A DNA stretch of 64,000 nucleotides from Bugula neritina (taxonomy: Eukaryota; Bryozoa; Gymnolaemata; Cheilostomatida; Bugulidae). Position 1 is the first letter of the stretch. Every line of letters begins with the position of its first letter. The notes beneath the pieces were generated by a model. The model was given only the letters and a program-made list of their open reading frames with translations. It was not told where the DNA came from and did no database searches. The stretch is taken from NCBI GenBank assembly GCA_964035545.1, contig CAXIUT010000272.1, positions 1 through 64,000 on the forward strand, read 5' to 3'. The position numbers were made by a program, and so were the translations under genes. Shown in pieces: positions 1 to 64,000 of the stretch.

Positions 1-69
1 CCCAACCCCAACCCCAACCCCAACCCCAACCCCAACCCCAACCCCAACCCCAACCCCAACCCCAACCCC
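1..69. repeat. Left telomere of chromosome 1, (CCCCAA)n
   Basis: Uninterrupted CCCCAA repeats from the first base to 69, followed at once by unique AT-rich sequence. C-strand at the left end is the expected orientation for a ciliate macronuclear chromosome end. The tract pairs with the TTGGGG tract at 40275-40328, so 1-40328 reads as a full chromosome. Confidence 0.97.
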
Positions 70-441
70 TATATAATAATGTTAATATTGATTTAGTATT
101 GTTTTAATAGCTTATAGAATATTTAATATGATATTCTTTCCAGAACTGTTATTACTGACAATCCGATAAACTAAATATCAAACAATAACAAAGTAATCGA
201 TGAAAGAATACATTCTCCTACTCTAAATTCAAGAATGATATCCCTATTTCATAAAAAATAGTTTTTTCAAATTGATATTAAACAAAGCTTATCCTGAAGA
301 ATTTTTCATTATTATAGCGCCCAAATACATCTTTAAAGAAAGTTCTTTACTTCCTAAGGTTTAAGTTTTAAAAAATCAATAAGTCATTGAAAAATAAAAA
401 AAACATATGAGCAAAAAGAATCATTTAAGAGTGAACTGGCT
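70..441. other. Subtelomeric spacer, no gene seen
   Basis: AT-rich sequence between the telomere and the first gene. All frames are closed by TGA within short distances and no conserved motif is visible. Confidence 0.5.
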
Positions 442-846
442 TCAGTTGGGGACTTGCTTGAAATCCTCACCGTCAGTTGAGTTTGAAAATTTAGTTTGGG
501 CCTAAATATCTTTATTATCCTGAGTCAATGTGGTGGAAGAAAGATTGAGAATGAGATTTTTGTTTTTGAATTCAAAGCTGAAGTTTTTGTTATTTGAGTT
601 CTTTTTGATGAAGAGAGTGCCCACTTTTTTGCGACTGTCATAGCACCAGACTTCTAGCTTGTCTATTTCTTCATGAGCTTCAACCAAAAAGGGAGAATCA
701 GAGGAAAGAACATCTTTTGTAGATGAGACTGATTAGATCTATTCATCATGGTAGGCGATGACATAGAAGTTGGTCTGTGAGAATCCAGTCTTGATTTTCT
801 TTAAATCTTTGATTTGTAGGAGAACCTTGTATTGGACTGTTGACAT
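442..846 (-). CDS. Small C2-domain-like protein (134 aa)
   Basis: With TAA/TAG as Gln this is one open frame of 134 residues from ATG at 846 to TGA at 442. The sequence alternates short hydrophobic strands (YKVLLQIKDL, NFYVIAYHDE, KLEVWCYDSR, GTLFIKK), as expected for an all-beta C2-type sandwich. This is a fold impression only: no calcium-binding aspartate set could be confirmed. It is the first gene from the telomere and is divergent from the next gene across a 525-bp AT-rich spacer. Function unknown. Confidence 0.6.
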
Positions 847-1371
847 TTGCTTTTTAATTAATATAACATAAGAGATGAAATCTGGTATTTACAAGTGATA
901 CCTTCAGTAACAGTAAATCATTAATTTTACATAGTTTCATGATTTTATTCCCTTATTGACCCGTTATTACTCTAATTGAGCTTCATATTATTCTCTAATA
1001 TTTGATTATTAAGGATTAATGATAAATACAAAAAGGAAATTCTTGATATCTTCTTCATCTAATATTATAAAATAATGCATTATCATTCTTATAACTTTGT
1101 TTTTAACCTTTTGTTTGACTATTGTAGGATAAATAACTAGTTTCTAACAGTTTTAATCTTTATTTCAAAAAAAAGAGGATTAAATATATCAATTAACATA
1201 AAGTAACTCATTTCTCATCCTGACGATTCTTTTAAAGAGATAATTTCAAACAAAATAGTTCATATTCTATTAGTTTTAATCATTTAAATACTTTAAAACA
1301 ATGATTTTTTATTCTAAGATTTTAATAAAATCTAACAACAGCCTATATATTTCATAACATAATATATTTAT
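847..1371. other. Divergent intergenic spacer
   Basis: AT-rich region between the starts of a minus-strand and a plus-strand gene. It must contain both promoters, but no recognisable element stands out. Confidence 0.5.
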
Positions 1372-2403
1372 ATGCTAAATACTCGATAAAAGTACTCTCT
1401 CCAACCCCAAACAGCCAGCCGTTCTTAACTCATCAATAATATCTTCAAAGTCATCAGAAAAAAAAAAGCAGACCTTGTTCGATAAATCAGACATACAGAA
1501 AACAATGAATTATCCTTCCCCAATCTTCATGACAAATTTTACCACCCTAAAGAGAAATATCATAAAGGAAATAATAGTGATAACGATGAATAATAAAAAG
1601 GATAAACATTTGCCCATACCCCTGTCAACAAATACCGTAATGCTTTCAGAAACCAATCTGTAAAATATGATAGCACTTCTCTAAAAACAAATGACAGAAC
1701 AGGAAAATAACTATTTAAAATAGAAGTAGACAGAGATGAATATCAAATGAAAAGTAATCGCATTATGTCATAAGCGACTCAATTACCTCATAAAATAATT
1801 TTTAAGACAGCATAAATTTAATCAAGTGATCTTCCCAAGAAAATATAAATTAATAATTTAAATAACTTACAAAATGCAAAAAAAATGTTCAAATAAAGTA
1901 TCATCAAAATACCAAAATCAATCAAAAATAGAAATTAAGCAAGTTTATTGTAAAATATTCGATTATTAGAATTTTTTAACCCTTTTTTCAATAGAAATAG
2001 TAGAATTATCAACGTCTGTCTGCTAAAAATAGGGCATATCATAGTTAAAAATGACTAACTACTGTATAAGTTGGGAGAATAAAGATCTTATTTTTATATT
2101 GTACTTTTGGGTAAAGTAAAGATGACAAATGGAGGTTTAAAAAAGATTTGTCAGACTGGATAGACTCTTTTATAGGAGATATTTTTCAATGGAAGAGATA
2201 AAAAAATATCTTTAGAAAGAGCTAAATGTATAGGATAAACATATTTGCTCCAGATTGGAATAGGATAATATAAACGTATGAAAGAACAAATGATAAAGCA
2301 TCGGTTTAGAATTGAAATGCAGGAGATGTAGGTTTTAGTTAAAAGAAATTTCATAGTAAAGAATTGGCTTAGAAATAAAATAAAGAAATAATACTAAAAT
2401 TGA
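1372..2403 (+). CDS. Cyclic-nucleotide-binding-like domain protein (343 aa)
   Basis: Single uninterrupted frame of 343 residues, ATG 1372 to TGA 2403, no intron needed. The N-terminal ~200 residues are polar, Lys/Asn/Gln rich and probably disordered. From about residue 210 the sequence resembles a cNMP-binding beta-roll: a hydrophobic strand, then GHIIVKNDQ, then SYFYIVLLGKVKM, the usual G-x-x-I...YIVLxGxVxV pattern. The phosphate-binding cassette (GE...RxA) is not clear, so it may not bind cAMP or cGMP. It could be a divergent regulatory subunit of protein kinase A or an unrelated beta-roll protein. Confidence 0.6.
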
Positions 2404-2986
2404 TATTGAGTTTTTTTATATTACTATTATTCTATAATATTAAAAGAAAAATAATATTCAGTAATACCATCTAAAACTATTATAAGACTTAAAATATATT
2501 CTTATTCTGTCATTCTATTGATAACTGTCATTTTGTATGTCATAATAATAAACAATGAGATCGATATTTTTTCTCATCAATATAAAAGGATGTTTTTGTG
2601 TAAAGGTAAGAGAAAAAGCAAAGATGATGTCTGCAACTTTGTATAAATTGCTTCTTAATCTTTTAATTTAGGATACTATTACTTGATTATTGTCAAAATA
2701 TTTTTAAATTTATTCAATTTTAATCCAAATTGAGAAAAAATCAACAATTTATCAATGAAAACTAAGATAAGGTCATTTTTTCTGAGTCATCTTATGTAGA
2801 AGGAGATTGATAGCTCTTTTTATATAAATAATTATAAATATTTAAATGATAATTTTGATTTTATAAATGATAAGATAATCACTTCTCAATAGAAATAAAT
2901 AAAAATAAAAATAAAATGAATTTTTATTTAATAGTTATGACTTCTTTTTCTCTATCTCAAAATAACTTCAAAAACCTCATATTCTA
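2404..2986. other. Convergent 3' spacer
   Basis: AT-rich, about 80 percent A+T, between the 3' ends of convergent genes. No coding frame or RNA gene was recognised. Confidence 0.5.
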
Positions 2987-4443
2987 TCACTTTTAAGAAT
3001 TAATCCCGAGTTGCTCCTGAAAAGGATCTGTAGATCTACTGGCTGCTAGAATATTTGTCTTTACCTGATAAGTTGTATGTTGAGGGAAATTTAGCTCTGG
3101 ATTATCTGTTTTTGTTGCATTAGTTAACAATTTGGAGATCCCAGCCACTTCCGAATACTGGAACATAACTACTATTACATTGAATTAGACATCATCCTTT
3201 TTATCTTTAACATAGCATTCTATATTTCATATTAGAAAGGCTTCCCTATTGAGATTACTAGCACAATTTTTATCAGAAACTTGATTCCATTGATATTAGG
3301 AATAACCATCAATGATATTTCCAAACTCTGTTAGAACCAAAATAAAAGTATATTCGACATTATCACATTTTCTGACTTGATTTTCTGAGGCTCTGAACAG
3401 CAACTCTAACTTTATTGGATAATTAAGAACATACATCAAGAATTTAATTTGTTGTTGTTGATATATGATCTTAATTATACAAGAATTTTAGAGTTGATTT
3501 AGACTTTAAAAAAAGGATTTTCAATCTCTATTCTTTCAACTTCGTTTGACATAGGTGGGCCTCTGAAATACTGTTTTTTTTGAAGTTTTTATTCCTTATA
3601 ATCTATTTTTTTATGACTCTATTTCTCTATTTCTGAGTTGCCATTTCAATCTTGTTCAGCTTGCCTTAGAAAAATTCTTGTTGATTCCTAAAAATATCCA
3701 TTTTCTGACCTAGCATTTTTATCTCATCTTGCACTCTTTTCATGTTCTACATTTTAGTCAATGTCTTCAAATTCTAACTATTTTATTTCCTTATCTCTTT
3801 GATTCCTTAGTGAAAGTCAGCTTTTATCTATTTTGAGATTTCTTGATGATTTTTTTCTTTAATTTGAAAAAATTGTTGAAACAGCCATTTGTTTTTGAGT
3901 TTTTAATTGTTTAGTTCACTGATTAATACCTATTTGTCTTTTTCCAAACTTATTTTTTCCTTTCTTATTTGACTTCTTTCTTTTTTCAAACTCTTTCTAG
4001 TTTCTTTAAGATCCTCCAAAAGATGGAAAAGGCTCGATGCTTTAATTGGTGACAGATTCTCTACAGGTAGGACAGTCGATAGTATCAACTCAAGGATTTT
4101 TTTTTTAAGCATGTCATTGATACAAAACTTGCAGGCAGAATGTTGACGGATGCAAATCAGCATTGGAGGTCTTTTTCGATCAAACTTTTTGTAGCAGATC
4201 TGGCACTACCACTCCTCCAACTCCTACCACTCCTACACTTTTAGAACTATTCCGTTAAACTAATATTATCTAAATCCTATTAGTTGTGATCTAAATGGTA
4301 TTTAAAAGATATTACTTCAGATGTATTTAAATTGATTATTTTTATTTTATTAAAGAGATAATATAGGATTGTCTATTTTTCAACTTGATTTCGATATTAT
4401 TTTTTTAAATATAAATTCCAGACTCTAGATATTAGGTGAAACA
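2987..4443 (-). CDS. RING-finger/coiled-coil protein, reading frame interrupted
   Basis: Minus-strand sequence reads CQIC...HSACKFC in one frame and IDCPTCRES in another, together a C3HC4 RING finger typical of E3 ubiquitin ligases. It is followed, back in the first frame, by a Lys/Glu-rich coiled coil (LFHLLEDLKETRKSLKKE) and a C-terminal segment ending at TGA 2987. At least four frame changes are needed (near 4235, 4095, 4040 and 3365) plus one in-frame TGA near 3217. Canonical 20-nt introns do not explain them all. Either several indels or unusual introns are present, or this subtelomeric gene is a decaying copy. The start at 4443 is only a guess. A better preserved RING relative lies at 63272-64000. 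Confidence 0.5.
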
Positions 4444-4446
4444 TTA

Positions 4447-4920
4447 ATGTGTAAGTATCTGACCTGCAAGGATTAGTTTTAGGCTCAGCAGGCTTTTTAG
4501 AATATTTGACCAGGACGGTTCTGGTTCTATTTCTATAAGAGTACTTCACTATCTATGATAGTCATTGATCAGATACTAAATACATTGTGTTTAGACTCTT
4601 CATGAGTAGTAGTTGCAGTTAATGATAAGTCAAATAGATAAAGAGGATAATGGGTTTATTGGTCATACTTGATTTTTATAGTTAATTGCACTTAAGAAAA
4701 TAGCTAATCGCAGTGAGAGATGTACTTATAGACCTTCAATGAGATTGATGGTTCTGATAACGGATCGATTAACAAAGAAAGAGAACTATATATTAGTATG
4801 CTAGGTTGAGTGAGATAGATCAGAAAGAGATCAGATAATTCATATGTTGATACTTATTTTGATGGGAAATTGAATTTTAGTCTTGTGATTAATATGTTGT
4901 ATCGAACTCCTCACTAGTGA
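4447..4920 (+). CDS. EF-hand calcium-binding protein (calmodulin/centrin-like), multi-exon
   Basis: Four EF-hand-like loops are spelled out on the plus strand: FDQDGSGSIS, IDKEDNGFI, IDGSDNGSINKE and a degenerate YFDGKLNF. A 21-nt GT...AG intron at 4541-4561 puts loops 1 and 2 in one frame. A possible 20-nt intron lies at 4451-4470 and others are needed further on. The exact start and the joins between loops 2, 3 and 4 could not be fixed, and one in-frame TGA remains near 4711. The order of loops and spacing of ~35 residues are typical of calmodulin-family sensors. Loop 4 lacks several calcium ligands. Stop is TGA at 4918-4920. Confidence 0.5.
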
Positions 4921-5170
4921 TATCAATAGACTGTTATTATGTTTGCTTCTTTTGATCTTTTGGAGGTAAATATATCAAAATTATGTCTATCATAATGTTT
5001 ATATTTGATTAAATACCTATATTTAAGTTGATAATTTGGATCAAATATTTTTTATTATTGATTAAGTAACTATATATCATAAGGAATTATCAAAAATAAC
5101 AATAATAAGTTGATAATAATAGTTTTCGAATCTAACATAACCAATGATAGCTACTCTAACAACCCTCACC

Positions 5171-5422
5171 ATGTCTTTCACTCGAGTGCCCATGATCAAA
5201 TTCCTAGGTCCTCGCCATCTCCTCAAACATGTTCCAACTCCCCAACCATCTAACTCCAATCAAGTCAAAATGAATCTCTCTCCCCTGACGTCAGGACCAG
5301 CAATAGCCCGTCCTTCCATCTATGTGCCTGCTCTGGAGTAGTGGCAAATCGAAACAATAAATTCAGGAGGAGCAATAGAAGGGAAGGCAGTGAAAGTGAA
5401 GTCTTTAAAGGTAAAGAAATGA
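5171..5422 (+). CDS. KGD4/MRPS36-like small mitochondrial protein (83 aa)
   Basis: A GC-richer frame encodes 83 residues from ATG 5171; an in-frame ATG at 5144 would add nine. The start RVPMIKFLGPRHLL matches the PLIKFxGxR segment of the fungal/animal KGD4 (YMR31, MRPS36) family. That family anchors the E3 component in the 2-oxoglutarate dehydrogenase complex. The end EQWQIETINSGGA resembles the family's conserved C-terminal helix ending in GG. The length is right for the family. Inference rests on these two short motifs only. It is convergent with the TBC gene downstream. Confidence 0.5.
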
Positions 5423-5486
5423 GCATTATGATCGTTAATAGATTGACAAGGTATAGTTTAGAAAACAAATTTTAAGAGTGAAACAA

Positions 5487-6755
5487 TCACTTTTTATTGA
5501 ATTTAAACTTAGATAAAAAAGTTCCTGTTTTTTATACCATCGAACTATAACTCCATCTACGGTTTTTATCTTACTCCTACCTCAACTTCTACTCCCTTTA
5601 TTCCTCTTTCTTCAGCTCTATCTGTTCATTTAGCTTAAGATACAACTTCTCAATATTGACTTTACTATATTTATCATATAATTTAGTTGCTATTTCTATT
5701 ATCTTTATCACATTAACATCTCGTAACTTTTGAATAGCTGGAAGAATATTAGCAAATTATTACTTCATTATTATCTCCTTTCGATACTTCAAAACTCCAA
5801 TACAACAACAATAGAGATAAAAGTAACGCTTATAACCTTCAAAACTAAACATCATATCCCACAACTTCATAGTCTAGTATAATCCAAATTCTTGAGCTAA
5901 CAACAAAGTCAACCACCTGAAACTATAGTATTAGGGTACTATTTTTTAATGATCAAGCCTAAGCCAAAGTTCATAATCTACAACCTTCAAATACCTGTTT
6001 AACATATGCATTCTACCTGTAATTCCATGTTCAGATGAGTCCATATCTTTGATATGCATGTCAATTAGAAAAGTCATCAAAGAAGAAAACATAAAAAATA
6101 CTTCAGATTAAGAATACTGCGTATACTTTTGAAATTCTAAGTAATACAGAGGAGCAAGTATCTAATTCATTCTATATTTCATTACTATTACCCCTGAACA
6201 TATCTAACTGTGGGATTTATTCTTCCCCAGATATAGAGAATTCTACTCAGTACGTCTGAATTCTTGGTTGGTCGATTGATATAGATTGTTGTGTGATCGA
6301 TTTGCTTTTGAAAAAAATTAAGAATTGAGTGGGTTCTACGGGTGTCCAGTTCAATTTCATTCCAGAGTTGTTAGTCGAATTTGTCTTTGATGTTGAGCAG
6401 ATCGTCTTAGTCTATGTATTTTCCCATGAATTTATCAACTAGGGATCTGTAGAGTTCAAAATTTGTTTTTTTTGTGGAAAGCCAGAGTTCAGGGTTGAGA
6501 GGCAAAGTTTCGAGCAATACTGAGAACAATAGACCTACTGGTACATTTCCAGATGTGTGATCGCAAAAGGGGAGCCTCTTCCAGATGTCCCATCTTTGAA
6601 AATTATTGAATTGTTTTTCTGGAGGGGCCTCCTATTAACAACTCCATGATATGAACTATTTCTTTTTGGACGTTATGGTCTAACAAGTTGAAATTGGGGA
6701 CCAAATCTTCCTTTAGACTATGTACTTACACTGGAGCGCTCTCGTTGAAGTTCAT
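5487..6755 (-). CDS. TBC-domain Rab GTPase-activating protein, TBC1D13-like (407 aa)
   Basis: After removal of two introns (6520-6544, 25 nt; 6172-6191, 20 nt) there is one 407-residue frame. TBC hallmarks are present in order: HIWKLLLETLPLNPELW, the arginine-finger box IELDTRRTH (IxxDxxRT), and the glutamine-finger box RYVQGMNQI. Then come the helices LWLRLDHQ, FRWLTLLLAQEFG and LWDMMFSF. Both catalytic fingers are intact, so it should speed GTP hydrolysis by a Rab in membrane traffic. The intron calls restore conserved text exactly: WK|LLLE and VQG|MNQ. The C-terminal 80 residues are charged coiled coil. The order of motifs best fits the TBC1D13 subfamily. Confidence 0.88.
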
Positions 6756-6858
6756 CAGTTATTGACTTTATTTATATCGAATACTCAGTTTTTAAATAAT
6801 TCAAAATCAAAAGAATAATATCAAAAATAACTATAATATCAGAAAAATAACAGCTCAA

Positions 6859-8160
6859 TCAATATTACTATATGATCATTTTATCCTACTCAGCGAGTTA
6901 ATCTAGTTAAAATCCTACAAGCAAAGTTGGAACTGAACAACTTTTTGTTAGCAATTGTTTGCGGTCTATTTCTCTTTTCACTTCAAGACTATCACAAATA
7001 AACTAACTCCATTTCTCAACCTAACCAATCAACTTCTCATTGAACTTTTTAAACACATCAATATCTGATTAGAAATACTGAGTCAAAACCTTTGAATACT
7101 CCTTTAACCTGTCTTGAGTCATAAACTTTAGACCCTGAATTTATCCTTCCTCATAGTACTGTTTCTTATGAGTAGCATAGCGACAGTAGTGTCGATCATA
7201 TTATGCCAATCTTAGAGCAAAAATGGTATTTTATGCATAGAGTAATATGCATTTTTTTTACATCTTTTATAAACTACGCTAATATATTTGCTTTATACTA
7301 ATTAGTTCTTCATTTTTTTATATTGCTTCATTTAAAGCTTACTCATGGAGTTATTTACTAAGTTTTTACTTTTTTAATAATCTTATAAGTTATTTGTTCG
7401 GATCTCTTTTCTTTTTTTCTTTACTTTATTTGATATCCTTTTCATACTCCTAAGTTATCTGTTTTGATTTGTAAAGACTATTAACAAGATCATTGATTCT
7501 TTCATTATTTTTTTCCTCATATTTAAGAATTATATCTTCTGCTTAGGGATATTTAGCCATTATTTCTTTTTTAGTTTATTAAAAAACAACTAAATCTTTA
7601 GACATTTTATCATGTTATGTTTTGTAAAAACTTTTTTATTTGAGGATATTAGCAAAAAATTAATTAACATGACTTTATCCTATTTCTTTTTTAAATTGTG
7701 AAAGTTTATCATCAATTGTACTTTCCCCTAACTCTTCATATTTTTTAAGTCGAGCCACCACTGAACTGAAAGAATCTTCTTTATCATGAAGATATTTCCT
7801 CAGATCAACTATTTTATTCTAAAATTCAACCATTCTTTAGTTATAAAAACGTTTATCTTAGAGCCTCATCTGCTTTTACATCAATAGCAGTGCATTTAAA
7901 CTTTGATATTCTTCATAGTAATTCTTCAATTTATCAGATAATAAGTCATTTTATCCACTTAGTCGGTCGATAGGTTCCGAGTTAGGCCCATCTTTGTTAA
8001 TTTGTTTAAGAGTTTATTTATTGAGGTGCAAATTTTAATGCAAGTCTTCAAGATAATGTTCCCGCTTGATCCGCTACCTCTCCAGAAACTCTATTTTGTT
8101 CTTCTGGGTTTCATTAGCGATGAGAATTTCTTCTACATTGCTCACATAGTTGTCCTTCAT
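6859..8160 (-). CDS. Coiled-coil protein (433 aa), unknown function
   Basis: One continuous frame, ATG 8160 to TGA 6859, with no intron. Nearly the whole protein is charged heptad-rich helix, for example EEILIANETQKNKIEFLERQ and KYEELGESTIDDKLSQFKKE. No membrane segment or signal peptide. Many Gln are encoded by TAA/TAG, as elsewhere. Long solo coiled-coil proteins of this kind are common in ciliate basal bodies, axonemes and cortex, but nothing in the sequence pins it to one. The start sits about 110 bp from the plus-strand MORN gene, so the two are divergently transcribed. Confidence 0.75.
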
Positions 8161-8272
8161 TAAAAATATTATACTCAAATCAAATATAACCTACTATTTA
8201 AATTAGAACTATCAATAAAATATAAGATTCTCAATTGAATTATTCAAGCCTAAAGACATATTCAAACAGCAA

Positions 8273-8634
8273 ATGGATATCATTGATTATCGTAACGGCA
8301 AATACCAAGGACCAATCTCTACATCCAAACTACGTTCAGGTCTAGGAATATTTATCGATGATGATCTTGCCTTCTATATCTCACATTGCAACAAAACCAA
8401 CTCAATGGACCCACCTTAGTCTACCTCACTCATGGAAAATATATGTACGGACAATGGAAACACAACTAACCTCATGGCTTAAACGTCTACCGTTCAGGAG
8501 ATACAGTCCTTCTAGCAGTATTTAAATAAGGCGAACCTACTGGACGTTGTTTACTTATTTTTTAGAAGTATAATTTTGTCTGTCTCATGGATAAAAAAGC
8601 GATGAGTGGGAGATCATAGAAAGAGGACATTTGA
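8273..8634 (+). CDS. Short MORN-repeat protein (~120 aa), one base apparently missing
   Basis: Starts MDIIDYRNGKYQGPIS and continues with MORN-type units spaced ~23 residues: FYISHW.QNQLNGPT, then KYMYGQWKHNQPHGLNVY. The frame changes at about 8379 (CATTGCAAC). Adding one base there makes a single 120-codon frame to TGA 8634; no 20-nt intron fits. MORN repeats usually act as membrane or structural scaffolds. With only about three units, this may be a truncated relative of the longer MORN gene at 23761-24656. Confidence 0.55.
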
Positions 8635-8790
8635 CCAGTCATAATGTGTTGATGTAGTATTTAGAAAGAATGGAATGAAAGTACCAGATAACTACTTTTC
8701 ACTACTAAATTTGCATGTAGTTATTCGTTCAATAATAAGTATATTAAAACATTCCTTGTAAAGAAAATTATTGTTATTTTGGTTTTGTTA

Positions 8791-10478
8791 ATGACTAGCT
8801 ATTATTTTAACTCAAATAATGGAGTTGTTTCAGTAGGATATCATAGAAATGAGACTTTATGTTAATTTGGAGGAATATTCAATGGTACAAAGGAAGGCTA
8901 GTAAGGTAATTTTGACAAAGATGGTGATAAAATAAAATATAGAGGAAAAAGACCTGAATCTAAAATTCACTCTGTTTTTCAAAATTTACATAAAAAAGGA
9001 ATGATATTCAACAACTAAGAATTTAGTCTAAAACTAAAGTTTTTGTAGGTATTAGATTTTGTTGAAAGGAAAGTTGTAAGAAATAGTTCAAAGAGATAAA
9101 AATAAAAATATTACAACTAACAGTCTTTAAGATAGTTTACAATATCATTAGTATAATTAGTAAGAGAGTATTAAATTGTACTAAAATCGATAGAAAATGT
9201 ACTCACCTCCAAAGAAAAAAATGTAAAAGAGTGGTAAATAAATATATAGACCTTATAATTTAGCAGAAACAAGAGTAATAGAGTACTATAACCTCCTAAA
9301 ATTAGATAAAAAGATGATAATAAAGAAATACTTAAAAATCATGATAAAAAATCAATTTAATAAACTTTTGTCAGTAATAATCAAATAATTTATAAGAATA
9401 AAGAGGAATTATAAGAAGAAGTATTAAGAGCAATTCACCTACATAGTCAAACCTCACAGAAAGTAGAATGATAGATAAAATATAGTGAAATAAAATATAC
9501 TTTAAAGAAGATAGAATCCTCATACGAACTTTACTTATAGATAATAAACAAATAATATTCAAGGAGTTTTGAAAAAAGGTAACAATATCAAAGAAAAACA
9601 TTTAATCGAGTAACCAAAATTAATTTCATAATTCAGTAGAAAAGCATATTTATAAAAAAATAGTCTATACAATGATAGTATCATCTAAAATCATCAAAAA
9701 TCAAGTACAAACTAAAATAATCACAAGCAAGCATCATTCAAATAAATGTCAGTAATATGTTAGTCCTTATATTCGCAAACAAAATCTCGAACATCAAAGT
9801 TCAACTTTTAAAGATCTTAAAAAATAAATAGAAGAAAAACATAAAAAGAATGCTGATCAATATTAATAAGAATAAAGAAATGTTACTCCAAAAAAAATAA
9901 AGATATAAATTAAAAGAATAAGCTGATGAAGTAAGTCCAGTAAGATAGAGATCTACTTCTACTAGAAAAGACTAGATATAAAGCAGATAGCTAAACCTTC
10001 TTATGAATAGATATAGTAAAGAAGGAAAAGAATTTTAAAGGAGTTTTAGATTTAAATAGTAACAAAGGATCAAAAAAAACCTTATTCTAGTTTTAAAATG
10101 TATCAGATGATCAACTTTTAGCAGAAAATAGAGCAAAGAAAGTAGTTTTGGATATACTCCTTTATCTATTTCTAACAAAATAAATTAAGTTCAGGTTATT
10201 AAAAAAGATATGCTTTTGAGAAAATAAGAGAAAGAGACTTATCTTCACGAAAAACATCATAAAATTCAAGAAGAATCATAAAGCATACTGAAAAAACTAA
10301 GTAAACACAAGAAAACTTGCTAAGCTAAAGTAATAACAGATTAAATATACGATAAAACGCAAGATATTCCTCCAAAATACGATAAAAACACATAATAAGC
10401 AATTTTATTGAATTTAAGCATCAAGTGAGTGTGAGTCCGAGTCTTCAGAAACGAACATACACCTATTTATTCGATTGA
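8791..10478 (+). CDS. Low-complexity Lys/Gln/Asn-rich hypothetical gene, several exons
   Basis: From ATG 8791 a frame of ~225 residues (MTSYYFNSNNGVVSVGYHRN...) stays open to about 9473. Three or four further long open stretches follow in other frames up to TGA 10478, including one reading YVSPYIRKQNLEHQSSTFKD. All are rich in K, Q, N, S and R and have similar composition, so they are probably one gene interrupted by short introns or indels. No domain is recognisable. In AT-rich DNA with one stop codon such frames can also arise by chance, so the limits are uncertain. Confidence 0.35.
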
Positions 10479-10549
10479 CTGCAAATTTGATGTTTATGTA
10501 GAGTTTATCAAATATAACACTTAACAAAATAAAGCAACTCAAAGACAGT

Positions 10550-12269
10550 ATGATAGCCAATTTACTACAATCCAACACTCATAAACTAGTCCCCGAAGAA
10601 GCTGTCAAATCAACAGCTAGCAGTATCTTCCATTCAGCCCCCTCCAACTCAAATAAACTGCCTCCAACGCCAAATAGTGGGAAATTATCTTTTAGGTAGC
10701 ACAACTCTAAATCAGGTAAAAATATTGGACAAGGAACATTTGGTAAAGTCCACCTGGCTATGCATATACAAGTAGCGAGAAGGTGGCTATCAAGGTAATC
10801 GATAAAAAGAGTATGCGCCCCAAGGACATTGCCAGAGTTAAAAGTGAGATCAGTATACTGAGCTAGGTCAGACATAGGAACATTCTCCACCTGTATTAGA
10901 TAATATAAACTGAAAAGAGTTTGCTCCTCATTACTGAATTTTTATAGCGAGGAGAATTGTTCCGCCAAATAATAAAAGAAAAAAAGTAACTTATTTCATA
11001 TTTAGAATCAATTAACAACAAGCCTGTCTCTACTTCCAACAAATCATAGCCGGAGTCTAATATCTACACAACAACAAAATATCCCACAGAGATCTAAAAC
11101 CTTAAAATATTCTCATAGATCATGATCAACAACTCAAAATATCGATTTTGGTTTAAGCACCCATTATCATAAAGGAAAATAATTGAAATCATTTTGTGGA
11201 TCACCTTGCTATGCAGCTCCTTAAATCATTGAAGGAAAAGCTGGATATAATCCTGTTCAATGCGATCTCTGGAGTTGTGGAGTCATCTTATTTACCATGA
11301 TTTGTGGACATCTACCTTTCTGTGATTCTGATACTAACACTCTCTACAAAAAAGTCCTAGCTTGTAGCTATAAATACCTTCTTTTGTCAGTGGAGCTGCC
11401 AGAAATCTTATATAAAATTTATTAGTTAAAAATCCAACCAAAAGAATATCATAGCCTAACTTAAAACTCATTAATGGTTCAATCAAGGGACTACTCCTAC
11501 TTCTTATGGGATAAATGCTGGATAAAAGTTGAGAGTAGATTATGACCTTATATAAAGATGAAATAGTTTAAAATATCTACAGAAAAATTGATATAAAGTT
11601 TATCAAGTGGATAGATGAACAAAGATACAGCTTCTTACTTTATAGTTATGAAAAAAATGGCAAAAATAAAGAAAAAATATCATCATATATAGGCTCTGAC
11701 AGTTTTGATTCTTCTTACATTTAAAAATCAAATGAAAAGGGCATTGACAATGAAACTTAGTTCCAAGTGATCCTATAACTATTATCTAATCAACAAGTGG
11801 ACCTGAAATGATGGATACAGAATAAAAACTTGACTCAGGAATGGCAGTTGACAGCATTAGATGGACTTCAACTGGAATCTTAGAGCAATAAAAAAGTCTT
11901 AGTCAAGAAGAACTAACAAAAACTCTTTAGGGAATTCTTGGACTTATTGAAATAAAGAAGAAGGCGAAAAGATACCAAAAATAAAAGAACTATTTATTCA
12001 ATAAAATAAAAATAAAAACAAAAGAACAATATCAGATAAGAAGGAAAGTTAATTTTATTCAAATAACAAAAATAATGTAAAAGGAGTAGATAATCTACAA
12101 ATGTATAAAAAATTACTTTTACAAGTAATATAAATAAAATTAGAATCATATAAAACAATTTAACCAGCTCAAACCTAACAAACAAATCATTTTAATAAAC
12201 TTACATCAGAATCTTCAAAAAAGAATAAAGTAAAATCGGTTCTTCCTCATTTATAAAATAACAAAATGA
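10550..12269 (+). CDS. Serine/threonine kinase, CAMK/SNF1-like, with frame breaks
   Basis: Kinase subdomains are clear. They are GNYLLGKNIGQGTFGKV (joined across a 20-nt intron at 10696-10715), VAIKVIDKKS, the helix-C Glu, SHRDLKPQN, ISDFGLS, a CGSPCYAAPQII activation segment, DLWSCGVILF and NPTKRIS. A second 20-nt intron at 10986-11005 joins KEKK to QACLYFQQI. The activation segment and APE-equivalent place it in the CAMK/AMPK-SNF1 group. Besides the introns, single bases seem to be missing at about 10765, 11138, 11373, 11467 and 11553, each inside conserved text. A low-complexity C-terminal tail continues to about 12269. The N-terminus upstream of the ATP loop is unresolved. It may be a pseudogene or sit in poorly corrected sequence. 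Confidence 0.72.
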
Positions 12270-12580
12270 GATCTTCTTCTGTTTATTAAAAAACTTTACT
12301 AAGAACTCCAAGTATAAAACCAGGTAAATCTCAAGTAGCAGGCATGGATAAATTAATAAAATCAGTAGATAAGAAAGAAGTGAAGAAGATTTTACCATAT
12401 TTGAACTATCCTCAAAAAACAAAACTAAGATAAAAAATGTCTAAAATGATTTCAAAACCTTCAGAAATCATCTTAAAAAATTAAACAAAAGAATGAAATC
12501 TATTTTCTTGATATCTATCAAATATTTTATCAATAACAACTACTATATATTATCTAATAACTTTTATAATATGATGCAGA

Positions 12581-13793
12581 TCAATACTTTTGTCCTTCTG
12601 CCTTTATTGATTACTCATAAAGTTTTCCTCTGATAAAATCTTAATAATAAAAAAGTTACGTTTGTTATTGTCAACATAAATATTGGCAGTAAGGTCTGAC
12701 ATTTCTACTTAGGATCAGCCTCAGCTAATTTTATCTCTTCCTTTACATGCTATAATGCTTCATCTTCAATAGTCTTAGTGAATTCAATAAGTACTTATAG
12801 TTCTTATTCGGTGGCTAGTTTGTGTTGAAGAGCGATATCATGAAGCGTAAGGATAGGATCTTTACTTTTCCTATAGTCTTGGACTTCTTCTCTTTTTCTA
12901 TAAGTGCTTCCTGGGTCAGACATCGAATGTCCATGATATCTATAACACATAATCTCAATGAAAAGAGGTCCATTCTCCAAAGACCACTATTTAGCAAATC
13001 TGAATGCCTCTCGCACTTCATAAACATTGTTTCCTTCAAACCTGATACCAGGAATAACATCACCCTTGTATAAAATTCAGTATTCATTGAAGATCGAACC
13101 ACAGATGTTCCCATCCCATATTTATTGTTCTCACAAATGTAAAGAGCAGGAAGTTTCCATAACTTAGCAATATTCGCTGACTCAAACAGTTGTCCTTGGT
13201 TGGCAGCTCCATCTCCAAAAAGGATACTTGCCACATTACTCTTACGCTGGTACATTAGTGCAAAAGCTAGTCCTGTACCAACTGATATCTGTGCCCCTAC
13301 TATACCATTTCCTCCATAGAAGTTGGTGTCTTTTTTATAGTAGTGCATAGATCCTCCTTTTCCTTTGGTAGCTCCATTACGCTTTCCTAACATTTCAGCA
13401 ACAATCTATCTGACAGAATAACCTCTCTTGTATGCTTGACAGTGGATTCTATATGCTCCAATAAGAGGATCTTCGGTATTGAGTACTTCTTCCATGCCTT
13501 AGGGGATAGCTTCCTATCTAGTTATATTGGTACTTGTCCATCGTAGAGATGGCAAAATCCTCTGATTTTTTTTTGCTTGTAAAGAATATCACAGTTTATT
13601 TCCATGTTTCGCATAACACAAAGTTCCCTAAAATTTTTTAGAAGTTGTTATCGAGTGACGGTTGTAGTAAGAGGAACAGAATCTTCTGGCAATTTGTAAA
13701 AAAAAGGTTTTCGCTTGATATTAAAGAAGGTACAAGTTAAATGGTAGCTTCTTTAACGGTTGAGAAAAGCTTGATGCCTTTTTTGACAAACAT
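12581..13793 (-). CDS. PDHA: Pyruvate dehydrogenase E1 component, alpha subunit (~384 aa)
   Basis: Thiamine-diphosphate-dependent E1 alpha: decarboxylates pyruvate and passes acetyl to lipoyl-E2 in mitochondria. In order: a basic presequence-like start [42 protein letters not shown]; the ThDP motif from GDG ([10 protein letters not shown]) to [26 protein letters not shown]; and the phosphorylation loop [16 protein letters not shown]. The C-terminus is [11 protein letters not shown]. Three 20-nt introns (13714-13733, 13514-13533, 12640-12659) are each fixed by conserved residues. Two single-base losses (near 13052 and 12696, both in homopolymers) must be assumed. With them the length is exactly 385 codons, normal for the family. 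A shift-only reading in public-style ORF calls would truncate the enzyme. Confidence 0.93.
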
Positions 13794-13932
13794 CTGCATT
13801 AATAGATTCAAAAAATAATCATCAGAAAATGATAATTAAATAAGAACAAACACGATTATTTAAATTATCTAAAAAAAAGATATGATTTAGGTATTTGGTT
13901 TGATCATTATAACGATTTCAATAAAACAAACA

Positions 13933-15531
13933 ATGCAATGGTAGAAAGTAAAACTTACCTAATAAAGAGCGAATCATCCAATCGCTAGAAACTATCTCTA
14001 AGAAATCTACTCAATCATTAACTCTAGTCACAACAAAAGTCACACATAGTCAACTCAAGACCTAAAACCAGTATCTTATCTTCCATCAAGTGTACACTCA
14101 AAGACAACTTAAAATATTCAACTAAGATAGAGCTAAACTCATGACTGAAAACCGCATGAGAAGAGGATACAGCAGTCAACAAATATCAAGACAGCGATAC
14201 CCTTCAGTATAAAATACAGCAGACGATCGTATTGAGAAACAAAAATTGAAACATGCGATAGGAAAAATCAATTTACTTGCAGATGGAAATGTAGATATCG
14301 AATAAAGTGATCGCATAAGATCGATTTATTTACTGCTTTAGTCACTTTCTAGGTATTTAAGTAGATATTTAGGTACAATAATTGACATAAAGGTATTTAC
14401 TAGTTAATAAAGAACTTAAAATTACTATAAAAAAGCATTCAAATACGTCTACGATTCCTTCAATGAAATAGTTTACATCAATACCATTGATTGGTAAAAA
14501 GAACATCTGTAGTTAATAGCTGGATCAACTAAATGTGAAATGTTGAGTAATACCTCTAATACCTAGTTAAATTGTACAATGGAGTCAAGGATATAACTTA
14601 CAAAGAACTAAGCAATGAACTATTTTATGAATTAGATCGACAACTAAAAAAGAACCAGTAATACAGTCGTTTCAGCTAATCAGCTTATGCATGTATTTTA
14701 TTAAGTTATCAAGAATTATAAAATAAACTTTAATAAAAAAATCATATTATCAAGAAACTCACAGGATCAATCGACTACTATGAAAACCATCCCAGCAAAG
14801 AACAATATGGCTATATCACTGACCTTTAACATAAAACACATTCTTTAGAAAGAGAACTCAGGCAAGCTAATTCTCATATCAAATAACTGGAAAATAGTGA
14901 AGACTATTTAAACCAATATACCAATATGTTGAATTAAAAAGTTTAAGAATTGAAATCAAAACTTTATCAATTTTAGTTAGAACAGTTTTCAAGTCTTAAC
15001 TAAATATAAAAAAACTCAGAACTTAAACAATTCGAATAAAATGTAGCTGTTCTTAAAGATCTTCTTCATAAAGGTTCCATAAGAATGGCCAGTATGCGAG
15101 AAGAATACAATAAACTTGATTCTTATAATAATGAGCTACTAGGATAAAGAAGTGTACTTGCCAAAAGAGCAGCTGTTGGATTTACTGCACTAACACCTAG
15201 ACCCAATTACAGTCAGATATTCAAAGACAATCATCTGAGTTTCTAGGATTTAATTCCTCAAAAAATAAAACCAACTACTGAAGAACTAGTTTCTTCATTG
15301 ATCAAATGCTTTAAAGAATTTTATAATCGTTATGTAGCCAAGGAACCTAGATTAGACGTATAGCAAAAATAAAGTCGTGGACTGGGAAAGGATCCAGGAA
15401 AGCTGATTCTCGGTGAGTTGTAAAAGGCCAGAAAGCAGATGAAGAAGGTGTAAGATATAACAGACAATGTGCATAAAGGATATCAGAAGCAGAAAGATGA
15501 AAAATAGCAGGTAAGGGGCAAAAAGAGATGA
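13933..15531 (+). CDS. Coiled-coil protein, unknown function (~500 aa)
   Basis: A 20-nt intron at 14547-14566 joins two long frames: RIEKQKLKHAIGKINLLADG... and LYNGVKDITYKELSNELFYEL... The second half is dense coiled coil (SLERELRQANSHIKQLENSEDYL, NSELKQFEQNVAVLKDLLHKG). It is followed by a less charged segment PRPNYSQIFKDNHLSFQDLIP and a basic tail to TGA 15531. The N-terminal ~60 codons need one more frame change, so the start (13933, or 13938 in another frame) is unsure. No targeting signal. A structural ciliary or cortical role is possible but not shown. Confidence 0.65.
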
Positions 15532-15589
15532 TACTATTAATTCATGATTTGTTCAAGAATTTATAATAATTAATACAAATATATAACTG

Positions 15590-15829
15590 ATGAGCGAATA
15601 AGTATCAACCGAAATAATCTTCTCTAATAACTAAATATCAGCTATTTAGATCTTTATGGGCAGTTGCAAATTCGTTCTTTCAGAAATAGAAGACAACCAA
15701 CCTCTCAATCACTATATCAGCGCTCTTAAACTCAAAGATTATGCTAAGGAACACCAAAATCTAGCAAATGGATAAAATATCAAAATAAGCGATCATCTCA
15801 CTCTCTTCAAAGTCGATAAACTCAAATGA
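15590..15829 (+). CDS. Small hypothetical protein (79 aa)
   Basis: Complete frame, ATG 15590 to TGA 15829, in the same direction as and 59 bp after the coiled-coil gene. Begins MSEQVSTEIIFSNNQ and contains FMGSCKFVLSEIEDNQPLNHYISALKLKDYA. Composition is normal for proteins here. No family recognised. It is convergent with the next gene. Confidence 0.45.
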
Positions 15830-15888
15830 ATTCTTACTTGTTTTATATCTTTAATTGTAATTATTAATTAGAATAAGTTAATATAAGA

Positions 15889-17931
15889 TCAGAAAAGGTT
15901 AAGGTTGTCCATGAGAAAGTTTCTTATAAATTTATTGCAGTCCAGAACAATTTGAGGCTATCTATTTCCCAACTTTATCTCCAACTACTCCTCAAGTTGA
16001 ATCAAAAAGTCATTGCATTCCAATATAATGTTTCTATTTGCTGAGTGATCTTCTAAAATATTAGTTATTTTTCTTAATAAGAAACGACCTGCTTGTTAGC
16101 TACCTTCTTTAGTCTCCTTTAGAAGCTTTTCTATGTTACTTAGAGATTATTGGTCAGCCAAAGATAATTTCTTACTACTTTGAAGATCATTTTGTTTTGG
16201 CTAAACTTTGTTCAAATGTTCTATTTATGCATCACATATTTTTAATCTTTTAGTGAGATACTATAGTTCATAGGCAAGTTTTTTTCTACTTGCTTCTGAT
16301 TCTTCATATTTTCTCTTCCCCTCTGCAAGTTGTTTCTCGAGGATAGCCATTTTACTTGCTGATACCTTTTGCTATGCTGATTTGTTTTAAAGTCTTTTAA
16401 CTTCTTAGTTAAGTTTACGAATTACTGCCTTATTACTTTTGTCATCAGTTCCTTGACAAAGTGAAGCTATATCATTTCTCAGTTCTTTTATTTTTAATTC
16501 AAGCAGCATTATTTATCTTTCATGGATAGTATACAGTTAATCTAGACCATTTTCATGGGTAAGAATAGTTATTTTCTTATTTAGTTGTTGAATAGTTTGA
16601 TGATATTGAGATATTTCAACTGCATGATTTGCCTTCAAAATAGTTATCTCCTAACTTTCTTTTAAATGTTATCCTCTTTTAGGAAGGGTTTAATCAAACT
16701 GTTTTGTTTCAATATTTTGTCCTCTATGCCTGTCTGTTCTGTGATGAGTGACAGGTGAAGGACTTGTATTATTATTTTCATTGAATTAAGATGGTTCTTC
16801 ATAGTTATTGATCTTACTACTGAAGAGCTAATCATCTTCAGCTTCGTTGATACTGTATTTATGAGTTTTTCTTTAGAATGATCGACAATAATTGAGTTAA
16901 TTTTAATCTGACATCAATCTAGATATAGGAGTTCTATCAGTTTTAGCCTGTTTAACTGACCTACTTTTTTGTACTTCTTTTCTTGATAAAACATTAAAAT
17001 TAAATTGAGAAGGAAGGTCTTTAATATTAGGTTTATAACTATTTTCTATCTTCAAAAATACTGATAAATCTTTTATTTTATCAAAAAAAGATAGTCTTTA
17101 TATCATAAGATTAGAACTACCTTCATTGATCCAATTAAAAGCAATAGTAAATGATTGCTAGAGAAGAAGTGAAGCTACTATATTTGTAATAGGTAATCTT
17201 TTAGTAAGTAGTTTGCTAAAATGCTGATACTTATTGGATGGATTGAGTTTTAAATAGTTAAAAATTTGAGTTAGTTGTGATTTAGCCATTCCTAAATATT
17301 AACTATGCTTATTTCCTTGATTAAAAAATTGTTAAGGCAATACAATGAGGTTAAGTTAATTATTCGAGGGATAATTGTCAATTATTTTTCTTATTTTGAT
17401 TATATTTATAGCTGAATTGCTTTTTTATCTCATAATTTTATCAAGAAAGACTTGACTATTTTAAGATTTAACAGGATAAAAAGTCAGTTGCTTTTCAATA
17501 TCTCTCTAGTTAATTTTAAGATCACTAATAACATCAGTAATTTGATTCTATCCAAATTGCAGCACAGAGTAAACTGCATCTCCTATTATTCTGTTTACTT
17601 CTGATATTAACTGAGTGAATCTAATCTGTTACTTAGGAAGTCCAAAAATTATACTACCATTAAATCCTCTTTAAAATAAATCTGAAAGCAACCTAAGCTG
17701 TCCAGGATTGATATTTTGATTTATTTAGTGATAACCGTATTTTTTATCACTTCCTTTTTGTGTAAAAAATTGTTATCCATGTGAGTTCTTAAATCTTTTA
17801 ACCTGTTAAACATCATGTTAGTGGATAGCTACAAGGCGTAAAGGTTCTAAGACAACTTTAGCCTCGCCTAGGTTGTTGAGTTCACTCACTAATTGACTGA
17901 TCGAACGGTTGCGGTATTCTATTTCGGACAT
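15889..17931 (-). CDS. Large coiled-coil protein (680 aa)
   Basis: One frame of 681 codons from ATG 17931 (MSEIEYRNRSISQLVSEL) to TGA 15889 with no intron or break. Residues 1 to ~330 look globular, with mixed hydrophobic patches such as GFNGSIIFGLPKQQIRFTQL. A Ser/Asn-rich linker follows, and from about residue 400 to 640 there is long coiled coil (ITILKANHAVEISQYHQTI, MAILEKQLAEGKRKYEES). The last residues (LVLDCNKFIRNFLMDN-like) may cap the rod. Function unknown. Such globular head plus rod proteins are common in centriole and transition-zone structures. Confidence 0.78.
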
Positions 17932-18056
17932 AACTATCAGATTATACACCAGATTATTCAAACTTTGTTAAAAAATAATTAATACTTAAAAATCCTCTAT
18001 CTTAAAGAATAATTTAAGTGTTTAAATACATAAATAAGCATAAAAACAAACAGAGA

Positions 18057-18950
18057 TCAGTTATTTGTCTGATTTGGGTTATCATAAGGAATATTTCTGA
18101 CCATTTCAGCTGGCATATCAACTCTAAAATTGGGAGATTCTTGATTAAATAAATTTCTTTCAACTTTTACTTCTTGATAAGGTTCATTTCCCATATTTAC
18201 TGGAGCAGGATATTCATCATAACGTTAATTTCCATATCTTCTATCAACTTCTGTTGAATAAGGATCTTTTTAAATTTCTAATGACTTCGGTGGAAGCATA
18301 TGTTGAATTTTACTATCATTACGTTCTCTTTCCATGTCTCTTGTTTTTTAAGCACTAGGACTATCATTTTATTATGCTTATGATTCAACATTATCCCTGT
18401 GAAAGTTAGAAGCAATAACTAGATAGAGTGAACAAGGCCATCCTAAGATAAAAGTTATGATAGTATCAGCCAATGCATATCTGAACATATTAATAGTTTT
18501 TGTTTCTAAGTAAGATAGATGTACAAAAATCATGAATAGAAAGACCAAGAGACGAAGCATATCTAGAGGCTCCAGTATAGACTATAGCTGTTAATACTGC
18601 ACTTGCAAAAGTAAATCCAACTACAAGACAAGATACAGCCCAAGAGGCAAAAGCTATTGAAGTACTGCTACGATTTCTGACCAAATTATAAGCAATCAAG
18701 ATAGTTGAACCCATGATAAAAAGACCACTGATAATAGTAAAAGCAGCAGTTGATTTAACTCCTACTTCACTTGCAAAGATCGAAGCAAGGGTAATTGATT
18801 AGTAGGGACTACCTGTATCAGAATAAGTGGCTCCAACTTGATAGAGGCTGATTTACATGCGAGATGAAGTAGTCCATTAATCACAGTGAAAACCAAAGTA
18901 AAAACTTGGATATTCCAACTACTTGCAATACTACGGATCTGAGTTTACAT
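18057..18950 (-). CDS. Four-pass membrane protein with polar tail
   Basis: Begins MQTQIRSIASSWNIQVFTLVF. Hydrophobic segments follow: VFTLVFTVINGLLHL, STAAFTIISGLFIMGSTILIAY, SWAVSCLVVGFTFASAVLTAIVY and ADTIITFILGWPCSLYLVIAS. After these comes a hydrophilic C-terminal tail of ~90 residues ending NPNQTNN at TGA 18057. A 19-nt GT...AG intron about 18499-18517 joins HDF to TKTINMFRYALAD. One base seems missing near 18860. The arrangement (short N-terminus, long first loop, three close helices) resembles the claudin/SUR7/EMP superfamily, but no signature was found. A possible paralogue lies just upstream at 19022-19711. Confidence 0.6.
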
Positions 18951-19021
18951 TCAAATAGTTATTATTAATATGAATATAATTGTACTTAATTAGATATTTT
19001 TTGGATAATAAAAGAGGAAAA

Positions 19022-19711
19022 TCACTATTACTTGTGTACATTCTTTTTTCCAACTCTATTTTTTTCAATTTCTACGATTTTTTATTATTTATTTTATCCT
19101 TAAGAGTTTATTTGGAGTAATTCCTCATATAATTTATCTTATTTTATGAAAATTGGCATCCTCTTGATCTTATTTGATGGTTTCTTTTGACTACCTTGAT
19201 ACATGAGGACTAAAGATGCTGGAAAGGCCAATAAAAGGGTAATAATTCCATCTATTAGTGAGAGATAATATTATTTACTAAAAGAATCTAAATATAAGTG
19301 TTTATACTATTATTTTAAGTAAGTTTATTGATTTATTCATAAAACTGTTGAATTTATTGATATTCATTCAATTAGATGACTCCAACTATAAATGTTAACA
19401 TAGCTGTAAAGCAGCAAATAAGCCATTTTATCATTTCCACCTCCTCATTAACTCCCTTTTTCTTAACTTGAAAACAAGGATAGATAGAAGCTACAATCAA
19501 AAGGATACCAACTACTATCGTAAAAGCTGAAATATTAAATGTATTTCTTTAGGGCGATTGAGTGTATTGATCAGATGATTAGCTGCTTCTGTAAATCAGT
19601 GAAAATCCATCTACTTACAAAACAACTACATATAATATGAAGAATAGCTGACAACGTGATGATAAGATGACAAATAATAGTTATTGCTTTTGTCTTTTTG
19701 GTAACCAACAT
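19022..19711 (-). CDS. Four-pass membrane protein, likely paralogue of neighbour
   Basis: Starts MLVTKKTKAITIICHLIITLSAILHIICSC. Later segments NISAFTIVVGILLIVASIYPC, EVEMIKWLICCFTAMLTFIVGVIQL and DGIITLLLAFPASLVLMYQG supply four membrane helices in all. The tail is basic. At least two frame changes, probably short introns beginning near 19609 and 19288, are needed; their exact limits were not fixed. Same strand, size, topology and order as the adjacent gene at 18057-18950, suggesting an old tandem duplication, although sequence identity is low. Confidence 0.5.
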
Positions 19712-19957
19712 TAATTAATATCAATAAATAAGGTATACAATTGTTTATATCAGTGCTATCAATTCCAATATTTAATCATTGATTCTATTTTATCTCGTAA
19801 TTTAAAACTTAATAATAAATTATATGTTTTTTACATATCAATGGTTCATTTACTTTATTTGTTTGACGATATTTATCATTATTTTATTGATGACTTGTCT
19901 AAATTTACTAATATAAGTAGATATAAGTTATAAGTGCTAATTTTATTCCAAAATAAG

Positions 19958-21092
19958 ATGCAATAGGAAATGTCTTCTCCTTCTCTTGGAGATTTTTCAT
20001 TATTAAGTTTGCTTGGTTTTGGTAACTACGCTAAGGTGATTCTAGTGCGTCGCAAAGCGAATGGAAGAGTTTATGCAATAAAGATCATTAAAAAGGAGAA
20101 AGAATCAAACCTTAAAGGGATAAAAAAATAACATGCCTTCATAGAAAGATAACTTTTAGTACTGATGAATCTATTTAGAACGAATGCATACATCCTTTCA
20201 TTGTTAAACTATATAGCACTTTTCAAAAAAATAGGAAATTATACTATGTACTATAATATTGTCCAGGAGGATAGCTATTTGGTCTGATACGTAGACTCAA
20301 ACGTTTTAGCGAATAGTCGTACTTTTCATCTTATTTTAGAACAAAATTTTATGCAGCACAAATAATCATCGCTATAGACTATCTACATTCTAAAGGATAT
20401 ATCTACCGCGAGTATTTCATATCCCACTTAGTCTGAAACCTTAAAATGTGCTTATAGATCAAAAAGGATATATCAAACTTGTAGACTTTGGACTCAGCTG
20501 TAAAATCAAACATGCAGCTAAAACAAGTCCAATAGCTGGAACTCCAGAATATATGCCTCCAGAAATATTCGAAAAAGGAGTGCTAATCAATACTGCAGTC
20601 GACTGGTGGGCTCTAGGCAATATCATCTTCGAAATGGTTGCAGGATTTCCTCCCTTCTTTGTACAATATTAATCCATATAAACAATCAAAAATAAGATTT
20701 GCCTTGATTAGCCTCCTCTCCATCTTATAAGTAATCCTCTACTTAAAGATCTTTTGCAAAAACTGTTGGTAAAAGATCCTAATAAAAGATTAGGAAGTAA
20801 AGGATGTTAAGAAATTCACAATCATGATTGGTTTTACGGTACTAATTGGTAGGGTCTTTTGAATCAGAGTATTGTTGCTCCTTTTAAGCCAGAAATAAAG
20901 AATGAGATGGATACAAGGTGGTTTTAGCCTTAACAAAAAGATATGAGTCCTCCTGAGTCAAGTCAGAGTGATAGATCTAGTAACGATAGATATTTTTCTT
21001 TTGATCTTTCTTGGAAGAATAGCAAGGATAACTAAGCTTACTAACAAGGAGCAGCTTCTCCTCCATAAATTGTCATCAATATTTAAAAATGA
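19958..21092 (+). CDS. AGC-family protein kinase (357 aa)
   Basis: Three introns, 20159-20178 (20 nt), 20319-20339 (21 nt) and 20412-20431 (20 nt), give one 358-codon frame. The kinase core shows LLGFGNYAKVILVRRK (Gly loop), VYAIKIIKKEK (Lys), [59 protein letters not shown] and AGTPEYMPPEI. It ends with AVDWWALGNIIFEM and the AGC-type end DPNKRLGSKG...HDWF. The tail has APFKPEI, as in PKA/PKG/S6K-type C-lobes, but no clear terminal hydrophobic motif. All catalytic residues are present. Two in-frame ATGs (19958, 19970) are possible starts. Each intron removal recreates a textbook motif, so the model is firm. Confidence 0.92.
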
Positions 21093-21142
21093 TCTTGTCT
21101 TTTCTAAGAGTTCATAATTATTACAAATCTATTATTATAATT

Positions 21143-21496
21143 TCATTAATGAAAATCAATAAATAAAAAGTCTAGTATTTAAATCAATATTATTATGATT
21201 AGATTATTTTCATAAAATAGGTTGAAAAAGTGATAAAAGTTTTAAATATTTATTAGATATTTTATTTTTTTCAACTGATCTCTACAAAAGAGTTTATTTT
21301 CAGCGGGAGTATTCTTTGTTAAAATCGAAAGTAGTCGTCTATTATTCCCCAAAAATAAGTAACCTGAACTTGATAAACTAGGCAAAATAAACTTATTCAC
21401 TTGATTTCTCCAACTAACTCTCTTTCCTAAAAATAGTTGATTTTTTGCCTTCTTTTTCACTACTTTTAAGGGTTTATTTTCATAGAACATCTTCAT
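21143..21496 (-). CDS. Hypothetical basic/hydrophobic protein (117 aa)
   Basis: Frame from ATG 21496 to TGA 21143. The first 90 residues are basic (KPLKVVKKKAKNQLFLGKRV) and the end is hydrophobic. No family recognised. It is close to the 3' end of the AGC kinase on the other strand. In this composition a frame of this length can occur by chance. Confidence 0.3.
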
Positions 21497-21614
21497 AATA
21501 GCAAATTTCGTGGTGATAAAATCGAACAAAAGAGAATAGGATGATTAAAAGTAGCTTTAGTTCAAGTGGAATGAGAGTTCAGTTAATATTTATAAGTTAA
21601 TAGAATATCTTCTA

Positions 21615-23016
21615 ATGGAAGAAGAATCACATGATCTATTCAACCAATTGAACTACTCTCAGGTCTATGATCAAGAGGAAAGCAACATAGCTAGCATCTC
21701 TAGAAATTACTACTCGAAAAACTAAAATCTCATCGAAGAACTCAATAGCTTAGATCACGCCAAGTAAAAATTTAAAGCTTTTGTTGAAGAACTAGGACTT
21801 CATAAACGCACTCCCATTCGAGAGGACATCCTTATGTACTGTGGAGATCAAAAAAAGTCATAGAAATTGATAGAAAATAATCCCAAAGCAGAAGCCATCA
21901 TGAAAAAACTAGAGATCAGAATAGATAAGTAAAGAATTTTTTATTTAGAATGCTAAAAACAAGAAGAATAAAACGTAATTGGGGACAATAAGACCTAAAA
22001 ATATTGATCTGGATCATTTCAAAATATTGTGACTGGAAAGGCTACTAAGACCTTGAAAGAGATATCGTATTAATTCATCTATTTAGACTTAAGAAGATTG
22101 GCAGACAGTTGCCTCTTACATTCCTGGAGTAACAGCTCAAGGTTGTATGTTTAGGTGGTTAAGTATAAAAAAAATTACTCTTAGTTCATATAAATGGCTT
22201 TCTTCAGAATCATAACTTTTAGAAAAAATAGTAGTTGAAAGATTAGGTACAAATATCAATGATCATGGAACAATTAAAGACTGGAAGAGCATTTCCCAAT
22301 AGCTATATAAATTGAATTAAGACTAAAATAAAGTGTATAGAAACGCCAAACAATGTAAAGAACACTGGAATTGTCACCTAAATCCATAACTTAAAAAAGG
22401 TCTTTGGCAACCAGAATAAGATATCAAGTTACTTAGATTTATCAGAGACAACAAAGGACTCAAGAAATGGTCATAGTTGGTCAGACATTTTGATGGAAGA
22501 ACCGAAAATGCTCTAAAGAATAGACACAAACTGTTAATTCAAAAACTACAAAAACCCGCCAAGAACAAACATAAAAATGAACTTCAATTAATATCAGACT
22601 ATCTATAGAAGTTAGTAGTGGATCAATTGACTTCTACTATCAGAGGAGACTAAGACCTTATTTTTGAATAAAATTCTTCAATGAAAGAATAGATGGATTG
22701 TATGCTCCCAAAAGTCAAAAAAGAAGACAATAGCTATGAAACATATGACGGAGGAATCACTCCTACTAGAATTTAAAAAGTTAGTCTTTCTAACTTCAGA
22801 AATATGGACTTTCAATTTCTAAAGTCCATTCAGCCTGGAATTATCTAATCGAATGGAACTTTTAAGAAAATTAACTAGAGTCAGAAAGATCTTCCTTTTT
22901 AAAATGAGCCAGAAGCTGTAGAAGGTAAAGATGAAACCAGTATGTCAGTTAAGAAAAGTAGTGGTCCATTCACATTGACTCCTTTAATAAACTATAGATC
23001 TTTTGACATGCATTGA
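21615..23016 (+). CDS. MYB-repeat protein, SNAPc4/CDC5-like type (453 aa)
   Basis: Two 20-nt introns (21929-21948, 22067-22086) give an exact 454-codon frame. MYB/SANT repeats follow each other: RNWGQQDLKILIWIISKYCDW, then EDWQTVASYIPGVTAQGCMFRW, then DWKSISQQLYKLN...NAKQCKEHWNCHLNP. Next are GLWQPEQDIKLLRFIRDNKGLKKWSQLVRHFDGRTENALKNRH. The last two repeats carry the regular Trp spacing and the R-x-x-x-x-K-N-R recognition helix, so DNA binding is expected. The N-terminal 100 residues are acidic/polar and the C-terminal 150 are disordered. Could be a transcription factor, including a snRNA-promoter SNAPc-like subunit; the subgroup is inference. Confidence 0.88.
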
Positions 23017-23060
23017 TCTTATATTTTGTAAGTAAATTTAGTTAGTTTATTAATTAAAGA

Positions 23061-23477
23061 TCACCTCTTTTTTCTAGTCAACTTTTTAGATCTCTCACTA
23101 GAGGAACGTAAGTTACTATTTCTTCCATTTTGACTAACCACAAGTTAAGATCGATCAGGAGCTTTTTTCGCTTGAGAAAATTATAATGGTTCTTACTCAA
23201 TTAATTGCTTAGCTGAAGGCTTGGGATAGAAATAGTTCTCTACATTACCTAATGCACTCGTTCGGATATTACTATATTATAGATCATTTTAAGTGTTGTT
23301 GATTTAGCGACTGGTGTGTTTCTGCACTTTCATTCTAATTTATTGATTTTAAGCAGATCTACAAGGCTAACTATTGGCTTTGTTAAGGTGAAGTTCTTTA
23401 AGTTTCTGTAACTTTCGAGCTTGACTTCTGTTTTACATTTATTCAAGGGCAGCACTAGAAGAAATGCTAATTCCCAT
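23061..23477 (-). CDS. Putative N-myristoylated basic protein (138 aa)
   Basis: Single frame from ATG 23477 to TGA 23061. The start MGISISSSAALEQ fits the N-myristoylation pattern (Gly2, Ser6), implying membrane attachment of an otherwise polar protein. The rest is basic and Ser/Asn/Gln rich, ending SERSKKLTRKKR. No domain recognised. It lies immediately beyond the 3' end of the MORN gene on the same strand; that gene also begins with MG. Confidence 0.6.
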
Positions 23478-23760
23478 TTTAATAATATATATTCTTTATG
23501 TCCTATTAAAATTCTCATAATGAAACGTTCTATTTGATTTTACCTCAGATATTTTTATACTATCGATATTATTTCACCTTAAAATAAAAAGCTTCAAATT
23601 TTAATTTAATTAAACCTTTTAAAAATCTAATATCAGGAAGATACAGTTCTTGAAAACAATGTATAATTATCTGTTTATTTTTATTAATATAATCAAATAG
23701 TTTAATAGTTAAACCTCTGTTTATAATGATAAAGTTATTTATCAATAGACTACTTAATGT

Positions 23761-24656
23761 TCATTTCTGTCTTTTGCCGTTATCCCATCGCCCTTCCTTC
23801 CAAGTCCCATCTCTTCCCTTATACTTTCCTTAGCCGTGCTGAACTCCATTTTCCCACTCTCCTTCATATTATCTTCCATCTGGCCACCACACTCTTCCAA
23901 ACCCATGCTTTTTATCGTCATAATAATCTCCTTCATAAACTCGTCCATCAGGCCATTTAAAAATACCCTTCCCATGCATCTTATTATCCTTCCAATGTCC
24001 TTCATATTCCTTACCGTCCATCCACAAAATCTTACCAAATCCCTCCATCATGTTATCTTCAAAGGTGCCTTCATAAATAGAACCATCAGGCCAAGTAAAC
24101 TTACCCTTGCCTTGCTTTGAACCTTATTTATGTTATCTACTTTAAAATAAGTTTACCCTTAGTAAGAAGAATTGTCAGTCCATTTCTAAATTCCAAAACC
24201 ATGCTGAATATCTTAATTCCATTCACCAGTATAACTAGATCCATCACTTTTAGTATAAACTCCCTTTCCATGGGCTTTATCGTCCTTCCACTCACCTTCA
24301 TACACGTCGCCATTTGCATGAATAAGCCTACCTCGACCATTCGCCCTATCATCAACCCAATAACCTTCATAAAGAGAAAAGTCATCCCAAACCTGTTTTC
24401 CTCTACCGTTACGCATACCATTGCTGAACTGACCTATATACCTTACTCCATTGTCCATTTAGACAGGACCCTATGAGATGAAGTTTTGTCTTTAGAGATC
24501 ATCGAATTTAAAAGGACCTAATTTAGATGCAATTTATTTCGTTCTTTCGCTATAAAAATCTTAAGGTTTAAGGTTGTAGTCCATAGAACTATCAATTACT
24601 AGAGTGTTTTTAGCTTAAGTTTAGACTGAATTACAAGCCTAACACTGTGTTCCCAT
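23761..24656 (-). CDS. MORN-repeat protein with lipidation-type N-terminus (291 aa)
   Basis: One 20-nt intron at 24137-24156 is removed and the frame is then 292 codons. The start MGTQCQACNS carries Gly2 for myristate and Cys5/Cys8 for palmitate. From about residue 80 onwards there are nine or more MORN units of 23 residues: [112 protein letters not shown]. The intron falls inside a unit, and its removal restores exactly 23 residues between successive tyrosines. Likely a cortical or axonemal membrane scaffold. Confidence 0.9.
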
Positions 24657-25327
24657 CACTTGATCAATTTGAATATATTAATTTATTGATCAACTGTAAA
24701 CTCAAATAGCTTATTTTATCATATTCTTAATGATCTTATTCAAACAAAAATATCATTAAAACTATATCTTTCATGAAATAAACTGATAATCATTCTCTTT
24801 CATTATTAGAATATTATAAAAATATATGTAGAAGCTAAAATAATTAAAAATAAAGCTTAGAATCTGTTAAATCATAAAAAAATGATTATGAATCAATTGA
24901 AAATAATTTGTATGAGTTATCGAGAAAAAATATTTTTTTCAGATGACAAGTATTAATTGTTTTGATCTTATTAAACAATTAAAACAAGAAATAATAACTT
25001 AATCCTGAAAATTTATATACAATCTTCAAGGCAAATTTATCAAATGTAATTTTAATTTGAAAAGATAGCTGATTTGATAAATTTATTAAAAAGAATAAAA
25101 GAAACAAAAATGAAAAACTCAATAAATATTAAATTTCCAATCAGTTATCGCCCTAAGATGATCTTAAAGGATGATAAAAATATTGAATAAATGAATCGGG
25201 TAAAAAAATGTAACAAAATAAGAATATAAAAAATGATATTTCAGATGATTTAAAGTGCTATTTAAATAATTGATAGATGAAGAGTTGAGATAATTGTCAA
25301 GAGTTTATGAAGTAATTGTATATTATT
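24657..25327. other. Divergent intergenic spacer
   Basis: 670 bp, very AT-rich, between the start of the MORN gene (minus) and the start of the TMEM131-like gene (plus). No coding frame with protein-like composition was seen. Confidence 0.5.
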
Positions 25328-28300
25328 ATGTTAATTCAAAAGATCGTGTTAGTGTGGTGTTTGGGATGGCTGATGGGAGTGGGCGGGTCGCCTAGCCTTA
25401 GCAGCAACTACAACCTCTCCCTCGTCAACCAGTTCGCTACTCTCACTCCATCTCTCTAAGTACCGCTCTACCTACCCAGAAATAGCGACCCTCGCCCTCC
25501 CACTCCCATTCACTAAAAATACAACCTACAATACCACCTGCCTTCCACTCCCAACCTTGATCTCCCAGGTCTCAAGTAGCGCATGGTCCACAATGACTAC
25601 GTCTTAGTTCATGAGCAAGAAGCCCCTACTTCATTATTTTAAGAAAAACATCCTGAAGAATATCACTTACTGTAAAGCAGATAGTTTACAGTCATGCTAA
25701 GTAATCCTTCTGAGATATTTACGATATGCATAAACCAAATCTTCAGTGATTGTGAGTCAATAATCAGAGCTTTGAAGCGACCTCTTCCTCTCTGTATTGA
25801 TCCTTATACCAAATACCCCTTCAATTTTAATCTCTACGTGACTTCTATTAAAAACAGAGAAGTTATCAAATCAGGGATATTTTTTAATGCAACGATCAAG
25901 TACTAAAGATAAATAGTTTTCAATCGATTATGGATGAAATAAGTTAATTTCAAACTAGTCCCTAATCATCTTAAACTAAAAGCTTTTGAACTGAGAAATT
26001 GTAAACAAGACGCAAGTATTATTAGCATTAAAAATCCAGAAAAAGAATAAATAGAGCTGATGATCTAGTATCGCTACAAAAAGTATTACATCAATAATCA
26101 ACCTTTCGATAGCAAAACTTCTGTAGGCCCAGGTAAAGTATTCAGATTTATGATTTAAGGGAGGGATGCTACCATGACTGTCTATACTTATTGCCCCAGT
26201 AACCCTAAAAAAGTATACCCTCCTCTCTACTTACCTCTATACTGTCTAGATCCTCTTACAATCTAACATGTTTCAGTTGGAATTTTATCAGCAAATAACC
26301 TAGCACTAAACTATCCTTTATTTGTAACTAGTCATTCTTCATCTACCATTCAAGTAGAAGAAATATAACTATATTCATCATCTCAGGCAGTATAACTTAT
26401 CAAATCACCTACTGAACGCATATTAGTTCATTCTAACTAAAAGACAGTACAGATAGGATCTTTTATCGTTCGATCAGCCAGATACCCTTCAATAAAAAAT
26501 AATATATCTATTAAGATGCATTATAAAATGCTTAATAGTACTTAGACAGGACAAGTTCAAAAGGTATTTACTTATAGCTAACTTTATGATATTGTCACTT
26601 TAAACAATAATAGATTCTACTAAGTATCAACTCTTAAAGATTCAGAATTAAATTAAGAATAGAAAAAAAATCTTTATAATTACTCCTTTGTAAATAACTT
26701 CCAGATTCCTGTCAGACTGTAACGTCTCCATTTTAACCCTAGATAGTTCAAATTACACTGGTTTGGCTTCTCTGCTTCTTATGTCTTTCCCTCAAAAATA
26801 AAAAATTAAGTCATGCTTTAATACATAGGATCCAAAAACATCTCACTGTCTCCTATTAAATACGCAGCAGTATTTGAACTGACAGGAGGATTCATGATTC
26901 CTTTTGAAACGATGATCTATGATAACACTCTTACTTGTCTCTACCAGGGTAGATAGGACAGATGCAGCAGACTCAAACAAATCAACTTTGGATACCAAAA
27001 AACATAACATAAATCTCAAGTACAAACTATCACAATTAAAAACCTAAATCCAACCAATATCACCCTCACACTCCAACCTTACTCCCCTCCTCATGCCAGC
27101 ATCAAATTATCTCTATCAATAAGTAAACCTTTTCCTGTTTATTCTAACCCAGTTAAACATGTTAACGGTTCAATAGTGATAAGTTTAAGAAGCAGACATT
27201 CAATTAACTTAACATTGAAAGTTATTGTTAACTCTACTGTAGTTGGAGATATGGTGTTAGTGATGTAGACTCCATTTGAAACAATAAAACCCAAAATAAG
27301 ATTCCATTTTGAAACAGGAATTATTACCTTTAATCCATCAACCACCATAGTCCAGTATTCAGACAGAAAATATCAAGGGCTACTCAATCTAACATCAACT
27401 TTTAGAGAACCATACACTATTAAATAAATTATATCAGATTCTAAAAAGTTACACTTTATTTATAATGAATCAGAAGGACAAAAACAACTTATCCCAGTTC
27501 TAATTCCTTTCACTTATGATCCTCAAATAATATTCAATTTGACAGATTCATGTTGCGGGTAAGAGTTTTTGAAAACACATTTCATTGGACCGATGGTTAA
27601 AGGAGAAGAAGATATTGAAGAAAAATATTAAGTAACAGTCATCACTTCTTCAGAAATATAAGCAAAAACACAAATAAAAATATAACCTACACATTCATCT
27701 CTTGTCGCATAAGGAATGACTGAAGAAGCTCCTAAATTACTTCAACTAAAAATGTTGAAAATAAAATCTGGAAGCAACCTCTACATCAATATAACTAACC
27801 CATACTCTTAACCAATGAAATATTCTGTTGCGTTGATGCCTAACATCGTGGTGGCTAAGGCAAAAGACTACTTTACTTATTTAAAGTATGCTAAAAGAGA
27901 AAAAGTTGATACTTATTTTTGTGTAAAAAATCAAGGCAGAAATCAAAACATTATCAATTCGAGTTCTCTAAAACAATTGTTAAGGTTAGATTAAAAACCA
28001 ACTTAGTTATTGCTTCATGGAGGAAAAAGCAACACTTTGGAAAAGACTAATTTGTCAACTAATGACTATCTTTTATCATTTATGTAAACTGGAAAATAAA
28101 CTTGTTTTAAATTTAACAGTGCTCTTTATATTAAACTGCTTATTGAAAGTTAAATCTTAAATGATTTCTTAGATCGTTTTTCTTTTGAAACCACTCAAAA
28201 GTTGTTAGATAGGTAGTATCAATATCTACTTGATAGTAACTTTGCTAACATTTATGATTAATTTTACTCTTCCTTAAGCATCAACTTCTAAAAATATTGT

Positions 28301-29974
28301 AATGTAGCTGTATTTCCTATCTTCCGTTTTTGTCAAAAAATACCTTTACGTTTGGTAACTAAAGACAGTCGTTATTAAAATGTAGCAAAGGGCAAAAGAT
28401 ACCCTCGTGAAGGAAGTTGGCAGAGAGTGCTAGCAAGAGGTAGCTAACAAGTATGTTTCATTCTCAATGGGATAGGAAGCAAATCCTAGCTATCATTTCA
28501 TTTGGCAATTGCTAATAATTATTCAAAATATGATGACTATTCAGTACGTGTTGAAATGGTTGAGCCACAACTTAAAGTAGGTGATATTTCCTTTGAGCAG
28601 GGACATATTATAAATCATACTACCTTTATCAAACACTATTTTTCAGGAATTTATCAAGCACTAGAGCAGAATGATTAAAATCTGTTAAGAATAAATGGAA
28701 TAGCTCAAAAAAATAGTATAGTGCCTCTTTATTTAACAAGTGAAGATTATAATTAAAATTTTGGAGTTTTTGAAGGAAGTAGATTTTTCTAGCTAGTTAA
28801 CTCAGCAACTGTTGATGTTTAGTTTTCTCATTATGGTTTTTAGCATGTCTAAAATTGCATCAACTTTCAAGGAATTAGTATTTAACAAGTAAATAACCCA
28901 GGAAGATAGTTTAAATTAAAAGCTAACAGCAAATCAACCTTCAAGATTCAATTCCATCTTAACAAAAACTTCTATTTGAACATTACTAATCCTTTACTGC
29001 ATCGTTAGCTAACTTTATATTTATACAAGCAAAGCCACTTTAACATCAAACTCCATCTAGTGATAAAAGTAGCCGATAATTTAGTCGCCAAATTAAAGAT
29101 TAAATCTTAAGGAAAAAACTCCAACAATAGTAATCCTATCTTTTATATACTTTTGAACCTTTTTTCATTCGGTTATATTTGTCTTGTTATTTTACAACTT
29201 AAAAAAGAAGAAGAAGAAAAACAAGTAAAAATGGAAATAGCAAAGAAAAAAATAGAACTTATCAATAATTCTCCAAAAAAAATTGAAAATTCAATTTACT
29301 TTGGATCAGCTGAAAGATTAAGAAAGAATGTTAATCTACTGAGACCTACAGCCATTGGAGAAAAGATAGAAGGAGAACCAGATAGAAAACACAAATTATG
29401 TAACAGTATTTCAGAAGAAGATTTATTACAGTTCAGAAATTTAAAGGTTAAAGAAGATAAAAGTTTTGTTATCAGTTAATCTTCAGAAAGTGAACCTATT
29501 CGACTCTCTATTGAATAATCAGAGAGAGTAAAAACTGATTAGGAGTAAAAAAGTCAAAAGAGTCAAAGCAATTCGAGAAGTATTGAGGAAGTTAAGCCTG
29601 AAAATTAAGATCTCAATTCTCTCAAGAGTGAAAACTACAATGAAGAAGATGAAGAAAATTAATCAGACTTTTCAGGATCAGAGCACTCCCTGACAGAAAG
29701 TAATCTTCCTGATGGAATTTCAGTTTGTAATTAGGAACTAGATATTGACTCAAATATGGACTTTTAGTTTGGCTTTGAAAAATAAAAAGAAAAAGAGAAA
29801 GAAAAGGAAAAGCCAAAAATGAAGAAAGAAAAGAAGCAAGAATCCTAAGAAGGAATTGAGTATAAATGGTTCTAAAGTCATAATCCTTTGAAGAAATAAA
29901 AAGATCTTTTCCCTTGGATGACTCAAAATGACAAAAGGAAAAGCAAACATTCTAAGCCTCGTAAAGTTTAGTGA
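25328..29974 (+). CDS. Large type I membrane protein, TMEM131-like (1,548 aa)
   Basis: One unbroken frame of 1,549 codons with no intron. It has an N-terminal signal peptide (MLIQKIVLVWCLGWLMGVGG), ~1,250 lumenal residues with alternating beta-strand text, and a single membrane helix near residue 1275 (IFYILLNLFSFGYICLVILQL). A ~270-residue cytosolic tail follows, rich in Glu, Ser and Lys. This layout (signal, long Ig/PapD-like lumenal part, one helix, acidic tail) matches TMEM131/TMEM131L, secretory-pathway proteins acting in cargo assembly. Sequence identity was not measurable by eye, so the family name is tentative. A hydin/ASPM-type beta-domain protein is the main alternative. The first 80 codons are markedly GC-richer than the rest. 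Confidence 0.75.
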
Positions 29975-30027
29975 TTAAACCCCTCAGTAAATCCATTGAA
30001 ACTAAATATCAATATAACTCTATAGAA

Positions 30028-30357
30028 TCATTTCTTTTTTTTACTATCCTCAATCAGTTGTTTAATTTTTTATTTATAAATAGCTACTCTTTCTGTAATA
30101 GCATCTTCTTCTTCTTTTGACAGTTATTTTTGTTTACCAAGTTTTTTCATTCTCTTTTGTCTTTCTTCTTAGACAATTTGTTCAATTTATTAATCTGTTA
30201 ATCCCTACTCTACATTTCCAAGCCATTTTTTCATTAATTTCATACACCATATTGAAAGCAAGTAGCCACTAAGACCAATTATAGTCAATGTAACAAGGGC
30301 AAAAAAAGTTGGAGCTGTCTGAATATAAGAAAATATTTGACTATCAATTTACTCCAT
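30028..30357 (-). CDS. Small single-pass membrane protein with coiled-coil tail (109 aa)
   Basis: ATG 30357 to TGA 30028, one frame. One hydrophobic helix near the N-terminus (FFALVTLTIIGLSGYLLSIWC) is followed by a charged helix (QIEQIVQEERQKRMKKLGKQK) to a KKKK end. The shape resembles small tail-facing ER or mitochondrial membrane proteins, but no family is recognised. Its 3' end lies 53 bp from the stop of the TMEM131-like gene. Confidence 0.6.
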
Positions 30358-30450
30358 GATAAATTACTTTTTGAATTATAAAAATTAAATCGAACAAATC
30401 ATGTCTTCTAAATGATCTTATTTAACAAAGAAAGTGATTCTTGATTTTTT

Positions 30451-30863
30451 ATGTAGTCAGAATATTTAATATTAATTGTGAATGTGGGCAACAAGGTTGT
30501 TCAAGAGTGCTGCAAGTGTGCGTCCAATGGTTTCACTAACAGCTTCTCCTGCACATTTCATGAGTATTGCCAAACCTGTCTTGAAGTACTTGCTGATAGT
30601 TAGATAGTGATTGCACATTCATGAGGATGCAGAGCTTATCTCTGGTACCCAATATGTTTTTGCACAACGTTCGAGAATTGATGGAGAAGATGAGTGAAGG
30701 CTAAGAAGGATCTTCTTTAGCAGAACTCATGGAACTTAGTTTATTGAACCAAAGTAAGCTTAGTCTAGGTATCATTCTTAACCAGGATGATTTAAATTCA
30801 GAATTGGCAATTAATTTAGGCATAGGAATGGATGTACGTATGACTACAACTCCTGATTGTTGA
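30451..30863 (+). CDS. RING-like zinc-finger protein, one frame change
   Basis: Reads ECCKCASNGFTNSF SCTFHEYCQTCLE, a C-x2-C...C-x2-H-x2-C-x2-C RING-type first half. In another frame it continues MQSLSLVPNMFLHNVRELMEKMSEGQEG to TGA 30863. The change falls between 30590 and 30620. A 14-nt GT...AG segment at 30588-30601 or a single missing base would join the parts. The final Cys pair of the RING is not clear, so zinc binding and E3 activity are uncertain. The PN-x-x-L-x-N-V-x-E text after the finger is typical of RING proteins. Confidence 0.5.
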
Positions 30864-31016
30864 ATATATCATCAACACATATTGTCAGAGTAAATCTTTA
30901 AAACATTTTACGACTTTTAATCTCTATTTTATCAATTTCAATTTTAAACTTCAATAAGATATGATGGAATATTTTGTTTTAAAACTTAAATTAAGAAGTA
31001 ATAGAAGGTGATTTTA

Positions 31017-31093
31017 TGAAACAGATCATCACTTTCTTTCAAAGAACTCCCCAAGTTTCAGAAGTCCTCCTCATTTCTCGATCATCTGTTTCA
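31017..31093 (-). promoter_or_regulatory. SECIS element for selenoprotein W
   Basis: On the minus strand, beginning 16 nt after the stop of the selenoprotein W frame, the RNA can fold with a perfect 10-bp outer stem (TGAAACAGAT with ATCTGTTTCA). Then come an internal loop, ATGA on the 5' side facing a GA on the 3' side (the kink-turn quartet), and a ~10-bp upper stem with G-U pairs. The apical loop holds unpaired AAA 12 nt after ATGA. This is the eukaryotic SECIS layout. Confidence 0.8.
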
Positions 31094-31108
31094 AGATAAG
31101 CAACATCA

Positions 31109-31363
31109 TCATGCACTTGATTTCAAAGCAGCCAAGATTTCAGCGTGTGCAGCTTCAGTTTCGGCTCTTCCCTTTTCCCATAAGGTCTGGAGTGCTCCTC
31201 CCTTAACCCAGCTTACCTTGATGGTTCCAGTGGTCTTGCCAGCAGAGTGGGTCTTGACTTCCACATTCTCACCATAGTTCTTGGAGATGTAGTCCTTAAG
31301 TCTGGTTGCGGGTCCTCCGTATCCTCATGCTCCACAGTATTCAATATCAATTTGCTTAGACAT
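31109..31363 (-). CDS. SELENOW: Selenoprotein W (84 aa, Sec at residue 13)
   Basis: From ATG 31363 the frame reads MSKQIDIEYCGA, then TGA at 31325-31327, then GYGGPATRLKDYIS and on to two consecutive TGA codons at 31109 and 31106. YCGA[U]GY is the diagnostic CxxU redox motif of SelW (Rdx family, thioredoxin-like fold). TGA sits exactly at the selenocysteine position. The remainder (KTHSAGKTTGTIKVSW, KGGALQTLWEKGRAETE) and the length fit the family. A SECIS structure lies just downstream. The gene is GC-richer than its surroundings, as in highly expressed ciliate genes. So TGA has two meanings in this genome, stop and Sec. Confidence 0.95.
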
Positions 31364-31731
31364 CAATAAAATTATGAAAATTTGATTTGATTTTTGTACT
31401 TATATTAACTAAGCTACTCACAAAAATTAATTTTATTCATTTACTTGTATTTTATTCAAGGGTTATAATAAAGATCAAATTTGTCTTTAAAATAAAAAAT
31501 ATTTATGAAAAGGTAGATCACTATTAACTTGTTTTAAGCTTGACTCAAATAAAAGTTTTGCTTTTTTATAGTCCTACATGAAAATAAAGACTGTATTTTT
31601 TCTATTAATAGACCCTCTTATACTTCTTTGATGAAATTGTAATCAAAATTACTTATAAAATCATAAAAATCAAGTTATTTTTTGATGATTTTCTATTCGT
31701 ATAAAAATATATTTTATAACTAAAATACTAA
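31364..31731. other. Divergent intergenic spacer
   Basis: AT-rich region between the 5' ends of the selenoprotein W gene (minus) and the Hook-like gene (plus). No distinct element recognised. Confidence 0.5.
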
Positions 31732-32961
31732 ATGAATAATAAACAGAAAGACTCTAACTTACTTATTACTTGGATCAACTAATAACGTTCTCATAGAGGT
31801 TTATAAACTAAAATCTATGATTTTTAGCATCTAAAAGAGACTGATTTTCTCTATCAGCTACTAATATCAGTTAGTCCATCTCATTTCAGTGGTCTTAATC
31901 ATCTTAGTTTTGATATAAAAAGTTACCTACCAGCTTTAGAAGAGTATTTGATTGGAGTTGAGGGAAAGAAACTCAAAAGAGCTTATCGAAAAGAGGTACT
32001 TTAGCAATAATCATTGGTATAGATGGTCAAAATAACTTTGTTTTTATTGATTAAAAGTGATAATAAACAAGACTATATTACTCGGATAGTAGAAATGAGC
32101 ACTTAAATACAAGAATACTTGATGTAATAATTACAGGGAGTTCAATAAAAAATGCAAAGTTATGTCTAAATCAAAGAAATATTGTCAGCAGTTTAAAAAT
32201 TAGAATAATAGAATGAAAATTTAAAAGAAAATCTTAAAAATTGTAACTAAATCAATGAAGAACTCAACTAATTTATCATAGAATCTAGTCAGGATAATGC
32301 CAAATTATAAAAATAAATAAGTAAATACCAGTCCTAAAAAAAGCAAGTTTATGAAGAGCTACAAGTTGTTGATATAAAATAGTATGTAGAATTGTTCAAA
32401 AATGTAAAACAATAAAATAACTCACTTGTTGACTATGTTCAAGTTTTAGAAGAGAACAAAAAAGAAATAGAAAATGAAAATCAAACTCTTAAGAACAAGA
32501 TCAATGAAGATTTTGATATGATAGGAGAACTAAATGAACAAATCAGTAGTATTAAATAAAGCTATAATGTTATGAAAGAAGAAATGAGTACTTTATCTGC
32601 AAGTTACGATCAATCAAGTTTTGAGGATAGTGTTCTCAGAGAAAACAAGAATTTTGGAAATGTTAAGCTAAGATGTTCAATTGATACAACTTGTTCTGAT
32701 CGACATTCTCTGATTCTAAATCATTTATTTGATTAGGAATAGAATAACTAAAATGAAAAATTAAGAGCCTATAATCAAGAAATAATGTATAAATTATAGT
32801 CAGCTTACAAAACAATCAGTAATCTTTCAAACTAAGTTACTAATCTTAAAGAAGAAAAAGTTAAAGTATAGAAAAAAAGTAACTTCTTGGAAAAAAAAGT
32901 AGTCAGTCTCAAAAAATAACATAATAGATTTATCAAAGAGATCCAAAATATAGGTTATTGA
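31732..32961 (+). CDS. Hook-like microtubule adaptor (409 aa)
   Basis: Uninterrupted 410-codon frame. The N-terminal 150 residues resemble the Hook-type calponin-homology domain: LLITWINQQRSH at the start, FLYQLLISVSPSHF (the LW.L...dp..F helix), then KITLFLLIKSDNKQDYITRIVEMSTQIQEYLM. The last matches the Hook-domain helix with LLQLVLGCA...K.EyI..Im.Le..vQ..vM. The rest is continuous coiled coil (LEEQQNENLKENLKNC-type heptads) to TGA 32961. Hook proteins activate dynein and link it to vesicles. The family C-terminal cargo region is short here. Assignment is by pattern and moderately secure. Confidence 0.65.
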
Positions 32962-33017
32962 TTGAGTCAAAGAGTTATTGTTAGTATATAATTTTAAAGA
33001 TATTTTCTATCAATGAA

Positions 33018-34427
33018 TCACTTAGTCATACTAGAGACGATGTTACGCTTGTAAAGGGAAGTCTGAGGGCAGTCAATATTAAAGGTAGTTTCCTGACGTT
33101 GATCTAAGGGAACGTAATTGCGAGTTCCGTGTCCGACATAGTGCTGTCTAGGTCTGATGATTTTGTTTTCAGGATCATCAAGGAACTCATTCCAATGAGA
33201 AAGCCAGCCTGCCATTCTTGGAATCATGAACAAAACTGCAAACATGTCAGTTGGGAAGCCCAATGCCTTGTAAATGATACCGCTGTAGAAGTCAACATTT
33301 GGGTAGAGTTTTCTTTAAATGAAGTAGGGATCGCTCAGAGCAATTCTTTCCAGTTCCATAGCAACTTCAATCATTTCTTCTTTGCCTGTGATTTCAAAGA
33401 CTTCATGTGCTACTTTTTTAACTAGAGTTGCTCTGGGGTCATAGTTTTTATACACTCTGTGTCCGAAACCCATAAGCAGTCCTCTCTTATTCTTGACATC
33501 ATCAATAAACTTGGGAATGTTAGATTTTTTACCAATCTGTTCCAACATTCTAAGCACTGCCTCGTTAGCTCCTCCATGTTTAGGTCCATAAAGAGCTCCT
33601 GTAGCTCCAGAAATAGCAGTATAAATATCAACTCCTGATGAAGAAAGATGTCTGACTGCAGCTGTAGAGCAGTTAAGTTCATGTTCAGCATGAAGAATAA
33701 AAAGAATTTCAAGAGCCTTTACCAATTTGGGGTGAGGTTTATAGTTTTCTTCATTGAGTTTGTCCAACATGAAAAGGAAGTTTTCCACATAGCCAAAACT
33801 TTAATGAGGCTTGTTATATTATCTTCCGATTCTGTGTCTGTATGCATTAGCTGCAATGGTTGGAACACTTCCTAGAAGTCTGTATATTTGCTTATTTCTG
33901 ACTTTTTTATCCTTATAGATACTTTCTCCGACTAAACTTGGATTCTGTTCAGGATGAAGAGTTGAAAGAGCAGCAATGGAACTACACAGCATACCCATAG
34001 GGTGAGCATCATATCTGAAAGAGTTCATCATCGAAAGCAAATCTTAATGCACGAAGGTATGTGACATAACTTTACCGGTGAATGAGTTGAGTTCTTTCTG
34101 AGTAGGGAGTTCTCCCCAAATAACTAGATATGCAACTTCTAAGAAGCTACATTTTTAAGCAAGAGCTTCGATAGGATAGCCTCTGTATTCGAGAATTCCT
34201 TTATCTCCATCAATAAAGCTGATAGTGGAGGTGCAAGTGATGGTGTTCATATATCCAGGGTCATAACTTCTGAGAATTTTTCCTTTGTGGCTAAGTTTTG
34301 AAAGGTCATTGGATTTAATGAAGCCTCTGTTAGCATTGAGTTCGGTAGTTTTTCCAGTTCTTGAATCAGTGATACTGATGCTATTTTTCGAAGAGATCTG
34401 GTCTGCCAAGAAGGTCAGTCTGTTCAT
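33018..34427 (-). CDS. CS: Citrate synthase, type found in peroxisomes and bacteria (469 aa)
   Basis: Single frame, no intron, 470 codons. Condenses oxaloacetate and acetyl-CoA to citrate. Catalytic text is intact: [15 protein letters not shown] (His), [10 protein letters not shown] (His), [14 protein letters not shown] (Arg) and the C-terminal region WLSHWNEFL...RPRQHYVG. The PKHGGANE / FGHRVYK pattern belongs to the bacterial/plant glyoxysomal lineage rather than the classic animal mitochondrial one. There is no obvious mitochondrial presequence. Instead residues 3-11, RLTFLADQI, are one residue from the PTS2 peroxisomal signal. The C-terminus (SSMTK) is not a PTS1. TAA codons fall where Gln is conserved (HRIGRQYNKPHQSFGY), fixing the genetic code. 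GC-richer than neighbours. Confidence 0.96.
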
Positions 34428-34594
34428 CAAGATATTAATATAATTGATGTCATACCTATCATCAATTAAAGTTAATTATCATTTGACATAGAAAAATATC
34501 TTTTCAATAATAAAACTTTTTAAGAAAATTATCAACAATCAAATAGAGCTTCTTTGTTAAATTACTAAGAACTAATAATAATTAGATTTTAGGA

Positions 34595-34876
34595 ATGAGT
34601 ATTTCAGGATCACAGGAAGGATTGAAAAATCGAGTACTTTATCGAATCATACGTTGTCTGGACTGTCTTTAAGTACCAACAAGAGGAGATAATGATCGTA
34701 TCAGTTTGATGAATACTGAATCTTAAATAAACACAGAGATTAAGGTAAAAATCCGTCTTTTAAATAATAAGGGATTTTCTCCTATTTAAATTTGTGAAGA
34801 ACTGAAGTACATTTATGGCAACCATGTGATCTCAAACCACAGAGATAGGTTCAAACGAACATAATTTGATTATTGA
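34595..34876 (+). CDS. Hypothetical protein (93 aa)
   Basis: ATG 34595 to TGA 34876, divergent from citrate synthase. Begins MSISGSQEGLKNRVLYRIIRCLDCLQVPTRGDN, ends SNHRDRFKRTQFDY. Balanced composition unlike random AT-rich frames here, so probably real. No family recognised. Confidence 0.5.
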
Positions 34877-34990
34877 TTCAGTCATTATTTATGATTTGTC
34901 TTAGATTTAGATAGTTAACTGAGATATTTAATTCGCTAATTAACGTCTTGTATGTAATAAAATATGACTGTTTTGTTAAAATTAATAAAT

Positions 34991-35629
34991 ATGACTTCTA
35001 TAGAAATATAAGCTATCCGAAATTTGGCTGATCTAGAAGATTAGGACGAAAACTATCACTTCTAACCATATAAATCAAGCATTTACACTCAGTTCTAACG
35101 AAATTCACAACAAAAATCTAGACCCAGAACAGTTGACATCAAAAAAAAAACTTTTAATTACAGTCTTAAGAAAAATAATCAACGATAACAACTAAAATTA
35201 CAACTACAAAACCTTGAAGATTACAAAAATGAATCGATTGATAATAAATAAACTAGATTTTCAACATCTCAATCACTACTATGTATGACTTCGAAAACTC
35301 GAAATAAGAAAGCATTCCCAAGTCAACCTGTTAAAAAGCAAAAAAATGACAAATTTGAACATCGAAAAACATTTTTAACAAAGTAAAACATAGTTCCTTA
35401 CTCAAGATATAACCCTTAATAACTCATTAGAGAAGACATTATGAAAAAATTCAAACTCAGAGAGACTCTTAGGTAGACTCAAAAACTTGCAAAAATTACT
35501 AACTTTCTGAAAATGAAGAATACTCCCACACTTAAAAGTCCAGCTTCCATTCTATTTAAGGGTAGTCCTTCTAATGCTTATGTAAAATAAGAGAAATTTA
35601 AGAAAACTTTAAGCAACTTACTTTCATGA
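34991..35629 (+). CDS. Hypothetical basic protein (212 aa)
   Basis: Complete frame of 213 codons. Lys/Gln/Ser-rich, with no hydrophobic segment: MTSIEIQAIRNLADLEDQDE at the start and a Pro/Ser/Lys-rich C-terminus (KNTPTLKSPASILFKGSPS). A disordered nuclear or cytoskeletal protein is possible. It is followed by the convergent glycosylase gene, 68 bp away. Confidence 0.55.
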
Positions 35630-35696
35630 TAGTTTTATTACTTTCTTCAAAATATGTAAGTTAAAATTAATGATAAGAATGATAAATAACAAGATA

Positions 35697-36487
35697 TCAC
35701 TTCTTCTTTTTGACTGGAGCATTAAAGTTAACTTTTGATACAAAGGTATTTCCTTTCACAAAAAATCTCCAAGGCTTGTCTACCCATTATTCTGCATAAT
35801 CAATGTTGACTCGACGACTCACATCAATATCGAAGTCTTTGATACCAGCATCAACAATACAAAATTAGCCTTTTGATAAATCTATACCATTCATCCTATC
35901 TTTTTAGATTGATAAGCTTTGGCCAACTTTTCCTGGTCCATTACACATATCTTCCAACTTGTTGCTTTTGAGGTTTCTTATGCTTTTCATCAAGTCAATT
36001 CCAACTACTGGCTGAACTGCTCTTATTAGAACAGCTTCTGGTTATCCTTCAAGGCCAGCTACTACATTAAGGCATACATTAGTAGGCATATAAATAGTAT
36101 AAATGTAAAGGTATCCTCCATCAAGCCAAAAATACTTTGTCCTTTCTGTTTTTTTATCTACTTTAATCAAAATATACTATTGTAAGCATGACAGGCTTTA
36201 TCAAGAGGTGCCTTATAAGCTTCTGTTTCTACAATTATTGCCTTCATGATTCCTTTAGGGGTTTCTCTTATGAACATTTTTCCAAGTAGACTTCTGGCGA
36301 GATCAACTACTTCCTGCCTATAATATGAGCGATCCAGATATTTTTCATATTTGATATCTTTTGCACTAAAATTAGTGATTTTGGGTTGAGATAAGAGTTT
36401 GCTTAGTTTATTTTATTTATGATTGGCCTTATCCTCCTACTTTTAATCTTTTTCCAGACTGGCTGGTCTTTCTCTTTTTAATTCCAT
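35697..36487 (-). CDS. MPG: DNA-3-methyladenine glycosylase, AAG/MPG type (256 aa)
   Basis: Base-excision repair enzyme that removes alkylated purines. After a 20-nt intron (36158-36177) the frame is 257 codons. Conserved text: SYYRQEVVDLARSLLGKMF, the catalytic-Glu box IIVETEAYKAPLDKACHAYNN, KTERTKYFWLDGGYLYIYTIYM (family: MF...G.aYVY..YG), VLIRAVQPVVG and MCNGPGKVGQSLSI (family: GPGkL...l.I). The end is RVNIDYAEQWVDKPWRFFVKGN. The catalytic Glu is present; the usual Ser of ASHA is Cys (ACHA). The N-terminal 60 residues are a charged extension. Intron removal precisely restores HAYNNKKT. Confidence 0.93.
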
Positions 36488-36584
36488 CAAAATATCTTAG
36501 GCGGTAAAGAATAATTATATGCAAAGTAGTCAATTATATTAAAAAAAAGAATCAACAATAGTCTTGGAATAATAATTAAATGTA

Positions 36585-38966
36585 TCAAAAGGGTTTACTT
36601 GTAGAATTAAGGACTTTATTACTGGGAGTATAGCATTTATAAGTTTCTTTAACTGTCTCTGTCTTAACTCTCTCTTTCGTAGGACTATTCTTTCCTTCGG
36701 GGTTAACTTTACTTCCTTCTGAGTATTCGTTAACCTTGAACATGATGTTATTGGAATTACTATTTTGAGAACTAACATACACTGTTGGGTTGATGATTTG
36801 CACTGGTGCGTAGAACTTGTAAGGATTGGGAGCTTTATTCGTGGGAGAGGTCTGTTTTGATAGATAACCTCCTTGCATTCGATTCGCATTGTTGTATTAT
36901 GGAACTTTTTGATAAAATTGAGAACTATTTTGCCAGTTCTGTTGAACAAATTTCTTTTAAGGAGAATTTCTTCCTACTTCCTTCAAACTCTTGAAATCTG
37001 ACTATTGTTATTCAGGTTTATTTGAAGTTTGATTCTGTGTAAAATTATGTTGAAAAATAGCTGATTTTTTCTTAATTAATTGTTGGTTTTGGTTATTTTA
37101 TTATTGATTAAATTTAGTATTATCTTTTCTATCTTCAACTGTTGATTTTGCAAAGTTATTTTGAACCTAATTATTTTGAGTTGGCTATTTATTTTTTTTA
37201 AGATTTTTAAGAAAAGCAGGCATTTTGTCAGCTCTAGGACCTGTTGTCTTTTGATAATTAGGATTAGCTCTCATATTTCCTTTTTCTCCAGTTGATGAGT
37301 TTATATTACTGTAGTCTAATCTATTATGTGCAACTTGACTGGTATAAAATTGGTTTGTTTGGTTTGGATGTGTTTTATAATTTTGTGGATTTCTTCTATA
37401 TTGAGGAGTAAAACTAATACTAACTACTTTAGAACTAATACCAATCCGAGCAAGCCTAAGTTATCTACATGAACAGTTAAGTAGACGATTATAAGTATTG
37501 CTATCATTCATTTTATAAGGTTCAGGATAGCTTTAGTAAAAAAGATTATCATTATTTTTACCAAATTCCATGTTCCTAGATGAAACAGCTCCAGGAGTTA
37601 CTGCATAATTATTAGTCATAATCTTCTAAGACCCTTTCCTATGCATCATTGAATTACCCCAACTACCTTCAACTAAATCTTATCCCCTTTGCATACTATT
37701 TAGTTCATCAATAGGACTGTCTATTTCTTGAGGCATTCGCTTTGATTAATTATGATGATGATGTGAAAAACGTGCAGCCAAGTTAAAGTCTTGCTGTCCT
37801 CCTAGAAAAGGAGTTGGAGCTTGGTTTTCTTCTTAGGGTTAGGAAAAAGCTTATTAATCATTGGAATTATCCATTATTAGTTTTTAAAATTCTTTATGGA
37901 TATCTTAACTACCAGAATTTTTCTTTTTTTTACCAAAATGAAATTTATCTGCATTAGTATTAAATGTAGGAGTTTCTAGATCTATTCCTTTTTATTTAGC
38001 AGCAAATCCTACTTCTAATTATTAAACTTCATCTTCTTATTGACTACTATCAAGCATAAAGTTAAGAAGTTTTACATCACTATCTACTATTCCTTTCTTC
38101 TTTTTATTATTTGAGTTATTATTCTTGTCTACTTTCATCAACATTGACTCAATCATATGCATCTGAACTGATTATTTTATCTATGATTGCTGCTTTTAAG
38201 TCTGCTGTTCACTCTAATTTTAAAAATAATCTCCAACTACAACATTGTTTTCAAGAAAAGCAAGAAATGTTCCTTCCTAGTAAAACAAAAAAAGCTACCC
38301 AAAACTACGATAGCTAAGATCGAAGAACTATATTAAATTAACAGTCCATTCTTCAAGACCTCCCATCGACTTATAGTTATTAGCTTCTTCTACTTCCAGC
38401 CTGAAGAGAATATATCTAAATAGAAGCAAAAAAGTTGTATGAAGGATAGGGTTATGATCTAATATCCATTCAGCACATTTCATTCGATTTACGGTCATTC
38501 TTAAAGATTGCTGTTCCATAAACTGAAGGAACCTGGCAGCGAGTGCTTTCATTTGAAGAGTGTCTATTAGAAAGTCGATATTTTTAATGCAAGTGAAGTC
38601 TACATCAGAAGAAAATAGACAACATTTAAGAGTTTCTAGTAAATAATGTCCTGACTAATTTTATGGATCATTATTACCTCGACATTTGTCTCTATAAAAA
38701 ATAGATAACAAGCTATAGAGAAGCATACTAAGGGACGAATTAGGAGAGGTAAGATTTAGAGTTTTTAGGTTATTAGTAAGTTTGACCATTTTTTGAACTG
38801 CTACCCTGATCGAGTTATTTGGTTAAGGAAAATTTAATGTACGATATTAAGTTAGTTCTCTGTACTATTTTTAATCAGGAAGGATAAGAGAAAAGTACTA
38901 CTTTGGCATAACTTTTAATAAGACTCTTTCCATTTCTTTCATTTCCTCGGTCGAAAGGATGTTCAT
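36585..38966 (-). CDS. Asn/Gln-rich protein with folded N-terminus (793 aa)
   Basis: One frame of 794 codons, ATG 38966 to TGA 36585, without introns. Residues 1-300 look globular and helical (MNILSTEEMKEMERVLLKVM; FLIDTLQMKALAARFLQFMEQ; GLEEWTVNLIQFFDLSYRSFG). From ~300 on, the protein is low complexity: long Asn/Gln/Ser/Lys runs, a HHHHN tract, and a C-terminus with PYKFYAPVQIINPTVYVSSQ. Many Gln are TAA/TAG. The composition is prion-like, as in RNA-granule proteins. No domain could be named for the N-terminal part. It shares a short 200-bp divergent spacer with PACRG. Confidence 0.78.
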
Positions 38967-39166
38967 CAAGTGGCTGTAAGTAAAATTATTAATTTAATAG
39001 AATTAAAAAAGGGAATAAGATTATGATATCAGGAAAGAAAACAAAAATAGATGATAGTAATATATAATAGATAAATAATTATCAAAATGGAGCTTATATT
39101 AGTTTATTGAATATTAATAGAGAAATTGTATGGAATGCGATAAAATTAATTGTATAACTTATCTTA

Positions 39167-40154
39167 ATGCTTCCCAAACTCCAACAAAGCTCACTCGCTC
39201 AATCCCTGCGTAGGGACAACTTGGCTTCCCAAATCCAATGTAACTCTCAAAATACTCAGGCGAAGACCAACTTAAAGGTATCATTGCTAAGCAAAACAAC
39301 GAATGCTTCAAACCCTGGAAAAACCACCACGCTCCCAAAAACCCACACTCGCCTTTCGGAGACTTCCCCAAAGAATATATTCCAAAAGAAAAACTCAAAG
39401 ACACTCATCACGAACCCATCCACGAACATACTCTCTCAGGATCACTTGCCAAACATAACAGAAATGCAGGAAACGGAGGAAAAACCTCTAGTACTCTCTA
39501 AAAAAAAAGTGACTACCAAAAACCTGTCCCCAAATCAGGAGCCTTCGAAAAAAGATAAATAGCAGCCTCAGAATTCAGAAGGTATTACGATAGAGGAGAT
39601 ATGCCCTTCAAAGTAGATCACCAAAACTCACAACCAAAACTTCAATGGAAAGTTCAAGTCGAATCTCTCGATTACCATCACTACTTGCCTATATTCTTTG
39701 ATGGTCTCAGATAAAAACTTGACCCATATCGCAGTTTTTCTATTTTGGGTACTAATGATTTGCTTGAGAAGGGAGGCAATAAAATTCTACCAGTAATTCC
39801 TCAGTTGATTATTCCAATCAAAAGTAAATATCAACTAAATCAGCTGCTCTTAATACAAGAGACCCAGATATCATTTCAACTATGTTGAAGGTTATCCAGA
39901 AACTAGTTCTTTCAGGAGAGATGATCGGCTAGGCTTTAGTTCCTTATTACCGACAGATTCTCCCTATCTTCAATATTTTCAGAAACAACAACAAGAATTG
40001 TGGCGATAAGATAGAATATAACCAAAGAAAAAGAATCAACCTTGGCGATCTCATCAGTGAAACTCTTGAACTCTTGGAGCAAACAGGAGGTGAAGATGCC
40101 TTCATCAACATCAAATATATGATTCCCACCTATGAAAGCTGTGTTTTGAACTGA
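39167..40154 (+). CDS. PACRG: PACRG, axonemal inner-junction protein (~322 aa)
   Basis: Parkin co-regulated gene product, a HEAT/ARM-like protein that joins A- and B-tubules of doublet microtubules. Conserved text: [23 protein letters not shown], then [22 protein letters not shown]. Next are [60 protein letters not shown] and [29 protein letters not shown] 20-nt intron (39824-39843) joins PIK to ALNTRD. The N-terminal ~115 residues are a Ser/Thr/Lys-rich extension. They run into the core only if one A is added to the nine-A run at 39500-39508. With that base the length is exactly 323 codons. The stop lies ~120 bp from the telomere. Confidence 0.94.
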
Positions 40155-40274
40155 TGTATGATCAACATGTCTTATCATTATAATTTAACTCAATACTCTA
40201 TCATAAATAATTATCATCAATTATTTTCAACTATAACTATAAATGCCTCCTAAAAGTTTATCTTTCCTTCTAAA

Positions 40275-40328
40275 GGGGTTGGGGTTGGGGTTGGGGGGGT
40301 TGGGGTTGGGGTTGGGGTTGGGGTTGGG
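40275..40328. repeat. Right telomere of chromosome 1, (TTGGGG)n
   Basis: TTGGGG repeats directly after AT-rich sequence, running into the N gap. One unit has seven consecutive G (40293-40299), an irregular repeat or a base-calling artefact. Confidence 0.96.
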
Positions 40329-40528
40329 NNNNNNNNNNNNNNNNNNNNNNNNNNNNNNNNNNNNNNNNNNNNNNNNNNNNNNNNNNNNNNNNNNNNNNNN
40401 NNNNNNNNNNNNNNNNNNNNNNNNNNNNNNNNNNNNNNNNNNNNNNNNNNNNNNNNNNNNNNNNNNNNNNNNNNNNNNNNNNNNNNNNNNNNNNNNNNNN
40501 NNNNNNNNNNNNNNNNNNNNNNNNNNNN
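40329..40528. other. Assembly gap of 200 N between two telomeres
   Basis: Exactly 200 N flanked by TTGGGG on the left and CCCCAA on the right. Two chromosome ends face each other, so this is a scaffolding join through telomere repeats and not a real linkage. Confidence 0.97.
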
Positions 40529-40627
40529 CCCAACCCCAACCCCAACCCCAACCCCAACCCCAACCCCAACCCCAACCCCAACCCCAACCCCAACCCCAAC
40601 CCCAACCCCAACCCCAACCCCAACCCC
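40529..40627. repeat. Left telomere of chromosome 2, (CCCCAA)n
   Basis: Regular CCCCAA repeats following the N gap, ending at 40627. The first gene starts only about 110 bp further on. Confidence 0.97.
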
Positions 40628-40737
40628 TTCAATATAATATTAAATTTAATAATCTTTTGAACTAAAATAAATAAACTATGAGTTAATAAATATTATGATT
40701 TTATTGTTATTTAATTCTCAATCATTTGACTTATTCG

Positions 40738-41139
40738 ATGTATTATTTAACTTATTCTTATCTTTAGTCTTTGGGAGAATAGAAGTATTTATACATTGAT
40801 CCAGAAACCATTATAATTATAAAATATGCTAAAAATTTTCTTGGTTTTTTTGCTATTTTTTTTTTTAATTCTTAGGGAGTCTTCATTTTTATTAATTTCT
40901 TTTTTGATCGCTTATATTAAGGCTTTACTTTTGGAAATTAAGAAGGACTTTATTTATTATTTTAAGTTTTGGAGGAGCTTTACGTTTCTGAATTCGAGTA
41001 TCCATGTTATTTATCATATGAGGCTCTTGATGCTTAGTTTGACAAAATAGAGAATGCTTTTTCAACTCTTACGTCTCTTAAAGGTCCACTTTTTTTTGTT
41101 TATCCTAATTTGTAATAGCCTAATATTATTTCTTAATGA
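40738..41139 (+). CDS. Hypothetical protein (133 aa)
   Basis: With TAA/TAG as Gln: 134 codons from ATG 40738. The text is protein-like: KYLYIDPETIIIIKYAKNFL, GFTFGNQEGLYLLFQVLEEL, YPCYLSYEALDAQFDKIENAF, GPLFFVYPNLQQP. It is Phe-rich in the middle but not clearly membrane-spanning. No family recognised. It would be missed under the standard code, which opens a different, spurious frame at 40826-41050. Confidence 0.6.
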
Positions 41140-41628
41140 GTTGCATTTGGTTTAATGTTAAGTAAAGAATAATAGTCAGACTTTTTGACTGATCTCACAA
41201 AAAAATTAAGCTGATTAGTTATCAGATTGTTTGCATTTACTTTTCTAAGGAAGTGATTAATCATGTTTACCTTTGAGTTTATTATCAAACCTAGAAATAA
41301 AATAATAACTCTTTGTTATATATTTGATTAAAGATACTAACAATAAAAAATAAAGATTAACAATAACTACATTTTTGCAATATTAGAAATGATATTGATC
41401 AATAAATACTAAAGTTAGCTGAATTACAAATGGATAAAAATATTTTGATTCAAAAGAAAGAAATTATATCGACTAATTGATAAAAAATTAATAAGAATTC
41501 ATGATTTTTGTTCTCTAACTTACATTTACTAATCATTCTTTTTATTTAAGAGTTAATATTTTATTCATATTTAATAATTGATATATTTTTGATATATTGA
41601 CTCAAATCAATCAGAAATACGACCTTCG
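41140..41628. other. Convergent AT-rich spacer
   Basis: About 490 bp between convergent 3' ends. Very AT-rich and no gene seen. Confidence 0.5.
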
Positions 41629-42835
41629 TCAGTATTTGATGTGCTTGATAGTCTCCTCTGTAATCTTTACCTTTCTTAAAGTTCCAGAAATCAGCTATTT
41701 CATCTGTTCTCTGCGACTAAGGATAGCGATTGCCTGTTGATCTTGGTCTGAATAAATCTAAATCTCATCAATCAACTCCTTATTTATCAACTAGTACTCA
41801 CTAATTAGGACAAGAAGACGGTCAAGTTATCCATTCAACTTTTTATTGTCATCAAGACCCAAAAAGTGTTCCTTTCTAAGCTTTTACTCATCAGCAATAA
41901 TAATGTCAAGTTGATTTTATTCACTTCTAATCTTTGATTCCATATCAGAAATTCTTCCTGAAAGTTCTTTACCTTTTCCAATTTCATTGTTGAGAGAAGC
42001 TGAGTTGGCTCCAGCTTCTGCTTTATTTTTATCTGCTTGTCCTTTGATATTTTAGAAGGTAATTCTACTCTAGTTTATTTGATTTGTAAGAGATCTTAAC
42101 TTATTTTAGTCTTTTTTAGCTTCTTCGTTCTTCATCTTGAGCTAGGCGATCAATTTTTGATGATCATTTTCAGCTTGTCTAAGTGTTTTATCGAGCTTAG
42201 CATTAACAGACTAACTATTTCTAACAGCTCTTTCGAGATTCTTTAGTTTTTGGACATTTGCATCAAGAAGAGCACTCAATTGATCACATTCTTCTTCAAG
42301 TCTTTTTCTTTAATCTTTGAGTCCTTTTACCTAAATTAAAGATATCTTACAGTGATAGCCAAGTTTTTGTTTTATTCGTTGGTTCTTTGATTTTTATTAT
42401 CAAGTCCTTTGATTTCCAGATTGATTTGTTGAACTTCATTGAGTCGAGCATCATTCATTCTTTTTTTGAGAGTATTCTCTTTGATAAGTTCTTAGATGTG
42501 CATACAGGATTTTTGTAAGTTAACTTTCAGAAGGTCGATTTCTTCTCTTAAATCTAGGATGCTATTCTTGTCAATTTAACTTTTAATTCTAAATGGAAAA
42601 GAAAGTACCTTTGTTCTTTTTAGGCTCTGTCTTTGTCTTGTTGTAGTAGTTCATATTTTTCTCCTAGTTCAAAGATGAGGGCATTGAGTTTTTGATAGTC
42701 AACTTCAATTCTTTTGAGATTGAAAACTTCTGTTTTAAGAGAGTTAATCATGACATCCTTATGGTCACTTTCAACTTGAGCGATCTGATTGGCCCGGATA
42801 GCAGCTTCTGTGTAGTCCAAGTACTTGCTGTACAT
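41629..42835 (-). CDS. Coiled-coil rod protein (388 aa)
   Basis: Two 20-nt introns (42589-42608, 42331-42350) give an exact 389-codon frame from ATG 42835. The whole protein is heptad-rich: SDHKDVMINSLKTEVFNLK, LREEIDLLKVNLQKSC, LKDQRKRLEEECDQLSALL, LERAVRNSQSVNAKLDKTLRQ, SASLNNEIGKGKELSGRISD, LVLISEYQLINKELIDEI. Polymer-forming rods of cilia or basal bodies look like this. No family could be fixed. The intron removals are supported by continuity of the heptads and by frame. Confidence 0.8.
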
Positions 42836-42915
42836 CTATAATACTAAAAATTATTATTAAGTTATTATCAATTTAATATTAAAATAGCATTCATTTTTAC
42901 ATAACAAATGAATGA

Positions 42916-45900
42916 TCATTCCCCGAATATTCCTCCATGTTGAGCAACTAAATGATCATAGCATAATTTTGGTGTTTCAAAAGAATCTAAACACTTCCAA
43001 CAAAGATGATTTCCACATTTGACACAAGTCACATGATTACAGCCCCTATTTTTTTAAATTGCAGTTTTACATTTAGGACATTGCTTAATATTGTATTTTT
43101 TTAGATCAATGCCTAGCTCATTTTTGAGTTCATTTTCTTTGCAAGTCATTCCAAAATGAGCCTAAAATTAACATTTTGGACACCAAACTCTCCCACAAAC
43201 TTAGCAAGTTAGAATAACATCATCTTCTTGAGTCCTTTTATCAATAATATTGTCACAAAATTTACATATTAGATATTCAGATTTAGAATTATTTACCTTA
43301 TTTTTTTCAATAAAACCTTTTACTTTCTGATCACATATCTTATTAAACTCATCTTCTGACAATAAAGTTTTAAAATCATTCACATTTACTGAAACTTTAT
43401 TTTAATAACACTTTTAACTTGGACAATAAAGAACATACTCCGAAGATGTGATAAAAGACCTCATACATTAAGCGATACAGTGCCAACAATAAACACAAGA
43501 ACAGTTAATTAACCTATAAGGACTCTTTAGTACATCAGCACAAATTTAGCAGTCAATTTTTTGTGAGTTAGATAGTATAAATAGTTTATTTTTAACTTTT
43601 TAGAATATTTTAAGATTTGCTGTGATGCAAACTTCTCTAGTTTGAAATAAAATTTGATAAGTCAAGTTTCCTTTATTCTATTTTTTTTTAATGATCAAGT
43701 ATATTTCGAACAAGATTTAAATTTTTACCTCGATAAGATATCTTCTCAAAATAATATTTGCATCTTTAAATACCTTATTTTATTTTCCTTTCGATCTATT
43801 TAAGCAAACTATCATCACAATACACTTTTACTGATTTACTAGCAAGCTAAAATCCAAAATATATCTGATATTTGTATTAATATTCTAAGTTGTCTAAAAG
43901 ATTTTTACCTTCCTCCATCTTATCTAAAAAAGTAAATTAATGACCTTCTAATTTAATCAATTTTGGTGTGTAAAGAGCTGATAATATTCTCTGAGGCTTC
44001 ACAAAGTCTTATCTGTTTGGACTACGAGCAATTACCATTGTCCTATCAGCGTTTTTAAACCTTCTAGAAACTGTATCAAAAAACAACTTTGGAAATTCTT
44101 CTTTAAATATCGAAAGATGATGTTTATACTCTTCTTCTAAACCTTCAAATACTTTACGAGAAGGAATAGCCATCACCTGATCATAGTACTATCTGACATG
44201 AGTTTTTTAACATCCTAGGACATCTTCCTTTCCATCAATAGCTTTTTTAAGTTTCTTTAGATATATATTATCAAACCCTAAAATTGATGCTGTCATGTTG
44301 ACTCGAAAAGTATTTTCAAATTTACCAAGTTTTTAAAATTTAGACTGAAAATAATACCCCTTGATGGCTATAATCAGATCTTTAGTCGGAATCTAATTAT
44401 TTTAAAGGATAGAAAGGATTTGTTTTTTCCAAACTTAATCTGATTTAGGAGCTTAGCTTATATCTGGTTCTCTGAATTTAGTTATAACATGAGGATATTT
44501 AAACTGAAAGTCAAGGAAGTTATACTTAACTAGGTCAAACAAGTACTATTGTAGTTAATATTCATCACAATCAGAGTCAAAAAGATTTATTCCATTTTAC
44601 TTTTTACTACATTGAAATTTACAAGAAAGTATATTTAATTCAGATGTTTTTTCTCTCATTTAAGCTTTATGTCGAACTGAATTGTCCTTAAAAGTACTAC
44701 TAAAGAGATCAAATTTAGAAACTGATTCTTTTAAAAGTGAAGTCATCGTTCTGGCTGGTTTTTAATTCTCTAAAGGTGGATAAGACATAAAAAGAGTATT
44801 TTTTCCTGATGCATTTCCTGCAAAAAAGTGAAGTAATATTTTATTTCTAGGCACTTTTTTCCTATGATCCATTAACTTGACTGTATAATTCATTGGAATA
44901 TCTTGATTATTAGTTTTCAACTATTCTAATTCTTCAATCATAGTATCTTTATCATCATCATTAGAAATATAAAATATAGCTTTTCTAAAAGGATTAGAAT
45001 ATTTATAGATAAATCTATTTTGTTCTTTTTATTTTTCATTGATAGGGTAAACTTAATTTTTTCCATATTAAGAAAAGATATTTAAAGTATGATTTATCAT
45101 TATATCAATTGAGATGACTTCAATACTATACTATCTTCTATTGAATTATATTTTATCTAAATTAAAACCGTCTTTTAATGTTATATAAATATTCGAAATG
45201 TAGTTATGTTTATATGGACTAGTTACTTAGTCTATTTTATTTTTTACATAACTCTTTACTTTTTTTATTAATAAAGAGGTTGAAATTTTCTTTTTATTGC
45301 TTTATATGAATAGCTTATTTGCTTGTTAATCAACTAGAATATAGAAAATTATTTAATTTTTTTCTTAGTTTATTATAGGATAAGTATCTTGTATAAATTT
45401 AAGCTGTTAATCTTTTTGACTTTTACCGAAATCAACTTTTATCTGTTGAATTATATTTGTAGGAAGAGAGTAAGGAATTTGTTCATAAAAAGGATTTTTT
45501 TATTAAATCTTTTTAATATCAAATCTTTCTTGTATATAATGATTTGTATGAGTTTTAATAAAATTAAAGTCAACTTTATGAGCTACCTTGCAATAGAGTC
45601 TTTAATATGAATTTGTATAAAGATCAAAACAAATAATCCAGTCAGACTCTATACCCAGAAGCGAAAGATTACTTGTTCCATAAATTTGTACTGGTCTTCT
45701 TTGATTGACAAGAGTATATCCAATAAGAGGATTTCCAGAATACTTACAAAGATTTGGACTAAAACTTGTAATGAGACATGAAAGAACAAGATCTCTATAA
45801 GTTTTACATTTTTATATCTTTTATCCAACTAGTTAAGCATGCTTTTTATATTAGTCTCCCCTAATATTAAAGGTGGTTATAATTTTTTATATTTCATCTA

Positions 45901-48558
45901 TAAGTTCTTCAGTTTGACTCAAAGCTTTAAAATTCAGATAGTTACTCCTAATCCAAGTAGCTAGTTAATTATTAATATTTTTAAATGTTTGATGTTGTTT
46001 ATTCCCTTTTAAAGATCTGTATTTTCTATAGATATTATTAAGAAAGAAAAAATCTCCTTATTAATCTGAAAATTCTTTATATTTAATTTTTTATCCTTAT
46101 TCTCGATTATTTATTGAAATTCCAAAGAGATTTGAAAAATTGATCAAAAGACATAAGATAACAGTTACTGTCATAATTATTCCTTTATCTTTTATCTCAT
46201 CTTCATCTTTTACTTTTAACCTTTTATTAAAATCTCTATATTTCTATGAAGAAAGTACTCTTTGAAAAAGATAACCTTAAACGATTGCTCTTGACAAGAA
46301 AGGATCAATAGGGATTTTTATCAATAACTCTCCTATCTTTGTTATTGTTTCATTTTTTCCTTACAAAGCACCAATCAACATTAGTAAATCGACAGAATTG
46401 AGTAGTCCATCTTTACTAGGTTTAGAAATATAAGGAAAGTGAACTACATCATTTATTTTTAATGATTTTAATCTTAAAACTACTGTTTATAAACAAGAGT
46501 TTTCCATTTAAGGAGTTTTACAAACTTTTCTCAATTTAAAGTTAGCCTCAGAGTATAATCTAAAACAATGTCCTGGAGCAGTTCTTCCTGATCTTCCAGC
46601 TCTCTGTTTGGCTGAAGATTGACTGATATCTACCTTCTTCATTGTAGATATTTTAAATTTCTGATCATAGACTAACTAAATATCTTGCCCTGGATCAATA
46701 ACAACTCTAACCCCATCTATTGTTATTGAAGTTTAAGCTATTCTTGAAGCAAAGATAACTTTATGTTTTCCTGTTGGTTAAAAAACTTTTTTTTGATCAG
46801 ATGGAGCCAATTTTCCATGAAGAGGAAGGACTGTAAATATCTTTTTATTTAGTTTATTCTAAAATATATTTACTAATTAATTAATCTAGTCAACTGATGA
46901 ACAAAAGCAAAGAATACTTCCTTTAAATTAAGTTTTCATTCGATTCTAGTCCTGAATAATTTATTCATTAATAACTTTTTATATTTTTTTTACAATTGTA
47001 AGTTTATCTCCATAGTCTTTGTATATAGTTGATACAGGAAACATTCTGCCACTTACCTTCAAAGTTTTTGTGTTAAAGTATTTTTCAAAAAGTTAAATAT
47101 CCATTGAAGCCGAAGTAACAATGATCTTAAAATCTTTTCTCTTTTATAACAAACCTTTAATCAATCCTAATATAACATCAATACTCATAGTTCTTTCATG
47201 TGCCTCATCAATCACCAAACATGAATACTTTGAAAGAATAGGGTCTTAAGTAAGTTCATCTAGAACCAATCTATCTAGTTTGAATATTATTTTAGCATTT
47301 TTCTTAGCTTAACGCCCTGCAGATGCTACATAATCAACAAATCCTCCAATATTTTAACCCATTTATTTTGCAACTCTTTCAGCTAGGGTTCTAGTAGCCA
47401 GTCTTCGAGGTTGAGTCACAAGCACAGGTTTGACGTTAGGATTATCAAAAAGCTAATAATATTCACATAGTATTTGAGGAAATTGAGTTGATTTACCTGA
47501 TCCAGTTTCTCCTTAAATAATTAATAAATTTTATTTTTTAAGCCTCTAAAAGATAATTTTCTTTTTAGCAATGATTGGTAATTTACTCTCTAATTGTTTC
47601 TACGCTATAATCAACTTTTTTAAGGCAGTCAAATAACTTTATTGACTTCCTTTTTTCAAATCAGATCTAACTTTGTCTCTTACTGTCTCATAATTACTTT
47701 TATTCTCCTCTAATTCTTAGATTTTTTAAGTTAATCTTTTCATTTTATCACTTTAACTATTGATTTGAGATTCTAACTGAACCTCTTCAGTAAGATTTTA
47801 TATTTTTTCATCAATATCATCAAAATCTTTGTTCAGATATTTATCTAGATCCTTTTTAATACCTATTACTGATTTAGTTAAAAATTTTGGTTTATCTTCT
47901 TAATCACTTTATGCTTATTCCCTTTCCAAAAAATCATTAGCTTATTCTTTTATATTTTTTTCATCAGTTTGTTCTTAAAATTACTAAAATAGGGCATATT
48001 CTTCTGGATAATCTTATTTAATTGAGAAATATATTTAGAGTGAAATTCAATACTTCTCAGATAGGAATCAAAAATAACAAAGTTTATCTGTTAATTTTCT
48101 CCTTTATTGTAAAAAAACATTGCTTTATGATTTTACTATTCTGAGAGAAGAGCTTTTTCTGTCATTTTGATTCTAACTTCCTAAGCCTTTTCTAAAGCAA
48201 AAATAACCAAACTGTGATACTTATTGTCAACCCTGTTGTATATTCTTTCAAAAATTTCATCAATTAGGTCAATATTTTTTCTTAGAGAAGGCACTTATTT
48301 CAACATTTATCTGAGATGTCTGTAAACAGGTTTATTTTTATTTCTATCTTATTTGTATGAAAATATGAGCATAGGATAGAGAGTAGAGTAGTTTATCGAT
48401 AAATCATCAATATTTTTCATTTTTCCAAGGATAATTTTCTTTAGCTTTTTTACTTTATCAAAATTTCCAAAGTTTCCATTTTCAATTATTTTCAAAGAAG
48501 ACATATACTTTTAACAAGCATTTCTTTCATTAAGGTTCCTTTTAGTTGAACTTTTCAT
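42916..48558 (-). CDS. DEAH-box helicase fused to an RBR E3 ubiquitin ligase (~1,880 codons)
   Basis: N-terminal third: DEAH helicase with Walker [10 protein letters not shown] (~47510), [19 protein letters not shown] box [11 protein letters not shown] (~47205) and motif III-like VTSAS. Then come [14 protein letters not shown] and motif [22 protein letters not shown] (~46590). C-terminal end: RING1 [13 protein letters not shown]...CSCVYCWHC (~43550), [11 protein letters not shown]...[12 protein letters not shown] (~43220), and RING2 [30 protein letters not shown] (~43060) with the catalytic Cys in CNHVTC. The same order, helicase then RBR, is known in plant DEAH11/DEAH12 proteins. The ~600-residue middle was not assigned. 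A single-base frame change is seen near 48025 and others are likely. Fills two thirds of a two-telomere chromosome. Confidence 0.85.
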
Positions 48559-48764
48559 TTTATTTTTATGAAAATTTTGAATTGTCTCTCTTTTCAAAGA
48601 GAAAATTGTCTCTCTTTTTATAAAGGAAAAAGCAGAAAATAAAAATTATCAATTTATAAAATAAAATATCAAATAAAATATTGAAAATAAAGCTTAGAAT
48701 ACTTCATTGGTTTATTTTGAAGAATAAATTAATATATTTTCTTAATATTTGATAAAAAAACAAT

Positions 48765-48851
48765 GGGGTTGGGGTTGGGGTTGGGGTTGGGGTTGGGGTT
48801 GGGGTTGGGGTTGGGGTTGGGGTTGGGGTTGGGGTTGGGGTTGGGGTTGGG
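48765..48851. repeat. Right telomere of chromosome 2, fused to downstream sequence
   Basis: Fourteen or so TTGGGG units after AT-rich DNA, starting about 206 bp beyond the helicase-RBR start codon. At 48851 the tract stops in mid-unit (TTGGG) and unique sequence TAATCTTAATC follows without a gap. Confidence 0.95.
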
Positions 48852-49536
48852 TAATCTTAATCTTAACGAAATCAAAATTCAAAAGAAATTTGTCTTGCAA
48901 GAAGATCATTTAGTGTCAAATATCGTCATAATATTTTGAACTTAAATAAATAGTCAGAGATAAAATAGATAATCATGATTTTATAAAAGCTTTAATTGAT
49001 AAAATTTGAAAAAAAGAGTTTATTCAAACAAAATTTAATATTTGAGTTTATCTTTATCCAATTTATAATAAAAAACAAGTTGAAAACATTTCACAAAAAA
49101 TATATATTTCTCCTCTGATAGTTAATAAATTCGGATAAGGCTGGGAAAAGTTTGGACTATTTGAAATTAAGAGCATCTAAACTATCCAGTTTGACTTGGT
49201 AGACATAGATAGACATCGACTTTGATAGGAAGATAAATAAAGTATTGATAAAGTTATCAAAATATTGCTAATAATTAACTCTGATCAATTGAGTAATTTA
49301 TATGTTTCGAGCCTATTTGAAGAGTAAGGAAAAATCATTGACTAAACTGGATAGACCAATGCAAAAATATCTCAATAAAAACATTCGATTGATTTAAATA
49401 AATAAGCAATGTTCTTCGAAATAGATCATCTTATATTCTCCTTATAGTATTTTGGTTAATATCTATTGATAAAGAGGAATAAAGAAATAAATTTATTTCA
49501 TGTTCGTGAATTAATTATTTATATAAATAAAACAAC
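48852..49536. other. Upstream region of third molecule, partly duplicated
   Basis: AT-rich, no gene. The part from about 49100 on resembles 54700-55187 (for example GTTAATAAATTCGGATAAGG against GTTAGTAAATTAGGTCAAGG), so the tandem gene duplication includes ~430 bp of 5' flank. Confidence 0.6.
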
Positions 49537-52500
49537 ATGATCCAATCCTCCATAATCATGATACTTTTTTTCTTCATGATTCAAGTTGTAATGCCCACCT
49601 GCTACTCCTACTGCGATACGAATTAATGTACAGGTTACTGTGATACTTGTTGCACAGGTTGTCATAATTTCATGACATTAGTTAATGGAAGATGCGTAAC
49701 AAGTTATCCTGATGAGGATACATTTTAGAATGTAGGTTATAACTGGTCTCAAACTACATCGGGATTAGTTCAGAGTTTATAAAATTATGATAGAAGTATC
49801 ATTTCTACTAATGCTATTGACTTCGGATGGACAACATCTGGCATTACTCTCGAACTTTAAGCAACTGGAGTTAACCATAAAATTATTATAAATGTGATTT
49901 TACCTATCCACTATCAACTAGGTATAAGAATGATGTTCGAATTAGGTACTTCTCCCAATTGTGTGTAAAATTTTGTAAAATACGATGTGGCTTCATTAGC
50001 TATTAGTAGGTCGATAAAAGTTATCAATAACTAAGGTCTACACTTACTTTATGAACATACAGAAATAAATTAAACACTAGCAATAACAAATTATATAGAT
50101 AACAACTACGATTGCACTAATATAACACTCATGGATTTTACCGTTTATGTTTATCGCTGTCGTTAATATTGCATTGTATGTGATTCTTATTATTCATAGT
50201 GTATAACTTGTGGAACTACTGAAAATGGCACTCAAACTTACAAACGCAACAATGAATGTACTATCACCTGTTCAACCAGCTACTATAATAATGGCTCTTA
50301 TTCTTGTGACTTATGTGATTTAGCATGTGTTCGTTGCTAAGATTCCACATCAACAAACTGTTCATAGTGCAATAACAACGGAGGCTACTTCTTCTAGTAT
50401 AACTCAACCACTAGTTGTGTTAACTCATGTGAAAGCAATCAAGTTGCAGCTGGATCACCAATGGCATGTCAGATATGCGATACTACATGTCTAACTTGTT
50501 CTGTTAATACCAGTTATTGCACTACTTGCTCAACTGATAATGGACAACAACTCTACTTAGATAGCAACAATGCATGCATTTATCCATGCCTAGTCAATTA
50601 CCTATCAGTATCTGGCTCTTATTATTGTGATCAATGTCATATAGCGTGTTTAACCTGCACAACTAGCAACTCCTCAACTAGTTGTACCAGTTGTAATTAA
50701 GCTGATGGTTATAATTTCTAGGTTAACTCCACATCATCTTGTATTCAAGGATGTCCAATTGGTCAGTCTGCCTCGGGATCACCATTAGTTTGTATAGTTT
50801 GTAATATTAATTGCCTCACTTGTAGTTAAATTGCTACTAACTGCATTTCTTGTGGCATTTTATCAGGAAATCAATCTTATCTAGACTTTAGCAGCAATAC
50901 TTGTATTACTACATGTAGTCAAAACTATCTAGTAAACTCGTCATGGTCTCAATGCGATCAATGTGACCAGGCTTGTTAGACTTGTAGTGTAGCCAACTCC
51001 AGTACTGATTGTATCAGTTGTAAATCAGGGATAACTTTGCATACAACTCAACTACTTCTTGCATTTCTGGTTGTCCTGATGGCTAGTATGTAGGTGGAAC
51101 TCCTTAAACTTGTCTTCTCTGTGATAGTAATTGCAGTACTTGTGCCACTACTTCAACTACTTGTACTTCTTGTGGCACTAACACGACAGGAAATCAATCT
51201 TATCTTGACTAAATTGGAGCTTACTGTGTTTCTACTTGTTCTAACTACTATGAGAATGCCACAGTCTTTCCATTTTATGTCTGCGATACTTGTCATACTG
51301 ACTGCCTTCGTTGCAATCAACCTTACTCCAACACATCATGCACTGATTGTGATAATACTGCAGGATATGTTTTGAGTTCGTCTTCTTAATGTATTCAAGG
51401 GTGTCCAAGTGAATAGTATTCAACAGGCTCACCACTAACTTGTCAACCTTGTTCCCCTAACTGTCTCACCTGTAGTGTTGTTAGTAGTAACTGCACCAGT
51501 TGTGATCCCTCAACTAGTAATAATCTTCTTACTCCTTCAGCAACTTGTTCATCAACTTGTCCTACTTCTTATTATGCGAATACCTCAACCTTATTGTGTT
51601 AGTCTTGTGATGTCAAGTGTAGTAGTTGTACTGGACCATTGGATACTCAATGTAGTTCGTGTAGTACCATAACTGACCTAGTCACAAACTCAAATACCAC
51701 TTACTATCTTTAGAATGGAGGATCAACTTGTGCAAGTACTTGTCCTGATGGACAGTTCATCGATAATAGTCAACCTAATTACTGTTAACTCTGCGATAAT
51801 AATTGTCTTACTTGTAGTCTAATTGCTACTAACTGCACTTCTTGTGGTACTAACACGACAGGAAATCAAACTTATCTTGACTAAGTTGGAGCTTACTGTG
51901 TTTCTACTTGTTCTAACTACTATGAGAATGCCACAGTCTTTCCATTTTATGTCTGCAATACTTGTCATGCTGACTGCCTTCGTTGCAATCAACCTTACTC
52001 CAACACATCATGCACTGATTGTGATAATACTGCAGGATATGTTTTGAGTTCGTCTTCTTAATGCATTCAAGGGTGTCCAAGTGAATAGTATTCAACAGGC
52101 TCACCACTAGCTTGTCAACCCTGTTCCCCTAACTGTCTCACCTGTAGTGTTGTTAGTAGTAACTGCACCAGTTGTGATCCCTCAACTAGTAATAATCTTC
52201 TTACTCCTTCAGCAACTTGCTCATCAACTTGTCCCACTTCTTACTATGCGAATACCTCAGCCTTATTGTGTTAGTCTTGTGATGTCAAGTGTAGTAGTTG
52301 TACTGGACCATAGAGTACTCAATGTAGTTAGTGTAGTAGCATAACTGACCCAGTCACAAACTCAACTACCATTTACTATCTTTAGAATGGAGGATCAACT
52401 TGTGCAAGTACTTGTCCTGATGGACAGTTCATAGACAACAGTCAACCTAACTACTGTCAACTATGCGATAGTAACTGTCTTACTTGTAATATTTCAAGTA

Positions 52501-54485
52501 CTTCTTGCCTTACTTGTGCTAGTAATCTATTACTTTACAATAATACTTGTCTTTCATCTTGTCCTAACACTGCTTACACTTATAATGGAGTTTGTTATGA
52601 GAGTTGTCCTGATGGATTAGTTGGAACTTCAGGAACAAGCCCAACTTGTTAAGCCTGTGCTTCTGGTAGTTCTTGTATTAGAGGTTTTCAAGTGAGTATT
52701 TTAGTCATCAATAAAGGGAAAAACTATGAACTTAAAATATCACTATCTCAAGGAATAAGCTAAAATTCATCAGCTACATAAATTATAAATGGAATAATAG
52801 TTTAATTGGTGACAGCTGATACTCGTTTACTTCTATCAACTGTTTCTCTAAATGTTTAGTCTCTAACTATTAGTAGTGATAGGACTTTTTTGACTATTTT
52901 GACTAACTACGATGAAGCTAATCTCTGGGCGACTAGTATCTCAGTTACTTTTCAAGCAGGTATTCTTCTGACATCAGATGGTTTGACTTACAACCAACTC
53001 ACTGGCACTTTTAGTCTAAGTAATCCTTCTTTTCTCGACTCTTACTATTATGTCTTTTACAATAACATCAATCTCTACATAGAAGGCATTATCTTTACTT
53101 GTATGAGCTTTGTCTTTTTGATTTTGGCTATTTTCCTTTTAAAAGACAATAAACTTATAGCTGAGTGTATGTCTTTTGTCATGATGGTTCAGATCTTTGG
53201 ATTGTCTAGAATCAGATAGTTTCCTATTGACTTTCAGTTCTTTGATGTAGTCAAAGGTTATAGTTTCTATGAGTTAGACTTCATTCCGAACTTATTCTAA
53301 ACTATCCTCAAGAAAGTAAGTTATTCTGAAGTAGCAATTGACTCAGCAGTCTTTGTCTATGGAACTCAGAACTTACTCTATAACTTTGGAAGTTTCATAG
53401 AAGTCTTTATTTTGGTCTAGGTAGTTCTTTGGACTTTCTTTTTGGTCTTTTACTATCAATAAAACAACCTGAGAAAAGAACAATGCAAATAACTGCATAA
53501 TCACTTGTTGGCTTACTCTTCTGTTATTATAGTTTTTGGATGTTTTCTTTGTTTATTAAGTACTTAAAACAACACAACCACATCAACTAACTTGGCTTAT
53601 ACTTTTACTATTATGATTTCTATTATAATTTGTCTAGGTTATGGACTTTACTATATCTTTATGGTCAAAGATAATCTCAAACTTTAGCTCTATCAGATTA
53701 ACAACTTGTTCAGAGTTATTGGAATCCTTCTAATAGTTTATGGAAAAAATTATTACATTATCTTTTTCAGTTTTTAAGAGTTCATTTTTATTTTTGGTGA
53801 CATGTGGTTTTATCATTCTTAGAAAATAAATAAACATCTTTATCTTTTGGAAAGAATACTTTACATTTTTGTTATTTACACTTATCTTCTTGAGTTAGAG
53901 TACTTGACTCTTTTGATTTGTGCAGGAATTGGTTTTGGTATAATCACTCTTATAAAAATTTATTATATTATTATAATTTTTATGAAATTGTTACAAGCTG
54001 AAGATATAAAAGAAGAAGAAATAGACGATATTACAAAGAAAGTTGTGGATATGCGATTAATAGTAGAACTTAATCTTGAAAAAAGTTAAGAGTCAGAAAG
54101 TGAAAAAAATAGTCAAATTTCCTTAAATAAAATTCTAAATGTAAACTCAAGTGCTACATTATTGTAACCATCTTTAGTATTTTAAGATAAATATTAAGAA
54201 AAATAAAAAGAAAATGATTAAGAAATAAATAATTTTGGTGATAAAGTTTAAGATATGCCTCAAGAAATAAAAAGAGTCAAAAGAAAATAAATAACTTCAA
54301 GGATATAGCCATTAATTATTCAACCTAAAGAAAATAATGAGCATATTTAAGAGGTATTTTTACCAAAAGTAGAAATAATCTAATCAAAATAAGAGAAGGA
54401 AGTAGCTAGCTTTGTTTAGGTAGAAATTAAAAGTGAAGAGAGTGAAGAGAGTGAAGGTAGTCAAGGAATGGAAAGTTATTTCTGA
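49537..54485 (+). CDS. Cysteine-rich (furin-like repeat) multipass membrane protein, copy A (~1,649 aa)
   Basis: Signal peptide (MIQSSIIMILFFFMIQVVMP), a ~200-residue N-domain, then ~800 residues of CxxC-spaced repeats (CDLACVRC, CDTTCLTC, CHIACLTC, CDSNCSTC, CSPNCLTC). These are like the growth-factor-receptor/furin-type repeats of ciliate surface proteins. A membrane region follows with at least seven hydrophobic segments (GIIFTCMSFVFLILAIFLL, IEVFILVQVVLWTFFLVFYY, YSSVIIVFGCFLCLL, YTFTIMISIIICLGYGLYYIF and others), then an acidic cytosolic tail ending GSQGMESYF. One G is missing at ~51028 (KSG|NFAYNS); adding it makes 1,650 codons. A 672-bp unit is repeated in tandem inside it (51163-51834, 51835-52506). 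Confidence 0.85.
51163..52506. repeat. Two tandem 672-bp repeats inside the cysteine-rich gene
   Basis: Sequence at 51163-51834 recurs at 51835-52506 with only a few differences, an offset of exactly 672 bases (224 codons), so the reading frame is preserved. The second paralogue at 55188 lacks this double unit, apart from its final part. Confidence 0.9.
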
Positions 54486-55187
54486 AAATTTGATCGAAAA
54501 AAAAATATTTATAAGTACTATTTGAATTATCAATATTATCTAATATATATTTATTAAGGATGTTGTCCTTATATATGTGTGACAATTGAAAGTTGATGAA
54601 AGAAGATTTTGACATGGCTAAGTGGAAAGAACTTTATAGAGGTATCTTCCCTATTATCAAAAGAATTTGAATAAATTTGAATAAAGTCTATTTTCGACTG
54701 TTCACTGATAGTTAGTAAATTAGGTCAAGGTCGGGAAAGAATTTGGGCAGGTTTAAAATTTAGATTATTCATTAGCTATCAAGTACAACTTGTAAATTAA
54801 TAGGTAGATAATAGTATTCGTAATAAAATGAATTAAGTATTGGAATAAAGAATTGCGAAAATATATCTATGAAGAGATTAATAAGTTGTTTAATTATCAA
54901 CTATAAATTATGATAGAGTAATTTAGATATCACGAACCTCATTTTTGAAGAGTAAAGAAAAATCATTGGTTAAACTTGAAAGATCAATGAAAAAATAAAT
55001 AAATAAAAACATAGATTTGAATTAGTTTGAATGAAAAGTTAACTGGTAGACAATCTCTTCTTGAAAAAGATAATACTTATAATTTATTTAGTATTTTTTA
55101 TCTACATCTATTGATAAAGAAGAATATTAAATCAATAACTACATTTAATATTGAGTTAATTAATCAATTTATATCAATAAAACTACA
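54486..55187. other. Spacer between paralogues, carries duplicated 5' flank
   Basis: AT-rich without a gene. The right half (about 54700-55187) resembles the region upstream of copy A (49100-49536). Confidence 0.6.
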
Positions 55188-58100
55188 ATGTTGCAGTCCT
55201 CCATAATCATGATACTTTTTTTCTTCATGATTCAAGCTGTAATGCCCACCTGCTACTCCTATTGCGATACTAATCAATGTACAGGTTACTGCGATACTTG
55301 TTGCACTGATTGTCGTAGCTTCATGACATTAGATAATGGAAGATGCATTCCAAGTAATGCTGACTAGTAGGCATTTTAGAATGTGGGTTATAACTGGTCT
55401 CAAACTACATCGGGATTAGTCCAGAGTTTATAAAATTATGATAGAAGTATTATTTCTACTAATGCTATTGACTTCGGATGGACAACATCTGGCATTACTC
55501 TCGAACTTTAAGCAACTGGAATTAACCATCAAATTAGTATAAATATAATTTTACCTATCCACTATACACTAAGTATAAGAATGATGTTCGAATTAGGTAC
55601 TTCTCCAAATTGTGTGTAAAATTTTGTTAAACTCGATGTGGCTTCAATAGTATAAAGCAAAATGACAAAAGTTTAGGATAACTAAGGTCAATATTTACTT
55701 TTTTCCCATACAGAAATCAATTAAACACTAACAATTAAAAATTATAAAGATTTTAACAACGATTGCACAAATATAACACTCATGGATTTTACTATTTTGG
55801 TACAACGTTGTGGTTAGTATTGTGCTGTTTGTACTTCTTATACAAAGTGTACAACTTGTGGAACTACTGACAATGGCACTCAAACCTACAAACTCAACAA
55901 TGCATGTTCTATCACCTGTCCAACCAGCTACTATAATAATGGCTCTTATTTTTGTGACTTATGTGATTTAGCATGTGTTCGTTGCTAAGATTCCACATCA
56001 ACAAACTGTTCATAGTGCAATAACAACGGAGGCTACTTCTTCTAGTACAACTCAACCACTAGTTGTGTTAACTCATGTGAAAGCAATCAAGTTGCAACTG
56101 GATCACCAATGGCATGTCAGATATGCGATACTACATGTCTAACTTGTTCTGCTAATACCAGTTATTGCACTACTTGCTCAACTGATAATGGACAACAACT
56201 CTACTTAGATAGCAACAATGCATGCATTTATCCTTGCCTAGTCAATTACCTATCAGTATCTGGCTCTTATTATTGTGATCAATGTCATATAGCGTGTTTA
56301 ACCTGCACAACTAGCAACTCCTCAACTAGTTGTACCAGTTGTAATTAAGCTGATGGTTATAATTTCTAGGTTAACTCCACATCATCTTGTATTCAAGGAT
56401 GTCCAATTAGTCAGTCTGCCTCGGGATCACCATTAGTTTGTATAGTTTGTTCCCCTAACTGTCTCACCTGTAGTGTTGTTAGTAGTAACTGCACCAGTTG
56501 TGATCCCTCAACTAGTAATAATTTTCTCACTCCTTCAGCAACCTGTTCATCAACTTGTCCAACTTCCTACTATGGAAATAATTCTACCTCATTGTGCTAG
56601 TCTTGTGATGTCAAGTGTAGTAGTTGTACTGGACCAATGAATACTCAATGTAGTTAGTGTAGTACCATAACTGACCCAGTCACAAACTCAACTACCATTT
56701 ACTATCTTTAAAATGGAGGATCAACTTGTGCAAGTACTTGTCCTGATGGACAGTTCACCGATAGCAGTCAACCTAACTACTGTCAACTATGCGATAGCAA
56801 CTGTCTTACTTGCAATATTTCAAGTACTTCTTGCCTTACTTGTGCTAGTAATCTATTACTTTACAATAATACTTGTCTTTCATCTTGTCCTAACACTGCT
56901 TACACTTATAATGGAGTATGTTATGAGAGTTGTCCTGATGGATTAGTTGGAACTTCAGGAACAACACCAACTTGTTAAGTCTGTGCTTCTGGTAGTTCTT
57001 GTATTAGAGGCTTTCAAGTGAATACTCTAGTCATCAATGAAGGGAAAAACTATGAACTTAAAATATTACTGCCTCAAGGAATAAGCTAAAATTCATCAGC
57101 TACATAAATTATGAATGGAATAATAGTTTAATTGGTGACAGCTGATACTCGTTTACTTCTATCAACTGTTTCTCTAAATGTTTAGTCTCTAACTATCAGT
57201 AGTGATAGGACTTTTTTGACTATTTTGACTAACTACAATGAAGCTAATCTCTGGGCGACTAGTATCTCAGTTACTTTTCAAGCAGGTATTCTTCTGACAT
57301 CAGATGGTTTGACTTACAACCAACTCACTGGCACTTTTAGTCTAAGTAATCCTTCTTTTCTCGACTCTTACTATTATGTCTTTTACAATAACATCAATCT
57401 CTACATCGAAGGCATTGTCTTTACTTGTGCTAGCTTTGTCTTTTTGATTTTGGCTATTTTCCTTTTGAAAGATAATAAACTTATCGCTGAGTGTATGTCT
57501 TTTGTCATGATGGTTCAGATCTTTGGATTGTCTAGAGTCAGATAGTTTCCTATTGATTTTCAGTTCTTTAATGTAGTCAAAGGTTATAGTTTTTATGAGT
57601 TAGACTTCATTCCGAACTTATTCTAAACTATCCTCAAGAAAGTAAGTTATTCTGAAGTAGCGATTGACTCAGCAGTCTTTGTCTATGGAACTCAGAACTT
57701 ACTCTATAACTTTGGAAGTTTCATAGAAATATTTATTTTGGTCTAGGTAGTTCTTTGGACTTTCTTTTTGGTCTTTTACTATAAACAAAACAACCTGAGA
57801 AAAGAACAATGCAAGGCTCTACATAATCACTTGTTAGCTTACTCTTCTGTTATTATAGTTTTTGGATGTTTTCTTTGTTTATTAAGTACTCAAAACAACA
57901 CAACCACATCAACTAACTTGGCTTATACTTTTACTATTATGATTTCTATTATAATTTGTCTAGGTTATGGTCTTTACTATATCTTTATGGTAAAAGATAA
58001 TCTCAAACTTTAACTCTATCAGATTAACAACTTGTTCAGAGTTATTGGAATCCTTCTAATAGTTTACGGAAAAAATTATTACATTATCTTTTTCACCTTT

Positions 58101-58799
58101 GAAGAGTTCATTTTTATCTTTGGTGACATGTGGTTTTATCATTCTTAGAAAATAAATAAACATCTTTATCTTTTGGAAAGAATACTTTACATTTTTGTTA
58201 TTTACACTTCTCTTCTTGAGTTAGAGTACTTGACTCTTTTGATTTGTGCAGGAATTGGTTTTGGGATAATCGCTCTTATAAAACTCTATTATGTTATTAT
58301 AAGTATTGTGAAGTGGTGTTAAGTTGAAGATATAAAAGAAGAAATAAAAGATATTACAAAAAAAGTTGTAAAAAAACGGTTAATAGCAGAACTTAATATC
58401 AAAAAAGGCTAAGAGTAAAAAAGTGAACACAGTAGTCAACTTTAATTAAATAAAATTATAAATATTAACTCAAATGCTACATTATTATAACCATCTTTAG
58501 TATTTCAAGATAAATATTAAGAAAAATAAAAAGAAAATGATTAAGAAATAAATAATTTTGGTGATAAAGATTAAGATTTGCCTCAAGAAATAAATAGAGT
58601 CAAAAGAAAATAAATAACTTCAAGGATGTAGCCATTAATTATTTAACCTAAAGAAAATAATGAACATATTTAAGAAGTATTTTTATCAAAAGTAGAAATT
58701 ATTTAATCCAAATAAGAAAAGGAAGAAGCTAGCTTTGTTTAGGCAGAATTTTAAAGTGAAGAGAGTGAAGGTAGTCAAGGAATGGAAAGTCATTTCTGA
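55188..58799 (+). CDS. Cysteine-rich multipass membrane protein, copy B (1,203 aa)
   Basis: Unbroken 1,204-codon frame, very close to copy A at both ends: signal peptide, N-domain, CxxC repeats, the same seven or more hydrophobic segments, and the same acidic Q-rich tail ending GSQGMESHF. It is 1,322 bp shorter in the repeat region. At about 56446 the sequence passes from a repeat matching copy A near 50798 to one matching copy A near 52120. This is the expected product of unequal exchange between CxxC repeats. The membrane part is nearly identical to copy A, so the duplication is recent or kept uniform by conversion. Probably a surface receptor or antigen-like protein; ligand unknown. Confidence 0.87.
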
Positions 58800-59827
<1,028 letters not shown>

Positions 59828-61453
59828 TCATTCTTTTTATTCTTAAAGATAAGTTATTCTGCCTTGAGATTCACAGTTTCGGTAAAAATAGTCAAAATGG
59901 TCATCTCTTGGAATATAATATGTATTTATCAATTGGGTCATCTCTTCAATCATTTATTATTAATCTTAGTGCTGACGACTATAATATCCGTGAACATAGA
60001 ACAACGATCCTTATCTTTTTGAAAAAGGCCAAAAACACCCAACCATCTGAACTTTCATCAGTGATTCAAAAGGTTTATACATTTTAATTGATTTTTTTTG
60101 AAACTACTTAAAGTAGTCTTTCAAGTGATGTAAAATACCTTGCATATAATTTGTCATTTGTTGAGGTTTTCCTCCATATTATTCGATTGTATTACTGATA
60201 AAACTATATCCAATATTGTTATTATTTTGAAACTTATTTAAATTGTTTTGAGGTTTATTTTTTTGATTGAAGTAGGTTTCGATGATAAAGTAAAGTGTTT
60301 TCGATGCTAAAATTCCTCTTTAAAAAGCTTCACATCTATATGCTCCTTTATGTGAATAATTAGCAACTAATAGGTACCAACTTTTCCTTGATAAATCAAA
60401 AAATTATAATTGCAATTGTATTTTATGTGGCTGATCTATTTTTGTTGATATTTATACTATCTAGTTTCTTGAACTAACGATTCCTTTAGGATAGCTTTTA
60501 AGAGTGCCAGAGTAGTGTGTATTGGTGCGAATGACTGGCATATTAGTATGAAAATAATTAGTGTTATTGTCTCCAAAGATTTAGTATATTTTGTAATAAA
60601 GCTGAATACTTCTATCTTATCCTGATAGAATATAGTTTTAATTAAAGGTTAATTTGAGGTCAAAAAGTAATTATAAAGGAGAATCCTGCTTTAAGTCTGA
60701 TAAAAATAAAGCAATTACGTAAATAGGAAAAGATAATGCTGCAAACATTAATGGTGTTTTCATAATCAAAACTGAAAAGTAAAAATCTGATAAGTGATGT
60801 TTTGAACATACTTTTAAGACATTTTGAATTTTTTAAAGAGAAGTTAAAGTTTGTTTATTTTCTTCTCTAATAACTGCAACTGTTTATTTTATTTTTTATA
60901 TTTTTTAAGAAGACAACTTGCATGCCAAATCACTTATTACTTATAGTTAAACGCTTTCAGTTGAAATAAATATCAGCTCAGGCTCTTATTTATCTAAATC
61001 TAAAACGCCTATCATTGATCCTACCATAAAAACAATAATAAATAGAATTTCTGATTATGTTGTTCCATTTAAACTTTGAAACAGCATTTCCAGATCTTAC
61101 TAAGGCAGCCAAGGATCTATGATCATAATGCATCTGACTGTTAACTAATTTTTTTATAAAGGACAGATATAGGAATAGTTTTATGCCCATTTTTCTGTTG
61201 ATATATGCTCATAACCTGAATAAATCATTTGATAATCATTTAGTGAACCACATAGTTCACATTCCTGTGATTTTTTATTAATTTTTAATGAAGACATATC
61301 GAAAGGATATGCCTTACAATATTTGCATTTCGAATATTTTTATTTCCTAAAAGGGCATTTGTTAATACATTTTGAAATATCAAGGTAGTAAGTTAATTCC
61401 TGATATCTATGGACTTTCCAGAAGTCAGCTTTTAATTCTTAAAGAATGCTCAT
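59828..61453 (-). CDS. Divergent Sec23-like protein (541 aa)
   Basis: One frame of 542 codons, ATG 61453 to TGA 59828, without introns. N-terminal zinc ribbon: CPFRKQKYSKCKYCKAYPFD...CELCGSLND. It is followed by a stretch like the Sec23/Sec24 trunk start, LTVRCIMIIDPWLPQQDLEMLFQSL (compare family text with VvDtC...dLqalk.sl), then MVGSMIGVLDLD (family GLITFG..V...dL). Later segments (FAALSFPIYVIALFLSD; QLYYKIYQIFGDNN) follow. The order zinc finger then trunk fits the COPII coat proteins Sec23/24. It is short (family ~750 aa) and lacks clear beta-barrel and gelsolin parts. It may be a specialised paralogue; a different Zn-ribbon protein is possible. Confidence 0.55.
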
Positions 61454-61510
61454 TGAATTATTATTAGCCTATTAATAATATTAATAAAATATGATTAAGT
61501 TTAATTTAGA

Positions 61511-62755
61511 TCAACAAAAGGAGCCAAACCCAAATATGACTGACAAGTCTTCTCCAGATCTTTTATATTTCAACCATAAGCTATAAGGCAAATATAAAAT
61601 AGCTAATGTAATTAAAATGAAAAGCAACAGTTCAACAAAAGACATTCGATGAATTTTTCTAAGATAATTACTTACAATATAGGAAATAACTACACTCCCA
61701 GTCGCAGTAATCGAAAAGAAAAACAAGAACTGGCCAATACTCAAAACTCCTAAAAAAATAGCCTGAATCACATTGATACAAGAAGTTGCAAATACAGTAA
61801 AAATACAAGTTGAACTTGCCTGAACGGGTGATAGGTTGAGTTGCCGATATAATCTGGTCAAAAATATTCCTCCTCCATTTCCTAACCCACTCATCATCCC
61901 AGCATATATACTTTCTTTGATAAGCATGTTTTAGTTTTTTGTTATTACATCTTCTTTTTGTTCAAAGAGCTCTTCTCCAAGTGTGGATTATGGAGTAGTC
62001 CAGGTCTGAAGGAGACGAAGGTTGCTTCGATAGAAACCATAAGCCAAAAAGAACAAACCTATTTGAAAGATCCAATATAGAATAGAACAGTTCTTTACCC
62101 CTAAAATACTATTAAATCCTTCTGAACCTCTGAATAGTGATAGAGCTATATAGCATAGAATCAAAAGTAAGATTTGTTGAAATATTTTAATATTGAGGTC
62201 TTTATGGAAAGGGTTAATTCTTGTTTCTTTTACTAATCCACTAGCTCTATCAGCATTTTATGGCAGCAACATTTATTGGGTTTCTCTTCGATATCCATCA
62301 ATAAAGCGTTGATATATTTTAGGAAGCATAGTCAGAGACACAAGTATTATTATTGATACTGTCACAAAACTAGGAAATAGCTTATTTATCATCACTCCCA
62401 CTATCGAACCTATGAACATCACTGGAATAGTCAGAAAAGCATAATTATAGTAAACAACTGGTTCTCCATCTAGAGCTCTTGTCATCTGATTGATCAAATT
62501 ACCAAAAGATGAGCCACATATACAAGCAAACACCATTATAGTTGCTGACTTAGGAAAAATATCAAAGCAAAGAATTAGAACAACTACAGCAGGTCCTCCT
62601 CCTCCTAAACCTGCCAATGAACTAATACCACCTATGCACATTAATGCAATACAACCCATAAAATACGATAAGATAGATATGTCTTAGCTCTCGTAGCCTG
62701 GCTGTTCTGTAAAATTTAAGCTTAAGGAGGGTAATTATAAGTTGTTTTGAATCAT
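61511..62755 (-). CDS. TauE/SafE-family membrane transporter (414 aa)
   Basis: Unbroken 415-codon frame with about nine hydrophobic segments in two similar halves. Each half begins with a glycine-rich helix: GISSLAGLGGGGPAVVVLILC and AGMMSGLGNGGGIFLTRLYRQL. This inverted-repeat pattern with GGG motifs is the signature of the sulfite exporter TauE/SafE (DUF81) family, which moves sulfite, sulfonates or other small organic anions. The central loop (~60 residues, Arg/Lys rich) faces the cytosol by the positive-inside rule. Ciliates carry many such genes; the substrate cannot be told. ATG at 62755 is the first in frame. Confidence 0.88.
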
Positions 62756-63271
62756 TGTTGTGATTAGAATAATAATGATATTTATTTTTAATTATAATTT
62801 AAAATGATAAGTATGAGATAGATAGAAATAATAAAAATCAATTTGGGGGATAGTAAAAAAATATTGTTCTTAGATATAATGTCAAAAAAGAAGAATTAGT
62901 TCTTTGAATTTTTTATAAAAAAGACAACTAAAGTACTTGAAGATGCATCAAGAAATAAACTTTTTTGTTTTAATTTATCTTTTGAAATAAGATAAAAAAA
63001 AAAAGGATCAATAATGTTAAGAATTGATCATATTAATATCTAAGAAAAAGTGACCTCAAATATAAAGATGATTAAATTATAGATAGAAAAACAAGTTTTA
63101 GTTTAAAACAAGAATTCCTAATTTATCAACATTTTCTTATTCTAAAGTTATTACTTGTTCCTTCAATTGTTATTAAATTTGTCATAAATATCAATCTATG
63201 AACTATTTATAAATAAAAAGTTAGTCTATCTTTGATTATTATTGAATAGATTGATTAATAATAATTCTTTT
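62756..63271. other. Divergent spacer; one weak ORF
   Basis: AT-rich. A 118-residue frame at 62879-63235 (MSKKKNQFFEFFIKK...) is open, but it is Lys/Leu/Ile/Asn biased and unlike the proteins around it, so it is not called as a gene. Confidence 0.4.
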
Positions 63272-64000
63272 ATGAAAATGAAGAGAGAAAGTAATAGATT
63301 CAAAATAAGTATTCACAGATGTGACATTTGTTTGATAAACTTCAACAGGACTAAGAACAAGCCTTTGATTGTTTGCAACAATGACCATACTATATGTCGA
63401 TAATGTGTATAAAAAATAACACAAAAACATTTGAATTGTCCTTTCTGTAGAGAATCAATCTACAAAAATAAAGTTAAAACTAATCATACTATCTATGATA
63501 TTCTACCTAAAGATAAATATTAAAACTACCTCGTTGATTATAAAGATCAAGAGATTAAGGAAATGTAAGGATAGTAATATGTTATTGAATAAGGAATCAA
63601 CAGACAAGGGTCTAGCAATAACTTGAGATAGATGTTTGATGAATAAATCAACAACATAAGACAATAGTTTTATAATAATTTAAGACGACCAAGAAGTAAT
63701 CGTAACTCTTCAGTAGATTCGTCTTAAAGAAATAGAGAAAGAGAACTAAACCTAATAGTTCAATCAAATAACTAATTGAATTAAAGGATATTATATCCCA
63801 ATAATGACTATCATCGTCACTAATAATAGTAATAATATGAAAGAATGAAATATTTGAATAAAAAAATATAAAAGATATTGTTTCTTCTTGTTTTTCATCT
63901 ACCCTTCATTGTAATTAATCTTTTTAAAGAAGAAACAGACACTATTATTGAATGTCCAGGCTCAGGCCAAAGTATCAATATTTTCAAACTTAGTTCTTGA
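63272..64000 (+). CDS. RING-finger membrane protein, putative E3 ligase (242 aa)
   Basis: Single frame from ATG 63272 to TGA 63998-64000, the last bases of the window. RING at residues ~17-70: CDICLINF...VCNNDHTICRQCV...HLNCPFCRESI, all eight C3HC4 zinc ligands present. The middle is Gln/Asn-rich and disordered. A hydrophobic helix near the C-terminus (ILFLLVFHLPFIVINLF) suggests membrane anchoring, with a short end beyond it. Resembles the disrupted subtelomeric RING gene at 2987-4443 in the CPxCRES end of the finger. Confidence 0.82.

What the first reader, a model, noticed from the sequence alone, without database searches (positions are those of the whole stretch)
10696..42608. Introns are almost uniformly 20 nt long, GTA...AG
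At least 16 introns can be placed to the base because their removal restores conserved protein text. They lie in PDH E1 alpha (3), CAMK-like kinase (2), AGC kinase (2), MYB (2), TBC, MORN, MPG, PACRG, and two coiled-coil genes (3). Every one is exactly 20 nt and begins GTA; others are 19, 21, 21 and 25 nt. Examples: GTATTTCATATCCCACTTAG at 20412-20431 recreates YRDLKPQN; GTAATAGTAATGAAATATAG at 6172-6191 (minus strand) recreates YVQGMNQ. 20 is 3n+2, so a retained intron always shifts frame. Paramecium is known for 20-34-nt introns under such selection. A spike at a single length would be tighter than that and leaves almost no room for a branch site between donor and acceptor.
Basis: partly seen in the sequence, partly recalled or inferred. 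Interest (0 to 1): 0.9.

Follow-up and report, generated by a model that had tools for sequence, protein, structure and literature searches.

The report
Twenty-base introns with fixed branch adenine
A ciliate whose DNA turned up inside another organism's genome assembly interrupts its genes with introns that are mostly exactly 20 bases long and carry one adenine at a fixed spot, which suggests that its splicing machinery measures a set distance.

Summary
The window belongs to small ciliate scaffolds inside a 216-Mb assembly dominated by another genome. On 348,594 bases of ciliate DNA, a gene model with no length preference and no splice motif beyond GT/AG introns of 20 nt, against 1-7 for seven decoy signals. 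Trained on long reading frames alone it gives 21 against 0-6.

The pattern '20 nt with A15' occurs 102 times on the sense strand of genes and 11 times antisense. So there is room for a branch site, at -6, as in Stentor's 15/16-nt introns.

TAA/TAG read as glutamate, not glutamine: the peritrich code.

Public relatives appear to share the PACRG intron, with inferred lengths of 20-28 nt; the window's two nearest resolved relatives have 20 nt with A15.

Verdict: spliceosomal introns of a probable peritrich with a fixed donor-branch-acceptor geometry; a new variant of the heterotrich tiny-intron class. No RNA was available: splicing and branching are inferred.

The parts
6172..6191 (-). 20-nt intron in a TBC-domain gene; A15
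   Evidence: (motif run); the motif-free run places a 14-nt intron here
10696..10715 (+). 20-nt intron before the kinase glycine loop (GKNIGQGTFGKV); A15
   Evidence: located by string; not called by the gene models (frame break nearby)
10986..11005 (+). 20-nt intron in the same kinase; A15
12640..12659 (-). 20-nt intron near the 3' end of PDH E1 alpha; A15
   Evidence: located by string; by-eye reading only, outside the PDB alignment and in no model run
13514..13533 (-). 20-nt intron in PDH E1 alpha; A15
   Evidence: the frameshift model replaced it by a frame break
13714..13733 (-). 20-nt intron in PDH E1 alpha; A15
14071..14090 (+). 20-nt intron in a coiled-coil gene; A15
   Evidence: not in the list
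14547..14566 (+). 20-nt intron in the same coiled-coil gene; A15
   Evidence: not; frame
18506..18524 (-). 19-nt intron, A at -6
20159..20178 (+). 20-nt intron in a PKA-like kinase; A15
   Evidence: not in the motif-free run
20319..20339 (+). 21-nt (3n) intron in the PKA-like kinase; A15 (-7)
   Evidence: 7-residue insert against PKA; DNA
20412..20431 (+). 20-nt intron restoring YRDLKPEN; A15
21929..21948 (+). 20-nt intron in a MYB gene; A15
22067..22086 (+). 20-nt intron in the MYB gene; A15
24137..24156 (-). 20-nt intron in a MORN-repeat gene; A15
   Evidence: motif-free runs stop at an AG three bases earlier (17 nt); the 23-residue repeat period read favours 20
30586..30607 (+). 22-nt candidate intron, weaker
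36158..36177 (-). 20-nt intron in 3-methyladenine DNA glycosylase (MPG); A15
   Evidence: motif-free runs give 17 nt; the gapless alignment favours 20
39824..39843 (+). 20-nt intron in PACRG; A15; position shared with public relatives
   Evidence: not in the motif-free run
42331..42350 (-). 20-nt intron in a coiled-coil gene; A15
42589..42608 (-). 20-nt intron in the same coiled-coil gene; A15

Best explanation
These are spliceosomal GT-AG introns in the macronuclear genes of an oligohymenophorean ciliate that uses the peritrich genetic code. The spliceosome appears to prefer one geometry strongly: donor GTA at 1-3, branch adenosine at position 15 (often T14-A15-T16), AG at 19-20. Length is then fixed as the sum of two near-rigid distances: 14 nt from the donor G to the branch A, and 5 nt from the branch A to the last G. 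A minor 21-nt class, more often with A at 16 than at 15, suggests that the first distance can stretch by one while A stays at -6. Shown: the length spike, the near-invariant A, the sense-strand polarity, frame and homology restoration, and the same intron site in relatives. Inferred: splicing itself, that A15 is the branch nucleotide, and a steric (ruler-like) cause of the fixed length.
For: Motif-free, length-neutral model with frameshift states: 66 of 174 calls are 20 nt, against 1-7 for seven decoy pairs; A15 in 62 of 66; with cheaper frame breaks 53 of 144 with A15 in 50 of 53. Coding model trained on long reading frames only: 21 of 101, A15 in 21 of 21, decoys 0-6. With motif scores: 110 of 159 are 20 nt, A15 in 109 of 110, all 110 different. 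Length-blind motif scan, sense/antisense: 125/23 at 20 and 24/5 at 21 (threshold 8). Scan by length and A position: (20,15) 102/11, (21,16) 24/4. Outside this scaffold: 50 of 124 motif-free calls, A15 in 48 of 50. Seven PDB junctions. Intron GC 15.6% against 31.5% in genes. PACRG relatives: of 17 candidate tails 12 gave a length; A15 is forced by the codons in the three 20-mers and A at -6 in 7 of 12. Code: TAA faces E at 3.77x and Q at 1.93x expectation, TAG 3.95x and 1.84x.
Against: No transcript data. No ciliate snRNA found: U6, U2 and U5 searches of the assembly (46-48 scored candidates each) gave 12 matches, all on large non-ciliate contigs; Rfam found three tRNAs and nothing else in the held ciliate loci. 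In-frame introns (18, 21, 24 nt) are nearly invisible to the gene model, so the share of 20 (about 80-90% of short introns) is my estimate, not a count. The motif (third run) and 61 was learned mainly from 20-mers, and the coding model was trained on genes called with that motif; one search is free of this but finds fewer. Lengths 19, 21 and 22 (5, 4, 6 calls) also exceed the decoys (0-2), so the class is not pure. In one search sense exceeds antisense in most cells, by up to 19 at longer lengths, so (21,16) is only marginal and nothing can be said for 17 or 18 nt. In one search antisense is also raised at 20 (23 against about 12). Part of the 21-nt class, including the one in the window, has A at -7.
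Confidence: 0.85

Rival explanations
1. The length is set by translational quality control of the Paramecium type: introns are kept at 3n+2 so that retention shifts the frame and triggers decay; geometry is secondary.
For: 20 = 3n+2, so retention shifts the frame by arithmetic; 17 nt, also 3n+2, is the next most frequent call in the gene model (8 of 174). Pressure against 3n introns without stops is described in Paramecium (PMC5014332, passages).
Against: 17, 20 and 23 should be equally good, but only 20 spikes; 17 is at decoy level (8 against 1-9). In the strand-controlled scan the next class is 21 (3n) at thresholds 8 to 10 (24/5, 12/1, 6/0) and among the highest at 7 (44/15). The next TGA is a median of 26.5 codons away. 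The A at -6 is unexplained.
Confidence: 0.09
2. Introner elements: a recent burst copied one 20-nt intron many times, so length is uniform by descent.
For: Uniform length and a shared consensus.
Against: 110 of 110 sequences differ, and information is 0.1 bit or less at positions 7, 9, 10, 12 and 17. The PACRG intron sits at the same place in relatives with other inferred lengths.
Confidence: 0.03
3. Short internal eliminated sequences (germline DNA) left in the assembly, not introns.
For: The organism is a ciliate, and short eliminated sequences exist in Paramecium (recalled).
Against: Ends are GT and AG with strong orientation to the coding strand (102 against 11). The scaffolds carry C4A2/G4T2 telomere arrays, as macronuclear chromosomes do.
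Confidence: 0.02
4. An artefact of the gene model or of assembly indels.
For: Some frame breaks look like 1-nt indels (PDH E1 alpha near 13060), and the model first misread one as a 26-nt intron.
Against: Real signals give 65, 66 and 21 against decoy maxima of 13, 7 and 6. A15 was not part of the motif-free models. Seven homologue junctions are gapless.
Confidence: 0.01

Closest known systems
Heterotrich tiny introns (Stentor coeruleus 15/16 nt; Blepharisma 15/16 nt)
   Same: One length dominates with a +1 class; GTA...AG; near-invariant A at -6 in Stentor (A10 of 15, A11 of 16; PMC9505925, passages). For Blepharisma I saw only the lengths (PMC9942806, passages).
   Different: 20/21 nt instead of 15/16, so donor to A is 14 nt instead of 9; a different ciliate class and genetic code.
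Paramecium ultra-short introns
   Same: Oligohymenophorean, ultra-short GT-AG introns; frame effect on retention.
   Different: Paramecium is broader: mode 25 in P. tetraurelia (PMC5014332, passages); median 24 with the middle half 23-26 in P. bursaria (PMC12862383, passages). Here a single-length spike, a fixed A, and TAA/TAG = Glu.
Loxodes magnus introns
   Same: Very short (mean 19.3, mode 17; PMC11441545, passages).
   Different: A broader, unusual distribution (93% up to 25 nt), not one length.
Nyctotherus ovalis introns
   Same: Tiny introns (21-29 nt; PMC2633312, passages).
   Different: The authors found no branch-point motif, and the spread is wider.
Nucleomorph introns
   Same: Mostly 18-20 bp, with splicing dropping at 21-27 bp (as stated in PMC5014332, passages).
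   Different: Remnant algal nuclei; branch points of the Bigelowiella nucleomorph are called highly divergent (PMC10946202, one section read).
Euplotes and Oxytricha introns
   Same: A relatively conserved A near the 3' end (PMC10946202, one section read).
   Different: Spirotrichs; Oxytricha median intron length given there is 72 bp.

Membership tests
Spliceosomal (U2-type) introns | GT-AG ends on the coding strand, removal restores protein | tested here: met
Spliceosomal (U2-type) introns | branch adenosine upstream of the acceptor | tested here: inconclusive
   A15 in 62 of 66, 21 of 21 and 109 of 110 calls; branching itself not tested
Spliceosomal (U2-type) introns | snRNAs of the organism | tested here: inconclusive
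   matches for U6, U2, U5 only on large non-ciliate contigs; none in held ciliate loci
Spliceosomal (U2-type) introns | removal from RNA | not testable with these tools
   no transcript reads available
Heterotrich-type tiny introns | one dominant length with a +1 class | tested here: met
   20 then 21 in the strand-controlled scans; the gene model cannot see in-frame 21-mers well
Heterotrich-type tiny introns | A fixed at -6 | tested here: met
   20-nt class; the 21-nt class is mixed
Heterotrich-type tiny introns | length 15 or 16 nt | tested here: not met
   no 15- or 16-nt spike (16 nt is high in the plain count)
Paramecium-type ultra-short introns | broad distribution (20-34 nt as the finding states) with mode near 25 | tested here: not met
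Peritrichia | TAA and TAG = glutamate | tested here: met
   assignment of this code to Peritrichia from PMC10553269 (passages)
Peritrichia | small-subunit rRNA or multigene phylogeny | tested here: inconclusive
   18S search did not complete; one-gene PACRG tree of 32 chosen rows places the window in a supported 14-row group near Paramecium and Tetrahymena, with no named peritrich in it
Introner elements | near-identical copies | tested here: not met
   110 of 110 distinct
Internal eliminated sequences | no coding-strand polarity, TA ends (recalled) | tested here: not met

The most novel reading that the evidence does not exclude
Peritrich ciliates, or one lineage of them, have independently evolved a length-quantised spliceosome. 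It works as a molecular ruler that accepts almost only an A 14 nt from the donor and 5 nt from the acceptor. The A-to-acceptor step (-6) is the same as in Stentor, while the donor-to-A step differs by exactly 5 nt. Relatives whose inferred PACRG intron is 21-26 nt show the length drifting while A often, though not always, stays at -6.
Probability: 0.5. Interest if true: 0.72.

Novelty: new variant of a known kind. Interest (0 to 1): 0.62.

Why it matters
Length-fixed tiny introns with a fixed A are, in what I could read, best described for the heterotrich Stentor. A second ciliate class with the same -6 spacing and a different, equally fixed, donor-to-branch distance would turn one oddity into a comparison that can test which part of the spliceosome sets each distance. 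It also matters in practice: gene finders trained on species with longer introns may miss 20-nt introns. A 2025 peritrich genome paper (seven species sequenced) predicted genes with AUGUSTUS trained on Tetrahymena, and the words intron, splic and genetic code do not occur in its main text (PMC12411067, word search and three passages).

Tried and rejected
A plain pattern count by length was weak: 45 against 28 at 20, with 16 nt higher (50 against 30) and 18, 22 and 34 at 42-43. The first gene model had no frameshift states, produced odd long introns and misread a 1-nt frame break in PDH E1 alpha as a 26-nt intron; frameshift states were added. A local score difference per intron was uninformative at high thresholds, because neighbouring alternatives take over: 44 of 67 at 5 or more nats, 6 of 15 at 10 or more, and the single call at 20 or more is 21 nt. 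In the motif-free run only 5 of the 17 window introns come out at exactly 20 nt. Searches for ciliate U6, U2 and U5 RNA found only copies on large non-ciliate contigs. The 18S and Prp8-domain (PF08083) searches did not complete. Considered and rejected: introners, eliminated sequences, and frame selection as the main cause. Literature searches touching peritrich introns. No title listed there and no passage I opened gave lengths of peritrich spliceosomal introns; (Vorticella with spliceosomal introns) found 0 papers; the one peritrich paper with many uses of the word, PMC4754944, describes group I introns of 402-410 nt in Vorticella rDNA (passages). I opened only some of the listed papers, and only open-licence papers are held, so this is not proof that none exists.
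Full report
WHERE THE WINDOW COMES FROM. The window is contig C258:1-64000 of an assembly of 215.8 Mb in 295 contigs. A protein-kinase scan shows two kinds of contig. On the very large ones (C1-C8) kinase matches are mostly free of internal stops. On most of the small ones kinase frames hold many TAA and TAG, and TGA in only 7 of the small-contig rows (one small contig, C194, has none of the three). So ciliate DNA, including this window, sits inside an assembly dominated by another genome, presumably an animal (inferred; the assembly is unnamed). The window begins with a C4A2 telomere array, and the scaffold, read to base 94000 of 94037, ends in G4T2.

GENETIC CODE. In aligned pairs of predicted ciliate proteins, TAA codons face Glu at 3.77 times and Gln at 1.93 times expectation; TAG codons face Glu at 3.95 and Gln at 1.84 times. 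CAA faces Gln at 5.91; GAA faces Glu at 4.89, TAA at 3.83 and TAG at 3.81 times; neither TAA nor TAG is much enriched for Lys (1.17, 1.09) (1164 alignments, both directions counted). Both codons therefore mean glutamate. In a published phylogeny this reassignment arose once, in Peritrichia; another oligohymenophorean, PL0344, has UAA = Lys and UAG = Glu (PMC10553269, passages), which does not fit here.

LENGTH, WITHOUT ASSUMING IT. I trained a gene model (three-periodic Markov coding model on both strands, TGA as the only stop) on the window plus 47 ciliate loci, 348,594 bases in 48 sequences. Introns needed only GT and AG, with equal prior for all lengths. The first version gave 52 introns of 20 nt among 169 in its third round, with A at position 15 in 50 of 52 and GTA in 48 of 52; rerun with the retrained model it gave 65 at 20 nt, against 5-13 for nine decoy signal pairs. 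A version that allows 1-nt frame breaks gave 66 of 174 at 20 nt, against 3, 3, 1, 4, 3, 4 and 7 for seven decoys, with A15 in 62 of 66; with cheaper frame breaks 53 of 144, A15 in 50 of 53. Its coding model had been trained on genes called with the splice motif; trained on long open frames only, it gave 21 of 101, A15 in 21 of 21, decoys 0-6. Lengths 19, 21 and 22 (5, 4 and 6 calls) also exceed the decoys (0-2); 17 (8) does not (1-9). With donor and acceptor scores, but still equal length priors, 110 of 159 are 20 nt. Outside this scaffold alone the motif-free run gives 50 of 124 at 20 nt with A15 in 48 of 50, and the motif run 81 of 116 with A15 in 81 of 81.

LENGTH AND BRANCH SITE TOGETHER. 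On the sense strand of genes, with the antisense strand as control, a length-blind motif score gives 125 against 23 at 20 nt and 24 against 5 at 21 nt, with no comparable excess elsewhere (threshold 8; 13 nt shows a lesser one, 22 against 13; antisense is itself raised at 20). Counting GTA...[TA]AT...AG by length and position of the A, in AT-rich segments: (20,15) 102 against 11 and (21,16) 24 against 4; (21,15) 15 against 7, (18,13) 16 against 5, (17,12) 20 against 10. Sense exceeds antisense in most cells, by up to 19 at longer lengths, so only (20,15) stands far clear; (21,16) is marginal and the last three are not distinguishable. Of the 110 20-mers of the motif run, 109 have A15, with 1.45 bits there against 1.52 for the T of GT; T16 holds 0.71 bits; positions 7, 9, 10, 12 and 17 hold 0.1 bit or less; all 110 sequences differ; GC is 15.6% inside introns against 31.5% in genes. 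That run used the motif, so 62 of 66 and 21 of 21 are the fairer figures. My estimate that 80-90% of short introns are 20 nt combines and is not a count.

THE WINDOW ITSELF. Seventeen 20-nt introns were checked; all have GTA and A15 (15 printed, two by string and by eye). The motif run of the 17; the others come from earlier model versions or from reading the sequence, several next to frame breaks. The motif-free run of the 17 at exactly 20 nt, places three others at 14 or 17 nt in the same frame, and calls one further 20-mer, 8546-8565, that I did not verify. Seven junctions have no gap at the junction against solved homologues. A 21-nt in-frame intron lies at 20319-20339, where the unspliced frame carries seven residues that PKA lacks; its A is at 15, so -7.

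RELATIVES. A PACRG search and a search with its first exon, of which the best 120 hits each are listed, include public proteins, most of them unnamed, that stop or carry an insert just at the window's PACRG intron. Of 17 such tails, codon-level back-translation gives a length for 12: 20 nt in P0106, P0122 (25 also possible) and P0124; 21 in P0087, P0125 and P0139; 22 in P0130 and P0141; 24 in P0081 and P0082; 26 in P0135; 28 in P0136. Five gave none: three too short (P0121, P0123, P0132) and two that fit no length tried (P0133, P0144). The codons force A15 in all three 20-mers and A at -6 in seven of the twelve; they exclude A at -6 in P0081, P0082 and P0130 and leave it open in P0136 and P0141. 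These lengths are inferred from protein text, not read from DNA. A tree of 32 chosen first-exon rows puts the window with P0106, P0122 and P0121 (96/95), inside a 14-row group (100/98) of unnamed public proteins; this lies in a weakly supported group (91/92) with Paramecium, Tetrahymena, Ichthyophthirius and Pseudocohnilembus. The 14-row group is probably peritrich, but no named peritrich is in it, and P0124 (20 nt) is not among the window's nearest.

MECHANISM. The simplest reading is that two spacings are nearly rigid in this spliceosome: 14 nt from the first G to the branch A, and 5 nt from the A to the last G. Frame selection cannot choose 20 over 17 or 23, and does not explain a 21-nt second class. 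Stentor has its A at the 10th position of 15-nt and the 11th of 16-nt introns, that is -6 (PMC9505925, passages), so 20 nt leaves ample room. The branch role of A15 and the ruler are inferences.

WHAT IS KNOWN. Blepharisma: 15 and 16 nt (PMC9942806, passages). Loxodes: mean 19.3, mode 17 (PMC11441545, passages). P. bursaria: median 24 (PMC12862383, passages). Modes of 25, 56 and 48 in Paramecium, Tetrahymena and Ichthyophthirius (PMC5014332, passages). Nyctotherus: 21-29 nt without a detectable branch motif (PMC2633312, passages). A relatively conserved A near the 3' end is reported for two Euplotes species, Oxytricha and Stentor, and not for the other species compared there (PMC10946202, one section). 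I found no description of peritrich spliceosomal introns in the held library (searches; PMC4754944 opened concerns group I introns).

LIMITS. No RNA, no species name, no snRNA of the ciliate. Assembly indels exist, so some 19-, 21- and 22-nt calls may be errors and the true spike may be tighter.

Noticed in passing
window 40275-40624: A G4T2 telomere array, then 200 N, then a C4A2 array: the scaffold seems to join two separate macronuclear chromosomes end to end. Similar N-bridged telomere pairs lie in L032, L035, L038 and L039, so 1-40328 is probably one chromosome.
   Followed up: partly
window 48764-48847; also L015, L021, L023, L033, L039, L042, L043, L047, L050: Interstitial telomere arrays of 54-108 nt without N beside them, outside predicted coding sequence; perhaps alternative telomere addition sites merged by the assembler.
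   Followed up: no
window 12615-13799: The PDH E1 alpha gene shows a 1-nt frame break near 13060, likely an assembly indel.
   Followed up: partly
window 49576-54485 and 55227-58799: Two neighbouring large predicted genes with nearly the same cysteine-rich start and near-identical ends, a likely tandem duplication.
   Followed up: no
G000 contigs C17, C65, C196, C295, C6, C4: COX1 matches of several kinds: one without TGA (C17, bacterium-like), one split within a long frame (C65, perhaps the ciliate mitochondrion), one split with 7 and 2 TGA (C196), a full copy with 9 TGA on C295 and again on C6, and a fragment on C4. The assembly may hold several organisms.
   Followed up: no
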